Shown here: piece by piece, positions 1 through 53,971 of the stretch
Layout: each line of letters opens with the position of its first letter
How positions within the stretch are numbered: position 1 is the stretch's first letter
DNA from: Roseivivax lentus
GTDB taxonomy: Bacteria; Pseudomonadota; Alphaproteobacteria; Rhodobacterales; Rhodobacteraceae
DNA: 53,971 nt
Direction: 5' to 3'
Assembly (NCBI RefSeq): GCF_900156805.1
Contig: NZ_FTOQ01000019.1
Coordinates: 1 to 53,971 of the forward strand
Program-made: the position numbers and the translations under genes
The notes under the pieces: generated by a model
Databases searched by the model: none
Told to the model about the DNA's origin: nothing
The model's input: the letters and a program-made list of their open reading frames with translations, nothing else

Positions 1-708
1 CCGTCACCTACACGGTCACGAACTCGGGCACGGCGGCCTTGACCATCGCGCAGGCGGTGAGCGCGGCCCCGGCCAACGTCACGGTCAATTCGATCTCGGC
101 GCCGGGCAGCCTGACCGTCGCGCCGGGCGGCGGGACGACGACCTTCACGGTGAATTACACGCCGACCCTGGCCGGCGCCTTCTCCTTCGGGCTGAGCTTC
201 ACCAATGACGATGCCGACGAAAATCCGTTCAACTATACCGTCTCGGGCACCGCGACCGGCGCGCCGGAGATCGTGGTGAGTTCCTCCGAAAGCGGCGCGC
301 TCACCGATGGCGGCACGGACGCCCAGGGCAGCGAGCCGGCGGGGGTGGCGAAATCCGTCACCTACACGGTCACGAACTCGGGCACGGCGGCCTTGACCAT
401 CGCGCAGGCGGTGAGTGCGGCCCCGGCCAACGTCACGGTCAATTCGATCTCGGCGCCGGGCAGCCTGACGGTCGCGCCGGGCGGCGGCACGACGACCTTC
501 ACGGTGAATTACACGCCGACCCTGGCCGGCGCCTTCTCCTTCGGGCTGAGCTTCACCAATGACGATGCCGACGAAAATCCGTTCAACTATACCGTCTCGG
601 GCACCGCGACCGGCGCGCCGGAGATCGTGGTGAGTTCCTCCGAAAGCGGCGCGCTGACCGATGGCGGGACGGATGACTTCACCTCGACCCCGTCGGCCGG
701 AGCGCCGA
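1..708 (+). repeat. 354-bp tandem repeat inside the adhesin gene
   Basis: The sequence beginning CCGTCACCTACACGGTCACG at base 1 starts again at base 355, giving a 354-bp (118-codon) period. Over roughly the first 300 bases the two copies differ at only a few positions (for example gagcgcggcc/gagtgcggcc, ctgaccgtcg/ctgacggtcg and ggcgggacg/ggcggcacg), and the changes I checked are synonymous. Copy 2 diverges after about base 665. The array probably continues upstream of the window. Confidence 0.9.
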
Positions 709-2171
709 GCAGCGTGACCTACACGATCGGCAATTCCGGGACCGGAGCGCTCACCCTGACCGCGCCCAGCGTCGCGGGCAATATCTCGGGCCAGACCAAC
801 GTGACGGTGACGGGCCTGTCGCTGGCCGCCACCTCCGTCGATCCCGGGGGCAACACCACGCTACGGGTCGATTACACGGTGACCGCGGCGGGCGCCTTCG
901 GCTTTGCCCTCTCGATCGACAACAACGACGCGGACGAGGCGCCCTTCGACATCGCCGCGAACGGCACCGCGATCGGCGGGCCCACCGTCGTCCTGTCCGG
1001 TGCGCCGGAGACCTTCGCCGCCGCGGCACCCTTCAACGTGACCGCGACCTTCAGCGAGGCGGTCACCGGCTTCACGGCGTCGGACGTGGCGGTGGGCAAT
1101 GGCGATGCCACCGGGCTGGCTGGGTCGGGTGCGGTCTACACGATCACCATCACGCCGTCGGGTGCCGGGGATGTGACCGTGTCGGTGCCCGAAGGGGTCG
1201 CCTTCGCCGCCAGCGGGGCGTTCAACCAGGCCTCCCTGCCGATTTCCGTCGCGAACGTGACGGAGGAGGAGACCAAGGAGGTCATCGCGCGGTTCATGGC
1301 GAACCGGGCCAACCTGTTGCTTGCCAACCAGCCCGACGTGCTGGGCTTCGTGAACTTCCGCACCCAAGGGCGCCTGTCCTTCGCGGCCAATGGTGACAAC
1401 ATGACCTTCAACCTCGATTCCCGCGGCAAAGGGCCCATCTGGTTCACCCTGACGGGGGCGCAGGCCAATTCCTCGGGCAGCACGTCGGACTACGTCTTCG
1501 GCGCGGTCGGGGGCCATGTCTGGGCCAACGCCAACACCGTGATCGGAGGGATGATCCAGATCGATTACGTGGACCAGACCGACGGCGATGCGCGGACCAC
1601 GGGGCGCGGCTGGATGGCCGGGCCGTATCTCGCGGGCAAGATCCCGGACCATCCGCTCTATTTCCAGACGCATCTGCTTTACGGGCAGACGCAAAACGAG
1701 GTTTCCCCGTTCGGCACCTATACGGACGATTTCGAGACTGAACGGCTGCTCTTCCACGCGGAACTGCGCGGGGAGCTCACGCAGGGCGAGGTCACCTACG
1801 CGCCCAGCCTGTCCGCCGCCTATACCTCGGACGAGCAATTGTCCTACGAGGACAGCCTCGGCAACACTATCTCGGCGCAGTCGATCGAGCTGGGGCGTGT
1901 CGCGCTCGGGGTCGATTTCATGACGCCGATGGGCGCCAGCCTGTGGATTCTGGATGGCGGCATCCAGGGATCCTACACGCAGATCAACGGGACGGACGTG
2001 CCGGGATCGGTGATCGAGGATTACGAAGGCGCCTACGCGCGCATCGATCTCGGCGTCTCGCGGACCGGCAAGCACGGGTCGAACTTCCGGCTTTCGGGCT
2101 TCTATGACGGCCTCGGCGCAGAGGATTTCGAACTCTTCGGCCTGTCGATGTCGTACGAGTTGCCGTTCTGA
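1..2171 (+). CDS. Repeat adhesin with autotransporter-like beta-barrel (5' end outside window)
   Basis: The reading frame is open from base 3, so the true start lies upstream. Two almost identical 118-residue units come first (bases 1-354 and 355-708), each with a choice-of-anchor-D/ASPM-like Ig fold ('SVTYTVTNSG', 'TLAGAFSFGLSFTNDD'). A diverged third copy covers about 705-970 and a bacterial Ig-like domain ('VTATFSEAVTGFTASDV') about 975-1245. From about 1395 to the stop the sequence has alternating short aromatic strands and ends in Phe (SYELPF), as expected for an outer-membrane autotransporter barrel recognised by BAM. The likely role is a surface-exposed adhesin or stalk. A DUF6916-type gene follows 117 bases downstream on the same strand. 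The ligand is unknown. Passenger cleavage cannot be judged from this fragment. Confidence 0.8.
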   Translation, partial: VTYTVTNSGTAALTIAQAVSAAPANVTVNSISAPGSLTVAPGGGTTTFTVNYTPTLAGAFSFGLSFTNDDADENPFNYTVSGTATGAPEIVVSSSESGALTDGGTDAQGSEPAGVAKSVTYTVTNSGTAALTIAQAVSAAPANVTVNSISAPGSLTVAPGGGTTTFTVNYTPTLAGAFSFGLSFTNDDADENPFNYTVSGTATGAPEIVVSSSESGALTDGGTDDFTSTPSAGAPSSVTYTIGNSGTGALTLTAPSVAGNISGQTNVTVTGLSLAATSVDPGGNTTLRVDYTVTAAGAFGFALSIDNNDADEAPFDIAANGTAIGGPTVVLSGAPETFAAAAPFNVTATFSEAVTGFTASDVAVGNGDATGLAGSGAVYTITITPSGAGDVTVSVPEGVAFAASGAFNQASLPISVANVTEEETKEVIARFMANRANLLLANQPDVLGFVNFRTQGRLSFAANGDNMTFNLDSRGKGPIWFTLTGAQANSSGSTSDYVFGAVGGHVWANANTVIGGMIQIDYVDQTDGDARTTGRGWMAGPYLAGKIPDHPLYFQTHLLYGQTQNEVSPFGTYTDDFETERLLFHAELRGELTQGEVTYAPSLSAAYTSDEQLSYEDSLGNTISAQSIELGRVALGVDFMTPMGASLWILDGGIQGSYTQINGTDVPGSVIEDYEGAYARIDLGVSRTGKHGSNFRLSGFYDGLGAEDFELFGLSMSYELPF

Positions 2172-2288
2172 GCCGCGCGATGATAGCGATGGGGCTGGGG
2201 CAGGGCCATGCGGTCCGGCCCCGGACGACGGCCGGAACATCGCGGCCCGGAGAGACGGGCCTCCGCAACAGGGGCAAGGAAGGGACAT

Positions 2289-2588
2289 ATGGGAATGGAC
2301 GGACAAAAGTCGCTGAGCCTGCAGGATTTCACCGATCTCGTGGACGACACGTTCACGGTCAGCTTCGGCGAGACCACGCTCGAGGCGCGGCTCGTGGAGG
2401 CGAAGGCGATGGGGACGGGCCTCAGGGAAGGCGGCGCCTTCTCGTTGCTGTGGCAGGGCCCGGCGGAGCCCGCGCTGGTCCAGGCGACCTACGAGGTCGC
2501 GCATGCGGCGACCGGCCCTCTGGACATCTTCCTCGTGCCGGTGGCGCGCAACGATGACGGATATTGCTACGAGGCGGTGTTCACCTGA
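2289..2588 (+). CDS. DUF6916-type small protein of tail-collar loci
   Basis: This is a 99-residue protein. It has the features I associate with DUF6916: an opening 'LSLQDFTDLVDDTFTVSF', a middle 'FSLLWQGPAEP', and an end 'DIFLVPVARNDDGYCYEAVFT'. The ATG at 2289 is preceded by AAGGAAGGG at a good distance; an in-frame upstream extension to 2208 lacks such a site. There is no signal peptide or membrane segment. Its 3' end overlaps the 3' end of the facing GNAT gene by 22 bases. Proteins of this family tend to sit beside microcystin-dependent/tail-collar genes, as here, but no biochemical role is known to me. Confidence 0.7.
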   Translation: MGMDGQKSLSLQDFTDLVDDTFTVSFGETTLEARLVEAKAMGTGLREGGAFSLLWQGPAEPALVQATYEVAHAATGPLDIFLVPVARNDDGYCYEAVFT

Positions 2589-3115
2589 GCCAAGGCGGCG
2601 GTGCGCTCGGCGGGCCACCGCATCAGGTCGTAGACACCCTTGTCCTCGGTCCGGACAAAACCCAGCCGGTGATAGAGCGCCATGGCGGGGTTGTTCTTTT
2701 CGACATGGATGCTGAGGGCCTTGCCGCCCGCCGCGCGCGCCTCGCGCTGCAGATCGACGAGGATCGCGCCGCCGATCCCGTGGCCGCGGCTATCGGGAAG
2801 GAGCGCGATGTCGATGATCCGGTGTTCGCGGTCCCACCGTTCGAGATAGAGTCGGCCGATCGGCGTGCCCTCCCGCTCGATCACCAGCCACAGCGCATCG
2901 GGATAATGCGCGCGGTAATGGCTGTGCTGGGCGTTGAACTGCATGGCGATGAAGGCCGCCTTTTCGTCCTCGCTCCAGCCCGTCAGGGCCAGCTCGTCCT
3001 CCCGCGTGGAGCGGTAGACCCGCTGCAGAAAGTCCATATCCGCATCGGTGCAGGCGCGATACCGCACGCCCAAAGCCGCGGCCTCATCGGCAATCGGATG
3101 ATCCTTGATCTGCAT
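2567..3115 (-). CDS. GNAT-family N-acetyltransferase (collar-cassette member)
   Basis: This 182-residue single-domain GNAT protein has a beta4/alpha3 acetyl-CoA loop 'LLPDSRGHGIGGAIL' (R/Q-x-x-G-x-G/A type) and a C-terminal motif B 'SIHVEKNNPAMALYHRLGF'. It transfers an acyl group from acyl-CoA to an unknown amine or protein N-terminus. It is the last gene of a minus-strand operon, 31 bases after the third tail-collar gene. A GNAT gene in this position suggests modification of the collar proteins or of their partner, which is inference. The frame runs into the convergent DUF6916 gene by 22 bases. Confidence 0.85.
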   Translation of the reverse strand: MQIKDHPIADEAAALGVRYRACTDADMDFLQRVYRSTREDELALTGWSEDEKAAFIAMQFNAQHSHYRAHYPDALWLVIEREGTPIGRLYLERWDREHRIIDIALLPDSRGHGIGGAILVDLQREARAAGGKALSIHVEKNNPAMALYHRLGFVRTEDKGVYDLMRWPAERTAALAQVNTAS

Positions 3116-3146
3116 GTCGCTCGATGGATGTTCCGAGGGCGGCGCC

Positions 3147-3677
3147 TTAGCTGCGCGACGGGTAGAGACCGAACAGCGCGATGATGAAGCTCATTGACAG
3201 GTAGGGCTGCATGTTGTTGTGCGGCTGGCTGCTGCCGGCAACCGCGATGCTTTCGGTCGCAAGATCGACGATGTCGGTCTGCGCGTCAGAGCGGTAAAGC
3301 GAATCCCCGAAGCCGACCCGCGAGACGGCGGTCGTGGCGCCGGGGGTGGCGGTGCTCGCGGCGCCGCTTTGCACGCGCACTTCATGAATGTGCGCCGGGA
3401 TTTGCCCTTCGGTCAGGGTCACGGTCTCGACCCCGGCGACCTCGCCAAGCTGCCGCGGTGTCAGTCCGGGACCGCGGCCGGGATGCATCGGCGCGCGTCC
3501 CTGCAGGTTCGGCAGGGCGGTGGTGGTGCGCCCATCCCCGCCATAGGTCGTGCCGATGAGCGAAAACAACGCGGTGTTGTTGGCGATGGGCAGAAGCTGA
3601 CCGTCACAGAAGGCCCAGTTACGTGGTGCGAAATTTCCCGCGAAGATGCGGATCTCTGCGATGAAGGGGTCCGACAT
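3147..3677 (-). CDS. Phage tail collar / microcystin-dependent family protein, copy C
   Basis: The 176-residue protein has the collar-domain signature at its N-terminus ('EIRIFAGNFAPRNWAFCDGQ', then 'LIGTTYGGDGRTTTALPNLQGR'). It ends in the family's C-terminal block 'NNMQPYLSMSFIIALFGLYP' and 'SRS'. The middle is Ala/Thr-rich and variable, as in its two neighbours. There is no signal peptide. It is third of three paralogues, 12 bases after copy B. The fold derives from phage tail-fibre tips that recognise surface polymers, but no other phage gene lies near, so this is a domesticated chromosomal cassette rather than a prophage. Function is unknown. Confidence 0.88.
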   Translation of the reverse strand: MSDPFIAEIRIFAGNFAPRNWAFCDGQLLPIANNTALFSLIGTTYGGDGRTTTALPNLQGRAPMHPGRGPGLTPRQLGEVAGVETVTLTEGQIPAHIHEVRVQSGAASTATPGATTAVSRVGFGDSLYRSDAQTDIVDLATESIAVAGSSQPHNNMQPYLSMSFIIALFGLYPSRS

Positions 3678-3689
3678 CGGCGTAGCCTC

Positions 3690-4208
3690 CTAGCTGCGGG
3701 ATGGGTAGATGCCGAACAGCGCGATGATGAAATTCACGCAGAGCGAGGGCATCAGGTTGATATGGGACTGCGATCCGCCGGCGCTGGCGATCGCGGCGGG
3801 GTTCATCGTCTGGTCCGGCGTGGCGGTGTTGTAGAAATTGACCCCGGCGCCCTCGGCCAGCAGGTTGCCCTGCGGGTTCGGGCTGGTCGCGGTTGCGGTA
3901 TTGGCGTGAAAGCTGTGGCTGTGCGTCGCCATTTCCTGGATCGTCAGGGTTTCGTATTCCTGACCGCCTTTCGCGCCGATCTTGCGATCGCTCAGGCCCG
4001 GACCCGTTCCCTGGTGGACGGGAAGCCGGCCGCGCATGTCGGGCAGCGCGAAGGTGGTGCGGCCGTCACCGCCGTAAATCGTGCCGAGCAGCGAGAAAAG
4101 CGCGTCGTTCTGCGACACCGCAATGAGCTGGCCGTCGCAGAAGGCCCAGCCCCGGGGTGCGAAATTGCCCGCAAACATCGTGATCTGGCCAACAAAGGGC
4201 TCCGACAT
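3690..4208 (-). CDS. Phage tail collar / microcystin-dependent family protein, copy B
   Basis: This 172-residue paralogue of copies A and C has 'MFAGNFAPRGWAFCDGQLI', then 'LLGTIYGGDGRTTFALPDMRGR', a divergent centre rich in Ala/Asn/Thr with 'EMATHSHSFHA', and the terminal 'NFIIALFGIYPSRS'. The start MSEPF aligns with the starts of the other two copies. It lies 18 bases downstream of copy A and 12 upstream of copy C, so the three are almost certainly co-transcribed. The variable His-containing centre is the part most likely to differ in ligand or partner contact. Confidence 0.88.
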   Translation of the reverse strand: MSEPFVGQITMFAGNFAPRGWAFCDGQLIAVSQNDALFSLLGTIYGGDGRTTFALPDMRGRLPVHQGTGPGLSDRKIGAKGGQEYETLTIQEMATHSHSFHANTATATSPNPQGNLLAEGAGVNFYNTATPDQTMNPAAIASAGGSQSHINLMPSLCVNFIIALFGIYPSRS

Positions 4209-4226
4209 GACCTGTACTCCGATTGA

Positions 4227-4739
4227 TCAGTTGCGCGACGGGAAGAGACCCTGCAGCGCGATGCAGAAATTCACCGCCAGAAACGGTTGCATGTTGTTGT
4301 GCGCCATACCGCCCCCCTGGTTCGTCACCGTGCCGGGTTGCAGCGAGGTCATCGTCGCGGCCTCCGGGGCGCGATAGGCCGCATCGGGCGCCAGTTCGGT
4401 GGCGAAGATGTTGCCCCCCGGCGACGGCGAATCCGCCGCGGCGGACGAGGCTTTCGCCGGATGATCATGGGCCGGAAGCTCGGGCTCGATCAGGGCGACG
4501 CTTTCCTGTCCGTCCTTCTGGCCGAGCGAATGTGCCGCGGAGCGGTGCATGGGGGTTCGTCCGCGCAGTTCGGGAAGCGCGAAGGTCGTGCGTCCGTCGC
4601 CGCCATAGGTCGTCCCCAAGAGCGAGTAGAGGGATTGGTTCTGGTTGATCGGAAGGATTTGGCCATCCAGTCCCGCCCAGCCGCGGGGGGCAAAGCTGAA
4701 GCCGAACATGCGAATTTCAGCGAGAAACGGTTCAGACAC
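4227..4739 (-). CDS. Phage tail collar / microcystin-dependent family protein, copy A
   Basis: This is the first gene of the collar operon, 170 residues from a GTG start. I chose GTG at 4739 (VSEPFLAEIRMF) because GGAGGG lies four bases upstream and the protein then starts in line with copies B and C; the ATG at 4751 would overlap that ribosome site. It contains 'SFAPRGWAGLDGQILPI', 'LLGTTYGGDGRTTFALPELRGR', and ends 'NFCIALQGLFPSRN'. The usual Cys in 'FCDGQ' is replaced ('GLDGQ'), unlike copies B and C. It probably forms trimers or hetero-oligomers with them, which is inference. Confidence 0.87.
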   Translation of the reverse strand: MSEPFLAEIRMFGFSFAPRGWAGLDGQILPINQNQSLYSLLGTTYGGDGRTTFALPELRGRTPMHRSAAHSLGQKDGQESVALIEPELPAHDHPAKASSAAADSPSPGGNIFATELAPDAAYRAPEAATMTSLQPGTVTNQGGGMAHNNMQPFLAVNFCIALQGLFPSRN

Positions 4740-4768
4740 GGGTCCCTCCAATGAATTTATTACATGAT

Positions 4769-4861
4769 TTTACTATTTAAACGAGTAAACTATCCCTGCG
4801 TAAACCTTGCCCGAAGATCTTCACAATACAAGAAAAATTTTCGGAAATTTGTCATATGACA
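4769..4861. promoter_or_regulatory. AT-rich control region of the collar operon with two palindromes
   Basis: The 260-base gap between copy A and the end of the cytochrome gene has an AT-rich half next to copy A. It holds an inverted repeat TTTACT (4769-4774) / AGTAAA (4784-4789), 30-50 bases upstream of the GTG, where a promoter should sit. It also holds a perfect 12-bp palindrome TGTCATATGACA (4850-4861). Both look like regulator sites; the regulator is unknown. The rest of the gap (4862-5001) is GC-rich and shows no gene. Confidence 0.4.
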
Positions 4862-5001
4862 TAGCGGGCCCGGAACGATCGCGCCCAAGGTGGCCCGATA
4901 TCGGGGCGGGTTTGCGGAAATGCCCGCGCGCCGGGCGTGGCGCGCGCAAGCCCGTTCCGTCGCGCCGATACCGGCACCGCGTGGGCCGGTCCCCGACAGG
5001 A

Positions 5002-7995
5002 TCACTGCAAGGCGGCAGAGGTCGAGACGGTCGCGAGTTTCCAGTCTTCGATCAGCGTGCCTTCGGTCTCGAGCCTGCTGGCGAGGTAATAAAGCCGCTG
5101 CGTCGCGGGGCCGGTCGGCGCGGTCTCGAAACGCTGCTTGAGGTAATAGGGCGGGATGGCCTGCGAATAGAGCGTCGCGGTCACCGTGACCTTGGCCGGA
5201 TCCGTGCCCGCCGGCAGCGGAATGCGGTATTCGACGCGATCCGAGCCCGGGACGAAATCCGGATCGGAGGCCGCGCGTCCCTCGGGCAGCGTCGCCTTCA
5301 TGAAGGCCGAGGTGACCTCGCTGTCGCCGAACTTCGCCTTGAAGGCATCCGTTCCGGGCAGGAGCGTGCCATGCGGGGTCAGCCGGTTGTCCTTCGGATG
5401 GTAGACCCGGTGAACGAAACTCGTGGTGAAGGCGCGTTCGGCGTTCTGGGTCAGCTCTTCGTAGATCTGCACCTCGGTCTCGTTGGTGATGACCCGGTGA
5501 TGCGGCTGGAAAAGCGCGGTCTGCGCGCCCTCGGGCACCACGTCGAGGAATTCGGTCACAAGGGGCGTGCCCGCACCGTCCACGATCACCCCCGCGCCGT
5601 TCGTGCAGCCCGAACACCAAAGCGTCGTGCCATCCGCGGCCACGGCGCGCACTTCCAGAAAGGCGCGCCGGAAGCCCACGCCCGAGGGCAGGCGGTGCCC
5701 GGTCTTGTTGGTCACCCCGACCTCCGCCACCAGTCCGTCATAGCCCCGGCTCAGCGCCAGCGAGATATCCGCGGTTTCCTGCGCTGCCTGCAGCGCCATC
5801 GTGTCGATCGAGAGCTGCGCGCCGTTCGTCGCATAGGTCATCGGATCGGTGAGGCTCAGGCCCATATCGTCGCTGAACTGGCGCATCATCTCGACCATGA
5901 AGACGTTCAGCCCGACGAAATTGTGCCGCCGGTAGCCGTCGCGGAAGGGCACGTCGACCTCCGCCTGCGGCAGAAGGTTCGCGACGGCGGGCAGGTTGGT
6001 GTCCTGGATCGAGGCGATCTGCGTGGTGATCGCCGGCACCGAAAGACTGCCATCGGCGCTGCGGAAGTCCGACTTCATGTGGCAATCCTGGCAGGACCGC
6101 GCGGTGCCGGGATCGCTGTAGATCGAGTTGACCCATTCGATATAGGTGGCCTGCTCGACCGAGTGCTGGAACCCGGTCAGCGCTTGGGGGAAGTCCACGC
6201 CGTAGCGGTCCTTCAGGAAATCGGCGCCATTGCGCGCGGCCTGGTTGAAGACCGCCTGGTCGGCCTCGGTATAGCCTTCCAGCGGCTCTGAGGTGTCGGC
6301 ATCCACGTTGGGCAGGTTGATCGTGTGGCAGGCGCCGCAAAGCTCGCTGTCCTTGATGTAATCGTCGCCCATCGGCGTGATCCCCATGGCGTTCTGCATG
6401 GGTTTCTGGCGCACGTCGTCGAAGGGGCCGATCAGCCGGTCGGCCTCGGTGGTGCGGAAGACGCCGGTGGTGCCGTTCATCAGGTAGGTGTCGAGCGTGT
6501 TGTAATCGGGCTGCCCCGCGGCGCGCTCGGGCGGGGCGATGTGATGGCAGACCGCGCAGGAGATGCCTTCCCGCGCGAGATCGCCGTATTGATGATAGGG
6601 ATAGGTCCCGTCTTCCTTCTGCTTGGCCTCCTCGGCGGCGGTCAGCGGGTCGTGCAGCGCCAGGTAGGACAGCTTGAAATCGTTCGGATCAAGCCCCGCC
6701 TCGGGGTTCTCATGCGCGTCGATCTGCAGCTGCCGCTGGCCCATCGCGCCGTGACAGGACAGGCAGGTGGTGCCGAGATTGCTGGTCAGATCGCCCGCGC
6801 CCGCGGCCTCGAGAAGGGCGAACTCGCTTTCGAGCTGCGCAAAGAAGATCGGGTCGCGCCCGGCCAGCCCCATCGGCGACCAGCGCCATTCCCCGTATTC
6901 CGAGATGTTGTAGCCGTCGCCATAGTCGGGCCCGGTCTGCAGGAACATCGTTGTGCCCGAGGGCGGACCGCCGAGACCCCCGTGACAGCCGAGGCAATTG
7001 TCCGAAGTCAGGAAATGCTGCGGCCCGTCGGGGCGCGCGGGCACATGGTCGAGCCATTGGCTGGGCATGGTCGCGACCTGATCCGGCGGGATGGCGATGC
7101 CGCCCGTGGGCGGGAACATCGCGGTGAAGGCCGGGTTCACCTTGCGCGGCGCCTCCGGCGTGACAGCCGTGTTGGAGGCCCGAAGTGCCGCATCGTCATG
7201 GAAGAAATCCGCGATCAGCGCGGCCTCGCTCTGGCCCATCGCCGGGCGCTGGGACGCGGGCAGGTTGAAGCGGCCCTGGGCCATGCCCGCCATGTCGCGC
7301 CAGCTTTCGTCGACGCGGAAGATCAGCGGCTCGCCCTCGTAGCCCGCGACGTTTTCGAGGCTGGAAAAGATCAGCTCCTCGGCGGCGGAGGCGTGGCAGC
7401 GCATGCACATGCCGTCGGCGGCCTGACCGGTGGCCGGAACGAAGGGCGCGTCGAACGTGTCGACCTCGGCGGCTTGCCCGACGAAGGCGAAGAACCAGCC
7501 GCCATGGGACAGCGCGCTGTCCTTGACCATCACCGTCCAGTTGAGCGCGCCGTCGCGCTTGAGAAAGGCGGTCATCTCGGTCTCGACCGTCTCGGGCGCG
7601 TCGGGATGCAGGAACTCCAGCATCTCGCGGTACTCGACGTATCGCGCCGCCGGGGGCGAGGTCATCTCCTTGACCACCATCGCGCCGTCGGGAATGCCGC
7701 GTTCGCGCTTGCCCTCAAGCCAGGTGATGATTTCGGGCGAGTAGTAGATGCGGACGGCGGGATGCACGCCGTAGGAGGTATCGAGGACGAAGGGGCCGGT
7801 ATCGCGCCAGCTCTTGTCCCTGATCCAGCCCGCATCGGCAAAGCGGCGCTCGGCGATGTAGGGGTAAAGCTGGGCCTGGTAGTCCAGAAGCGGCGTCGCG
7901 GAGGGCAGGGGCAGGCCCGATCCCTGCGCCTCGGCCCCGGCCGGGCCGGTCAGGCTGAGAGCGAGGAAAAGCCCGGCGACAGAAAGCCGTTTCAT
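5002..7995 (-). CDS. Secreted hexaheme cytochrome c family protein
   Basis: The 997-residue protein begins with a Sec signal peptide (MKRLSVAGLFLALSLTGPAGAEA). It carries six CxxCH heme-c sites with first cysteines at about residues 197, 334, 411, 480, 553 and 635 (CMRCH, CLGCH, CLSCH, CAVCHH, CGACH, CQDCH). A C-terminal beta-rich region after about 680 contains 'NKTGHRLPSGVGFRR' and a CxxC at about 794 not followed by His (CSGCT), so probably not a heme site. The protein should be periplasmic and carry electrons or act as an oxidoreductase; the substrate is not evident. It is preceded by a 281-base gap and then by scfR on the same strand, which may regulate it. No maturation genes are nearby. 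Confidence 0.85.
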   Translation of the reverse strand: MKRLSVAGLFLALSLTGPAGAEAQGSGLPLPSATPLLDYQAQLYPYIAERRFADAGWIRDKSWRDTGPFVLDTSYGVHPAVRIYYSPEIITWLEGKRERGIPDGAMVVKEMTSPPAARYVEYREMLEFLHPDAPETVETEMTAFLKRDGALNWTVMVKDSALSHGGWFFAFVGQAAEVDTFDAPFVPATGQAADGMCMRCHASAAEELIFSSLENVAGYEGEPLIFRVDESWRDMAGMAQGRFNLPASQRPAMGQSEAALIADFFHDDAALRASNTAVTPEAPRKVNPAFTAMFPPTGGIAIPPDQVATMPSQWLDHVPARPDGPQHFLTSDNCLGCHGGLGGPPSGTTMFLQTGPDYGDGYNISEYGEWRWSPMGLAGRDPIFFAQLESEFALLEAAGAGDLTSNLGTTCLSCHGAMGQRQLQIDAHENPEAGLDPNDFKLSYLALHDPLTAAEEAKQKEDGTYPYHQYGDLAREGISCAVCHHIAPPERAAGQPDYNTLDTYLMNGTTGVFRTTEADRLIGPFDDVRQKPMQNAMGITPMGDDYIKDSELCGACHTINLPNVDADTSEPLEGYTEADQAVFNQAARNGADFLKDRYGVDFPQALTGFQHSVEQATYIEWVNSIYSDPGTARSCQDCHMKSDFRSADGSLSVPAITTQIASIQDTNLPAVANLLPQAEVDVPFRDGYRRHNFVGLNVFMVEMMRQFSDDMGLSLTDPMTYATNGAQLSIDTMALQAAQETADISLALSRGYDGLVAEVGVTNKTGHRLPSGVGFRRAFLEVRAVAADGTTLWCSGCTNGAGVIVDGAGTPLVTEFLDVVPEGAQTALFQPHHRVITNETEVQIYEELTQNAERAFTTSFVHRVYHPKDNRLTPHGTLLPGTDAFKAKFGDSEVTSAFMKATLPEGRAASDPDFVPGSDRVEYRIPLPAGTDPAKVTVTATLYSQAIPPYYLKQRFETAPTGPATQRLYYLASRLETEGTLIEDWKLATVSTSAALQ

Positions 7996-8276
7996 GCAAT
8001 ATCCGATCAGAAAAACCTTCAGAAACTGCCGGTCACTCTGCGCGCAGCGGTTGTATCTGGCAATCTTTTTCGCGGGAGATGCAAGGGCTGGAAGGCTTTG
8101 GCGCCCCCGTCCGAACCGGTCGCGGATCAGCCGCGGGCCGGCATGTCGGCGATTATCCGGATCATCGCGTCCGCCGGGGAAAGCCCCGTCCCGGGCTGCG
8201 AGGCATGCGCGGTGCGGCCCGAAGCAGGACTTGCAGCCCCCGGCGCGACCCGGCCTGCTCTGCCCCCGAAGCGCCC

Positions 8277-9683
8277 CTAGCTCTGGTAACGGGTGGAGCC
8301 GCGGCGATTGGCGTCGATGGGCAGGCTGACATGCAGCGGCTCATGCGCGCGCTGATCGCAGTCGCGGCGCGGGCAGATATGGCAGTTGATGCCGATCTTC
8401 GCGACCATCTGCGCCGCATCGGGATCGAAGGGGGTGGCATAGCCGATCCGGTGCGCGTGATCGCGTTCGCAGCCCAGCGTCACCACGAGCCGCCGGGCCG
8501 GTTCGTGCCGGCTGACCACCGGGCGGGTGGTGGTGCGGCTGAAGGTGAAGAACTGGCCCGCATCGGGCATTTCCACGAATTGCGGGATGATCTCGCCGGG
8601 GCTCGCGAAGGCGCGGTGGATGTTCCACACGGTGCAGGAACCGCCCTGTTCCGCCAGCGTGAAGGGCGTAGCGTTGAACCGTTTGGTGACGTTGCCCGCC
8701 GTGTCGATGCGCAGGAAGAAGAAGGGCACGCCCTTGGCGCCGGCGCGCTGCAGCGTCGTCAGGCGCTGCGCGACCTGTTCGTAGGACACCGCGAAGCGCG
8801 TCGCGATCCGGTCGATGTCGTAGCGCGTCTCCTCGGCGCGGGCGCGCACGGCGTCGTAGGGCATCAGGATCGCCGCGGCCACATAATTGGCCAGCTCCAC
8901 CCGGCAGCGCGCCCGTCCGGGCTCCGTGGCGATGCCGGAGGCCGCCACCAACTCGTCCAGCAGATGCGTGCAGCTCACCAGTGCCAGCACATGCGCCAGC
9001 TGGAAGTTGCGGTTGATGTGGTCGAGCGTCTCGCACAGCAGCACCACGCCCGCCGCCTCGTCGAAGTCGCGCAGGGTGCCCTGCATGGCGTCCGTTCCCG
9101 CCACCTCGACGCGCAGCCCGTAGGCGTGGCGCAGGTGCCGCTTGAGATTGGCGTAAAGGTCGTCGTTGTCGCCGCCGATCGCGGCGCGGGCGGCCTCGGC
9201 GGCGGTCTCCAGCGTGGGAAAATGATTGAGATGCTCGCGGAAGTAGTTGTGGATCGCGGTCTCGGGCCGGACCGCGTGCAGTTCCGTGGCCCCGTCGCCC
9301 GCATTGAACTTGCGCATTGTCTCGAGAAGCCCGTGGTGATTCTCGTGCAGCTGCAGAAAGAAGCGCACGAGCTTCGGCGCGTGATCGAGCGCGGCGCGGA
9401 GTTCCATCAGGTCGGGCGGCGCCTCGGAGAAGATCGGATCGCGCACCGCGGCGCGCAGTTCCGCGAGATTCGCCGCCGCGCCATCCTGCACGAGCTGGCG
9501 CGCGTCGACGCCGTAAGCCTCGCTGAGGCTCATTAACACTTTAACGGATACACTACGCTGGTTATTTTCCAGAAGGTTCACATAGGCCGGGCTGACCCCG
9601 AGATTCCGGGCCATTTCCGCCTGAGTATGGTTCTTCGCGGTGCGCAGCGCCCGCAATTGCGGGCCGATCAATGTCTTTGCCAT
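8277..9683 (-). CDS. ScfR/RamB-like XRE transcriptional regulator of short-chain acyl metabolism
   Basis: This 468-residue protein has an N-terminal XRE helix-turn-helix (about 8-62, 'HTQAEMARNLGVSPAYVNLLENNQ'). A middle ImmA/IrrE-like domain follows ('ELANYVAAAILMP'), then the DUF2083-type C-terminal domain with conserved Cys ('GCERDHAH' and 'CHICPRRDC'). This architecture is that of RamB and ScfR regulators, which control acetate, propionate and glyoxylate genes and sense acyl-CoA or related signals. It is divergent from the tctCBA-ligase-reductase operon and upstream of the cytochrome gene, so either could be its target. Tandem 8-bp repeats overlap its own start codon, which suggests autoregulation. 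Confidence 0.85.
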   Translation of the reverse strand: MAKTLIGPQLRALRTAKNHTQAEMARNLGVSPAYVNLLENNQRSVSVKVLMSLSEAYGVDARQLVQDGAAANLAELRAAVRDPIFSEAPPDLMELRAALDHAPKLVRFFLQLHENHHGLLETMRKFNAGDGATELHAVRPETAIHNYFREHLNHFPTLETAAEAARAAIGGDNDDLYANLKRHLRHAYGLRVEVAGTDAMQGTLRDFDEAAGVVLLCETLDHINRNFQLAHVLALVSCTHLLDELVAASGIATEPGRARCRVELANYVAAAILMPYDAVRARAEETRYDIDRIATRFAVSYEQVAQRLTTLQRAGAKGVPFFFLRIDTAGNVTKRFNATPFTLAEQGGSCTVWNIHRAFASPGEIIPQFVEMPDAGQFFTFSRTTTRPVVSRHEPARRLVVTLGCERDHAHRIGYATPFDPDAAQMVAKIGINCHICPRRDCDQRAHEPLHVSLPIDANRRGSTRYQS

Positions 9684-9698
9684 GTTTACATGTTTACA
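9683..9698. promoter_or_regulatory. Tandem TGTTTACA repeats at the scfR start codon
   Basis: TGTTTACATGTTTACA (9683-9698) is a perfect direct repeat of an 8-mer that overlaps the first base of the scfR ATG and lies in the 162-base divergent gap before tctC. It continues into CAAAATCATAG. Its position fits an autoregulatory operator of ScfR. RamB-type proteins are known to bind short T/A-rich repeated motifs, but the assignment is inference. Confidence 0.45.
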
Positions 9699-9845
9699 AA
9701 ATCATAGATTGTGTTGGCAATAATTAACACGCTCACTCGAAAAAATTGGAATAATCTTTCGCGCTTCTATCTACCCCTGTGTCAAGTCACCGCACCCGGG
9801 AGGCGGAGAGGTGGCGGAGGCAACTTGCTCAAAGGGAGTTTCAGG

Positions 9846-10820
9846 ATGAAGACCAGGTTCACACGGCGGATGGCGATGGCCTTGGCCGCCTCGGCGGGAT
9901 TGATGATGGCAGGCCCCGCGGCCGCCGAGGAATGGGCGCCGCAAAAGCCCGTCGAGATGGTCATCATGGCCGGTCAAGGTGGCGGCGCGGACCGTCTCGC
10001 GCGGCTGTTCCAGTCGATCATCCAGAAGGAAGGCCTCTCCAAGATGCCGATCCTGCCGGTGAACAAGGGCGGCGGTTCGGGCGCCGAGGCGCTGCGCTAC
10101 CTCAAGGACAAATCGGGCGACAATCACGTCATCATGGCGACGCTCAACTCGTATTACACGACGCCGCTGCGCACCGATATCGGCGTCAACATCGAGGAAT
10201 TCACCCCGATCGCGCGCATGGCGCTCGACACCTTCGTCCTGTGGGTGAACGCGGACAGCGACATCCAGAACCTCGACGATTACGTCGCCGCGGTGAAGGC
10301 CGCGGGCGGGTCGTGGAAGATGGGCGGCACCGGCACCGGCCAGGAAGACAGCCTCGTGACCGCGATGCTGCAGAACGAGTTCGGCCTCGACATCACCTAC
10401 GTGCCCTTCAAGGGGGGCGGGGACGTCGCGAAGAACCTCGTCGGCGGGCATATCGACAGCTCCGTGAACAACCCCTCCGAAGCGCTGGGTTTCTACCAGG
10501 CGGGCAAGCTGCGCCCCATCGCGGCCTTCACGCCCGATCGGATCGAGGTCTTCCCGGACACCCCCACCATGACCGAACTCGGCCATGATCTGGTCTACTG
10601 GATGCAGCGCTCCTTCGTGGCGCCCGCGGGCATGGATCCGGCGGCGGTCGCCTACTACACCGAGATGTTCGAGAAGCTGAACGCCACCGAGGAGTGGCAG
10701 ACCTACACCCAGGAAAAGGCCCTGATGGCCGATTTCCTGACCGGTCAGGAGCTGCAGGACTACTTCCTCGAAGAGCGCGCCAAGCACGACGAGCTGCTGG
10801 GTTCGATGGCCGAGGGCTGA
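9846..10820 (+). CDS. tctC: Tripartite tricarboxylate transporter substrate-binding protein TctC
   Basis: The 324-residue periplasmic binding protein of the Bug/TctC family starts at the ATG at 9846, behind AAGGGAG. It opens with a signal peptide (RRMAMALAASAGLMMAGPAAAEE), followed by the family's first strand 'KPVEMVIMAGQGGGADRLARL' and a later 'MGGTGTGQEDSLVTAMLQ'. It captures a small carboxylate for the TctAB membrane pair encoded next. TctB follows after 73 bases that contain a strong hairpin, which usually keeps binding-protein mRNA in excess. The downstream acyl-CoA ligase suggests that the cargo is the ligase's acid, possibly oxalate. Confidence 0.9.
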   Translation: MKTRFTRRMAMALAASAGLMMAGPAAAEEWAPQKPVEMVIMAGQGGGADRLARLFQSIIQKEGLSKMPILPVNKGGGSGAEALRYLKDKSGDNHVIMATLNSYYTTPLRTDIGVNIEEFTPIARMALDTFVLWVNADSDIQNLDDYVAAVKAAGGSWKMGGTGTGQEDSLVTAMLQNEFGLDITYVPFKGGGDVAKNLVGGHIDSSVNNPSEALGFYQAGKLRPIAAFTPDRIEVFPDTPTMTELGHDLVYWMQRSFVAPAGMDPAAVAYYTEMFEKLNATEEWQTYTQEKALMADFLTGQELQDYFLEERAKHDELLGSMAEG

Positions 10821-10847
10821 GGTCAGCCTCACCGACCCAACAAGACC

Positions 10848-10874
10848 AAGGCGCGCGCCGCGAGTGCGCGCCTT
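10848..10874 (+). other. Intercistronic hairpin tctC-tctB
   Basis: AAGGCGCGC (10848-10856) pairs perfectly with GCGCGCCTT (10866-10874) across a nine-base loop. No T-run follows and tctB begins 20 bases later. It is best read as an mRNA-stabilising or partial-termination element that raises tctC expression over tctBA. Confidence 0.65.
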
Positions 10875-10893
10875 CAATTTCGGGGGATAGCAA

Positions 10894-11385
10894 ATGCTGA
10901 CTGCGGATCGCGTCATCGCCGGTGCCATCATGGCGCTGTCGGTCTATTTCATGTGGCACGCCACGGTGCTGCCCATCGGCTGGAACGGCGAGACCGGCGG
11001 GCCGGGGGGCGGAGCTTTCCCGTTCTGGCTGTCGGCGATCATGTTCGTCTGCGCGGGCGGGATCATCCTGCGGTCGCTGCGCGAAAAACCCTCGGACACG
11101 GAACCCTTCTTCGACAGCGACACGCTGCGCTCGGTGGTGATCGTCACCATCGCGCTGGTAATCACCGTCGCGCTGATGCCCTGGGCGGGGGCCTATATCG
11201 CGCTGCCGCTCTTCCTGTTCTGGTACCTGAAGATCTTCGGCAAGCATGGCTGGGTCGTGACGCTCGCGATCACCCTCGGCACGCCGGTCTTCCTGTTCTT
11301 CTTCTTCGAGGTGACGCTGAAGATCCTGCTGCCCAAGGGCTTCACCGAACCGTATTTCATTCCGCTTTACGCGCGCTTCTTCTGA
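10894..11385 (+). CDS. tctB: Tripartite tricarboxylate transporter small membrane subunit TctB
   Basis: The 163-residue membrane protein has about four hydrophobic segments (MLTADRVIAGAIMALSVYF; FWLSAIMFVCAGGIIL; VVIVTIALVITVALMPW; LAITLGTPVFLFFFF). Length and layout fit TctB. The 'GGPGGGAFPFWLSAI' stretch after helix 1 is characteristic of the family. It pairs with TctA in the inner membrane. TctA follows after 12 bases. Confidence 0.88.
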   Translation: MLTADRVIAGAIMALSVYFMWHATVLPIGWNGETGGPGGGAFPFWLSAIMFVCAGGIILRSLREKPSDTEPFFDSDTLRSVVIVTIALVITVALMPWAGAYIALPLFLFWYLKIFGKHGWVVTLAITLGTPVFLFFFFEVTLKILLPKGFTEPYFIPLYARFF

Positions 11386-11397
11386 GGGACGCCACGC

Positions 11398-12915
11398 ATG
11401 GAACTGCTGGGACATCTGGCCGACGGCTTCGCGACCTCGCTCTCGCCGCTCAACCTGTTCATCGTCATCATCGGCGTGACAGCGGGGCTGTTCATCGGCG
11501 CGATGCCCGGGCTCGGCTCGGTCAATGGCGTGGCGATCGTGCTGCCCATTACCTTCATCGTGCCGCCCGCCTCGGCGATCATCCTGCTCGCCGCGATCTA
11601 TTACGGCGCGATGTATGGCGGCGCGATCTCGTCGATCCTGCTGGGGATACCCGGCGCCTCGACGGCGGTGGCCACGACCTTCGACGGGCGGCCCATGGCC
11701 CAGCAGGGCAAGGCGGGGCTCGCGCTCATCGCGGCGGCCTGCGCGTCCTTCGTGGGGGGCACCATCTCGGTCGTACTGTTCACGCTCTTCGCGGCACCTC
11801 TGGCCGATATCGCGCTGGCCTTCGGACCGGCGGAGGAATTCGCGCTGGTGCTCCTGGCCTTCACGACCTTCGTGGGCCTTGGCGGCGATGACGTCCTGAA
11901 GACGATCATCATGATCTGCCTCGGCCTCGCGCTTTCGACCGTGGGCCTTGACCTCATCTCGGGTCAGCCGCGGCTCATCTTCTTCGACGAGCCGGGTTTC
12001 TATTCTGGCATTTCCTTCCTAGTCCTCGCCATCGGCGTCTACGGCATCGGCGAGATCCTCTACACGATCGAGACGCAGAAGACCGCGCCGCAGGTCACCC
12101 CTGCCAAGCTGACCTTCACCGAGCTGTGGTACGGCATCAAGGAGATCAACAAGCTCTGGAAGACCATGAGCCTCGGTTCGTTCCTCGGCTTCTTCGTCGG
12201 TATGCTGCCCGCGGCGGGTGCCACGCCCGCGGCGCTGATGTCCTACGGGATCGCGAAGCTGACCTCGAAAACGCCCGAGAAATTCGGCAAGGGCGCCATC
12301 GAGGGCGTGGCCGCGCCCGAGACCGCGAACAATGCCGCCTCCACCGGATCGCTTCTGCCGATGCTGACGCTGGGCATTCCGGGGTCGCCCACCACGGCGC
12401 TGCTGCTGGGCGGCATGGTGATGTGGGGCCTCGTGCCCGGACCGATGCTCTTTATCGAGCAGCCGGATTTCGTCTGGGGCCTGATTTCGTCGCTCTATAC
12501 CGCGAACCTCGCTGCCGTTCTGGTCAACCTCGCGCTCATCCCGCTTTTCGTCTGGGCCCTCCGGATGCCCTTCACTGTGCTCTGCTCGCTGGTCTTCGTG
12601 CTCTGCCTCGTGGGCGGCTATGCCCCGAGCCAGAAGCTGCACGATGTCTGGCTGATCGTGGGCTTCGGCGTCGCGGGCTACCTTCTGCGCAAGGCCGACT
12701 ACCCGATGGCGCCGCTGGTGCTGGCGCTGGTGCTCGGGCCGCTGATGGAAAAGAGCTTCCGCCAGACGCTGATCTCCGAACAGGGCAACGTTTTGGCCTT
12801 CATCGAGCGGCCGATTTCGGGCACCTTCATCGCGATCAGCGTGATCTTCTTCGCGCTGCCGCTTCTGAAGCACGTCAAGCGCTGGCTGAAGCGCGATCTG
12901 TCGCCCGCCGAATAA
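11398..12915 (+). CDS. tctA: Tripartite tricarboxylate transporter large permease TctA
   Basis: The 505-residue permease has about 11-12 hydrophobic segments and the two TctA signature loops: 'GAMPGLGSVNGVAIVLPITF' near residue 40 and 'GMLPAAGATPAALMSYGIAK' in the middle, followed by 'EGVAAPETANNAASTGSLLP'. It moves the substrate delivered by TctC using the ion gradient. It is the last transport gene of the operon; the oxalate-CoA-ligase-like gene starts 37 bases downstream, so transport and activation are likely co-transcribed. Confidence 0.92.
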   Translation: MELLGHLADGFATSLSPLNLFIVIIGVTAGLFIGAMPGLGSVNGVAIVLPITFIVPPASAIILLAAIYYGAMYGGAISSILLGIPGASTAVATTFDGRPMAQQGKAGLALIAAACASFVGGTISVVLFTLFAAPLADIALAFGPAEEFALVLLAFTTFVGLGGDDVLKTIIMICLGLALSTVGLDLISGQPRLIFFDEPGFYSGISFLVLAIGVYGIGEILYTIETQKTAPQVTPAKLTFTELWYGIKEINKLWKTMSLGSFLGFFVGMLPAAGATPAALMSYGIAKLTSKTPEKFGKGAIEGVAAPETANNAASTGSLLPMLTLGIPGSPTTALLLGGMVMWGLVPGPMLFIEQPDFVWGLISSLYTANLAAVLVNLALIPLFVWALRMPFTVLCSLVFVLCLVGGYAPSQKLHDVWLIVGFGVAGYLLRKADYPMAPLVLALVLGPLMEKSFRQTLISEQGNVLAFIERPISGTFIAISVIFFALPLLKHVKRWLKRDLSPAE

Positions 12916-12952
12916 CACTCTGACTAAAATAAAAGAAACGAGGACATACCCC

Positions 12953-14479
12953 ATGGAAACGACCCTGAAGGCGCTGCTCGCCCCGCATTCCGGTGAGATG
13001 CCTGCCATCGGAGCGCCCGGTCGGGAGTGGCTGAGCTATGACGGATTGCGCAGCCTCGCGGAGGAGGTGGCGGCCAGCCTGCACGGCATGGGGATCGACG
13101 CGTCGGACCGCGTGGCGATCGTGCTGCCGAACGGGCCGGAAATGGCCACCGCTTTCATCACCGTGGCCCAGGCCGCGACCACCGCGCCGCTGAACCCCGC
13201 CTACCGCGAGGACGAATACGCCTTCTATCTCGAGGATCTGAAAGCCAAGGCGCTGCTGGTCGAGGAGGGTTATGACGGCCCGGCGCTCGCTGCGGCGAAC
13301 AGGCTCGGCATGGGGGTGATCCGCCTGTCGGTGCCCGACGGCGCGGCTTCGGGCCATTTCACGCTGGCCTCGGATCTTTCGGGCAGCGCCGAACGTGCAC
13401 CCGCCGCCGATGACGTGGCGCTGATCCTGCACACTTCGGGCACCACCTCGCGGCCCAAGATCGTGCCGCTGCTGCAGTCGAACATCGCGGCTTCGGCCCA
13501 GCACATCGCGACCTCGCTCGCGCTCACGCCCGAGGATCGCTGCATGAACGTCATGCCGCTTTTCCATATCCACGGGCTCATCGCCGCCGTCGCCGCGACG
13601 CTGTCGGCGGGCGGCTCGGTCTGGTGCGCGCCGGGCTTCGACGCGATGAAGTTCTTCGGCTGGATGAAAGAGGCCGATCCGACCTGGTACACCGCCGTGC
13701 CGACCATGCACCAGGCCATCCTGACCCGTGCGGGCCGCAATGCGGACGTGATCGAGAAGGCGCGTCTGCGCTTCCTGCGCTCCTCCTCGGCCTCGCTGCC
13801 CGCACAGGTCATGGTGCAGCTGCAGGAGACCTTCGGCGCGCCGGTGATCGAGGGATACGGCATGACCGAGGCCGCGCACCAGATGGCGTCCAATCCGCTT
13901 CCGCCGCGCGCGCAGAAGCCCGGTGCCGTGGGTGTCGAGGCCGGCCCCAAGGTCCGCATCGCGCACGAGATCGAGAACCGGCTGGTCGAAGGCACCGGCG
14001 AGGTGGTCATCTCCGGCCCGAATGTAACGCCGGGCTACGAGGGCAATCCCGAGGCCAATGCGAAGAACTTCTTCGAGGCCGAGGGCGCGCGCTGGTTCCG
14101 CACTGGCGACCAGGGGGCCTTCGACGAGGACGGCTACCTGCACCTGACGGGGCGTCTCAAGGAGATCATAAACCGCGGCGGCGAGAAGATCAGCCCGCTC
14201 GAGGTGGATGGCGTGCTGCTCGACCACCCGGAGGTGGCGCAGGTCGTGACCTTCGCCCTGCCGCACCCGAAACTCGGAGAGGAAGTAGCGGCCGCCATCG
14301 TGCTGAAAGAGGGCGCGGAGGCCGACGAGAAGAGCATCCGGGCGTTTGCGGCCGAGCGCATGGCCGACTTCAAGGTGCCGCGCAAGGTCATAATCATGGA
14401 CGAGATCCCGAAAGGCGCCACGGGCAAGATGCAGCGCATCGGCCTGGCCGAAAAGCTTGGCCTCGTGGAAAAGGCGTAA
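12953..14479 (+). CDS. Oxalate-CoA ligase-like AMP-forming acyl-CoA synthetase
   Basis: This 508-residue adenylate-forming enzyme has the P-loop 'HTSGTTSRPK'. The 'SRPK' form, 'VMPLFHIHGL', 'TWYTAVPTMHQAIL', 'EAAHQMASNPLPP' and 'GRLKEIINRGGEKISPLEVD' follow closely the plant AAE3 and yeast Pcs60 oxalate-CoA ligases as I remember them. Predicted reaction: oxalate + ATP + CoA to oxalyl-CoA + AMP + PPi, in the cytoplasm. The catalytic lysine of the C-terminal domain is in 'PKGATGKMQR'. It sits between tctA (37 bases) and a ketopantoate-reductase-family gene (4 bases), which supports an acid-to-oxalyl-CoA-to-glyoxylate route. The family call is firm; oxalate specificity is likely but not proven from sequence. 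Confidence 0.8.
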   Translation: METTLKALLAPHSGEMPAIGAPGREWLSYDGLRSLAEEVAASLHGMGIDASDRVAIVLPNGPEMATAFITVAQAATTAPLNPAYREDEYAFYLEDLKAKALLVEEGYDGPALAAANRLGMGVIRLSVPDGAASGHFTLASDLSGSAERAPAADDVALILHTSGTTSRPKIVPLLQSNIAASAQHIATSLALTPEDRCMNVMPLFHIHGLIAAVAATLSAGGSVWCAPGFDAMKFFGWMKEADPTWYTAVPTMHQAILTRAGRNADVIEKARLRFLRSSSASLPAQVMVQLQETFGAPVIEGYGMTEAAHQMASNPLPPRAQKPGAVGVEAGPKVRIAHEIENRLVEGTGEVVISGPNVTPGYEGNPEANAKNFFEAEGARWFRTGDQGAFDEDGYLHLTGRLKEIINRGGEKISPLEVDGVLLDHPEVAQVVTFALPHPKLGEEVAAAIVLKEGAEADEKSIRAFAAERMADFKVPRKVIIMDEIPKGATGKMQRIGLAEKLGLVEKA

Positions 14480-14483
14480 GTCC

Positions 14484-15467
14484 ATGAAAATCTGTGTTTT
14501 CGGCGCCGGGGCCATCGGCGGCTATATGGGTGTGAAACTGGCCCAGGCCGGGGCGGATGTGAGCCTTGTCGCCCGTGGCCCGCATCTGGCCGCGATGAAG
14601 GAGAAGGGGCTAACCCTGATCGAGGAAGACGCCGATCCCGTCACCGTGCAAGTGACCGCCAGCGACAATCCCGCCGATCTGGGGCCGCAGGATTACGTCA
14701 TCGTCACGCTCAAGGCGCATTCGGTGCCGCCCGTGGTGCCGAAGATGCAGCCGCTCATCGGCGAGAACACCACCATCGTGAGCGGCGTGAACGGCGTGCC
14801 GTGGTGGTATTTCCACAAGATCGGCGGCGAGCTCGAGGGCACCCGGCTCGAAACCGTCGATCCCGGCAACGCGCAATGGGACGGCTTCGGGCCCGACCGG
14901 GTTCTGGGCTGCGTGGTCTATCCGGCGGCGGAGGTCTCCGAGCCCGGCACGATCAAGCATATCGAGGGCAACCGCTTCAGCCTCGGAGAGCCCGACGGCT
15001 CCAAGTCCGAGCGCGCCATGGCGCTCTCGAAGGCGCTCGGTGCCGCGGGGCTCAAGGCGCCCGTGCGGCCGCGGCTGCGTGACGAGATCTGGGTGAAGCT
15101 TTGGGGCAACCTGTCGTTCAATCCGATCTCGGCGCTGACCCACGCGACGCTGGACGTGCTCTGCACCGACGAGGGCACGCGGCCCGTGGCGCGCGCCATG
15201 ATGCTCGAGGCGCAGGAGATCGCCGAGAAGCTGGGCGTGAAGTTTCCCATCGACGTGGACCGCCGGATCGACGGCGGGGCGGCGGTGGGCGCGCACCGGA
15301 CCTCGATGCTGCAGGATCTCGACCAGGGCCGCCCGATGGAAATCGACGCGCTCGTAGGCTCCGTACAGGAGCTGGGCCGCGTGACGAACACGCCCACGCC
15401 CACCATCGATACGGTGCTGGCATTGGTGAAGCTGCGCGCGAAAAGCGCCGGGCTCTACGGGGCCTGA
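14484..15467 (+). CDS. Ketopantoate-reductase-family enzyme, candidate oxalyl-CoA reductase (PanE2-like)
   Basis: This 327-residue NAD(P)-dependent 6-phosphogluconate-dehydrogenase-like protein starts at the ATG at 14484. The Rossmann motif is GAGAIGG (residues 7-13) and the family catalytic lysine is in 'EIWVKLWGNLSFNP' (about Lys205). Annotation engines would call it 2-dehydropantoate 2-reductase. In Methylobacterium extorquens a paralogue of this family (PanE2) reduces oxalyl-CoA to glyoxylate. Position four bases after an oxalate-CoA-ligase-like gene and absence of other pantothenate genes make that the better guess here. If so, it feeds glyoxylate to the Bhc enzymes encoded at 37-42 kb. 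Confidence 0.7.
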   Translation: MKICVFGAGAIGGYMGVKLAQAGADVSLVARGPHLAAMKEKGLTLIEEDADPVTVQVTASDNPADLGPQDYVIVTLKAHSVPPVVPKMQPLIGENTTIVSGVNGVPWWYFHKIGGELEGTRLETVDPGNAQWDGFGPDRVLGCVVYPAAEVSEPGTIKHIEGNRFSLGEPDGSKSERAMALSKALGAAGLKAPVRPRLRDEIWVKLWGNLSFNPISALTHATLDVLCTDEGTRPVARAMMLEAQEIAEKLGVKFPIDVDRRIDGGAAVGAHRTSMLQDLDQGRPMEIDALVGSVQELGRVTNTPTPTIDTVLALVKLRAKSAGLYGA

Positions 15468-15485
15468 GGGACGGAGACGACGCGC

Positions 15486-16322
15486 ATGAGCATCAAGAAC
15501 ATCCTCGTGGCCTATAACGGCCTGCCGGGCTCGGAGGCGGCTCTTTCGGGCGCCGTCCTGATGCAGCAATATTTCGACGCGCATCTCAACGGGCTCTTCG
15601 CCCATGGCAATCCGTTCCTGTCGCGGAAGATGCAGCACAGCTGGATGCCCTCGAAGGTGCAGGCGGCGATCCTCGAAGTGGCCGAGGGCCCGACGGCGGA
15701 TATCGAACGGCGCTTCTACGAGACCTGCCGCGAGGTGCCCGAGGACAAGCTGCACTGGATCGATTCCGGCGGCTCGGTGCAGCGCACGGTGGCGCGATAC
15801 GCGCGGCTTTTCGATCTGACGGTGCTCGGGATGCACGAATCCAGCGTCGACAACACGATGCGGCACGTGGAGATCCATCCCGACCGCGTGGCCTATGACA
15901 GCGGGCGCCCGGTGATGACCTTCCCGGCCAATCACAAGGGCTCGGTCTTCGGGGGGCGGGCGGTCGTGGCCTGGGATGGCGGACGCGCGGCGGCGCGGGC
16001 GCTCGCGGATGCGATGCAGATCCTCGAGACCGAAACCGAGGTCGAGATCGTCTCGGTGGGCCGCTCGCCGCTCGCGGACAGCCTGCCGGGGATCGACGTC
16101 GCCATGGTTCTCGACCGGCACAACGTGAACGTGACGATCACCGAATTGCCACGTGGCCGCCAATCCATCGCCGATACGCTGGTCGATCATTGCGAGAAGA
16201 CCGGGGCGGGCCTTCTGGTGATGGGCGCTTACGAGCATTCCCCGATCCGCGAGGGTCTGATCGGCGGTGTGACCCACGATATCGCTCTGCGCGCGCGCAT
16301 CCCGGTGCTGATGAGCCACTGA
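15486..16322 (+). CDS. Tandem universal stress protein (UspA family)
   Basis: The 278-residue protein has two UspA-like halves. The first opens 'MSIKNILVAYNGLPGSEAAL'; the second opens 'GGRAVVAWDGGRAAARAL' near residue 160 and ends 'LLVMGAYEHSPIREGLIGG' plus 'IPVLMSH'. The second half keeps a degenerate nucleotide-binding G-rich loop. It follows the reductase gene by 18 bases and is probably in the tct-ligase operon. Its role may be adapting the pathway to energy state; no partner is visible. Confidence 0.82.
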   Translation: MSIKNILVAYNGLPGSEAALSGAVLMQQYFDAHLNGLFAHGNPFLSRKMQHSWMPSKVQAAILEVAEGPTADIERRFYETCREVPEDKLHWIDSGGSVQRTVARYARLFDLTVLGMHESSVDNTMRHVEIHPDRVAYDSGRPVMTFPANHKGSVFGGRAVVAWDGGRAAARALADAMQILETETEVEIVSVGRSPLADSLPGIDVAMVLDRHNVNVTITELPRGRQSIADTLVDHCEKTGAGLLVMGAYEHSPIREGLIGGVTHDIALRARIPVLMSH

Positions 16323-16491
16323 TCGGTCACCGGGCCGGGCAGGGCGCCGGTCGGGGCACAATGGGGCGCCCGGCAGACATTGCCGGAGCGTGGCAGGAGG
16401 AACTCCCCGGGGCCGATCCTCCGCTGGTCTTGGCGGCAAACGTGCTATGTTCTGCTTTGCAGCATGCCTTGCACACCCGGGATCCCTCACC

Positions 16492-17724
16492 ATGCATGTC
16501 TTTTTCCGTTTGTCTTTCCTGTTGGGGCTTTGCCTGGTCCTGGCCCATCCGCTTCCCGCCCGCGCGCAGGGCGGACCGGCCGCCGTCGCGACCGAGCGGG
16601 TAGCGATGCGCACCATGTCCGAGACCATCTCGGTCTTCGGCGAGGTCGTCTCGGGACGCCAGAGCGCGGTTGCGGCGCGGGTCGCGGGGATCGTGACCGA
16701 GATGCCGCTGAGCGTCGGAGACCGGGTGTCCGAAGGCGATGTGCTGACCCGGCTCGACACCGAATTGCTGGAGATCGACCGCGCGCTCGCACAGGCCGAG
16801 ATCGAGATCGCCGAGGCCGGTGTCACCGTCGCCACCGCGCAGCGGGACCGGGCCGAGAAGGCGCTGCGGCGCGCCGAGGCGCTGAAGGCCAATTCGACCA
16901 TCGCCGAGGCGCAGTTCGACGAACGCTCGGGCGATTACAATTCCGCGCTCGGCGCCGAACAGCAGGCGCGCGCGCGTATCCTCGCCGCCGAAACAGCGCT
17001 CGCGCAGATGGAATACCGCCTGAAGAACGCCACCATCCGCGCCCCCTTCGACGCGGTCGTCCTGCAGGTCGGCGCCGAGAAGGGCGAATACATCGCCGCG
17101 GGCGCGGAGGTGGCGACGCTGCTCGATCTCGGCGCGACGGAAGTCGAGGCCAACGTGCCCGCGCGCTTCGTCTCGGCGCTGCGGCCCGACCTGGTCGTGC
17201 CGGCGCGGACCGATGCGGGGGGCGCCCTGAACCTCGCGCTGCGGGCAATTCTGCCCACGGAATTCGCCGCGACCCGCACCCGGCCCGTCCGTTTCGCGAT
17301 CACCGATACCAGCGCCGATTTCGCGGTCGGGCAGTCGGTCACGCTCGACGTGCCGGTCAGCGCCCCGCGCGATCTGGTGGTGGTGCCCAAGGATGCGCTC
17401 GTGCAGGGCCAGAACGGCTGGAGCGTGTTCCTGAACGTCGACGGCAAGGCGCAGCCGCGCAATGTCGAGATCGGTGCCGCGATGGGCGGCGGTTTCGAGG
17501 TGCTTTCGGGCCTGCAACCGGGCGACGAGGTCGTGGTGCGCGGCAATGAACGCCTGCGCCCGGGCCAGGATATCGCGCCTTCGGGCGGCGCGCCGCGCGG
17601 AGACGGCGGCGGCGGTTCGGAACCCGGCAATGCGGCTGCCGAGGCCGAGGAGACGCCGGAGCCCGAAACGCCCGACGCTCCGGAGGATGCAGAGAGCGCG
17701 TCCGACACCGAACAGCAGGGCTGA
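16492..17724 (+). CDS. RND efflux periplasmic adaptor (membrane fusion protein)
   Basis: From the ATG at 16492 this is a 410-residue protein with a signal peptide (MHVFFRLSFLLGLCLVLAHPLPARA). A lipoyl half-motif ('GIVTEMPLSVGDRVSEGDVL'), a helical hairpin of about 90 residues rich in Ala/Glu, the second lipoyl half ('IRAPFDAVVLQVGAEKGEYI'), a beta-barrel, and an acidic Pro/Glu-rich tail (about 370-410) follow. A longer frame from GTG 16390 would hide the signal peptide. It bridges the inner-membrane pump to an outer-membrane channel. The pump gene starts 3 bases after its stop. The 169-base gap upstream suggests its own promoter. No TolC-type gene is in the window. Confidence 0.88.
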   Translation: MHVFFRLSFLLGLCLVLAHPLPARAQGGPAAVATERVAMRTMSETISVFGEVVSGRQSAVAARVAGIVTEMPLSVGDRVSEGDVLTRLDTELLEIDRALAQAEIEIAEAGVTVATAQRDRAEKALRRAEALKANSTIAEAQFDERSGDYNSALGAEQQARARILAAETALAQMEYRLKNATIRAPFDAVVLQVGAEKGEYIAAGAEVATLLDLGATEVEANVPARFVSALRPDLVVPARTDAGGALNLALRAILPTEFAATRTRPVRFAITDTSADFAVGQSVTLDVPVSAPRDLVVVPKDALVQGQNGWSVFLNVDGKAQPRNVEIGAAMGGGFEVLSGLQPGDEVVVRGNERLRPGQDIAPSGGAPRGDGGGGSEPGNAAAEAEETPEPETPDAPEDAESASDTEQQG

Positions 17725-17727
17725 TCC

Positions 17728-20700
17728 ATGGACCTGATCCGCGCTTCCATCGAACGCCCCGTCGCGGTGCTGGCGGTCGTCATCATGGCGGTCCTTTTCG
17801 GTGCCCTCGCGCTGACCCGCATTCCCGTCCAGCTGGCCCCGGATGTGCGCAAGCCCATCGTGGTGGTCGAGACGGTCTGGCCCGGCGCCGCCCCCGCGGA
17901 GGTGGAGCGTGAGATCATCAACCCGCAGGAAGACGCCTTCCGCGGGCTCGAAGGGCTCGAGATCATGACGAGCCGCGCCCGTACCGGGCAGGCCTCGGTG
18001 ACGCTCGAGTTCGCCGTGGGCTCGGATATGGGCGACATCCTGCTTCTGGTCTCGAACCGGCTCGACCGCGTCGGCGGCTATCCGTCCGAGGCCGGCGAGC
18101 CCACGCTCAATACCTCGGGGTCAGACGACAGCCCCATCGCCTGGGTGATGGTGCGCAGTACCGAGGCCACCGAACGGCCGCTGCCGCAATACGGCGATTT
18201 CGTCGAGGACGTCATCAAGGAGCGGCTCGAACGGATCGACGGGGTGTCGACCGTCAACGTCTTCGGCGGGGTCGCGCGCGAATTGCAGATCGTGATCCAG
18301 CCCGGCGAACTGGCGCGTTTCGGGCTGACCATCCCCGCCGTGGTGCAGCGCCTGCGCGCCGAGAATGTCAGCCTCTCGGCGGGCGAGGTCGACGAGGGCA
18401 AGCGGCGCTACGTGGTCCGGGCGGATGGCAATCTCAACACCGTCGCGGCCATCGAAAGTGTCGTTCTGCGCAGCGAGAGCCAGGGCCGGTCCGGTGCGCT
18501 GGGCCGCGTGCGGGTCGCCGACGTGGCCGAGGTCGCCTTCGCCTACAAGGACAGCACCGCGCGGCTGCGTTTTCGCGGCGAACCGGCGCTCGCGTTCAAC
18601 ATCGTGCGCGAACAGGGCGCCAACGTCATCACCACCATGGAAGAGGTCAAGACCGTCCTCGCCGAACTTGCCGACGGCCCCGTCGCCGCGCAGAACCTGC
18701 AGCTCGAACAGGTCTATGACGAGACGGTCTATATCGAGGGCGCCATCGATCTCGTGACGCAAAACATCTGGATCGGCGGACTGCTCGCCGCGACGATCCT
18801 GCTTCTGTTCCTGCGCAGCCCCCGCGCCACGCTGGTCATCTCCATGGCGATCCCGGTCTCCATCGTCGCGACCTTCGTCGCCATGGCCGCGACGGGCCGC
18901 ACGCTCAACGTGATCTCGCTGGCCGGTATCGCCTTTGCCGTCGGGATGATCGTCGACGCGGCCATCGTCGTGCTCGAGAACATCTACCGCCTGCGCGAAC
19001 AGGGCAAATCCCGGCGCGAGGCGGCCTATATCGGCGCCAAGCAGGTCTGGGGCGCGATCCTCGTCTCGGCGCTGACCACGGTCATGGTGTTCATCCCGAT
19101 CCTGGTCATGCAGCTCGAGGCGGGCCAGCTTTTCCGCGACATCGCCGTGGCGATCTCGGTCTCGGTGCTCTTGTCGCTCGTCGTGGCGGTGACGGTCATT
19201 CCCGCGCTGTCGAGCCGGCTTCTGAAACAGGGCCAGACCGCCACCTTCCCGCTGCCCGGGATCGATCATTTCGGGCGCGGCTTCTCTTGGCTCATCATGG
19301 CTTATGTGCGTTTCACGGTGCGGTTCCGCGCGGCGGGCCTCGTCATGGTCGCGGCCATCGCCACCGGGGCGGCGGTCGCGGCCTTCGCGTTCCTGCCGAA
19401 GCTCGAATACCTGCCCGAGGGCAACCGCAATCTCGTTTTCGGCCTGCTGATCCCGCCCCCCGGCTACAATCTCGACACGACCGAGACCATCGCCCAGCGG
19501 ATCGAGGAGGTGGCGCAACCGATGTGGGAGGCGCGTCCGCAGACGGAGACCGAGGATGGGCGCCCGGCGCTCGACTCGTTCTTCTTCGTGGCCACCCCGG
19601 GCAACAGCTTCGTCGGCGCCGCCGCGGTCGACGGCACCCGCGTGGCCGAGGTCATCCCGATCCTGTCGCGTCCCATCTTCGCGGAGCCCGGCACCTTCGG
19701 CTTCATGACGCAGCCCTCGCTCTTCGGGCGTGGTGTCGGCGGGGGGCGCACGATCGAGGTCAATGTCTCGGGCGACGAGCTCGAGGATATCCTGTCGGTG
19801 GCGGGGCGTGCGGCGGGGATCATCAGCCAGAAGCTGCCGCGCTCAGAAGGGCATCAGTTCCGGCCCATCCCGGGGCTTGAGCTCGGCGCGCCCGAGGTGC
19901 GGCTGATCCCCGACCGGGTGCGGCTGGCCGATGCCGGCCTGTCGACGCAGGACCTCGCCGCGACGGTCGACGCCTATAATGACGGGCTGCGCGTGGCCGA
20001 GATCAATGTCGGCAACCGCCGGCTCGACCTCACGCTCAAGGGCGACGACACGGTGCTGAGCGGGCTCCGGACGCAGGATGTGGGCGCCTTCCCGGTGGTC
20101 ACGCCCTCGGGACAGATCGTGCCCGCTTCCGAGCTGGCCGAGGTGCGCGTCACCGCGGGCCCCACTGAGATCCGGCATCTGGAGCGGCTGCGCACCGTGA
20201 CGCTGGAGGTGCGGCCCTCGGATGCGCTGCCGCTGGAGGCGGCGGTGGAGCTGTTGCAGTCGGACGTGATGGGCGCGCTCGAGGCGCAGGGGCTGCCGCC
20301 CGGCGTGCGCCTGTCGGTTTCGGGCACGGCGGACCAACTCTCGCAGACCTGGAACGCGATCCAGATCAACCTCGCCGTGGCGATGGTTATCGTCTTCCTG
20401 GTGATGGCGGTCCTGTTCGAATCCTTCGTGCTGCCGCTCGTGGTGATGATCTCCGTCCCGGTGGCCGCCGCGGGCGGGGTCGGGGGTCTCGTCGTGCTCA
20501 ATCTCGTGGGCACGCAACCGCTCGACATGCTGACGCTTCTCGGCTTCGTCATCCTCGTGGGGATCGTGGTGAACAACGCAATCCTGATCGTGCACCAGTC
20601 GCTTTATCTTCTGCGCGAAGAAGGCATGGCGCCGGTCGACGCGATCGAGGAGGCGACGCGCAACCGCATCCGCCCGATCTTCATGTCGACGCTGACCTCG

Positions 20701-20898
20701 GTCTTCGGGATGCTGCCCCTGGTGCTGTTTCCCGGCGCGGGGTCCGAGCTCTATCGCGGGCTGGGTGCCGTCGTGGTCGGCGGTCTGTCGATGTCGGCCT
20801 TCCTGACGCTGCTGACCGTGCCGCCGCTTCTCCGGCTGGTCCTCTCGGCCCGCCCGGCGGCGGCGGATGCCGGTCCGACCCCGGTCGCGGCGGAGTGA
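17728..20898 (+). CDS. RND-family efflux pump inner-membrane permease
   Basis: The 1056-residue pump has the RND plan: N-terminal transmembrane helix ('VLAVVIMAVLFGALALTRIPV'), two large periplasmic loops and two six-helix blocks (about 335-540 and 865-1035). Transmembrane helix 4 reads 'GMIVDAAIVVLEN', with a single Asp where AcrB has Asp-Asp. 'EEATRNRIRPIFMSTLTSVFGMLPL' near the end is the conserved motif before helix 11. It is driven by proton flow and probably exports hydrophobic or anionic compounds. Co-transcribed with the adaptor. Substrate unknown; the neighbouring acid-CoA genes hint at export of toxic organic acids, which is weak inference. Confidence 0.92.
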   Translation: MDLIRASIERPVAVLAVVIMAVLFGALALTRIPVQLAPDVRKPIVVVETVWPGAAPAEVEREIINPQEDAFRGLEGLEIMTSRARTGQASVTLEFAVGSDMGDILLLVSNRLDRVGGYPSEAGEPTLNTSGSDDSPIAWVMVRSTEATERPLPQYGDFVEDVIKERLERIDGVSTVNVFGGVARELQIVIQPGELARFGLTIPAVVQRLRAENVSLSAGEVDEGKRRYVVRADGNLNTVAAIESVVLRSESQGRSGALGRVRVADVAEVAFAYKDSTARLRFRGEPALAFNIVREQGANVITTMEEVKTVLAELADGPVAAQNLQLEQVYDETVYIEGAIDLVTQNIWIGGLLAATILLLFLRSPRATLVISMAIPVSIVATFVAMAATGRTLNVISLAGIAFAVGMIVDAAIVVLENIYRLREQGKSRREAAYIGAKQVWGAILVSALTTVMVFIPILVMQLEAGQLFRDIAVAISVSVLLSLVVAVTVIPALSSRLLKQGQTATFPLPGIDHFGRGFSWLIMAYVRFTVRFRAAGLVMVAAIATGAAVAAFAFLPKLEYLPEGNRNLVFGLLIPPPGYNLDTTETIAQRIEEVAQPMWEARPQTETEDGRPALDSFFFVATPGNSFVGAAAVDGTRVAEVIPILSRPIFAEPGTFGFMTQPSLFGRGVGGGRTIEVNVSGDELEDILSVAGRAAGIISQKLPRSEGHQFRPIPGLELGAPEVRLIPDRVRLADAGLSTQDLAATVDAYNDGLRVAEINVGNRRLDLTLKGDDTVLSGLRTQDVGAFPVVTPSGQIVPASELAEVRVTAGPTEIRHLERLRTVTLEVRPSDALPLEAAVELLQSDVMGALEAQGLPPGVRLSVSGTADQLSQTWNAIQINLAVAMVIVFLVMAVLFESFVLPLVVMISVPVAAAGGVGGLVVLNLVGTQPLDMLTLLGFVILVGIVVNNAILIVHQSLYLLREEGMAPVDAIEEATRNRIRPIFMSTLTSVFGMLPLVLFPGAGSELYRGLGAVVVGGLSMSAFLTLLTVPPLLRLVLSARPAAADAGPTPVAAE

Positions 20899-20930
20899 CG
20901 GGACCTGCCTCAACGGGCGGGACCTGCGAC

Positions 20931-20994
20931 TTTGTATGCAGATAAGCGCGATTTCGGCGATTATGGCTGGATTGCGCGCTGATCTGCATGCAAA
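20931..20994. promoter_or_regulatory. Paired operator upstream of the GntR gene
   Basis: TTTGTATGCAGAT (20931-20943) and its inverted near-copy ATCTGCATGCAAA (20982-20994) match at 12 of 13 bases and lie 38 bases apart. Each contains a TGYATRCA core of the kind bound by FCD-type GntR repressors. The position just before the regulator's start suggests autoregulation by looping or cooperative binding. Confidence 0.6.
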
Positions 20995-21023
20995 ATGCAG
21001 CGTCGACCCAGAAACGTGACGCC

Positions 21024-21713
21024 ATGCAGAATTCCAGCCCGCCCAAGATGAACGCGACCGAGCAAGCCTATCACGGCATTCGCAACGATATCCTCACCGG
21101 CCGCCTGAAGGAAGGCGAACGGCTGACCGAGACGCGGCTGTCGGACGATCTGGGCCTCAGCAGGACCCCGATCCGCGAGGCCATCGGGCGGCTGATCCTC
21201 GAGGGGTTCATCGAACGGCAAAGCGGCTATACCACGCGTGTCGCCCATTTCCCCGAGGACGAGGCCGAACAGGTCTACGAGATCCGCCGCCTCGTGGAAT
21301 GCTACTCGGTCCAGCGCGCCGCGCGCCTTGCCACCGAAGAGGATATCGCCGCACTCCGGCGCATCCATGCCGCGATGCAGGCCGATACCCCGCCGCGCGA
21401 TCAGGCCGCCTATCAGCGGCTGACCGAGGCCAACGAGGAATTTCACCGCACGATCGTCGCCGCCGCCCGCTCGCCGCGGCTGACAGCGCTGATGACCACG
21501 GCGCTCGATGTCAGCATGGTGGTGCGGACCTATTCGATGTTCTCCGAAAAGGACCTGCGGCGCAGCCTCAACCACCATGCCGAGCTGATCGACGCCATCG
21601 AGGCACGCGCGCCGGACTGGGCGGCGAGCGTGATGTCCGCGCATCTTCTGGCCGGTGCCGCGCGCGTCGCCGCGCGGCTCAAGACGGCAGGAAGCGACGA
21701 CGGGCAGGATTGA
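21024..21713 (+). CDS. GntR-family regulator, FCD subfamily
   Basis: The 229-residue protein from ATG 21024 has a winged helix ('ILTGRLKEGERLTETRLSDD', 'GLSRTPIREAIGRLILEGFI', about residues 20-75) followed by an all-helical FCD effector domain with the expected metal/acid-binding His residues ('EEFHRTIV', 'NHHAELIDAIEA', 'MSAHL'). An ATG at 20988 would place the downstream operator half inside the coding region, so the later start is preferred. FCD regulators usually respond to small organic acids. It converges with matB (19-base gap), and similar palindromes lie in the 27.5-27.7 kb intergenic region, so it probably controls the mmgE-to-matB and ABC operons. Confidence 0.88.
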   Translation: MQNSSPPKMNATEQAYHGIRNDILTGRLKEGERLTETRLSDDLGLSRTPIREAIGRLILEGFIERQSGYTTRVAHFPEDEAEQVYEIRRLVECYSVQRAARLATEEDIAALRRIHAAMQADTPPRDQAAYQRLTEANEEFHRTIVAAARSPRLTALMTTALDVSMVVRTYSMFSEKDLRRSLNHHAELIDAIEARAPDWAASVMSAHLLAGAARVAARLKTAGSDDGQD

Positions 21714-21732
21714 GCCCCGCAAGCCCCGCGCG

Positions 21733-23277
21733 TCAGGCGCCCGCGCGCCGGTCGGTCTGACCCTGCGGCGCGAACAGATCGGCATAGGTGTCGCGCAGGA
21801 CATTCTTCTGGACCTTGCCCATCGTGTTGCGCGGCAGTTCCGCCACCGTCACGTACTGCTTGGGCCGCTTGTAATTCGCGAGCTTGAGCGCGACCTCGGC
21901 GCGGATCGTCTCGAGGTCCGGGGCGGGATCCGCCGCGGCGACGAGGACTGCGACGACCCCCTCGCCGAAATCGGGATGCGGCGCGCCGATCACCGCGCTC
22001 TCGACGATGCCGGGCTGTTCGTCGAGCAGCTGCTCCACCTCCTTGGGGTAGATGTTGTAGCCGCCCGAGATGATCAGGTCCTTCTCGCGCCCGACGATGG
22101 TGACGTAGCCGTCGGCGTCGATCCGACCCAGATCGCCGGTGATGAAGAAGCCGTCCTCGCGCAGCTCCTCGGCGGTCTTCTCGGGCATCTGCCAATAGCC
22201 CTTGAAGACGTTGGGGCCGCGCACCTCAATCATGCCGGTCTCGCCGCGCGGCACTTCCTCGCCGGTCTTCTCGTCGATGATGCGCAGCTCGGTGCCCGTC
22301 AGCGGAAAGCCCACGGTGCCCGCGCGGCGGTCGCCGTCATAGGGGTTCGAGGTGTTCATCCCGGTCTCGGTCATGCCGTAGCGTTCGAGGATGGCATGGC
22401 CGGTCCGGGCGCTGAACCGTTCATGCGTCTCGGCCAGAAGCGGCGCGCTTCCGGAGGTGAAAAGACGCATGTGGCCCGCGACCTCGCGGGTGAAGCCCGG
22501 CGCGTCGAGCAGGCGGGTATAGAAGGTCGGCACGCCCATCATGGCGGTCGCGCGCGGCAGCGCGTCCAGCACCGCCTCGACCGAGAAGCCCGGCAGCCAG
22601 ATCATCGAGCCGCCCGCGACCAGCGTGACGTTGCAGGCCACGAAGAGGCCATGCGCGTGGAAGATCGGCAGCGCGTGCAGCAGCACGTCGTCTTCGGTGA
22701 AGCGCCAGGTTTCGGTCAGGACCTCGGCGTTCGACAGAAGGTTGCCCTGGGTCAGCATCGCCCCCTTCGAACGGCCCGTCGTGCCCGAGGTGTAGAGAAA
22801 ACAGGCGAGGTCGTCGGTGCCGCACACTGTGACCTCAGTCCGGGGCGGGACGTCCGCGGCGGCTTCGGCGAAACTGCCCCCTCCATCCGCATCGAGCGTC
22901 AGAAGGGTCGCGCCCGCATCGGTGCAGATGGGCGCCAGCGCGGCCTCGGATGCGGGGTCCGCGACCACGATCCCCGGCGTCGCATCGCCGACGAAATAAG
23001 CGATCTCGTCGGGGGTATAGGCGGTGTTGAGCGGCAGGAAGATCACGCCGGATTGCAGGCAGGCGAGGTAGAGCGCGAAGGCTTCGGGCGATTTCGGGCA
23101 TTGCATGGCGAGCCGGTCGCCCTTCGCCAGCCCCTGTGCCGCCAGCAGCCCTGCGAAGCGCGCGGCCATCCCGGCCATGTCGGCATAGCTCAGCGTCCGG
23201 CCATCGGTGAGATGCAAAAGCGGCGCTGCGCTCTTCGCGCGATGTCCCAGCAGCGTGTCATAGAGCGGGTTGGTCAT
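21733..23277 (-). CDS. matB: Malonyl-CoA synthetase (malonate-CoA ligase) MatB
   Basis: This 514-residue AMP-forming ligase resembles Rhodopseudomonas MatB along its length: 'LPLNTAYTPDEIAYFVGDA', 'YTSGTTGRSKGAMLTQGNL', 'FHAHGLFVACNVTL', 'RYGMTETGMNTSNPYDGDR', 'PRNTMGKVQKNVLRDTY'. It makes malonyl-CoA or methylmalonyl-CoA from the free acid, ATP and CoA. I chose ATG 23277 because AGGAG lies eight bases upstream; an ATG at 23301 has no such site. It is the last gene of the minus-strand operon starting at 27486, 21 bases after the dehydratase. No malonyl-CoA decarboxylase of the MatA type is adjacent. Confidence 0.9.
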   Translation of the reverse strand: MTNPLYDTLLGHRAKSAAPLLHLTDGRTLSYADMAGMAARFAGLLAAQGLAKGDRLAMQCPKSPEAFALYLACLQSGVIFLPLNTAYTPDEIAYFVGDATPGIVVADPASEAALAPICTDAGATLLTLDADGGGSFAEAAADVPPRTEVTVCGTDDLACFLYTSGTTGRSKGAMLTQGNLLSNAEVLTETWRFTEDDVLLHALPIFHAHGLFVACNVTLVAGGSMIWLPGFSVEAVLDALPRATAMMGVPTFYTRLLDAPGFTREVAGHMRLFTSGSAPLLAETHERFSARTGHAILERYGMTETGMNTSNPYDGDRRAGTVGFPLTGTELRIIDEKTGEEVPRGETGMIEVRGPNVFKGYWQMPEKTAEELREDGFFITGDLGRIDADGYVTIVGREKDLIISGGYNIYPKEVEQLLDEQPGIVESAVIGAPHPDFGEGVVAVLVAAADPAPDLETIRAEVALKLANYKRPKQYVTVAELPRNTMGKVQKNVLRDTYADLFAPQGQTDRRAGA

Positions 23278-23297
23278 CGGATCGTCTCCTGGATGTG

Positions 23298-24146
23298 TCA
23301 TTGCGCGCCGTGCAGCGTCACGGTCATGGCGAGGGTATCCTCGGGCGTGCGCGCCCAGAGGGTGACGCCGGTCTCGGTCCGGCGGCCCTCAAGCGTGAAG
23401 GGCGCGGTGTCGAACAAGGGCGCCATGGCGCGGATGTCGAACGCGGTCAGGCGGCGGCCGTCCATATGTTTCAGGCCGAGCTGCACCAGGAGCGTCGCGG
23501 TCAGGGGGCCATGGACCACGAGCCCGGGATAGCCTTCGACATCGCGGGCGTAATCGGCGTCGTAATGGATGCGGTGGCCGTAGAAGATCAGCGCCGAATA
23601 GCGAAACAGCAGCACCGGATCGGGCGTGATCACCTGCCGGAACTCGGCGTCGTCCGGGGCCGGTGTTCCCGGCGGGGTCGGGCTGCCGGGGGCGGGCGGG
23701 TCGCGATAGACGATGTTCTGCGTCTCCCGCAGCCGGTGCACACCCGCGACGCTGAAATCGTGATCCACCGTCACGAAGCAGAGCCTGCCCGACCGGCCGG
23801 TCTTTTCCTCGATGGCGCGGATGGACGAGACCTTCTGCGCCCGCTCGCCCAGCCGCAGCGGTGCGTCGATGGTGACGCGCCCGCCCGCCCACATGCGCCG
23901 GGGCAGGCCGAAATCCGGGACGAAGCGGCCCAGCGTCTCGTGCCCGTCGGGGCCGAGATCCGAGGCGCGGATTTGCGGGTTGAAATAGAGGTAATGCCAG
24001 AACGGCGGCAAGGCATCGCCCTCCGCCGCCGTCGCGGGCGCATCGAGCGTGAGCTGCATGAGCTGCGCCTGACGCGGGCTCAACACGTCATGCGCGGTCT
24101 CGCTGCGCCCGATGCCCGGCGCGGTCTTGGGGGCCGTAGCGGTCAT
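23298..24146 (-). CDS. HTD2 / mesaconyl-C4-CoA hydratase-like hot-dog dehydratase
   Basis: The 282-residue double hot-dog protein has an N-terminal FAS1-like dehydratase domain ('LPPFWHYLYFNPQI', 'RMWAGGRVTID') and a C-terminal domain with the hydratase-2 type loop 'LLFRYSALIFYGHRIHYDADYARDVEGYPGLVVHGPL'. The Asp/His-containing 'FNGHRIHYD'-like stretch is the catalytic part in this group. Relatives hydrate or dehydrate branched dicarboxylyl-CoA esters (mesaconyl-, itaconyl-, citramalyl-CoA) or 3-hydroxyacyl thioesters. It overlaps the crotonase gene by 4 bases and is co-transcribed with it. The exact acyl group is unknown. Confidence 0.8.
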   Translation of the reverse strand: MTATAPKTAPGIGRSETAHDVLSPRQAQLMQLTLDAPATAAEGDALPPFWHYLYFNPQIRASDLGPDGHETLGRFVPDFGLPRRMWAGGRVTIDAPLRLGERAQKVSSIRAIEEKTGRSGRLCFVTVDHDFSVAGVHRLRETQNIVYRDPPAPGSPTPPGTPAPDDAEFRQVITPDPVLLFRYSALIFYGHRIHYDADYARDVEGYPGLVVHGPLTATLLVQLGLKHMDGRRLTAFDIRAMAPLFDTAPFTLEGRRTETGVTLWARTPEDTLAMTVTLHGAQ

Positions 24147-24961
24147 CTGCCCTTGAAGACCGGCGCGCGTTTTTCCGCGAATGCGCGCTGGCCCTCCTGG
24201 TAATCGTCGCTGTTGTAGCAGGTCTCGATCATCCGGGCGATGCGTGCCGGATCCTGATCGGCCTCGGCCTTGGCAAGCTCAAGAAGCGCTGCCTTGGCGG
24301 TCCGGATCGTCAGCGGTGCATTGGCCGAGATCGTGTCGACATAGGCGGCGCACTCGGCCTCGAAGGTCTCGCCGGGATGGACGAAATCGCAGATGCCGCG
24401 CGCCTGCGCCTCCTCGGCGGGCAACAGCCGCCCGGTGAACAGCAGATCGGCGGTGACCGCGTGGCCCAGCCGCCGATTGAGCGAGGCGACCCCCTCGAAC
24501 CCGTAGCCGAGGCCCAGCTTCGCCGGCGTGATCCCGAACCGCGCATCCGCCCGTGCCAGCCGCAGATCGCAGCGCATGGCGATGCCGAGCCCGCCACCCA
24601 CGCACGAGCCGCGCACCAGCGCCAGCGTCGGCACCGGCACCGCCTCGAGCAGGCGTTCCGCCCGCGCCACCGCCGCGTTATAGGCGTCGGCGGCCTCGGA
24701 CGAGCCGCGCGTCTGGGCGAATTCCGAGATATCGGCGCCCGCGACGAAGGCACGCTCCCCCGCACCCTCCAGCGTGACGACGCGCAGCCCGTCCTCCTCG
24801 GCCAGTGCGGCGCAGAGATCGCCGAGGCCCTGCCACATGGCCAGCGTCATCGCGTTGCGCTTGTCGGGGTTGTTGAAGACGATCCGCACGACGCCCGCCC
24901 GCCGCGTCACCTGCAGCTTGCCGCCCGCCAATTCCTCGGTGTCGCTCATGTGCCTGTCCAT
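24143..24961 (-). CDS. Crotonase-superfamily enzyme lacking both hydratase glutamates
   Basis: The 272-residue protein has the crotonase fold: oxyanion-hole segments 'RAFVAGADISEFA' and 'GSCVGGGLGIAMRCDL'. The two catalytic Glu of enoyl-CoA hydratase (GGGCELAM and QPEILLG in the rat enzyme) are replaced by Gly126 and Ala147 ('FGITPAKLGLGY'). Ordinary water addition is therefore unlikely; isomerase, decarboxylase or thioesterase chemistry are open. The ATG at 24961 has GGAGG six bases upstream; an internal ATG at 24949 forms an ATGA overlap with the SDR stop and is the alternative. It is translationally coupled in the mmgE-to-matB operon. Confidence 0.82.
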   Translation of the reverse strand: MDRHMSDTEELAGGKLQVTRRAGVVRIVFNNPDKRNAMTLAMWQGLGDLCAALAEEDGLRVVTLEGAGERAFVAGADISEFAQTRGSSEAADAYNAAVARAERLLEAVPVPTLALVRGSCVGGGLGIAMRCDLRLARADARFGITPAKLGLGYGFEGVASLNRRLGHAVTADLLFTGRLLPAEEAQARGICDFVHPGETFEAECAAYVDTISANAPLTIRTAKAALLELAKAEADQDPARIARMIETCYNSDDYQEGQRAFAEKRAPVFKGR

Positions 24962-25731
24962 TGTCCGCCTCCATCCAGATCGACGACGGTCCCGTTGAGA
25001 TAGCTCGCCCGCGGTGAGACCAGCATGCAGGCCAGTGCCGCGACCTCTTCGGGCTCGGCGGGGCGACCATAGGGGAAGCGGTCGGGCGCGACCATCTCGC
25101 GCCAGCGGCTTTCGTCTCCAAGCTCGGCGGCGGCCTTGCGCTTCATGAAATCGGTCATCCGGTCGGTGAGCGTGGGCGAGGGGTTGAGCCCCAAGACGCG
25201 CAGGCCCGACGCCTGTGCCTCGGCCCCCAGCGCCTGCGTGAAGGCGATAAGCGCCGCATTCGCCGCCGAGCCCGAGATATAGGCGGGACGGTTGGCACGC
25301 CCGGCCATGCCGATGACGTTCAGGATCGTGCCGCTGCCGCGCGCGGCCATTTTCGGCATCAGCATCTGGCAGAGGTGAATGTAGCCGAAGACCTTCAGCT
25401 CCCAATCCTGCCGCCAATCGGCGATGGACAGATCGGCCAGTTTTCCCGCCCGGATCGCACCTGCATTATTTATCAGGATATCGGGCGTGCCCGCCGCCTC
25501 GACCAAGGCCTGCCGCCCGGCATCGGTGCCGAGATCGGCCGGGACGATCGTCACCCGGCCCGGCGCATCCGCGGCAAGCTCGGCCTGCGTGGTGGCCAGC
25601 TGATCGGCATCACGCGCGGCCAGCGTCACCTGCGCGCCCTCGGCCAAAAGTGCCGCCGCCACGGCCCGTCCGATGCCTTTCGAGCCGCCGGTGATGAGGG
25701 CGGACTTGCCTGCGAGATCAAGATCCATCAT
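24946..25731 (-). CDS. SDR-family protein with altered catalytic tetrad
   Basis: The 261-residue classical-length SDR has the cofactor motif TGGSKGIG (about residues 14-21) and NNAG (88-91). The active site is unusual: Tyr151 is present in 'AYISGSAANAALIAF', but the expected Lys four residues later is Ser155, and the Ser position before it is Gly141 ('NVIGMAG'). Canonical Ser-Tyr-Lys chemistry is thus missing, though the related 'IGxAG...Y-I-x-G' subgroup recurs in bacteria. It overlaps the 3' end of the cupin gene by 14 bases. It may act on a CoA-bound or hydroxy acid intermediate; the substrate is unknown. Confidence 0.82.
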   Translation of the reverse strand: MMDLDLAGKSALITGGSKGIGRAVAAALLAEGAQVTLAARDADQLATTQAELAADAPGRVTIVPADLGTDAGRQALVEAAGTPDILINNAGAIRAGKLADLSIADWRQDWELKVFGYIHLCQMLMPKMAARGSGTILNVIGMAGRANRPAYISGSAANAALIAFTQALGAEAQASGLRVLGLNPSPTLTDRMTDFMKRKAAAELGDESRWREMVAPDRFPYGRPAEPEEVAALACMLVSPRASYLNGTVVDLDGGGQWTGT

Positions 25732-26107
25732 CGGCTCCGATATAATACTGGATCTCGAAAAAGACGCAGCCCTCGGCCGAGGTGAAGGGCCCGTGCTCGG
25801 TCCCCGGCGGGCGGCAGGCATAGGCGGGCGCGGCAAATTCCGTGCCGCCTTGCCCTTGCGCGTCGCAGCCGTTCACAAGCTTGCCCGAGACGAGATACAC
25901 CTCTTCCCAGTAATCGTGCAGGAAGACGTTCGGGGCGACCGTGCCGGGCTGGAACCGGATCAGCCGCGTGCGCACCCCGGTCTTCGCGGTCTCGTCGAGC
26001 GCGCCCGACAGCATCTTCTGCTCGACGCCCGGCGCGCCGCCGGGCACCGGTTCCCATCCGGCATCGTTGTCGAGAACATGGAACGGAACGGCGGGCTTCA
26101 AGGGCAT
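25718..26107 (-). CDS. Small cupin-domain protein
   Basis: The 129-residue single cupin has a first motif around 'NVFLHDYWEEVYLVSGKLVNG' and a second around 'YACRPPGTEHGPFTS', giving plausible His/Glu/His metal ligands. The start ATG at 26107 has GGAG eight bases upstream and overlaps the mmgE/prpD stop by 10 bases. Cupins of this size in acid-degradation operons are often isomerases, dioxygenases or ligand sensors. No firm substrate can be given. Confidence 0.8.
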   Translation of the reverse strand: MPLKPAVPFHVLDNDAGWEPVPGGAPGVEQKMLSGALDETAKTGVRTRLIRFQPGTVAPNVFLHDYWEEVYLVSGKLVNGCDAQGQGGTEFAAPAYACRPPGTEHGPFTSAEGCVFFEIQYYIGADDGS

Positions 26108-27486
26108 CGGGCATACTCCGGAACAGGGGACAGGGCCGCGGCGAAGGCGTCGCGCAGCCGTGAGGTATCGGGCGCGTCGGGCAGGGCAAGCACCGCGTCC
26201 CGAAGCGCCTCCGCCGCGTCCGCGCCCACGCCCCCGTGGCGCGCATTGGCGAGGAACTTCGCGACGAGATCGGCCTCGGACATCGGGTTCTCGGGATCGC
26301 CCCAGGCCTCGGGGCAGGCGGCGCTTTCGGTTGCGCCGTCGCTGCCCGTGACCGTGATGCGCGCGCCGTAGCCGCGCGGGAAGGCCGCATCGATGCCGGG
26401 ATCGGTCGCCAGATGCACCTTGTCCCGCAGCGCGGCGATTGTCGGATCGGACAACGCGTCGCCTTCGAAGTCCGCGAGACTTGGCGCGCCCCTGAGCAGC
26501 GCGATTGCCGCGGCGTGCTGCAGGCTGAACCGCGCCGCGCCCGGGGTCGTGGGATGCGGCGCATCGCAGAACTCGATCGCGGCCCGGTAGGTGTGGATGT
26601 CGACGCGTTGGACCCCGGCGGGCGCGATGCTCGGGCGGATTTCCACAAGGGCGGAGATCGCGGGGTGGGTGTGGCGGCAGGCCGGGAAGGGCTTGAAGCT
26701 CATCTCGGACAGGGCCCAATCCTGCGGGCCGGGCGCGTCGGTCAGCCGGGCCGGATCGGCGCCGGGATAATAGCTCGCGAAAAAGCCCATCTCGCCGGTC
26801 AGGATCGCCCGCGGCCCGGTGAAGCCCGCGGCGGCCAGCTCCGCGGCGAAGACGCCCGCCCGGGCGGCTTGAGCGGTTGCCAGCTGCTTGGAAAAGCCGG
26901 GCTCGAGGCGGCATTGCCAGATGCCCGCCGCCTGCATGCCGGCCTGCGCCAGTACATCGGCGATCTGCGCCTCCGCGAGGGTCCTCACCTCGGCGGCGGC
27001 CAGCGCCGCGCCGAAGACGCCGCATGTGCCGGAATTGTAAAAGGGTGTGTAGCCGCCGGATGCCGCGACGCGCCCGATCCGGATCGCGGCCTCGTAGCCG
27101 CGCACGAGCGCCGTCAGCAGCGCGGGCCCGGGCACCGGACGCTCGAGGGCCGCCGCGAGTGCCGCCGCGCAGATCGTGTCGCCGGGATGCAGGATCGAGG
27201 CCCGATCGAGGTCGTCCATCTCCAGCACGTTCCCCAAGGTGCCGAAACAGAGTGCCGCGCGCTGGGCGTCGTGCGGCGTGGACGCCAGCCCCGCGCGCAA
27301 TAAATCCCCGTCATCCGGCCCGACCGCGCGCGCCATGGCCCGGGCGGCATCGCAATGCCGCGCCGCGAGGATGCAGCCCAGCCAGTCGAGCAGATGCAAC
27401 CGCGCGCGCCGCACCAGCCGCTCCGGGACGGGACGGCGGCATATCCGGATCAGGGTTGATTCGGGCAAGGGCGCTGTTTCGGTCAT
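26098..27486 (-). CDS. MmgE/PrpD-family protein
   Basis: The 462-residue protein starts at ATG 27486. It shows the MmgE/PrpD pattern: 'RARLHLLDWLGCILAARH', 'GNVLEMDDLDRASILHPGDT', 'SGTCGVFGAALAAAEV', 'MSFKPFPACRHTHPAISAL'. Family members include 2-methylcitrate dehydratase, cis-aconitate decarboxylase and iminodisuccinate epimerase, all acting on C4-C7 di- or tricarboxylates. It is the first gene of the six-gene minus-strand operon, and a possible GntR half-site lies at 27490-27497, immediately before the start. The substrate is probably the branched dicarboxylate degraded by this operon; I cannot decide which. Confidence 0.82.
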   Translation of the reverse strand: MTETAPLPESTLIRICRRPVPERLVRRARLHLLDWLGCILAARHCDAARAMARAVGPDDGDLLRAGLASTPHDAQRAALCFGTLGNVLEMDDLDRASILHPGDTICAAALAAALERPVPGPALLTALVRGYEAAIRIGRVAASGGYTPFYNSGTCGVFGAALAAAEVRTLAEAQIADVLAQAGMQAAGIWQCRLEPGFSKQLATAQAARAGVFAAELAAAGFTGPRAILTGEMGFFASYYPGADPARLTDAPGPQDWALSEMSFKPFPACRHTHPAISALVEIRPSIAPAGVQRVDIHTYRAAIEFCDAPHPTTPGAARFSLQHAAAIALLRGAPSLADFEGDALSDPTIAALRDKVHLATDPGIDAAFPRGYGARITVTGSDGATESAACPEAWGDPENPMSEADLVAKFLANARHGGVGADAAEALRDAVLALPDAPDTSRLRDAFAAALSPVPEYARCP

Positions 27487-27816
27487 TTCGCATACAGAAA
27501 TTGCGGTTTTGGGGTGAGGTTCTGCCAGTTTCGTCTGCAGATCAAGCGAAATTTGGCGCGAGATTTCTTCGCGTAGCATGCGGAATGCCGTGCAAATAGC
27601 ATAAATTTCTCAAAATTCCCGGATCGCGCCATGTATACAAAATTCTTTTGCTTTCAAAAATTTTTGTCGACATAATCGCGCTAGTGTTCCGGCCTGTCGC
27701 CTTGTGTCCCGACGGGGTCCAGCGTGCCGGAGCCGCGACCCAAGGCCAGACCGGCATCAAGACCGGGTGGCCGCTCTGCCTGCCGCGCGACGGCTGAACC
27801 AACAGGAGAGACACAG
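27487..27816. promoter_or_regulatory. Divergent control region between the catabolic and ABC operons
   Basis: This 330-base gap holds no gene. For the plus-strand ABC operon a promoter TTGCTT (27648-27653) - 17 bases - CATAAT (27671-27676) is plausible. ATGTATACAAAAT (27631-27643), just upstream of the -35, contains the perfect palindrome TGTATACA and matches the GntR-gene sites (TTTGYATRCA). A weaker site, GCATACAG (27490-27497), sits just before the mmgE/prpD start. Together these suggest that one FCD regulator controls both directions. Confidence 0.5.
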
Positions 27817-28980
27817 ATGAACCAAACAGACTTCAACCGGCGTCAGGTCATGGCGATGATGGGTGCGGCAGCGGCGGCGGGCGGCTTCGGCATGCCGGCC
27901 CGCGCACAGGAAGCGCTCAAGCTCTGGGCCCCGGGCATCGCCAAGGTCGGCGCGCAGGACTGGTCAGACATGGAGGCGCAGTCCGGCATCGGCATCAATG
28001 CCATCGCCAAGTCCGCCCGCGCCGACGAGTCGATCCAGAAGATGGTCGTGGGCGACGGCAACGCGCTTTACGATGCCATGACCGACAATGGCGGCGGCAT
28101 GGAGGATGCGCTGGCCTCGCAAGGTGCCATCGTCGAGCTCGATATCTCGAAGATCCCCAATTGGTCGGGCATCCTGCCGAGCTACCAGGAAGGCGGCATG
28201 TCCGCCGACACGATCCGCTACGAGGGCCGGGTCTATGCCGTGCCCTATATCTCGAACGCCGACAGCCTTGCCTTCAACTACGACGTGATCGGCGAGGAGC
28301 TGACCTCGTGGGAGGCGCTGTTCGACAGCCAGTTCCGCGGTCGCGCCGCCATGCAGAACGATTTCGGCCCGACCCTGACCAATACGGCGATCTATCTCAA
28401 GCAATCGGGCAAGGGCTCCATCGACAACCCCTCGGACATGACCGAGGACGAGGTGCGCCAGACCTGCGAGTTTCTGATTGACCTGAAGAAGAAGGGCCAG
28501 TTCCGCACCTTCTGGGACGGCGTGCAGAACGGGGCCGATCTTCTGTCCTCCGAGGAAGTGCTCGTCTCCTCCTGCTGGGAGGTCATCCAGATCTTCGCCG
28601 CGCGCAAGAACGGCCAGGACATCCGCTACGGCACCATGAAAGAAGGCCACCAGAGCTGGAACAACGTCGTCATGCTGACCCGTGGCGGGCAGGAGCGCGG
28701 CATGGAGGATGCCTTCTACAGCCTCGCCAATGTCTATCTCAGCCCCTGGTTCGGCGCGCAGACGCTGGCCGGTCTCGGCTTCACGCCGCAGATGGAGGGC
28801 GTGCAGGAATACGTGGACGCCAATCCCGACATGTTCGATGCCGACACCAAGGCCATCATGGCCGAGCGGCTCGAGCGCAAGCAGGCGCGCCGGGCGGTTG
28901 CGGGCAATTCCTGGCAGAACGTCTTCCCCACGAATATCCGCGCCTATCAGGATTGGTGGGCCCGGGTGCAGGCGGCCTGA
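27817..28980 (+). CDS. ABC transporter substrate-binding protein (PotD/PotF-like)
   Basis: The 387-residue extracellular solute-binding protein starts at ATG 27817, behind AGGAGAG. The leader 'FNRRQVMAMMGAAAAAGGFG' has a twin-arginine look and ends near 'ARAQ'. Body motifs such as 'YEGRVYAVPYISNADSLAFNYDVIG' and 'TSWEALFDSQFRGRAAM' are those of the spermidine/putrescine-type family 1 binding proteins. That family in Rhodobacterales also carries many non-polyamine substrates. It leads an operon with two permeases and an ATPase. Cargo unknown; the operon's hydrolase and CoA-transferase suggest an amide or acid. Confidence 0.87.
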   Translation: MNQTDFNRRQVMAMMGAAAAAGGFGMPARAQEALKLWAPGIAKVGAQDWSDMEAQSGIGINAIAKSARADESIQKMVVGDGNALYDAMTDNGGGMEDALASQGAIVELDISKIPNWSGILPSYQEGGMSADTIRYEGRVYAVPYISNADSLAFNYDVIGEELTSWEALFDSQFRGRAAMQNDFGPTLTNTAIYLKQSGKGSIDNPSDMTEDEVRQTCEFLIDLKKKGQFRTFWDGVQNGADLLSSEEVLVSSCWEVIQIFAARKNGQDIRYGTMKEGHQSWNNVVMLTRGGQERGMEDAFYSLANVYLSPWFGAQTLAGLGFTPQMEGVQEYVDANPDMFDADTKAIMAERLERKQARRAVAGNSWQNVFPTNIRAYQDWWARVQAA

Positions 28981-28986
28981 TCCCGC

Positions 28987-29898
28987 ATGGCCGATCTGTC
29001 GAGCAGCGCTGGCGGGGCCGTCCCCGCCGGCACCGACAAGACCCCATGGCGCGAAAGGCTCGCGCCATGGGCCTTCCGCGCTCCACTGATCTTCATGGTC
29101 GCCTTCTTCGCCATCCCGATGGCCATGACCGTGGTGTTCTCGGTCTTCGAGCGCACAATGTTCTGGATGGAGCCGGGCTTCACGCTCTTTTCCTACGAGA
29201 ACTTCTTCTTCTCCGCGCGGCTCACGAACTTCCTGAATTCGATGAAATATTCGCTGATCTCGGTCGCGATCTGCTTCGTCTTCGGCTTTCCCATCGCGGT
29301 CTTCGTGCGCAAGTCGATCCCCGAGGTGGCGCAGCATCGGGTGGTGCTGCTGTTCATCCTGCCCTTCATGGTCTCGGAGATCATCCGCGTCTTCGCGCTG
29401 CGCCCCGTGCTGCAACGCAACGGGCTGGTGAACACCACGCTGATGGATCTGGGCATCATCGACGAGCCGATCACGGCACTTCTCTACACCCATACGGGCG
29501 TGGTGATCGGCGAAGTGCTGTCCTTCCTGCCCTTCATCGTTTTCTCGGGCTTCCTCGCGATGGAGGCGGTCCCGAAATACATCTTCGAGGTCTGCGACGA
29601 TCTGGGCGTTGGCCCCTGGCGGCGCTTCGTCGATGTGATCCTGCCGCTGGCGGCCCCTGGCATCTTCGCGGGCTCGGTCTTCATCTTCGTGAACGGTCTC
29701 GGCGTGGCACTCCTGCCCAATATCCTCGGGGGCGCAGGGGCGGTGAATGCCGGGCTCATCGCCACGCAGGCGATCACCGCGCTCGATTTCCCGCTCGCCA
29801 TGGCGGTGAGTGCCATCATGATGGCCACGCTGACGACGCTTCTCTGGATCGGTCACAAGCTCTTCGACCTGACCAAGATCCTCACCCCGCTGAGCTGA
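28987..29898 (+). CDS. ABC transporter permease (PotB-like)
   Basis: The 303-residue inner-membrane protein has about six helices and the EAA-type loop 'FEVCDDLGVGPWRRFVDVILPLAAPGI'. A longer N-terminal cytoplasmic tail (about 35 residues) precedes helix 1. It follows the binding-protein gene after 6 bases. It pairs with the next permease as a heterodimer. Confidence 0.88.
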   Translation: MADLSSSAGGAVPAGTDKTPWRERLAPWAFRAPLIFMVAFFAIPMAMTVVFSVFERTMFWMEPGFTLFSYENFFFSARLTNFLNSMKYSLISVAICFVFGFPIAVFVRKSIPEVAQHRVVLLFILPFMVSEIIRVFALRPVLQRNGLVNTTLMDLGIIDEPITALLYTHTGVVIGEVLSFLPFIVFSGFLAMEAVPKYIFEVCDDLGVGPWRRFVDVILPLAAPGIFAGSVFIFVNGLGVALLPNILGGAGAVNAGLIATQAITALDFPLAMAVSAIMMATLTTLLWIGHKLFDLTKILTPLS

Positions 29899-29905
29899 GG
29901 CACCC

Positions 29906-30790
29906 ATGAACGATTACGACAATATCTGGCTGCACCGGCTGAAATGGACGTATCTTCTTCTGGTGGTGCTGACGCTCATGACCCCGGTGATGTACGTGAT
30001 GTACGTCTCCTTCAACCAGAACGGCTTCGGCGCAAACGAATACGTCTTCACCTGGGAATGGTACGGGCTCATCTTCTCGGACGAACTCTTGATCGGGGCC
30101 TTGCGCTGGACGCTGATGCTGGCCGTGGTGGTCACCGTGATCACCGTGCCGATGGCGCTTCTGGCGGCGAAATACTACAAGGCGGCGGACAACAAGCTCT
30201 TCCCGGTCTTCCTGCTTCTCGCCCCGCTCTTCGTGCCGCCGGACATCCTCGGCTCGGCGCTGCTGGTGTTCTTCAAGAACCTCAACTTCGCCCTGATCTG
30301 GCTGGGCGATCAGATCGGCACGTCGCTTTTCGACAGCTGGTTCCGCCTCTCGTTCCTGACGGCGACGATCGGGCTCATCATCTACACGATCCCCTATTCC
30401 TTCGTCGTGATCCTGATCACCATGGGCCGCTACCGCAAGGAACAGACCGAGGCGGCGCGGGCCTGCGGGGCGAATGGCTGGCGCGCCTTCTGGGACATCG
30501 AGTTTCCCCAGATCCGCGCGGGCGTCTTTTCCGCCTGCGCCTTCACGGTGATCCTCGTCTTCAACGAATACACCCGCACGAGCCTTCTCAAGGGCGGGTT
30601 CGACACCTTCACCACGGTGCTCATCTCCCAGATGCTGAACACCGGCATGTCGCCGCAGAGCTACGCCATGTCCGCCATGGTCAGCTTCGTCGCCATCGCC
30701 GTGATCGGCTCCATCATCCTTTTCACCATGATCCGGGCCGAAAGCCTGTCGCGGACCGCCCGTGCCAAGGCCGAGCCGGTGATGTCATGA
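29906..30790 (+). CDS. ABC transporter permease (PotC-like)
   Basis: The 294-residue protein has six predicted helices and the EAA loop 'QTEAARACGANGWRAFWDIEFPQI'. It lies 7 bases after the first permease, and its TGA overlaps the ATG of the ATPase gene (ATGA), so translation is coupled. This is the PotC-type half of the channel. Confidence 0.88.
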   Translation: MNDYDNIWLHRLKWTYLLLVVLTLMTPVMYVMYVSFNQNGFGANEYVFTWEWYGLIFSDELLIGALRWTLMLAVVVTVITVPMALLAAKYYKAADNKLFPVFLLLAPLFVPPDILGSALLVFFKNLNFALIWLGDQIGTSLFDSWFRLSFLTATIGLIIYTIPYSFVVILITMGRYRKEQTEAARACGANGWRAFWDIEFPQIRAGVFSACAFTVILVFNEYTRTSLLKGGFDTFTTVLISQMLNTGMSPQSYAMSAMVSFVAIAVIGSIILFTMIRAESLSRTARAKAEPVMS

Positions 30791-31908
30791 CCAACGGGAC
30801 CCAACCCATGACCGACCAGACAGCTCCTGCCGTCGAGGTGCGCAACCTCTCAAAGCATTACGGCGATTTCGTCGCGTTGAAGAACGTGAACGTCACCATC
30901 GCGGCGGGAGAGTATTTCGTGCTGCTCGGCCCCTCGGGCGGCGGCAAGACCACGCTTCTGCGCACCATCGGCGGGTTTCACAAACCCACGAAGGGCGAGA
31001 TCCTGCTGCATGGCAAATCCGTGGGCCACCTGCCGCCCGACAAGCGCCCGACCACGATGGTCTTCCAGGCCTACGCGCTCTTCCCGCATATGACCGTGAC
31101 GCAGAACGTGGGCTACGGGCTGAAGGTCGCGGGGCTTCCCAAGGACCAGATCGTCGAGAAGGTGGATTACGCGCTGGAACAGGTGGGGCTGTCGCAATTC
31201 ACCCACCGAAAGCCGCACGAGCTGTCGGGCGGCCAGCAGCAGCGCGTGCAGCTTGCCCGCGCCATCGTGCTCGACCGCGACATTCTTCTGCTCGACGAGC
31301 CGCTCGCCGCGCTCGATGCGCAGCTCCGCAAGGACATGTGCCTCGAATTGAAGCATCTGCAGGAAAAGGTGGGCATCACCTTCATCCACGTCACCCACAA
31401 CCAGGAAGAGGCGATGACCGTGGCCGACCGCATCGCGCTGATCGCCAATGGCGATCTGGTGGAATTCGGCAAGGCGCGCGACATCTACCGCGCGCCCGAG
31501 AAGTCCTTCACGGCAAGCTTCGTGGGCGAGAACAACATGCTGAAGGGCAGGGTGGCCGAGGCCAACGGCAGTTCCGTCACCGTCGATGTGGCGGGCTCCA
31601 AGCTCACCGTCGACAAGCGCGGCCTGAACGTCACGGACGGGCAGGAGGTCAACCTCTCGATCCGTTCGGAATGTGTGGCGCTCGACCGGGTGAACGGCAC
31701 CAACGCCCCCGCGGACGGGCTGTCGATCCTGGGCACCTATGACGAATCGGTCTATCTGGGCCTCACCACGTCGCACATGGCGCGGCTGCCGGACGGCACG
31801 GAGATGGTCAGCCGGGTCATTTCCGACACCGACGACACGCTGCCCGAGGCCAACGCGCCGGTGCGCCTGTCCTGGAAGCCGGGCGATATCCGCCTGCACG
31901 TGGAGTGA
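30787..31908 (+). CDS. ABC transporter ATP-binding protein (PotA-like, with TOBE domain)
   Basis: The 373-residue ATPase has Walker A 'GPSGGGKTT', signature 'LSGGQQQ', Walker B 'ILLLDEPLAALD' and switch His in 'FIHVTHNQEEA'. The C-terminal third (about 255-373) is a TOBE-type regulatory domain. The ATG at 30787 overlaps the permease stop; MTDQ at 30808 is a possible later start. It powers the 28-31 kb importer. Confidence 0.92.
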   Translation: MTNGTQPMTDQTAPAVEVRNLSKHYGDFVALKNVNVTIAAGEYFVLLGPSGGGKTTLLRTIGGFHKPTKGEILLHGKSVGHLPPDKRPTTMVFQAYALFPHMTVTQNVGYGLKVAGLPKDQIVEKVDYALEQVGLSQFTHRKPHELSGGQQQRVQLARAIVLDRDILLLDEPLAALDAQLRKDMCLELKHLQEKVGITFIHVTHNQEEAMTVADRIALIANGDLVEFGKARDIYRAPEKSFTASFVGENNMLKGRVAEANGSSVTVDVAGSKLTVDKRGLNVTDGQEVNLSIRSECVALDRVNGTNAPADGLSILGTYDESVYLGLTTSHMARLPDGTEMVSRVISDTDDTLPEANAPVRLSWKPGDIRLHVE

Positions 31909-31912
31909 AGGC

Positions 31913-32815
31913 ATGCAATCGAACCCGCGCATCCCGTTCCAACTCTCCTCCGACCGCGCGCCCCTGACCGGGCCCGGGGGCAAGAACCTCATCGTCCATA
32001 TCGTGATGAACATCGAATATTGGCCGATCGAGCGCGCCATGCCGCGCGGCATCATCCCCGCACCGCACGGGGCCACGCCCGCGCCGCCGGACGTGCCGAA
32101 TTTCTCCTGGGTGGAATACGGGCTGCGCTGCGGGATGCCGCGCATCCTCGACATGCTGGACCGCAAGGGGCTGCCCTGTTCGGCCTTCCTCAACGCGCAG
32201 GTGGCGGACGTCTACCCGACGCTGATGGACGCGGTGATGGGCGCAGGCTGGGAACTGGTCGGGCACGGCTTCTTCCAGCAATCGCTGAAACAGGCCGAGG
32301 ACGAGGCCGACGTCATCCGACGCTGCCTCGACCGCCTGGAGCAGGCGGGCGGTGCGCGCCCCCGCGCATGGCTGGGGCCGGGCCTTGGAGAGACCGAGCA
32401 TACGCCCGACATCCTCAAATCCGAAGGCATCGAGTTCCTGCACGACTGGGTGCTCGACGACCTGCCCACCTGGATGAAAACCAAGCACGGGCCGCTGATG
32501 GCGCTGCCCTATTCGTTCGAGCTGAACGATGTGCCGGTCTACGCGATCCAGCAGGGCTCCACCGACGAATACCTCAAGCGTGTCGAGGCGACGCTCGCGG
32601 TCTTCGAGCGCGAGCTCAAATCGCAGCCGCGTGTGATGACGCTGGCGCTGCATCCCCACATCATCGGCGTGCCGCATATCGCGCATTACTTCGAGGCTGC
32701 GCTCGAATTGCTGACGGCCCGCGACGACACCGTCTTCCTGACCTCCAGCGGGATCGGCGACTGGTACGCCGAGGCCGATCCCGACGGTGCGGCCCGCGTG
32801 ATGGAGGGCGCGTGA
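31913..32815 (+). CDS. Polysaccharide-deacetylase-fold hydrolase of the PuuE / cyclic-imidase clade
   Basis: The 300-residue protein has the NodB-like barrel in the form seen in PuuE allantoinases and cyclic imide hydrolases. The first motif is '[10 protein letters not shown]' instead of the polysaccharide TFDDG, followed by '[13 protein letters not shown]' and '[17 protein letters not shown]'. It lacks a signal peptide, so it acts in the cytoplasm on a small molecule, probably opening a cyclic or linear amide. It sits between the ABC ATPase (4 bases) and the CoA-transferase (TGATG overlap), so its product is probably the acid passed to CoA activation. Substrate inferred only. Confidence 0.75.
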
Positions 32816-34002
32816 TGGCCGAGCGTTCCACCGCCCTGCAGAGTCTCAAGGTGCTCGACCTGACCCGCGTGCGCGCTGGCCCGACCTGCTGCCGCGTGCT
32901 CGCGGATTTCGGCGCGGACGTCGTCAAGATCGAAGCGCCCGTGGGGGCCGACCCCTCGGCGGGCGTCTCGGGCGCGCGGCACGGCTACGACATGCTGAAC
33001 CTGCACCGCAACAAGCGCTCGCTCACGCTGAATCTCAAGGCCCCCGAGGGCCGCGCGCTGTTCCTGCGCATGGTCGAAAGCGCCGATGTGGTGGTCGAGA
33101 ACTTCCGCCCCGACGTGAAGGACCGCCTCGGCATCGCCTATGACGATCTGGCCAAGGTGAACCCGCGCATCATCCTCGCCTCGATCTCGGGCTTCGGGCA
33201 GGACGGGCCCTATGCGAAACGCGCGGGCTTCGACCAGATCGCGCAGGGCATGGGCGGGCTCATGGGCGTCACGGGCAATCCCGACGAGGGCCCGATGCGC
33301 GCGGGCGCGGCGGTCGCGGACAGCTCCTCGGGACTTTATGCGGCGATCGGCATCCTCGTGGCACTCCAGGAACGCAGCCAATCGGGCATGGGTCAATGGG
33401 TGCAATCCTCGCTCCTCGAGGCGCAAATCGCCATGATGGACTTCCAGGCCGCGCGCTATCTCGTTGAGGGCGAGGTGCCGAAAAGCTCCGGCAACGATCA
33501 CCCTTACGTCACGCCGATGGGCGTGGTGGCAACGAAGGACGGCTATCTAAACCTCGGCGTCGGCAGCGACCCGCAATGGCAGGCCTTCTGCGAACTCGTC
33601 GGACAGCCCGACTGGGCGACGGACGAGAAATACGCCACCAACCCTGCGCGGTTCGAACGCCGCCCGGAACTCTGGGACCTGCTGAAGCCGATCTTCGCGG
33701 AGCGCACGACCGCCCAATGGGTCGCGGCGCTCGAAGAGGTGGGCGTGCCCGCCGGTCCGATCTACATGATGGACGAGGTCTTCGCCGACCCGCAGGTGCA
33801 GCATCTCGGCATGGCAGCACCCGTGCATCACCCCGCCCGCGGCGAGACCCGTCTTGTCGCGCAACCCGTGAAACTGTCGCGCACGCCCGCTTCGGTTTAT
33901 GTCTCGGCCCCCGACGCGGGCGAACATTCCGACGCGATCCTTGCGGAGGTCGGTGTGACCCCGGACGAGATCGCCGCGCTGCGTGCGCAGAACATCATCT
34001 GA
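32815..34002 (+). CDS. Class III (CaiB/BaiF) CoA-transferase
   Basis: The 395-residue enzyme starts with '[30 protein letters not shown]'. It carries the family catalytic Asp at residue 169 ('VADSSSG'), the same number as in formyl-CoA:oxalate transferase Frc. The reaction moves CoA from an acyl-CoA to a carboxylate through an aspartyl anhydride. It overlaps the hydrolase stop and is followed after 12 bases by acyl-CoA dehydrogenase, so the activated acid is probably oxidised next. The resemblance to Frc is a family feature and does not prove oxalate use; no oxalyl-CoA decarboxylase gene is present. Confidence 0.88.
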
Positions 34003-34014
34003 AGGATGGCAGAG

Positions 34015-35205
34015 ATGAACCAATATGACCCCGACATGATCTCCATGCCCGTGAAGCCCGCCTGGGAGGATATCCGCGACGCGGTGGGCCGGCTCTGCGA
34101 CGATTTCCCCAATGAATACTGGCTGAAGCTCGACAAGGAAGACGCCTATCCGCACGACTTCGTGAACGCGCTGACCGAGTCGGGTTTCCTCGGCGCGCTC
34201 ATCCCCGAGGAATATGGCGGCTCGGGCCTGCCCCTGTCGGCTGCGGGCGCGGTGCTCGAGACGATCCACGCCAAAGGCTGTAACGCGGCGGCCTGCCACG
34301 CGCAGATGTACACGATGGGCACGGTGCTGAAGCACGGCTCGGAGGCGCAGAAGCAGAAATACCTGCCCAAGATCGCCACGGGCGAGCTGCGCCTGCAGGC
34401 CTTCGGCGTGACCGAGCCCACGACTGGCAGCGACACGACGCAGCTCAAAACCAAGGCGGAGAAGACCGACAAGGGCACCTATATCGTGAACGGCCAGAAG
34501 GTCTGGACGAGCCGCGCGTTCGAGTCGGACCTCATGCTGCTGCTGGCCCGCACCACGCCCGCCGTGGAGTGCAAGAAGCGCTCGGACGGGATGTCGGTCT
34601 TTCTCATCGACATGAACGAGGCCAAGAAGAACGGCCTGTCGCTGTCGAAGATCGACGCGATGATCAACCACAACACCTGCGAGGTGTTCTTCGACAACGT
34701 GGAGATTCCCGCCGACACGCTGGTGGGCGAAGAGGGCAAGGGCTTCAAGTACATCGTCGACAGCATGAATGCCGAGCGCATCCTCATTGCCTATGAATGC
34801 ATCGGCGACGCGAAATACTTCATCGAGAAGGCCTGCGATTACGCCAATGACCGCAGCGTCTTCGGCCGGCCCATCGGCGCGAACCAGGGCATCCAGTTCC
34901 CCATCGCCGACGCCTACGCCAAGGCCCAGGCGGCCGAGTTGATGGTCACCAAGGCCGCCGCGATGTTCGACGCGGGCGAGAAGGCCGGGGCCGAGGCCAA
35001 CATGGCCAAGCTTCTGGCGGCGGATGCCTCCTGGGCCTGCGCCGAGGTCTGCATGCAGACCTATGGCGGCTTCGCCTTCGCCCGCGAATACGGGATCGAA
35101 CGGAAATGGCGCGAGGCGCGGCTCTACCAGACCGCACCGATCTCCAAGAACATGATCTACGGCTTCTTGGGCCAGCACGTGCTCGGCCTGCCGCGCAGCT
35201 ACTGA
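34015..35205 (+). CDS. Acyl-CoA dehydrogenase, isovaleryl-type catalytic base
   Basis: The 396-residue flavoprotein has 'FGVTEPTTGSDTTQLKTKA' (FAD/substrate loop) and 'YGGFAFAREYGIERKWREARL'. The C-terminal 'YEGT' catalytic Glu of short/medium-chain enzymes is replaced ('YQTAPIS'). Instead Glu254 in 'MNAERILIA' aligns with the Glu254 base of isovaleryl-CoA dehydrogenase ('DLERLVLA'). The ATG at 34015 has AAGG at the right distance; the ATG at 34006 would overlap that site. It introduces a double bond into a probably branched or substituted acyl-CoA made by the preceding CoA-transferase. Confidence 0.85.
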   Translation: MNQYDPDMISMPVKPAWEDIRDAVGRLCDDFPNEYWLKLDKEDAYPHDFVNALTESGFLGALIPEEYGGSGLPLSAAGAVLETIHAKGCNAAACHAQMYTMGTVLKHGSEAQKQKYLPKIATGELRLQAFGVTEPTTGSDTTQLKTKAEKTDKGTYIVNGQKVWTSRAFESDLMLLLARTTPAVECKKRSDGMSVFLIDMNEAKKNGLSLSKIDAMINHNTCEVFFDNVEIPADTLVGEEGKGFKYIVDSMNAERILIAYECIGDAKYFIEKACDYANDRSVFGRPIGANQGIQFPIADAYAKAQAAELMVTKAAAMFDAGEKAGAEANMAKLLAADASWACAEVCMQTYGGFAFAREYGIERKWREARLYQTAPISKNMIYGFLGQHVLGLPRSY

Positions 35206-35210
35206 CGCGG

Positions 35211-36443
35211 GTGCCCATCGCCGAAGAGATTGACGCCCCGGCGGGACCGCGCTCGCGTTGGCCGGTGCTGGCGGGCGTCTGGGGCGTCTATTTCAGCTTC
35301 GGCGTCATCATCGCCTCGACCGCGCCGCTGATCACCGAGATCCGCGAAGACATCGCGGTCACCAATGCGGGCATGGGGCTGATCCTTGGCGCCTGGCCGC
35401 TGACCTATATCCTGTGTTCGGTGCCCTGCGGCATGGCCCTCGACCGGATCGGCGCGCGGCGCATGCTGGTCATCGCCTGCCTGCTCATGGCAGCCTCCGC
35501 GGGCCTGCGCGGACTGGCCGAGACGCCGCTGCAGCTGTTTCTCGCGGTGGCGCTGTTCGGGGCAGGGGGGCCGATGATCTCTGTCGGTGCGCCGGTGGTG
35601 ATCGCCAAGCTCTACCAGGGCAAGGCGCGGGCCAGCGCGATGGGGCTCTACGTGACCGGCCCCTATCTCGGCGGGCTCGTGGCGCTGGCGATCACCAATT
35701 CCGCGATCATGCCGCTGGTGGGGCAGAACTGGCGCGGCGCGATGCTGGTCTATGCCGGGCTGGTGCTGTTCTCGGCCGTGATCTGGTGGGCGGTGTCGCG
35801 CCCGCGCGCCGCCGATATCGGGCCGGGGACCGGTGCCAGCAAATACAACCTCTCGGCCTTCGCCGAGATCGTCGGCTTGCGGCAGGTGCAGCTCATCCTC
35901 GTGATGTCGGTCGGGGTGTTCTTCGTCAATCACGGGCTCAACAACTGGATGCCCGAGATCCTGCGCAGCTACGGCTTCTCGGCGGTGGCGGCGGGATATT
36001 GGGCGGCGCTGCCCTCGGCCATCGGGATCCTCGGCGTGCTGGTCATCCCGCGGCTCGCCACGCCGGAGCGGCGGCTGCTGGTCATGGCGGGGCTGTTCGC
36101 GGCCGTCCTCGTCGCCAGCCTGATGCTGCAAAGCGCGCATCCCGCGCTGCTCGCGCCGGGTCTCATGCTGCAAGGCATCGCGCGCGGGTCGATGATGACG
36201 GTGGCGATTATGCTGCTGATGGAGACGCCGGGCGTGCCCGAAGAGCGCCTCGGCCTCGCGGGCGGCATGTTCTTCACCGCCGCCGAGATGGGCGGCGTGC
36301 TGGGGCCGGTCACGCTGGGGGCGCTCGCGCATGGATCGGGCGGTTTCGCGCTGCCGCTTCTGTCGGTCACGGCGGTATCGGTGCTGCTGCTGGCGCTTCT
36401 GGTCCGGCTCGGCGCGCAGACCCGCGCCGATGCGGCCCGCTGA
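35211..36443 (+). CDS. MFS transporter (CynX/NimT-like)
   Basis: From a GTG at 35211 this is a 410-residue protein with about 12 hydrophobic segments and the MFS loop motif 'GMALDRIGARRMLVIA' between helices 2 and 3. It begins 5 bases after the acyl-CoA dehydrogenase stop, so it ends that operon. It is likely a second uptake or efflux route for the same acid. Its stop abuts the bhcR stop with no gap (TGATCA). The start is uncertain because no strong ribosome site is visible. Confidence 0.8.
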   Translation: MPIAEEIDAPAGPRSRWPVLAGVWGVYFSFGVIIASTAPLITEIREDIAVTNAGMGLILGAWPLTYILCSVPCGMALDRIGARRMLVIACLLMAASAGLRGLAETPLQLFLAVALFGAGGPMISVGAPVVIAKLYQGKARASAMGLYVTGPYLGGLVALAITNSAIMPLVGQNWRGAMLVYAGLVLFSAVIWWAVSRPRAADIGPGTGASKYNLSAFAEIVGLRQVQLILVMSVGVFFVNHGLNNWMPEILRSYGFSAVAAGYWAALPSAIGILGVLVIPRLATPERRLLVMAGLFAAVLVASLMLQSAHPALLAPGLMLQGIARGSMMTVAIMLLMETPGVPEERLGLAGGMFFTAAEMGGVLGPVTLGALAHGSGGFALPLLSVTAVSVLLLALLVRLGAQTRADAAR

Positions 36444-37271
36444 TCAGCGCGCGCGTTCCGGGGGCAGGCCGCCCAGCCTGCGGGTGATCTCGTCCGCGGC
36501 GTTCTTGACCGCGGTGCCGAAGGCCGCGATGCGATCCTCGTCGAAGCGGATGCTCGGACCCGAGATCGACACCCCCGCGCAGGGATTGCCCATCTCGTCG
36601 AAGATCGTGGCGCCAATGCAGGACATGCTTTCGTAGCGTTCCTCGCGGTCGAAGGACCAGCCGCGGGCGCGCGTGCGCGCCAGATCGGCGAACAGATCGG
36701 CCGGCGTGGTGCGGGTATTCGCGGTGAACCGCTCCAGCCCCGCGGCCGAGAGAAGCCGCTTCACCTTGTCCTCCGGCAGGTCGGCGAGGATGGCCTTGCC
36801 GGTGCCCGAGGCATGCATCGCGGTGCGCGTGCCGGGCGGAAAGAAGGCGCGGATCGGGTTCAGCGTTTCGATCTGGCCCACGAACACCACCTCGGCCTTC
36901 TGCGGCACCGCAAGGTTCGCGGTCTCGCCGGTCTCCTCCATCAGCAGCTGCATGACCGGGCGCCCGATCTCGACGAGGTTGGAGCGCTTGAGGAAGGCCG
37001 CGCCGGTGCGGAACGCCTCGATCCCGATCAGCCAGTCCTGCCGGTCCTCGTCGAAGGCGACGAAATCGTGCTTCTGCAGGGTCATCAGGATGCGATGCGT
37101 GGTGGCCGTCGGCACGCCCACGGCCAGCGCCAGATCGCTCAGCGTCATGCGCCCGGCACGCGACAGCGCCACCAGCACCGACAGCGCCCGGTCGAGCGAT
37201 TGCAGCGTCCCGGCGGAGCTTTCGGTGAATTGCGACTTCGGGCGGCCGCGCTGACGTTTGGGGGCTTGCAT
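36444..37271 (-). CDS. bhcR: IclR-family regulator of the beta-hydroxyaspartate cycle, BhcR
   Basis: The 275-residue IclR-type protein has a winged helix (about 24-85; 'MTLSDLALAVGVPTATTHRILMTLQ') and the IclR effector domain ('GTRTAMHASGTGKAILADL', 'SISGPSIRF'). A basic N-terminus (KRQRGRPKSQ) precedes it. It is divergent from bhcABCD exactly as in Paracoccus denitrificans, where BhcR binds the shared promoter and glyoxylate releases it. Two inverted copies of a 15-bp IclR-like site lie in the 211-base divergent gap. Assignment rests on family plus location. Confidence 0.9.
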   Translation of the reverse strand: MQAPKRQRGRPKSQFTESSAGTLQSLDRALSVLVALSRAGRMTLSDLALAVGVPTATTHRILMTLQKHDFVAFDEDRQDWLIGIEAFRTGAAFLKRSNLVEIGRPVMQLLMEETGETANLAVPQKAEVVFVGQIETLNPIRAFFPPGTRTAMHASGTGKAILADLPEDKVKRLLSAAGLERFTANTRTTPADLFADLARTRARGWSFDREERYESMSCIGATIFDEMGNPCAGVSISGPSIRFDEDRIAAFGTAVKNAADEITRRLGGLPPERAR

Positions 37272-37316
37272 GGCAAAACGGGTGTCCTGAGGAGCGTTAT
37301 CCTTGGTCTTATTATT

Positions 37317-37445
37317 TTGGAAATATTTTTCAATATAATTCTGCGCCGCAGAAATGGAAACGGGAAGTTGACTTAAATCAGCGTGTTATGCGGGCAGACG
37401 CCGGGGAAGCACGCGTTATCGAGAAAATTGAAAAATATTTCCGAA
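37317..37445. promoter_or_regulatory. bhcR-bhcA divergent control region with paired IclR-type operators
   Basis: GGAAATATTTTTCAA (37319-37333) recurs as its exact inverse TTGAAAAATATTTCC at 37428-37442, 94 bases apart: 15 of 15 identical. Each is itself a near palindrome resembling the E. coli IclR consensus TGGAAATNATTTCCA. A third, perfect palindrome TTCTGCGCCGCAGAA (37339-37353) lies between them. One site is close to each divergent start, as expected for BhcR control of both genes. Confidence 0.65.
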
Positions 37446-37482
37446 AGTCTATTTGTTGGCCACCCAAGCGGAGAATCGACCG

Positions 37483-38673
37483 ATGAGCACCCAGAACCCC
37501 GTCTTCATTCCCGGCCCCACCAACATCCCCGAGCGGCTGTTGTCGGCCATGCATGTCCAGACCCGCGATCACCGCGCGCCGGACTTCGTCGAAACCTTCG
37601 CGCCGGTCCTCAACGACACCAAGCGCGTCTTCGGCACCAAGGATGGCACGGTCATCACCTTCCCGGCCTCGGGCACCGGCGGCTGGGAGGCGGCGGTCAC
37701 CAACACGCTCAGCCCCGGCGACAAGGTGCTTGTTGCGCGCTACGGCATGTTCAGCCACCGCTGGATCGACCTCTGCCAGCGCCACGGGCTCGACGTGCAG
37801 ATCATCGAATGCCCCTGGGGCGCAGGTGCCCCCGCCGACAAGTTCGAGTCGGTCCTGTCCGAGGACAAGGGCCATGAGATCAAGGCCGTGCTCGTCACCC
37901 ACAACGAGACCGCGACCGGCGTGAAATCCGACATCGCCGCGGTGCGCGGCGCGATGGACGCGGCCAGCCACCCCGCGATGCTGTTCGTCGATTGCGTCTC
38001 CTCGCTGGCCTCGATGCCCTTCGAGATGGACGCCTGGGGCGTCGACATCGCGGTCTCGGGCTCGCAGAAGGGCTTCATGCTGGCCACCGGCATGGCGATC
38101 CTCGGGGTCAGCCCCAAGGCGCTGGATGCGATGGAGGCGGCCAAGCTGCCGCGCACCTTCTTCGATTTCCGCGACATGACCAAGGCCAATGCCTCGGGCG
38201 GGTTTCCCTACACGCCCCCGCTGCAGCTGATCTACGGGCTGCGCGAAAGCCTGAAGATGCTTTTCGAGGAAGGCCTCGAGAACGTCTATGACCGCCATTT
38301 CCGCCTTGCCGAAGGCGTGCGCCGGGCCACCAAGGCCTGGGGCCTCGACCTCGTGGCGCAATCGCCCGATCTTTACTCCGACACGGTTAGCGCCATCTAT
38401 GTTCCGAAGGGCTTTGACAGCAACGCGCTGACCCAGCATGCCTTCGATGCATATGGCGTGTCCTTCGGCATCGGCCTTGGCGAGATGAACGGAAAAGCCT
38501 TCCGCATCGGCCACCTGGGCAGCCTGACGGATGTCATGGTTCTGTCGGGCCTCGGCGCCATCGAGATGGCGATGGCGGATCTGAACTACCCGATCACGCT
38601 GGGCTCCGGCGTGGCGGCTGCGCAGGAATATTACCGCAGCACCCACGCGCCCGCCGTGCGGTCGGCCGCCTGA
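37483..38673 (+). CDS. bhcA: Aspartate-glyoxylate aminotransferase BhcA
   Basis: The 396-residue class V aminotransferase has 'GPTNIPERLL' near the start, 'SGTGGWEAAVTNTLSPGDKVL', and PLP lysine Lys196 in 'VSGSQKGFML'. It closely follows P. denitrificans BhcA as I recall it, including 'ASHPAMLFVD' and 'GSGVAAAQEYYR'. Reaction: L-aspartate + glyoxylate to oxaloacetate + glycine. ATG 37483 has GGAGA eight bases upstream. First gene of bhcABCD, 14 bases before bhcB. Confidence 0.93.
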   Translation: MSTQNPVFIPGPTNIPERLLSAMHVQTRDHRAPDFVETFAPVLNDTKRVFGTKDGTVITFPASGTGGWEAAVTNTLSPGDKVLVARYGMFSHRWIDLCQRHGLDVQIIECPWGAGAPADKFESVLSEDKGHEIKAVLVTHNETATGVKSDIAAVRGAMDAASHPAMLFVDCVSSLASMPFEMDAWGVDIAVSGSQKGFMLATGMAILGVSPKALDAMEAAKLPRTFFDFRDMTKANASGGFPYTPPLQLIYGLRESLKMLFEEGLENVYDRHFRLAEGVRRATKAWGLDLVAQSPDLYSDTVSAIYVPKGFDSNALTQHAFDAYGVSFGIGLGEMNGKAFRIGHLGSLTDVMVLSGLGAIEMAMADLNYPITLGSGVAAAQEYYRSTHAPAVRSAA

Positions 38674-38687
38674 AAGGAGGAGACGTG

Positions 38688-39665
38688 ATGCTCGACGCAA
38701 CGACCACAGCCGCGGAACTGACGATCGACGACATGCGCGCGGCGCATGAACGGATCAAACCCTATATCCACAACACGCCGGTGCTGACCTCGTCCTATCT
38801 GAACGAGCTGACCGGGGCTGAGCTGTTCTTCAAGTGCGAGAACTTCCAGAAGGCCGGCGCCTTCAAGGTGCGCGGCGCCTGCAACGCGGTCTTCGGGCTG
38901 ACGGATGCGCAGGCCGAGAAGGGCGTCTGCACGCATTCGTCCGGCAACCACGCACTGTCGCTGTCCTACGCGGCGGGCCGCCGGGGCATTCCCTGCTACG
39001 TCGTCATGCCCAAGACCGCGCCCGAGGCCAAGAAGGCTGCCGTGCGGGGCTATGGCGGGCAGATCACCGAATGCGAGCCCTCGACCACCAGCCGCGAAGC
39101 GGTCTTCGCCGAGGTGCAGGCCGCGACCGGTGCGGAATTCGTGCATCCCTACAACGACCCGCGCGTGATCGCGGGCCAGGCCACCTGTTCGGCGGAACTG
39201 ATGGAGCAGGTCGCGGGCCTCGACACCATGGTGGCGCCCATCGGCGGCGGCGGCATGATCTCTGGCACCTGCCTGACGCTGTCGAACCTCGCCCCCGACG
39301 TGAAAATCTACGCAGCCGAGCCCGAACAGGCCGACGACGCGATGCGCTCCTTCAAGGCGGGCCACATCATCGCCGACGATGCGCCGGTCACCATCGCGGA
39401 CGGCCTCAAGGTGCCGCTGAAGGAGAACACCTGGCATTTCGTGTCGAACTTCGTGACCGACGTGCAGACCGCCTCCGAGCAGGAGATCATCGACGCGATG
39501 AAGCTCACCTGGCAGCGCATGAAGATCGTGATGGAGCCGAGCTGCGCCGTGCCCCTTGCAGTCATCCTGAAGAATCCCGACGTCTATCGCGGTCGCCGCG
39601 TCGGCGTCATCGTCACCGGCGGCAATGTCGATCTGGACAAGCTGCCCTGGATGACCGGCGCCTGA
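38688..39665 (+). CDS. bhcB: erythro-beta-hydroxyaspartate dehydratase BhcB
   Basis: The 325-residue fold-type II PLP enzyme has its lysine at Lys60 ('KAGAFKVRGA') and the phosphate-binding 'GGGGMISG'. This is the serine/threonine dehydratase-like family. In the cycle it converts (2R,3S)-beta-hydroxyaspartate to iminosuccinate and water. ATG 38688 follows AGGAGG at seven bases; a GTG three bases earlier is a worse fit. It stands second in the bhcABCD operon. Confidence 0.93.
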   Translation: MLDATTTAAELTIDDMRAAHERIKPYIHNTPVLTSSYLNELTGAELFFKCENFQKAGAFKVRGACNAVFGLTDAQAEKGVCTHSSGNHALSLSYAAGRRGIPCYVVMPKTAPEAKKAAVRGYGGQITECEPSTTSREAVFAEVQAATGAEFVHPYNDPRVIAGQATCSAELMEQVAGLDTMVAPIGGGGMISGTCLTLSNLAPDVKIYAAEPEQADDAMRSFKAGHIIADDAPVTIADGLKVPLKENTWHFVSNFVTDVQTASEQEIIDAMKLTWQRMKIVMEPSCAVPLAVILKNPDVYRGRRVGVIVTGGNVDLDKLPWMTGA

Positions 39666-39730
39666 TCGCCGCTCCGATCATACCGAAGGGCGGGGGAAAC
39701 CCCGCCGCCACCCCAACAGGGAGAGACATC

Positions 39731-40894
39731 ATGAAAGATACCGTGAACCTCGACGAATTCGAAGTCGGCTACGACATCCCCGCCGCCATCGACATGGACG
39801 AGAGCGAGGTGCAGACGCCCTGCCTCGTGCTCGATCTCGACGCGCTCGAGCGCAACATCAAGAAGATGGGCGACTACGCCAAGGCCCATGGCATGCGCCA
39901 CCGCGTGCACGGCAAGATGCACAAGTCGGTGGACGTGGCCAAGCTGCAGATCGAACTGGGCGGCGCCGTCGGCGTCTGCTGCCAGAAGGTGTCGGAGGCC
40001 GAGGTCTTCGCACGCGGGGGCATCAAGGACGTGCTGGTGTCGAACCAGGTCCGCGAGCCCGCCAAGATCGACCGTCTGGCCCGCATGCCGAAGCTCGGCG
40101 CGCGCACCATCTGCTGCGTCGACCAGATCGAGAACGTGGCCGACCTCTCGGCCGCCGCACAGAAGCACGGCACGGAGATCGAGTGCCTCGTGGAGATCGA
40201 TTGCGGCGCGGGCCGCTGCGGCGTGACCACCATCCCCGCCGTGGTCGAGATCGCCAAGGCCATCGACGCCGCGCCGGGTCTGAAATTCTCGGGCATCCAG
40301 GCTTACCAGGGCGCGATGCAGCACCTCGACAGCTACGAGGAGCGCAAGGAAAAGACCGATATCGCCATCGCCATGGTGCGCGACGCGGTGGACACGCTGA
40401 AGGCCGAAGGGCTGGAATGCGACATCGTCGGCGGCGGCGGCACCGGCTCTTACTATTTCGAGTCGAATTCGGGCGTCTACAACGAGCTGCAGTGCGGCTC
40501 CTACGCCTTCATGGATGCCGATTACGGCCGTATCCTCGACAAGGACGGCAAGCGCATCGACAAGGGCGAATGGGAGAACGCGCTGTTCATCCTGACCTCG
40601 GTCATGAGCCACGCCAAGGCCGAGAAGGCCATCGTCGATGCCGGCCTCAAGGCGCAATCGGTGGATAGCGGCCTGCCGTTCATCTTCGGGCGCGATGACG
40701 TGGAATACGTCAAGTGCTCGGACGAGCATGGCGTCGTGGCCGACCCCAAGGGTGTGCTCGCGGTGAACGAAAAGCTGAAGCTCGTGCCGGGCCATTGCGA
40801 CCCGACCTGCAACGTCCACGACTGGTATGTGGGTCTGCGCAACGGCAAGGTCGAAACGCTCTGGCCCGTCTCCGCGCGCGGCAAGGCGTACTGA
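39731..40894 (+). CDS. bhcC: beta-hydroxyaspartate aldolase BhcC
   Basis: The 387-residue DSD1/D-threonine-aldolase-family PLP barrel has lysine about Lys62 ('HGKMHKS') and the C-terminal metal motif HxD at His355-Asp357 ('GHCDPTC'), equivalent to the divalent-ion ligands of D-threonine aldolase. It joins glycine and glyoxylate into (2R,3S)-beta-hydroxyaspartate. ATG 39731 is preceded by GGGAGAG. A long hairpin separates it from bhcD. Confidence 0.93.
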   Translation: MKDTVNLDEFEVGYDIPAAIDMDESEVQTPCLVLDLDALERNIKKMGDYAKAHGMRHRVHGKMHKSVDVAKLQIELGGAVGVCCQKVSEAEVFARGGIKDVLVSNQVREPAKIDRLARMPKLGARTICCVDQIENVADLSAAAQKHGTEIECLVEIDCGAGRCGVTTIPAVVEIAKAIDAAPGLKFSGIQAYQGAMQHLDSYEERKEKTDIAIAMVRDAVDTLKAEGLECDIVGGGGTGSYYFESNSGVYNELQCGSYAFMDADYGRILDKDGKRIDKGEWENALFILTSVMSHAKAEKAIVDAGLKAQSVDSGLPFIFGRDDVEYVKCSDEHGVVADPKGVLAVNEKLKLVPGHCDPTCNVHDWYVGLRNGKVETLWPVSARGKAY

Positions 40895-40913
40895 TTTTCG
40901 GGCAGTGACAAGG

Positions 40914-40942
40914 ACGCGCGCTCCGGTCTCCGGGGCGCGCGT
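40914..40942 (+). other. Intercistronic hairpin bhcC-bhcD
   Basis: ACGCGCGCTCCGG (40914-40926) pairs with CCGGGGCGCGCGT (40930-40942) over a three-base loop with one wobble, a 13-bp GC-rich stem. No T-run follows and bhcD starts 34 bases later. It probably tunes relative mRNA stability or read-through, making bhcABC more abundant than bhcD. Confidence 0.65.
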
Positions 40943-40975
40943 TCGACCGACAAGACGGGACGAGAAGGACAGAAC

Positions 40976-41965
40976 ATGAGCAACGAAAAAGATGGCAGCG
41001 TCGTCATCGTCACCGAGGAAATCTGCCAGAAGGTCGTCGACCGCGCCTCCGCCTTCACCGCGGTGGAGCAGGTCTTCGGCGCCATGGCCAAGGGCGACGC
41101 CTACAATTTCCCGGTGATCCGCGAGGCGATCGGCTATGCGGATGCGCTTTACGGGTTCAAATCGGGCTTCGACCGCGTCGGCGGGTCGCTGGGCCTGAAA
41201 TCCGGCGGCTACTGGCCGGGCAATGCCGAGAAGGGGCTGACCAATCACCAGTCCACCGTCTTCCTGTTCGATCCCGATACCGGGCGGCTGCAGGCACTGG
41301 TGGGCGGCAATTACCTGACCGCGGTGCGCACCGCCGCGTCGTCGTCGGTGTCCATCGCGCATCTGGCGCGCAAGGACGCGAAGGTGCTGGGCATGGTCGG
41401 CGCCGGCCACCAATCGGCCTTCCAGCTGCGCGCCGCCGCCGAACAGCGCGACTTCGAGCGCGTCGTCGCCTGGAACCCGCATCCCGACATGCTGCCGAAG
41501 CTCGGTGAGGTCGCGAAGGATCTCGGGCTCGATTTCGAGGCGGTCAGCCAGGAAGAGCTGGGTGCGCAGGCGGATGTCATCATCACCATCACCTCCGCCT
41601 TCGAGCCCCTGCTAATGGCCGACTGGATCAAGCCCGGCACGCATATCGCCTGCATGGGCACCGATACCAAGGGCAAGCAGGAGGTCGACGCGGCGCTGCT
41701 GGCCCGGGCGACCGTCTTCACCGACGAGATCGCGCAGTCGATCTCCATCGGCGAGGCGCAGCACGCGGTGGGGCAGGGGCTCATCGCCGAGGGCGACATC
41801 ACGCCCATCGGCGCGGTCATCAACGGCGATCACAAGGGCCGCACCAGCGAGGACGAGATCACGTTGTTCGACGGCACCGGCGTCGGCCTGCAGGACCTCG
41901 CCGTGGCCTCGGTGGCCGCGAAGCTCGCCCGCGAACGGGGCATGGCGCAGACCGTCATGCTTTGA
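40976..41965 (+). CDS. bhcD: Iminosuccinate reductase BhcD
   Basis: The 329-residue ornithine-cyclodeaminase/mu-crystallin-family protein has the dinucleotide motif GAGHQS (142-147) and the conserved 'LKSGGYWPGN' (Lys75). In the cycle it reduces iminosuccinate to L-aspartate with NADH, restoring the amino donor for BhcA. It is the last gene of the operon; a good intrinsic terminator follows 34 bases after the stop. Confidence 0.93.
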   Translation: MSNEKDGSVVIVTEEICQKVVDRASAFTAVEQVFGAMAKGDAYNFPVIREAIGYADALYGFKSGFDRVGGSLGLKSGGYWPGNAEKGLTNHQSTVFLFDPDTGRLQALVGGNYLTAVRTAASSSVSIAHLARKDAKVLGMVGAGHQSAFQLRAAAEQRDFERVVAWNPHPDMLPKLGEVAKDLGLDFEAVSQEELGAQADVIITITSAFEPLLMADWIKPGTHIACMGTDTKGKQEVDAALLARATVFTDEIAQSISIGEAQHAVGQGLIAEGDITPIGAVINGDHKGRTSEDEITLFDGTGVGLQDLAVASVAAKLARERGMAQTVML

Positions 41966-41999
41966 CGCGGGCAGGCGCCAGGCCTCCGGGCATTTCCCG

Positions 42000-42028
42000 A
42001 AAGGCCTCGGTTCGCGCCGGGGCCTTTT
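42000..42028 (+). terminator. Rho-independent terminator of bhcABCD
   Basis: AAAGGCCTCGG (42000-42010) pairs with CCGGGGCCTTT (42017-42027) with one wobble over a six-base loop, ending in TTTT. It lies between bhcD and the GNAT gene on the same strand. Confidence 0.8.
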
Positions 42029-42114
42029 GCGTTCCGCGCGCGCTGCAGCGGTTGGTGTCTTCCGAACACGTCCGATCCGGCCTACACCGGTCGGACGCCT
42101 CTGAAAGCCCTGCC

Positions 42115-42645
42115 ATGCGCGACTTCACCACCGACCGCCTGAGCGTCCGCGACTGGACGCCGATCCTCGCCGATCCCCCGGCCCGCGCCGCGCTGGGCCG
42201 GTCGCTGGCGGCGCTGCTTACTCCGCCGGTGATGCGCCATCTGCCGGACCGCGTGCAGCGCGACGCCGCCGATCCGGCGCTCGATCGGTGGATGACGGAC
42301 CGGGCCGAGGCGGGCTGCGTCTTCACCGTCACCACCCGGGCCGAAGACACCCTGATCGGGTTGCTGTTCGTGTCGCGCCCGGACCCCGGCGCGGCGCCCG
42401 ACAGGCCCGAACGGGCGCTGGGCTATCTTCTGGCCGAGGCCGCCTGGGGAAAGGGTTTTGCGAGCAAACTGGTGCGGGCCGCCTGCGCCGTGCTGGGCGA
42501 GAGCGGAACGCTATGCCTCTTCGCGGCGGTCGAGACGGACAATCGCGCGTCTTCCCGTGTGCTGGAAAAGGCGGGCTTCCTGCACGATCCCGCAGCGTCC
42601 GAGCCGGGGCTCGACACCTACCGGTTGGTGCGCGCCGCGCCCTGA
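42115..42645 (+). CDS. GNAT-family N-acetyltransferase (RimJ/RimL type)
   Basis: The 176-residue protein opens 'MRDFTTDRLSVRDWTPIL', typical of the RimJ/RimL 'T-x-R-L' class. It has the acetyl-CoA loop 'AAWGKGFASKLVRAACA' and 'VETDNRASSRVLEKAGF'. It probably acetylates an N-terminus or a small amine. It stands alone between the bhc terminator and the peptide ABC operon and has no obvious link to either. ATG 42115 has only a weak upstream purine stretch. Confidence 0.82.
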   Translation: MRDFTTDRLSVRDWTPILADPPARAALGRSLAALLTPPVMRHLPDRVQRDAADPALDRWMTDRAEAGCVFTVTTRAEDTLIGLLFVSRPDPGAAPDRPERALGYLLAEAAWGKGFASKLVRAACAVLGESGTLCLFAAVETDNRASSRVLEKAGFLHDPAASEPGLDTYRLVRAAP

Positions 42646-42728
42646 TCCCGCGCGCTCTGCAACCCGCGTGCCGGGCATGCACTTCCCGACCTGCCCGCCC
42701 GATTTTGTGGCGGCAGCCGCGTCACCGC

Positions 42729-42756
42729 TTGAAGCCGCAGGGAGGATGGGTACGAT
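42729..42756 (+). promoter_or_regulatory. Possible promoter of the dipeptide-type ABC operon
   Basis: TTGAAG (42729-42734) and TACGAT (42751-42756) are separated by 16 bases and lie about 50 bases before the first binding-protein start. Matches to the sigma-70 consensus are partial. Confidence 0.3.
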
Positions 42757-42808
42757 CCCCCCATTCGTTCGGGCATCGAAGCCCGGCAGAACATCCAGGG
42801 AGATACCC

Positions 42809-44386
42809 ATGAAAACCACCGGCATCCTTGCCGCGGCGCTTCTGGCCAGCACATCGCTGGCGGCGTCCGCAGAAACCCTGCGCTGGGCGCGGGCGGGCGA
42901 TTCGCTCACCCTCGACCCGCATGCGCAGAACGAAGGCCCGACCCACACGCTCGCCCACCAGATCTACGAGCCGCTCATCATCCGCGACATGTCGGGCGAG
43001 TTTCAGGCCGCCCTCGCGACCGATTGGGCGCCCTCCGCGGACGACCCGAATGTCTGGGTGTTCAACCTGCGCCAGGGCGTGAAGTACCATGACGGCGCGG
43101 ATTTCACCGCCGAGGACGTGGTCTTCTCGATCAATCGCGCGAAGTCCGACAATTCGAACATGAAGGAGCTTCTGAACTCCATCGTCGAGGTCCGCGCGGT
43201 CGATGACCACACCGTCGAGTTCGTCACCGACGGTCCGAACCCGATCCTGCCCTCGAACCTCACCAACCTCTTCATGATGGACAAGGGCTGGACCGAGGCG
43301 AACGATTCCGTCGCCGTGCAGGACGTCGAGGGCGGCGAGTCGACCTTCGCCTCGCAGAACGCCAACGGCACCGGCGCCTTCACGCTCGTGAGCCGCGAGC
43401 CCGACGTGCGCACCGTGCTCGAACAGAACCCCGATTACTGGGGCATGGACATGTTCCCGATGGACGTGACCCGCATCGAATACACGCCCATCCAGAACGC
43501 CGCGACCCGCGTCGCGGCCCTGCTCTCGGGCGAGGTCGACTTCATCCAGGACGTGCCGGTGCAGGATCTGGGCCGCGTCGGCGACACCGAGGGCCTCCTG
43601 GTGAAGACCGCGCCGCAGAACCGGGTGATCTTCTTCGGCATGAACATGGGCGCCGAGGATCTCGCCAATGACGACGTCGAGGGCGCCAACCCGCTGGCCG
43701 ACGCGCGCGTGCGCAAGGCCATGTCCATGGCGATCAACCGCGACGCCATCCAGCAGGTCGTGATGCGCGGCCAGTCCGAGCCCGCGGGCATGATCGCACC
43801 GCCCTTCGTCAACGGCTGGACCGAGGAGATGGACGCCTCTTCGGCCACCGATGTCGAGGCCGCGAAGGCGCTGATGGAAGAGGCGGGCTATGCCGACGGC
43901 TTCTCGATCCAGCTCGATTGCCCGAACGACCGCTACATCAACGACGAGGCGATCTGCCAGGCCGCGGTGGGCATGCTCGCCCAGATCGGCGTGACGGTGA
44001 ACCTCGACGCCAAGCCCAAGGCGCAGCACTTCCCGCTCATCACCAATGGCGAGACGGATTTCTACATGCTGGGCTGGGGCGTGCCGACCTACGATTCCGA
44101 GTACATCTTCAACTTCCTCGTGCACACGCGCGGCGAAGAGCGCGGATCGTGGAACAACACCGGCTACTCGAACGCCGATGTGGATGCGCAGATCGTGAGC
44201 CTCGCCTCCGAGACCGATCTCGAGGCGCGCAACGCCACCATCGCGGATATCTGGGAAGTGGTTCAGGACGAACAGCTCTACATCCCGATCCACCATCAGG
44301 TGCTGAACTGGGGCATGACCGACAAGATCGGCATCGAGGTCTCGCCCGAGGACGATCCGAAGTTCAAGTTCATGGAAATGAACTGA
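42809..44386 (+). CDS. ABC transporter family 5 substrate-binding protein (first copy)
   Basis: The 525-residue DppA/OppA-type protein has signal peptide 'ILAAALLASTSLAASAE', then 'LRWARAGDSLTLDPHAQNEG' and the family signature 'YHDGADFTAEDVVFSINRA'. ATG 42809 has GGGAG upstream. It binds peptides, opines or similar large polar solutes. A second full-length binding protein follows in the same operon, so the permease may serve two ligand ranges. A perfect 7-bp hairpin lies just after the stop. Confidence 0.9.
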   Translation: MKTTGILAAALLASTSLAASAETLRWARAGDSLTLDPHAQNEGPTHTLAHQIYEPLIIRDMSGEFQAALATDWAPSADDPNVWVFNLRQGVKYHDGADFTAEDVVFSINRAKSDNSNMKELLNSIVEVRAVDDHTVEFVTDGPNPILPSNLTNLFMMDKGWTEANDSVAVQDVEGGESTFASQNANGTGAFTLVSREPDVRTVLEQNPDYWGMDMFPMDVTRIEYTPIQNAATRVAALLSGEVDFIQDVPVQDLGRVGDTEGLLVKTAPQNRVIFFGMNMGAEDLANDDVEGANPLADARVRKAMSMAINRDAIQQVVMRGQSEPAGMIAPPFVNGWTEEMDASSATDVEAAKALMEEAGYADGFSIQLDCPNDRYINDEAICQAAVGMLAQIGVTVNLDAKPKAQHFPLITNGETDFYMLGWGVPTYDSEYIFNFLVHTRGEERGSWNNTGYSNADVDAQIVSLASETDLEARNATIADIWEVVQDEQLYIPIHHQVLNWGMTDKIGIEVSPEDDPKFKFMEMN

Positions 44387-44396
44387 TCCACCGCCT

Positions 44397-44418
44397 CCCC
44401 GGGGGATGTATCCCGGGG
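44397..44418 (+). other. Hairpin between the two binding-protein genes
   Basis: CCCCGGG (44397-44403) pairs perfectly with CCCGGGG (44412-44418) over eight bases, 10 bases after the first binding-protein stop. With only TTGCTAC following, it is more likely a stabilising element than a full terminator. Confidence 0.55.
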
Positions 44419-44484
44419 CCTTGCTACATTGGTCCGGGCGTGTCACGGCGCGCCCGGATCATCCCTTTTACAAGGAATGCTGCC

Positions 44485-46041
44485 ATGAAGACCGCCTGGA
44501 CCCTCGCCGCGCTCTGCGCGCTGGCCGTGCCCGCGAATGCCGAAACCTTCCGCTGGGCCAGCCAGACCGACCCCAACACCATGGACCCCCATGCCGGCAA
44601 TTCCGCCCCCGTTCTGGGCTTTCTGAACAACGTCTATGAAGGTCTCGTGCGGCGCGATCGCGATATGCAGATCGAACCGGCGCTCGCCACTTCCTGGGAA
44701 CCCATCGGCGACGGCGAAGGCTGGCGCTTCACCCTGCGCGAAGGCGTGACCTTCCACGATGGCGCGGATTTCACCGCCGAGGACGTGGTCTTTTCCTACG
44801 AACGCGCCTCTTCGCCCGAGGCCGATACCGCAAGCTGGTTCTCTTCGGTGACCGAGGTCATGGCACCGGACGATTACACCGTCGAGATGCGCACCTCCGC
44901 GCCGAACCCGATCTTTCCGGATTCCATCGCCAACTGGATGATCATGGACAAGGGCTGGGCCGAGGCGAACGACGTCACCCGCCCCAATATCGAGCAGGGC
45001 AATTACGCCACGCTCAACACCAACGGCACCGGGGCCTACCGCGTGGCCGAACGCGACCCGGCGCTGAAGACCGTGCTTGTGCCCTTCGAGAACTGGTGGG
45101 GCGAGGATCGCGGCAACGTCACCGAGGCGATCTTCACCCCCATCGACAATTCCGCCACCGCGGTTGCAGCACTCCTGTCGGGCGAGGTCGACATGATCAA
45201 CCCGGTGCCGGTGCAGGATGCCGACCGGCTCGATCAGGCCGAGGGCGTGGAGCTGAAGCGCGGCGTCGAGGCGCGGGTGATGATGTTCGGCTTTTCCCAG
45301 GACAAGGACACGCTGGTCGGCGGTGACGGATCGGTCGAGGGCAACCCGTTCAAGGACCCGCGCGTGCGCCGCGCCGTGGCCCATGCGATCAACGTTCCGG
45401 CCATCCTGCAGACCATCATGCGCGGCTCCGCCGAGCCTGCGGCGCAACTCGTGAGCCCCGCGATGTCGGGCTATTCCGAGAGCCTGTCCGAACGCCCGGC
45501 GCTCGACGTCGAGGCCGCCCGCGCGCTTCTGGCCGAGGCGGGCTATCCCGACGGTTTCCGCTTCCTCCTGAAATGCCCCAATGACCGCTACATCAACGAC
45601 GATTCGGTCTGCCAGGCCACCGTCGCGATGCTGGCGCAGATCGGGCTCGAGGCGCAGCTCGACGCCATTCCGGTGCGCAACTACTGGCCGGAACTGCGCG
45701 CGGACGAATACGACATGTACCTCCTGGGCTGGTCGCCCGGCACCTTCGATGCCGAGCACCCGTTCCGCTTCCTCGTGCACACCCCGCAGGAGAATATCGG
45801 CACCTGGAATTTCGGCGGCTATTCCAATCCCCGCGTCGACGAGCTGATCCCGGCCATCCAGTCCGAGATCGACCCCGAGGCGCGTCAGGCCATGCTCGAC
45901 GAGGTCGCGGGCATCGTGCAGGAGGACATGGTCTACGTGCCGCTTTACGTGCAGCCGCTTCTCTGGGGGACGGCCACGAATATCGATCTGACACAGCGCG
46001 AGGATAACTTCTTCATCCTGCGCTGGGTCGACGTACGGTAA
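44485..46041 (+). CDS. ABC transporter family 5 substrate-binding protein (second copy)
   Basis: This 518-residue paralogue of the preceding protein has signal peptide 'TAWTLAALCALAVPANAE', 'FRWASQTDPNTMDPHAGNSA' and 'FHDGADFTAEDVVFSYERA'. Several blocks are shared with copy 1 ('LLSGEVDXI-XX-VPVQD', 'CPNDRYINDXXXCQA'), but most of the sequence differs, so the duplication is old. ATG 44485 has AAGGA upstream. The permease gene starts 6 bases after its stop. Confidence 0.9.
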   Translation: MKTAWTLAALCALAVPANAETFRWASQTDPNTMDPHAGNSAPVLGFLNNVYEGLVRRDRDMQIEPALATSWEPIGDGEGWRFTLREGVTFHDGADFTAEDVVFSYERASSPEADTASWFSSVTEVMAPDDYTVEMRTSAPNPIFPDSIANWMIMDKGWAEANDVTRPNIEQGNYATLNTNGTGAYRVAERDPALKTVLVPFENWWGEDRGNVTEAIFTPIDNSATAVAALLSGEVDMINPVPVQDADRLDQAEGVELKRGVEARVMMFGFSQDKDTLVGGDGSVEGNPFKDPRVRRAVAHAINVPAILQTIMRGSAEPAAQLVSPAMSGYSESLSERPALDVEAARALLAEAGYPDGFRFLLKCPNDRYINDDSVCQATVAMLAQIGLEAQLDAIPVRNYWPELRADEYDMYLLGWSPGTFDAEHPFRFLVHTPQENIGTWNFGGYSNPRVDELIPAIQSEIDPEARQAMLDEVAGIVQEDMVYVPLYVQPLLWGTATNIDLTQREDNFFILRWVDVR

Positions 46042-46047
46042 GCGCCG

Positions 46048-47031
46048 ATGCTCGCCTACATCATCCGCCGGGTCGGCCAGTCGATCCTTGTGCTGCTGTT
46101 CACTGGCCTCGTGGCCTTTTCCATGTTCAGCTTCGTGGGCGATCCCATCGACAACATGCTGGGGCAGGAGCGCACGCAGGCCGACGTGGAACGGCTGCGC
46201 ACCGAGCTTGGCCTCGACCGGCCCTTCGTGGTGCAGTATTACAAGTTCCTCGAACAGGCCGTGCAGGGCAATTTCGGGCTGAGCTACCGGCAGGGCCGCC
46301 CGGTGGGCGAGATCCTTCTCGAACGCGCGCCGGCGACACTGGAACTGGCCTTCGTGTCGGGGCTTCTGGCGCTGGTGGGCGGGATCGGCCTCGGAATCTT
46401 CACCGCGATCCGAAGGCAAGGCTGGGCCGCGAACGTCATCATGACCGTGTCGCTGATCGGGGTGTCGCTGCCCACGTTCCTGATCGGAATTCTGCTGATC
46501 TACCTCTTCTCCGTCGAGCTGGGCTGGCTGCCGTCCTTCGGGCGCGGAGAGGTGACGCAGATCGGCGGCTGGTCCACCGGTTTTCTGACCGCGAGCGGGC
46601 TGAAGGCGCTCATCCTGCCCGCGATCACGCTGGGGCTTTACCAGATGACGCTGATCATGCGGCTCGTGCGCACCGAGATGCTGGAGGTGCTGCGCATGGA
46701 TTACATCCGCTTCGCCCGCGCCCGCGGCATCCGCGAACGGGCGATCAACTTCCGCCACGCGCTGAAGAACACGCTGGTGCCGGTCATCACCATCACCGGC
46801 CTGCAGCTCGGCTCGATCATCGCCTTCGCCATCATCACTGAGACGGTGTTCCAGTGGCCGGGCGTCGGGCTTCTCTTCATCAACGCGATCCAGTTCGTCG
46901 ATATTCCGGTCATGGCCGCGTATCTCATGATGATTTCGGTGATGTTCGTGGGCATCAACCTGATCGTCGACATGCTTTACTTCGCGATCGACCCGCGCCT
47001 GCGCGTCGACCGCACAGCCGGAGGGCACTGA
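46048..47031 (+). CDS. Dipeptide-type ABC permease (DppB-like)
   Basis: The 327-residue permease has six helices. The N-terminal 'MLAYIIRRVGQSILVLLFTGLV' and EAA loop 'EVLRMDYIRFARARGIRERAI' are typical of DppB/OppB. It forms the heterodimeric channel with the next gene, one base downstream. Confidence 0.92.
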   Translation: MLAYIIRRVGQSILVLLFTGLVAFSMFSFVGDPIDNMLGQERTQADVERLRTELGLDRPFVVQYYKFLEQAVQGNFGLSYRQGRPVGEILLERAPATLELAFVSGLLALVGGIGLGIFTAIRRQGWAANVIMTVSLIGVSLPTFLIGILLIYLFSVELGWLPSFGRGEVTQIGGWSTGFLTASGLKALILPAITLGLYQMTLIMRLVRTEMLEVLRMDYIRFARARGIRERAINFRHALKNTLVPVITITGLQLGSIIAFAIITETVFQWPGVGLLFINAIQFVDIPVMAAYLMMISVMFVGINLIVDMLYFAIDPRLRVDRTAGGH

Positions 47032-47032
47032 C

Positions 47033-47989
47033 ATGGCCGAAACCGACATGCCATCGGACGCGCCGATCCGCCCGCCCTCGCGCATCAAGCGCGCTTGGGA
47101 GAGCGATCTGGCCTGGTCCTTCCGCCACACCCCCGTGGCGATGATCTCGGCCTTCGTCGTGACGCTGCTGGTCCTCGCGGCGCTGCTGGCGCCGCTGATC
47201 GCGCCGCACAACCCGTTCGATCCCGCGACGCTGAACCTGATGAACGGCTTCACCCCGCCGGGCGAGGCCAATGCCTTCACCGGAGACAGCTTCCTGATGG
47301 GCACCGACGATCAGGGCCGCGACGTCTTCTCGACCATTCTCTACGGCATGCGCATCTCGCTCTTCGTGGGCTTCTCGGCGGTGCTGCTGGCGCTGGTGAT
47401 CGGCGTGGTCCTGGGGCTGCTCGCGGGCTATCTCGGCGGCTGGACCGAGACCATCATCATGCGCGTCGCCGACGTGCAGCTCACCTTCCCGGCGATCCTC
47501 GTCGCCATGCTGATCTTCGGCATCGCCAAGGGCATTACGCCACCCGAATACCGCGACCAGATGGCGATCTGGGTGCTGATCCTCGCCATTGGCCTCTCGG
47601 ACTGGGTGCAGTTCGCCCGCGTCGTGCGCGGCGCCACGCTGGTGGAGAAAAGCCGCGAATACGTGCAGGCCGCGCGCCTCATCGGCCGATCGCCCTTCTC
47701 GATCATGATCCGCCACATCCTGCCCAACGTGCTGAACCCGGTGCTGGTGATCGCCACCATCTCTCTGGCGCTCGCGATCATCGCCGAGGCGACGCTGTCC
47801 TTCCTCGGCGTCGGGGCCCCGCCCACCAAGCCGTCGCTCGGCACGCTCATCCGGATCGGGCAGGAATTCATGTTCTCGGGCGAATGGTGGATCCTGTTCT
47901 TCCCCGCCCTGACGCTCCTTGCGCTGGCCCTGTCGATCAATCTTCTGGGCGACTGGCTGCGCGACGCGCTCAATCCGAAACTGAGGTGA
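47033..47989 (+). CDS. Dipeptide-type ABC permease (DppC-like)
   Basis: The 318-residue permease has an N-terminal cytoplasmic tail, the DppC 'FLMGTDDQGRDVFSTILYGMRISL' segment and EAA loop 'EYVQAARLIGRSPFSIMIRHILPN'. The ATPase gene follows 4 bases after its stop. Confidence 0.92.
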   Translation: MAETDMPSDAPIRPPSRIKRAWESDLAWSFRHTPVAMISAFVVTLLVLAALLAPLIAPHNPFDPATLNLMNGFTPPGEANAFTGDSFLMGTDDQGRDVFSTILYGMRISLFVGFSAVLLALVIGVVLGLLAGYLGGWTETIIMRVADVQLTFPAILVAMLIFGIAKGITPPEYRDQMAIWVLILAIGLSDWVQFARVVRGATLVEKSREYVQAARLIGRSPFSIMIRHILPNVLNPVLVIATISLALAIIAEATLSFLGVGAPPTKPSLGTLIRIGQEFMFSGEWWILFFPALTLLALALSINLLGDWLRDALNPKLR

Positions 47990-47993
47990 TCCC

Positions 47994-48989
47994 ATGACCA
48001 CCCCCGTCCTTTCCGTCCGCGGCATGACCGTGGAAATCCCCACGCGGCGCGGCGTGCTGCGCCCGGTGGACAATGTCAGCTTCGACATCGCCGAGGGCGA
48101 GATCCTCGGCGTCGTGGGCGAGAGCGGCGCGGGCAAGTCCATGACCGGCAACGCCGTGATCGGCCTGCTCGACCCGCCCGCGCGCATCGTCTCGGGCGAG
48201 GTACTGCTGAAAGGCGAGGCCGTGCACACCGCCAAGGGCGAGAAGCTGCGCCGCATCCGCGGCAAGCGCATGGGCATGATCTTCCAGGACCCGCTGACCT
48301 CGCTGAACCCGCTTCTGACCGTGGGCGAGCAGCTGAGCGAGACCATCCTCGAACACCTGCCGGTCAGCCAGTCCGAGGCGGAGAAACGCGCCATCGCCGC
48401 GCTGGACGAGGTCGGCATCCCGGCGGCCGCGCAGCGCATCGACAGCTATCCGCACGAGTTTTCGGGCGGCATGCGCCAGCGCGTGGTGATCGCGCTCGCG
48501 CTCTGCGCCGAGCCCGACCTCGTGATCGCGGACGAGCCCACCACCGCGCTCGACGTGTCGGTGCAGGCGCAGATCATCGCGCTTCTGAAGCGGCTCTGCC
48601 GGGACAAGGGGGTCGCGGTGATGCTGGTGACCCATGACATGGGCGTGATCGCCGAAGCCGCCGACCGCGTCGCGGTGATGTATGCCGGCCGCATGGCCGA
48701 GCTGGGCCCGGTGCGCGAGGTGCTGACCCGCGCCCGCCATCCCTATACGGCGGGCCTGATGGGCTCCACGCCGCTGGCCTCCCAGGGCCAGAAGCGCCTG
48801 CGCCAGATCCCCGGTGCCATGCCCCGGCTCGAACATCTGCCCGACGGCTGCGCCTTCCATCCCCGCTGCGACCGCGCCGAGGCCAGGTGCCGCCAGAACC
48901 CCGCGCCGGACCTGACCGCCTGCGAGGGCCGCGCGGCCTGCTGGTTCCCGCTGCCTGCCCAATCCGAGAAAGAAGAGGTCTCCGCATGA
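47994..48989 (+). CDS. Dipeptide-type ABC ATPase (DppD-like)
   Basis: The 331-residue ATPase has Walker A 'GESGAGKS', signature 'FSGGMRQR', Walker B '[12 protein letters not shown]', and the C-terminal Cys-bearing oligopeptide domain '[17 protein letters not shown]'. Its TGA overlaps the next ATG (ATGA). Confidence 0.93.
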
Positions 48990-49951
48990 GCGCGCTCATC
49001 GAGGTCGAGAACCTGACCCGCGTCTTCGACGTCTCCAAGCCCTGGCTGAACCGGGTGATCGAACGGCTGCCGAAGGCGCTGCTGACGGCGGTCTCCGACG
49101 TCTCCTTCGGGATCGAGGAAAATTCCGTCTACGCGCTGGTGGGCGAGAGCGGTTCGGGCAAGTCCACCATCGGCAAGATCATCGTGGGTCTCGTGCCGCC
49201 CTCCTCGGGCAAGGTCGAGATCGACGGCGTGGATCTCGCCACCGAACCCGAGGGCGCGCGCCGCGCGGCGGTGCGCGAGAACGTGCAGATGATCTTCCAG
49301 GACCCCTATGCCTCGCTCAATCCGCGCTGGAAGGTGCGCGATATCATCGCCGAGCCGGTCTCCGCGCGCGGCGGCGATACCGAGGGGCTGGCCGAGCGGC
49401 TCCTGGAGCAGGTGGGCCTGTCGGCACAGGATGCGGGCAAGTATCCGCACGAGTTTTCCGGCGGGCAGCGCCAGCGCATCTGCATCGCCCGGGCGCTGGC
49501 GTCCAACCCGCGGATCATCGTCTGCGACGAGCCCACCTCGGCGCTCGACGTGTCGGTCCAAAGCCAGGTCCTGAACCTGATGAGCGATCTGCGCGAGGAG
49601 CTGGGCCTGACCTATCTCTTCATCTCGCATGACCTGACGGTGGTGCGGCACATGGCCGACAAGGTGGGCGTGCTCTATCTCGGCACGCTCGTAGAGGAGG
49701 CCCCGCGCGACACGCTCTATGCCGATCCCAAGCATCCCTATACGCAGATGCTCTTCGAGGCCGCGCCGCGCATGGACGCTTTCGGGCGCGACATCGACCC
49801 GCCCAAGGGCGAGATCCCCGACGCGATCAACCCGCCGCCGGGCTGCGCCTTCCATCCCCGCTGCCCCATCGCCGTCGACCGCTGCCGCAAGGAACGTCCC
49901 CGGCTGCGCGAGGTGGGCAAGACGCGCGTCGCCTGCCACCTCGCCGAATAG
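48986..49951 (+). CDS. Dipeptide-type ABC ATPase (DppF-like)
   Basis: The 321-residue partner ATPase has Walker A 'GESGSGKS', signature 'FSGGQRQR', Walker B 'IIVCDEPTSALD', and C-terminal '[17 protein letters not shown]'. An insert near residues 18-35 ('PWLNRVIERLPK') before the first strand is common in this subgroup. It is the last gene of the operon; no clear terminator lies before the tRNA gene. Confidence 0.93.
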   Translation: MSALIEVENLTRVFDVSKPWLNRVIERLPKALLTAVSDVSFGIEENSVYALVGESGSGKSTIGKIIVGLVPPSSGKVEIDGVDLATEPEGARRAAVRENVQMIFQDPYASLNPRWKVRDIIAEPVSARGGDTEGLAERLLEQVGLSAQDAGKYPHEFSGGQRQRICIARALASNPRIIVCDEPTSALDVSVQSQVLNLMSDLREELGLTYLFISHDLTVVRHMADKVGVLYLGTLVEEAPRDTLYADPKHPYTQMLFEAAPRMDAFGRDIDPPKGEIPDAINPPPGCAFHPRCPIAVDRCRKERPRLREVGKTRVACHLAE

Positions 49952-50015
49952 TCGGCGATTTTCGCATCGGCAGATATTGCACCGTTCGGCCGGTCGCAGT
50001 ACACCGCGCCGGAGT

Positions 50016-50091
50016 GCCCCTATAGCTCAGCTGGTAGAGCAACTGATTTGTAATCAGTAGGTCCGCGGTTCGAGTCCGTGTGGGGGCACCA
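50016..50091 (+). tRNA. tRNA-Thr (anticodon TGT)
   Basis: This is a complete cloverleaf: acceptor GCCCCTA/TGGGGGC, D-arm with AGCTCAGCTGGTAGAGC, anticodon stem ACTGA/TCAGT around loop TTTGTAA (anticodon TGT), T-arm GGTTCGAGTCC, discriminator A and encoded CCA (50089-50091). GC content falls sharply right after it, so it may be an integration site. Confidence 0.96.
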
Positions 50092-50675
50092 TTTCATAAG
50101 CTTTAATTATTGAAAAATATAGAAAATTTAGATTTTAGCTAAAACCTATCCACCTATATACCCACCCTAAGGCTGCGAATACTTCCGTGAACGCTTGGAT
50201 ATTATACAGCTACCTAAGGGGCAGACCGGTAGCATTTCGCATCATGCTCGTCGCCATCGAAGGCAAGCCTTAGCTTGTCTTAGCATACAACTTAGCAATC
50301 TTTGCGGTCCCGCACACGCCATACGCATTGCCGATGGACTGATCCGACACGCGAATAAAAGCTAATATTCCTTAATAATAACGCGTCGGAGACATCCAGG
50401 AAATGTACCTCCTGCATCGCGGCGCCCTGGTCCTTGACCGCATCTCCGGTCTTGCCGACGCCGCTGTTGAACGCCTCGCCCGGCGTCCGGTCGCGCGGGT
50501 CTAGTGTTCCCCGTCTGACATAAGATTCCTGGCCTGCCTGTGTTGCGCGGCCGTTACCTGGATATAGCTCCCAGGTTAGCTATGCGGACGAAGCAGCCCT
50601 CCGTCGAGAACTCCACTCTTTGACAAAAGCATTCATGAGCACGAATGATCCAGCGACTTAACAAGGAAACGCAAC
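50092..50675. other. Gene-poor, AT-richer flank of tRNA-Thr (possible island edge)
   Basis: No convincing gene lies here. The first 100 bases are AT-rich. CTTAGC occurs three times at 10- and 12-base spacing (50269, 50279, 50291), like arm-type recombinase sites. On the minus strand, about 50503 to 50290, a frame reads 'DPRDRTPGEAFNSGVGKTGD' and on to a stop, with coding-like composition near 50400-50500, so a gene remnant is possible. A promoter-like TTGACA (50620-50625) - 18 - AATGAT (50644-50649) precedes the next gene. No second copy of the tRNA 3' end is seen in the window. Confidence 0.4.
50620..50649 (+). promoter_or_regulatory. Possible promoter of the NTF2-like gene
   Basis: A consensus -35 TTGACA (50620-50625) lies 18 bases before AATGAT (50644-50649), about 27 bases upstream of the GTG start. 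Confidence 0.4.
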
Positions 50676-51035
50676 GTGACCTTTCGGGAAGAATGCCAAA
50701 AGCCGCTCGACCGTTATGTTTCTTCCTACCGCGAAGGTGACGCCAAAGGGTGCGCCGCCATCTATGCGCAGCATGCAGAAATGTATTCGCCCTTCGGCCC
50801 TCCGGCCGTCGGGCGTCAAGCTATCGAAGATACACATGCAGAGTGGGTCGCAGAGGGTGCCGAAAACAAAACGATTGAAGTAGTGATCGCGGAACGCAGC
50901 GGCGATCTTGGCTGGTGCCTCGCAAAATTCGGCGAAGGCACAACTGGCGAGGGCATCTCCTTGAACATACTGGCGAGACAATCAGACGGAGGCTGGCTAA
51001 TCACACGTTCCAGCCTCAACGAACTGTCGCTATAG
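50676..51035 (+). CDS. NTF2-like / SnoaL-DUF4440 family protein
   Basis: This 119-residue protein has a GTG start at 50676, behind AAGGA. The pattern 'YREGDAKGCAAIYAQHAEMYSPFGPPAVGRQAIEDTHAEWV' and the ending 'GGWLITRSSLNEL' fits DUF4440/SnoaL-type cone-shaped folds. These are ligand-binding or isomerase-like and often of unknown role. It stands alone after the tRNA gene. A hairpin follows about 130 bases downstream. Confidence 0.72.
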   Translation: MTFREECQKPLDRYVSSYREGDAKGCAAIYAQHAEMYSPFGPPAVGRQAIEDTHAEWVAEGAENKTIEVVIAERSGDLGWCLAKFGEGTTGEGISLNILARQSDGGWLITRSSLNELSL

Positions 51036-51167
51036 GCAAAACCGAGTTCAGTGAGCGTACGAAGCCTGACGCTTGCGCGAGCACTTAATAGAAAACCTTG
51101 AAGGACCGCTTTGCGGACAAAGCCGACCTTCGCCCGAGGCCCGCTTATGGAGCGGGACAAAAGCGGC

Positions 51168-51190
51168 GGTTTGTGGCAGGGCCACAAACC
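51168..51190. other. Perfect 9-bp hairpin in the gap between NTF2-like and Abi genes
   Basis: GGTTTGTGG (51168-51176) pairs exactly with CCACAAACC (51182-51190) over five bases. No T-run follows on either strand. The rest of 51036-51291 has only short repeats (for example CTGAC-TTAG-GTCAG at 51237-51250). Confidence 0.5.
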
Positions 51191-51291
51191 TTCGGCAGAA
51201 CCTATCATCGACAATGCGAAGCCGAGAGGAGGGTTGCTGACTTAGGTCAGTATTTATGACTTATGGTTCGTTTTGTGTTGATAAAAATTGG

Positions 51292-52065
51292 CTATGTCAA
51301 AGTATGCCAAGCCTCCGTGAAACTTTCATAGTCCATTCGCAACCGAAGATATTGAACCCTTGAGAACTTTTTAAAAGCAGTTTGTTCTTCACGTTTTTTA
51401 GCCCCGAGGCTGTCTCTTATGAAGTCGAGTGCGTTCATAGCATCTTCTAATCGCTGCCCGTACACAGGTTCGTGGTGTGCCACCCGGTTTCTAGTCGCAT
51501 AAATTGCTTCAAGTGACGTCGCTATGTCGCCCCTTTTGCGAGACTTGTCAGGAAAGACCTTTTTCAAAGATGGTTTCCACAAGTCAGCTTCATAGTCACT
51601 GGAGTACAAGCGCTTCCAAAATGAGAAAGTTGTCTGCGAAACGATCTGGCCATGTGTCACCACAAACAGAGCCTGCCGTCCCTTGACTATGTTCTTGTGT
51701 AACGTACCTGCAGGCACGCCACCAGGAAACGCGAAAGCGTCGAGGAAGGCTTTCTCTTTGTAGCTCAGTTTCGAATAGGCCGCTTTCTGTGCATGACTTG
51801 TGGCCGAGCTGATTGCCTTTTGCTCGAATGGCTTAAGCGGTAGAGTCGTATGGCCTGGTAGCAGCCATTCGTCATCTCCAAAATCATCGATTAAACACTG
51901 GTTGGTACTGTTACGAAGCGATAACTCCAACAGTGCGATCACAGACATCAACGACGATCCAAGCTGAAGCGTGTGGTTGTGCAGAGCAATAGCCTTCTTT
52001 TGTCTATCCGTATGATTTTCATACGTTTTAAGGCGTTCAGCCGAGATGAATTTTACTACGTCCAA
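51292..52065 (-). CDS. Abi-like HEPN-domain protein (candidate abortive-infection factor)
   Basis: The 257-residue protein begins 'ERLKTYENHTDRQKKAIALH' and 'SVIALLELSLRN', as in Abi-like proteins. It contains the HEPN RNase signature Rx4H at Arg192-His197 within 'ATRNRVAHHEPVY'. Such proteins are predicted RNases that act in phage defence or as toxins. The base composition is clearly lower in GC than the rest of the window, pointing to transfer. I used a TTG start at 52065; no ATG precedes it before an in-frame stop. No antitoxin gene is adjacent, so it probably acts alone. Confidence 0.75.
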   Translation of the reverse strand: MDVVKFISAERLKTYENHTDRQKKAIALHNHTLQLGSSLMSVIALLELSLRNSTNQCLIDDFGDDEWLLPGHTTLPLKPFEQKAISSATSHAQKAAYSKLSYKEKAFLDAFAFPGGVPAGTLHKNIVKGRQALFVVTHGQIVSQTTFSFWKRLYSSDYEADLWKPSLKKVFPDKSRKRGDIATSLEAIYATRNRVAHHEPVYGQRLEDAMNALDFIRDSLGAKKREEQTAFKKFSRVQYLRLRMDYESFTEAWHTLT

Positions 52066-52188
52066 TGCAACACCTATCGTTTCACCCCTTGCATACGGCG
52101 TTAAGGATCGCTATGTCGAGAGTTGAAAGGCTGGGGATAAGGTCGGCAGCGCCACGAGAGTGGTGACGGACCCCCCGCCTATTTGAAG
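52066..52188 (+). ncRNA. Possible structured small RNA upstream of an orphan terminator
   Basis: This 123-base stretch has no coding gene but a stem CGCCAC-GAGA-GTGGTG (52150-52165, GNRA-like loop with one wobble) and a GC-rich tail ACGGACCCCCCGCC. It runs straight into a strong terminator (52189-52218). A small RNA or the 3' end of a lost transcript would explain the terminator. No known RNA family is recognised. Confidence 0.3.
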
Positions 52189-52218
52189 AAAGGCTCATCC
52201 TTTTGGGTGAGCCTTTTT
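52189..52218 (+). terminator. Orphan rho-independent terminator
   Basis: AAAGGCTCA (52189-52197) pairs perfectly with TGAGCCTTT (52208-52216) over a ten-base loop and is followed by TTC with a short T-run. On the plus strand no protein gene ends just before it. On the minus strand the run of A/T is weaker, so it could act in both directions. Confidence 0.75.
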
Positions 52219-52380
52219 CTTTATCCAAATTTTAGGGTGTCAATAACGGTCGTTTCCGCCGGTGACAGAAAAGTTTGAGTTTTGGTGCTTCCTGCGGTTC
52301 GGAGAAGGAAAGCTCCGAGCTATCTTTGAAAGACGCTCCCGTGGCGTCCGAATCGCATCCTATGTTGCGGAGGGCGTCTG

Positions 52381-52389
52381 TGGTATACT
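52381..52389 (+). promoter_or_regulatory. Extended -10 promoter for the Cys-rich TPR gene
   Basis: TGGTATACT gives an extended -10 (TGn-TATACT) with TATACT at 52384-52389, about 118 bases before the ATG. No clear -35 is seen at the right spacing, which an extended -10 can tolerate. Confidence 0.35.
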
Positions 52390-52506
52390 CGTCTACGTGC
52401 TGGAGAGGCGATCTCGTCGGCCTCCCGGTTGCCCGGAGACCGCGGTCGCGAGCGGGTCGGCCGAACTGCGAGGCTTGGTCACGGTGTCGCGAACGGGAGA
52501 TTTGCC

Positions 52507-53673
52507 ATGAAGGTATTTCGGAACATCACGGCATTGGGTCCGGCCCTACTGGTTCTCGCGAGCTTTCTCGGCGCCGATCCGGCAGGGGCTGAACGGACTC
52601 AACCCGGAGAGACGAGCATCATCGACGGCTGCCCGGGCGACAAGTTTTCGGTCACAGACGCCGAAGGCGAAACGACCTGCTTCTGTCCGCAGGGCACCTC
52701 GGAGGTGGGCGACTTCTGCGTGTCGCAGGATCTTGCGGATTTCTTCGACGACCCCTGGGGAACGGTCTGCGGCTATTTTGGCTGCGGATCGGGCAGCGGC
52801 GCGCCGACGGAGCCCGAGATGGAAATTTGCGACGCCCGCAACGGCTTTACCTGCGCGGAGGAATTCGATGCCTGCCGCGCTGATTTCCGCACAAACATGC
52901 AAGTTTGCCAAAGCCGCAAGCTGCGAACGGCACAGACGAGCTGCGACGGCAATATTTGGCCCAACAATTCCCGCTTCGCAAACTGGCACCGAGTGGGCGG
53001 CTGGTGGTGCCCGAACCCGGACGACGATCCCAACGACTATGATCACTGGCGTTTCAATTCGTGGGACAGCCAATGCCAGAGGGTCGCAGATGTCCACGAA
53101 CAGTGCATGGATGCCTGGTTGCACGATGCCAATTCGGGCTCTAGCGGCAGCTTCAGTCTATTCGGTGTCGGCGGCGGTGGTGGAAGCGGGGCCGAACCAG
53201 CTGGCGACCTAGCCAAGGCGCGTTGCTCGTTCGAGGAAATACCGAAGCATGACGCTTGTATCAAGCGCGTCGAGGAGGTGCTCGCCTGCCCCGCCGATTG
53301 CGATCCGGCCGTTGCCGAGCGGATCGTTCTCGATCCCCTGCGCCCGGACCAGCGGCCCAGCTCGACCGACGGGTCGACCCGCGCGGCGCTCGTCGCGCTG
53401 AACCGGCAGGAACAGGAACATGCCCTCACCCGGCTCGGCTATCTCTTCCTCGATCGCGGCCATACCAACGGGGCAATCGGCATCTTCCGCGTCGTTGTCG
53501 CGAATTTTCCCGATTCCGCCAATGCCCGCCACAGTCTTGGCGAGGCGCTGGAGGAGGCCGGCCAGGCCCATCTGGCAGAAGCCCGCTACCGCGAAGCGTT
53601 GGGGATCAATCCGACCTTTTCAGCGGCGCGCGACGACCTCGTGCGACTGGTCGGCCCGTCGGACGGGGAATGA
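52507..53673 (+). CDS. Secreted cysteine-rich protein with C-terminal TPR region
   Basis: The 388-residue protein from ATG 52507 (GGGAG upstream) has signal peptide 'NITALGPALLVLASFLGADPAGAE'. The mature part up to about residue 263 holds 18 cysteines, including TCFC, FGCG and ACPADC, plus a Trp/Asn-rich centre ('NSRFANWHRVGGWWCPNPDD') and a Gly/Ser linker. The last ~110 residues form helical repeats of TPR type ('RLGYLFLDRGHTNGAIGIFR', 'ARHSLGEALEEAGQAHLAEA'). It is probably periplasmic or surface-exposed with disulfides. No family is recognised. Its stop overlaps the next gene's ATG. Confidence 0.8.
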   Translation: MKVFRNITALGPALLVLASFLGADPAGAERTQPGETSIIDGCPGDKFSVTDAEGETTCFCPQGTSEVGDFCVSQDLADFFDDPWGTVCGYFGCGSGSGAPTEPEMEICDARNGFTCAEEFDACRADFRTNMQVCQSRKLRTAQTSCDGNIWPNNSRFANWHRVGGWWCPNPDDDPNDYDHWRFNSWDSQCQRVADVHEQCMDAWLHDANSGSSGSFSLFGVGGGGGSGAEPAGDLAKARCSFEEIPKHDACIKRVEEVLACPADCDPAVAERIVLDPLRPDQRPSSTDGSTRAALVALNRQEQEHALTRLGYLFLDRGHTNGAIGIFRVVVANFPDSANARHSLGEALEEAGQAHLAEARYREALGINPTFSAARDDLVRLVGPSDGE

Positions 53674-53921
53674 GACCGACGGCCCGTATTCAACTGCAAG
53701 ATCTTGACCGCCAGCTTTCCCGCGTCGCGGGCGGCGAACCCTTTCGTGACATCAACATTTTGATGATGTGGCTCGAAGCGAGCAATTGGGGGCTATGCGT
53801 CTTCGGTATTGTTGACTCAAGGCAAGGGCTGCGACGAGCTCTGACAGCTTTATTTCCGCGCCTACCGCGTGGGCGCTTAGAGCGAGTTGCGTTCAATCAG
53901 TTTCATAGCCTGCGGCCTTGA
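53670..53921 (+). pseudogene. Small gene truncated by an IS630-type insertion
   Basis: The ATG at 53670 overlaps the upstream TGA (ATGA). The frame reads 'MRPTARIQLQDLDRQLSRVA' and continues into the IS end near 53880, closing at 53921 within IS sequence (83 codons). The native part is thus at most 70 residues and the original 3' end has been displaced. No family is recognisable; it was probably the partner of the Cys-rich TPR protein. Confidence 0.6.
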
Positions 53922-53971
53922 AGAAGTTGTAGCACTCTTCCTCAGTGAAGAGATCGCAGACATTGCCAACG
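53880..53971. mobile_element. End of an IS630-family insertion sequence (continues beyond window)
   Basis: A probable terminal repeat GAGCGAGTTGCGTTCAAT starts at 53880 right after a TA (53878-53879), the target IS630 elements duplicate. The transposase 3' end follows on the minus strand. The rest of the element is outside the window. Confidence 0.65.
53893..53971 (-). CDS. IS630-family transposase, C-terminal fragment
   Basis: Reading the minus strand from the window edge gives 'VGNVCDLFTEEECYNFFKAA' and then 'GYETD' before the stop at 53893-53895. This is the usual C-terminal 'EECxNFFxxAGY' ending of IS630/Tc1-mariner transposases. Only 25 codons are in the window; the rest of the gene, including the DDE site, lies beyond it. 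Confidence 0.7.
   Translation of the reverse strand, partial: VGNVCDLFTEEECYNFFKAAGYETD

Follow-up and report, generated by a model that had tools for sequence, protein, structure and literature searches.

A putative reductive oxalate-assimilation module on one segment with the beta-hydroxyaspartate cycle in Roseivivax lentus

Introduction

Methylobacterium extorquens reportedly uses oxalate through the serine cycle, and its PanE2 is said to be an oxalyl-CoA reductase of the ketopantoate reductase (KPR) family that yields glyoxylate. The reductase proposed here for Roseivivax lentus would resemble PanE2 and ApbA2 of Cupriavidus necator in this reaction. C. necator requires apbA2 (51% identity to panE2 of M. 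extorquens) for normal oxalate growth and handles oxalate by frc-oxc and the glycerate pathway (PMC7486775), whereas in R. lentus a putative ligase takes the place of frc, and Oxc and Gcl stay under their cut-offs. A synthetic yeast pathway engineered for glycolic acid likewise couples an oxalyl-CoA synthetase (FAT2) to an oxalyl-CoA reductase (panE2) to give glyoxylate (PMC12686821), while R. lentus carries a natural gene pair. Plant AAE3 and yeast Pcs60 (Pcs60: PMC8099913) share with the proposed route an ATP-dependent oxalate-CoA ligase as first enzyme; plants next decarboxylate oxalyl-CoA (PMC8004701, PMC9090294), whereas we propose its reduction. The beta-hydroxyaspartate cycle (BHAC) of Paracoccus denitrificans has the same bhcR and bhcABCD genes as R. 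lentus, but its known feed is glycolate and the feed proposed here is oxalate. Finally, the oxalate island on plasmid pLA6_002 of Paracoccaceae strain La 6 resembles our locus in TctCBA, Usp, ScfR and a KPR-like gene, but has extra oxc, frc, fmt, fhs and serine-type genes, and its KPR-like protein is not orthologous to the R. lentus reductase.

A survey of 536 genomes grouped oxalate pathways by Oxc/Frc/OxlT and by Gcl, hydroxypyruvate reductase and serine-glyoxylate transaminase; by term counts, 'hydroxyaspartate' and 'oxalate-CoA ligase' are absent from its main text (PMC12927642). Among the matches listed in the open-access literature (titles, abstract openings and passages), we found no description of oxalate assimilation through the BHAC. 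Each half, oxalate to glyoxylate and the BHAC, is already known; their joint working would be the new part. Known bacterial oxalate use centres on decarboxylation, and a purely reductive module, if true, would alter genome-based prediction of oxalate turnover. Oxalate would also join glycolate as an input to the BHAC, and the enzyme pair so far built artificially in yeast would gain a natural source. Here we describe a segment of R. lentus that we are inclined to read as a reductive oxalate-assimilation module delivering glyoxylate to BhcABCD, mainly for co-assimilation.

Results

Gene content of the locus

The window is the whole stretch of 53,971 nucleotides that was analysed. The features relevant here are the following.

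8277..9683, minus strand: ScfR/RamB-type regulator, divergent from tctC (PF09856 ScfRs, 198 bits)
9709..9729, plus strand: candidate operator TTGTNNNNGCAANNNTTAACA, a conserved element in the ScfR-tctC gap
9846..10820, plus strand: tctC, periplasmic substrate-binding protein of a tripartite tricarboxylate-type (TTT) transporter, proposed oxalate binder (PF03401)
10894..11385, plus strand: tctB, small membrane subunit (PF07331)
11398..12915, plus strand: tctA, large membrane subunit (PF01970, 491 bits)
12953..14479, plus strand: putative oxalate-CoA ligase of the AAE3/Pcs60 type (PF00501 and PF13193, AMP-forming)
14484..15467, plus strand: putative PanE2/ApbA2-type oxalyl-CoA reductase, ketopantoate reductase family (PF02558 and PF08546; NF005089)
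15486..16322, plus strand: UspA-type universal stress protein (PF00582)
36444..37271, minus strand: bhcR, IclR-type BHAC regulator (NF045644, 357.8 bits against a cut-off of 350)
37453..38673, plus strand: bhcA, aspartate-glyoxylate aminotransferase (NF045640, 721.7 bits against 650)
38685..39665, plus strand: bhcB, beta-hydroxyaspartate dehydratase (NF045641, 592.1 bits against 550)
39731..40894, plus strand: bhcC, beta-hydroxyaspartate aldolase (NF045642, 760.8 bits against 690)
40976..41965, plus strand: bhcD, iminosuccinate reductase (NF045643, 593.2 bits against 500)

An initial annotation of this DNA had read it as TctCBA, an AAE3/Pcs60-type ligase and, four bases later, a reductase, with the Bhc enzymes 22 kb further on. 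Pfam domains and coordinates agree with this order: all three subunits of the TTT transporter are matched, the ligase stop codon TAA occupies 14477-14479, and the bases gtcc separate it from the reductase ATG at 14484. The BHAC set is likewise complete, with bhcR and bhcABCD all above curated NCBIfam cut-offs and bhcA about 22 kb from the reductase stop codon.

The ligase and its substrate

The proposed class of the ligase also held up, its best solved relatives being the oxalate-CoA ligases 5ie0 (421 bits) and 6qjz (398 bits), with 210 bits for the malonyl-CoA synthetase MatB. In a tree the ligase clusters with AtAAE3, to which it is 46% identical, and Pcs60, separate from three MatB-type ligases (support 100/99). 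The histidine motif MTEAxHxM occurs in the window's ligase, AtAAE3, Pcs60 and all 79 ligases of the related loci that we fetched, and is absent from MatB; it may be a marker of oxalate specificity. Oxalate as the substrate is well supported by homology and context, because of these solved relatives, the constant neighbourhood of ligase and reductase and the oxalate-gene context of reductase relatives (both below).

We regard it as very improbable that ligase and transporter serve another small dicarboxylate, for example malonate, with the reductase acting on its product. The substrate range of a ligase cannot be read from its sequence, TTT transporters carry many acids, and about 6 kb from the pair stands a gene of malonyl-CoA synthetase type (21733-23301), all of which would suit such a role. 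That gene, however, already suits malonate itself (796 bits against a cut-off of 558) and its product is 32% identical to the ligase, and the context in other bacteria is specific to oxalate.

The reductase and its relatives

The reductase reaches 540 bits against a cut-off of 223 with NF005089, a model named 2-dehydropantoate 2-reductase. Several of its relatives are encoded among oxalate genes: an Azospirillum protein (66% identity) whose gene is two away from oxlT and is also accompanied by transhydrogenase and gcl; a Phyllobacterium protein (57%) with gcl, transhydrogenase and frc; a C. campinensis protein (61%) near two frc and one oxc; a C. metallidurans protein (61%) near frc; and a Methylobacterium bullatum protein (53%) flanked by oxlT-FAH and by a ligase of 60% identity. 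The oxlT, frc, oxc and gcl genes near relatives exceed curated cut-offs (frc in loci L094, L093 and L092, oxlT in L091 and L095). Oxc of the C. campinensis locus L092 scores 1057 bits, and proteins closely related to it are encoded in Caballeronia L119 and in L100 and L125. A thiamine-diphosphate enzyme in Phyllobacterium and its C. metallidurans relative were rejected as Oxc, their best model being of acetolactate-synthase type and below its cut-off. No named oxalate genes were seen near two other relatives, from Skermanella (66% identity) and Sphaerotilus (43%).

In the reductase tree, 26 rows, the oxalate group that includes the reductases from frc/oxc/oxlT loci, fall on one side of a branch (support 93/83, not starred), and M. 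bullatum leaves this group once a very divergent row is added. His271 is invariant in these 26 rows and missing in seven of seven other family members. In this comparison M. extorquens PanE2 was represented by the M. bullatum protein, which shares 51-52% identity with the Cupriavidus proteins. Annotation suggested the KPR-like protein of La 6 as an orthologue, but alignment and tree ruled this out; that protein lacks His271 although it comes from an oxalate island.

The initial annotation had stressed that the reductase gene has no pantothenate context, which is true locally; in the whole genome, however, it is the only gene over the apbA/panE cut-off, and panB is present. The enzyme could on these grounds be the organism's ketopantoate reductase (PanE), its site behind the ligase being incidental or the protein bifunctional, and the segments with the family Lys, Asn, Asn, Ser and Glu, which we take to be the catalytic residues, align to E. 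coli PanE. We nevertheless consider this quite unlikely. Of the 296 family genomes, 127 lack any match to the reductase family at 1e-20, so many manage without one, and the adjacency to the ligase, the relatives located in oxalate loci and the distribution of His271 all argue against such a role.

The ligase-reductase pair across genomes

We surveyed 296 family genomes, about one per genus, scoring the top four to seven candidates per genome; counts are not adjusted for phylogeny or genome size. Both genes occur in 64 of these genomes; in 63 the ligase sits next to the reductase, and in the remaining one (G225) they are on different contigs. Among 80 fetched loci, 79 show the same adjacency and the other is truncated at its contig end. 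With adjacency in nearly every genome that has both, the two genes are not paired by chance. Within the flanks of these loci (up to 9 kb per side, full length in 56 of 80), frc and oxlT were each found in 0/80, and a close Oxc in 0/80, with two weak matches at 24-26%.

The decarboxylating route does not accompany the pair, Oxc occurring in none of the 64 pair-bearing genomes versus 29 of 232 without the pair. Gcl was found in 0/296 genomes at 1e-150. In the R. lentus genome the best Oxc match has 181.8 bits against a cut-off of 739.4, and no match reaches the Gcl cut-off. A class III CoA-transferase in the window (32020-34002) was rejected as Frc, with 280 bits against 504.

The transporter and its upstream region

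The tctA product is 62% identical to TctA of the oxc-frc islands L100 and L125, the next plasmid match among the matches listed having 47.6% identity, and the tctC product is 50% and 55% identical to TctC of L100 and L125, respectively. In L100 a single strand carries oxc-frc-formyltransferase-FTHFS-Usp-TctCBA-PanE2, and pLA6_002 has oxc-frc-fmt-fhs-Usp-TctCBA-ScfR. The context in L100 and L125 points to oxalate as the TctCBA ligand. A Usp gene precedes TctCBA in both; the window's UspA-type protein is 26-29% identical to those.

The regulator scores 353 bits with the RamB model, under its cut-off of 700. An ScfR at least 45% identical is positioned ahead of tctC in 23 of 80 related loci. The gap element TTGTNNNNGCAANNNTTAACA has a single match in the window allowing up to two mismatches, and 0 in 100 shuffles; altered but still identifiable versions occur in most of 14 aligned ScfR-tctC gaps, the weakest in L020. 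A RamB-like TTTGC box was looked for at other loci and not found in any of 24 ScfR-tctC gaps. ScfR probably acts on the module through the conserved gap element, for which a search at the bhc promoter found no match.

Link to the BHAC

The initial annotation had proposed that oxalate import, activation and reduction feed the Bhc enzymes, and had suggested looking for co-occurrence of the two gene sets. At 1e-150, BhcC is present in 45 of 64 pair-bearing genomes versus 104 of 232 without the pair (odds ratio 2.9, p 0.0004), which leaves 19 of 64 pair-bearing genomes without it. Restricting BhcC to matches over the curated cut-off gave 40/64 versus 85/232 (p 0.0003). BhcC thereby falls from 149 to 125 genomes; 24 were taken as sub-cut-off, 20 by score and four (G049, G066, G113 and G196) by weaker E-values. 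BhcC accompanies the pair or Oxc in 66 of 93 genomes and is found in 83 of 203 otherwise.

Physical linkage was assessed in the 43 of 45 genomes with both for which distances could be computed, related genera not being independent. Pair and bhcC lie within 12 kb in two genomes (0.24 expected, P 0.025), within 44 kb in three (0.88 expected, P 0.06) and within 90 kb in four (1.8 expected, P 0.11), so that the evidence from linkage is modest. In two other genera (G021 and G285) the reductase is 10.4 and 11.8 kb from bhcC, and the transporters differ. Among relatives in culture, Maliponia aquimaris (L037/L099) carries bhc near the pair. No bhc gene was found in the flanks of the 80 fetched loci, at the lengths given above, which makes it less likely that the two modules are neighbours as a rule.

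The R. lentus genome also has genes for glycolate oxidase, which offer another source of glyoxylate. Alternatively to the proposed feed, oxalate may be imported, activated and reduced as described, with its glyoxylate leaving to malyl-CoA/malate (with acetyl-CoA) or to glycine/serine, while the BHAC serves glycolate and its nearness is chance. Such an exit would fit the pair-bearing genomes that lack BhcC, the bhc-free flanks, the glycolate oxidase genes and the La 6 island, whose oxc, frc and TctCBA are accompanied by glyA, hprA and folD (a serine-type route). Against it stand the positive association of pair and BhcC, the close linkage in two other genera with differing arrangements, and the lack of a Gcl match in the 296 genomes; we consider it to be possible but doubtful.

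Of the original proposal, the steps from oxalate uptake to glyoxylate have strong backing from homology and from the gene context elsewhere, and the feed into the BHAC is plausible on circumstantial grounds. The feed is supported by the lack of Gcl matches, the co-occurrence and the two further linked loci; it is weakened by the pair-bearing genomes without BhcC, by bhc's own role in glycolate use and by the absence of the gap element at bhc.

Proposed mechanism and energy balance

TctCBA would import oxalate; the ligase would use ATP and CoA to form oxalyl-CoA from it, which the PanE2-type reductase would reduce with NAD(P)H to glyoxylate, the two enzymatic steps being predicted from family and gene context. 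No CO2 would be lost from uptake to glyoxylate. Because neither Gcl nor Oxc reaches its cut-off in the genome, the glyoxylate would most likely be drawn into BhcABCD, two oxalates giving one oxaloacetate.

By bookkeeping, 2 oxalate, 2 ATP (to AMP), 2 NADPH and 1 NADH yield 1 oxaloacetate, whose full oxidation returns 10 electrons against 6 invested. We estimate a net energy of about 1-2 ATP per two oxalates, transport excluded. With this thin balance, and since the pair never occurs with Oxc in our sample, oxalate is more likely to be mainly co-assimilated beside light, inorganic electron donors or other carbon than to be a sole growth substrate. A broader claim could as easily fail as hold: that ligase, reductase and BHAC form a natural carbon-conserving route in many genera of the family, turning two oxalates into oxaloacetate without CO2, which replaces and is mutually exclusive with decarboxylating Oxc and supplies supplementary carbon, not fuel.

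Two observations on P. denitrificans touch on this feed. The organism has the BHAC but did not grow on oxalate (PMC11323563), which may count against it. In the same organism, oxalate enhanced BhcR-DNA binding in vitro (PMC11323563), an effect that may gain a physiological meaning if the proposed feed is true.

Organization of the window

The initial annotation had placed a tripartite transporter, an oxalate-CoA ligase-like gene, a reductase gene four bases on and the genes of the beta-hydroxyaspartate cycle (BHAC) on this DNA. This gene set was borne out, and all of its members were identified:

8277-9683, divergent, upstream of tctC: ScfR/RamB-type regulator (ScfR)
9846-10820, + strand: tctC (Pfam)
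10894-11385, + strand: tctB (Pfam)
11398-12915, + strand: tctA (Pfam)
12953-14479, + strand: AMP-forming ligase (Pfam domains)
14484-15467, + strand: ketopantoate-reductase-family gene, starting four bases past the ligase stop
15486-16322, after the reductase: Usp gene
36444-41965: bhcR (- strand) and bhcABCD, each above its NCBIfam equivalog cut-off

The TctCBA-ligase-reductase module is separated from the bhc module by an RND pump and by an acyl-CoA island (20988-36443) that looks unrelated. The island comprises genes for a GntR/FCD regulator, a malonyl-CoA synthetase-type enzyme, a FAS1-type dehydratase domain protein, an enoyl-CoA hydratase, an MmgE/PrpD protein, a polyamine-type ABC transporter, a deacetylase-like protein, a class III CoA-transferase, an acyl-CoA dehydrogenase and an MFS transporter. 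An open frame of 997 aa (5002-7995) gave weak Pfam matches to cytochrome P460 and multihaem cytochromes. In the ScfR-tctC gap (9684-9845), conservation is seen at two elements, near GTTTACAACATTACA and TTGTTANNGCAAGAATTAACA; they form a candidate operator for ScfR, through which the module may be regulated.

The ligase and the reductase resemble enzymes of oxalate metabolism

Against solved structures, the ligase scored highest with the Arabidopsis oxalate-CoA ligase (421 bits), then with oxalyl-CoA synthetase 6qjz (398 bits) and the yeast Pcs60-type ligase 8aff (361 bits); malonyl-CoA synthetase came next at 210 bits. In a 14-row tree it grouped with AtAAE3 and Pcs60 (support 100/99), apart from three ligases of the MatB type and two others. 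The motif MTEAxHxM, which AtAAE3 and Pcs60 also have, was present in all 79 ligases from 80 fetched loci and absent from the window's own malonyl-CoA synthetase-type gene. The best-scoring NCBIfam model was that of mycobacterial FadD7 (424 bits, under its cut-off of 650), whose gene adjoins an oxcA gene.

Relatives of the reductase were sought by tblastn against plasmid records. Among the best 50 of the 81 records matched, they lay mostly within oxalate loci. The Methylobacterium bullatum relative (53% identity) stands in a single run of oxlT (630 bits versus a cut-off of 335), a fumarylacetoacetate-hydrolase-family (FAH) gene, reductase and a ligase 60% identical to ours; that of Rhodobacteraceae strain SC52 (82%) has ligase, FAH, FadR and ABC transporter genes alongside. 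Near the Azospirillum ramasamyi relative (66%) were oxlT (665 versus 335), transhydrogenase and gcl, and the Phyllobacterium zundukense relative (57%) neighbours gcl (1217 versus 711), frc (734 versus 504), transhydrogenase and FAH genes. Both Cupriavidus relatives (61%) have an FAH gene nearby, together with two frc and one oxc (1057 versus 739) in C. campinensis and with frc (624 versus 504) in C. metallidurans. Less telling were Skermanella rosea (66%), with transhydrogenase and no named oxalate gene in the locus, and Sphaerotilus (43%), with neither.

The M. bullatum and Cupriavidus proteins share 51-52% identity, close to the 51% published for PanE2 of M. extorquens and ApbA2 of C. necator in a study in which growth of C. 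necator on oxalate was slowed by deletion of apbA2 and abolished by deletion of frc-oxc (PMC7486775). In a tree of 30 rows, one branch (93/83, not starred) had all 26 rows of the oxalate group on the same side. When a single, very divergent row was added, M. bullatum moved in among other family members, which leaves its deep placement uncertain. All 26 rows have His271, which 7/7 other family members lack.

The FAH-family gene recurs by the PanE2-type reductase or the ligase (loci L090, L092, L093, L094, L095, L098, L101, L104 and others), in the company of differing transporters. In the Phyllobacterium (L094 18880-20634) and C. metallidurans (L093 14573-16324) loci, frc and PanE2 are accompanied by a thiamine-diphosphate enzyme that is not oxalyl-CoA decarboxylase (Oxc). 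Its best model was acetolactate-synthase-type and the next 2-hydroxyacyl-CoA lyase, both under cut-off; this may be some other enzyme acting on oxalyl-CoA or glyoxylate.

Ligase and reductase are nearly always adjacent, often beside TctCBA

We surveyed 296 family genomes, about one per genus, at thresholds of 1e-110 (reductase) and 1e-150 (ligase). The reductase was found in 66, the ligase in 65 and both in 64, where they were adjacent in 63, the pair in G225 being split over contigs. Both reductase-only genomes (G004 and G280) have Oxc; one genome, G007, has the ligase only. Of 80 named loci, 79 have the reductase directly downstream of the ligase, and the remaining one, L034, has its contig end at that point. 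Among plasmid records, two matched the ligase at 1e-100, each with the reductase next to it.

No gene of the R. lentus genome other than the reductase passes the apbA/panE cut-off, and panB is present, so that the reductase may have a second role as a pantothenate enzyme. Against this, 127 of the 296 genomes, counted regardless of panB content, had no apbA/panE-family match at 1e-20, which suggests that the family is often dispensable.

TctA of at least 45% identity was encoded near the pair in 48/80 loci; in some of the others, a FadR regulator, an FAH gene and an ABC transporter of another kind were present (7-13 of 80, depending on the gene). Oxalate is suggested as the TctCBA ligand by two loci. 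In G004, a single strand carries, in this order, oxc, frc, formyltransferase, formate-tetrahydrofolate ligase, Usp, TctC, TctB, TctA and PanE2. Plasmid pLA6_002 has the order oxc, frc, fmt, fhs, Usp, TctCBA, ScfR; no other of the 312 plasmid records matched TctA in the 60-80% band. The island on this plasmid (CP031587.1 67449-92960) also includes glyA, hprA and folD. Its ketopantoate-reductase-like protein was ruled out as an orthologue of the window reductase; this very divergent gene perhaps encodes a second type of oxalyl-CoA reductase.

A possible route from oxalate into the BHAC

In the route that we infer, oxalate would be taken up via TctCBA, activated by the ligase at the cost of two phosphate bonds per oxalate and reduced to glyoxylate with one NAD(P)H. 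Glyoxylate would then flow into the BHAC, where two glyoxylates and one NADH would give oxaloacetate. The data establish which genes these are, their adjacency, their contexts and their co-occurrence; the substrates, the direction of the reactions, the flux into the BHAC and the regulation are inferred. If all carbon were burnt, we estimate that about 1-2 ATP would be left per two oxalates (standard stoichiometry, P/O 2.5), and oxalate is therefore probably a supplement beside another energy source. Each enzyme, and the BHAC itself, is already known. The open-licence literature searched yielded no natural ligase-based reductive oxalate assimilation, nor its coupling to the BHAC; a synthetic yeast pathway couples the same two enzyme types (PMC12686821).

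Co-occurrence is consistent with this route. BhcC was found in 45/64 pair genomes versus 104/232 others (OR 2.9, p 0.0004), and Oxc in 0/64 versus 29/232 (p 0.0013). With either oxalate route, pair or Oxc, BhcC was present in 66/93 genomes versus 83/203 others (p 1.6e-6). Glyoxylate carboligase (Gcl) reached threshold in 0/296 family genomes, and the E. coli control worked. In G021, bhcABCD, a gene whose translation we read as a photolyase, FAH, FadR, ABC transporter, ligase and reductase genes lie within 19.5 kb; G285 has bhcR-ABCD, a gene we read as glutamine-synthetase-like, an iron alcohol dehydrogenase and then ScfR-TctCBA-ligase-reductase. Under a simple uniform model, with the R. lentus genome itself left out, linkage of the pair to bhc within 12 kb was observed twice versus 0.24 expected (P 0.025), and was weaker at wider limits (3 within 44 kb, P 0.06; 4 within 90 kb, P 0.11).

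Several observations count against the link: 19 of the 64 pair genomes have no BhcC, the flanks of the 80 fetched loci contained no bhc, the ScfR-tctC element was sought at bhc and was not there, and the genome also has glycolate oxidase genes (GlcF exceeded its cut-off, GlcD did not). In P. denitrificans, which cannot grow on oxalate, oxalate strengthens BhcR-DNA binding in vitro (PMC11323563). Two BhcC copies were found in 5/296 genomes (G050, G090, G153, G195 and G266).
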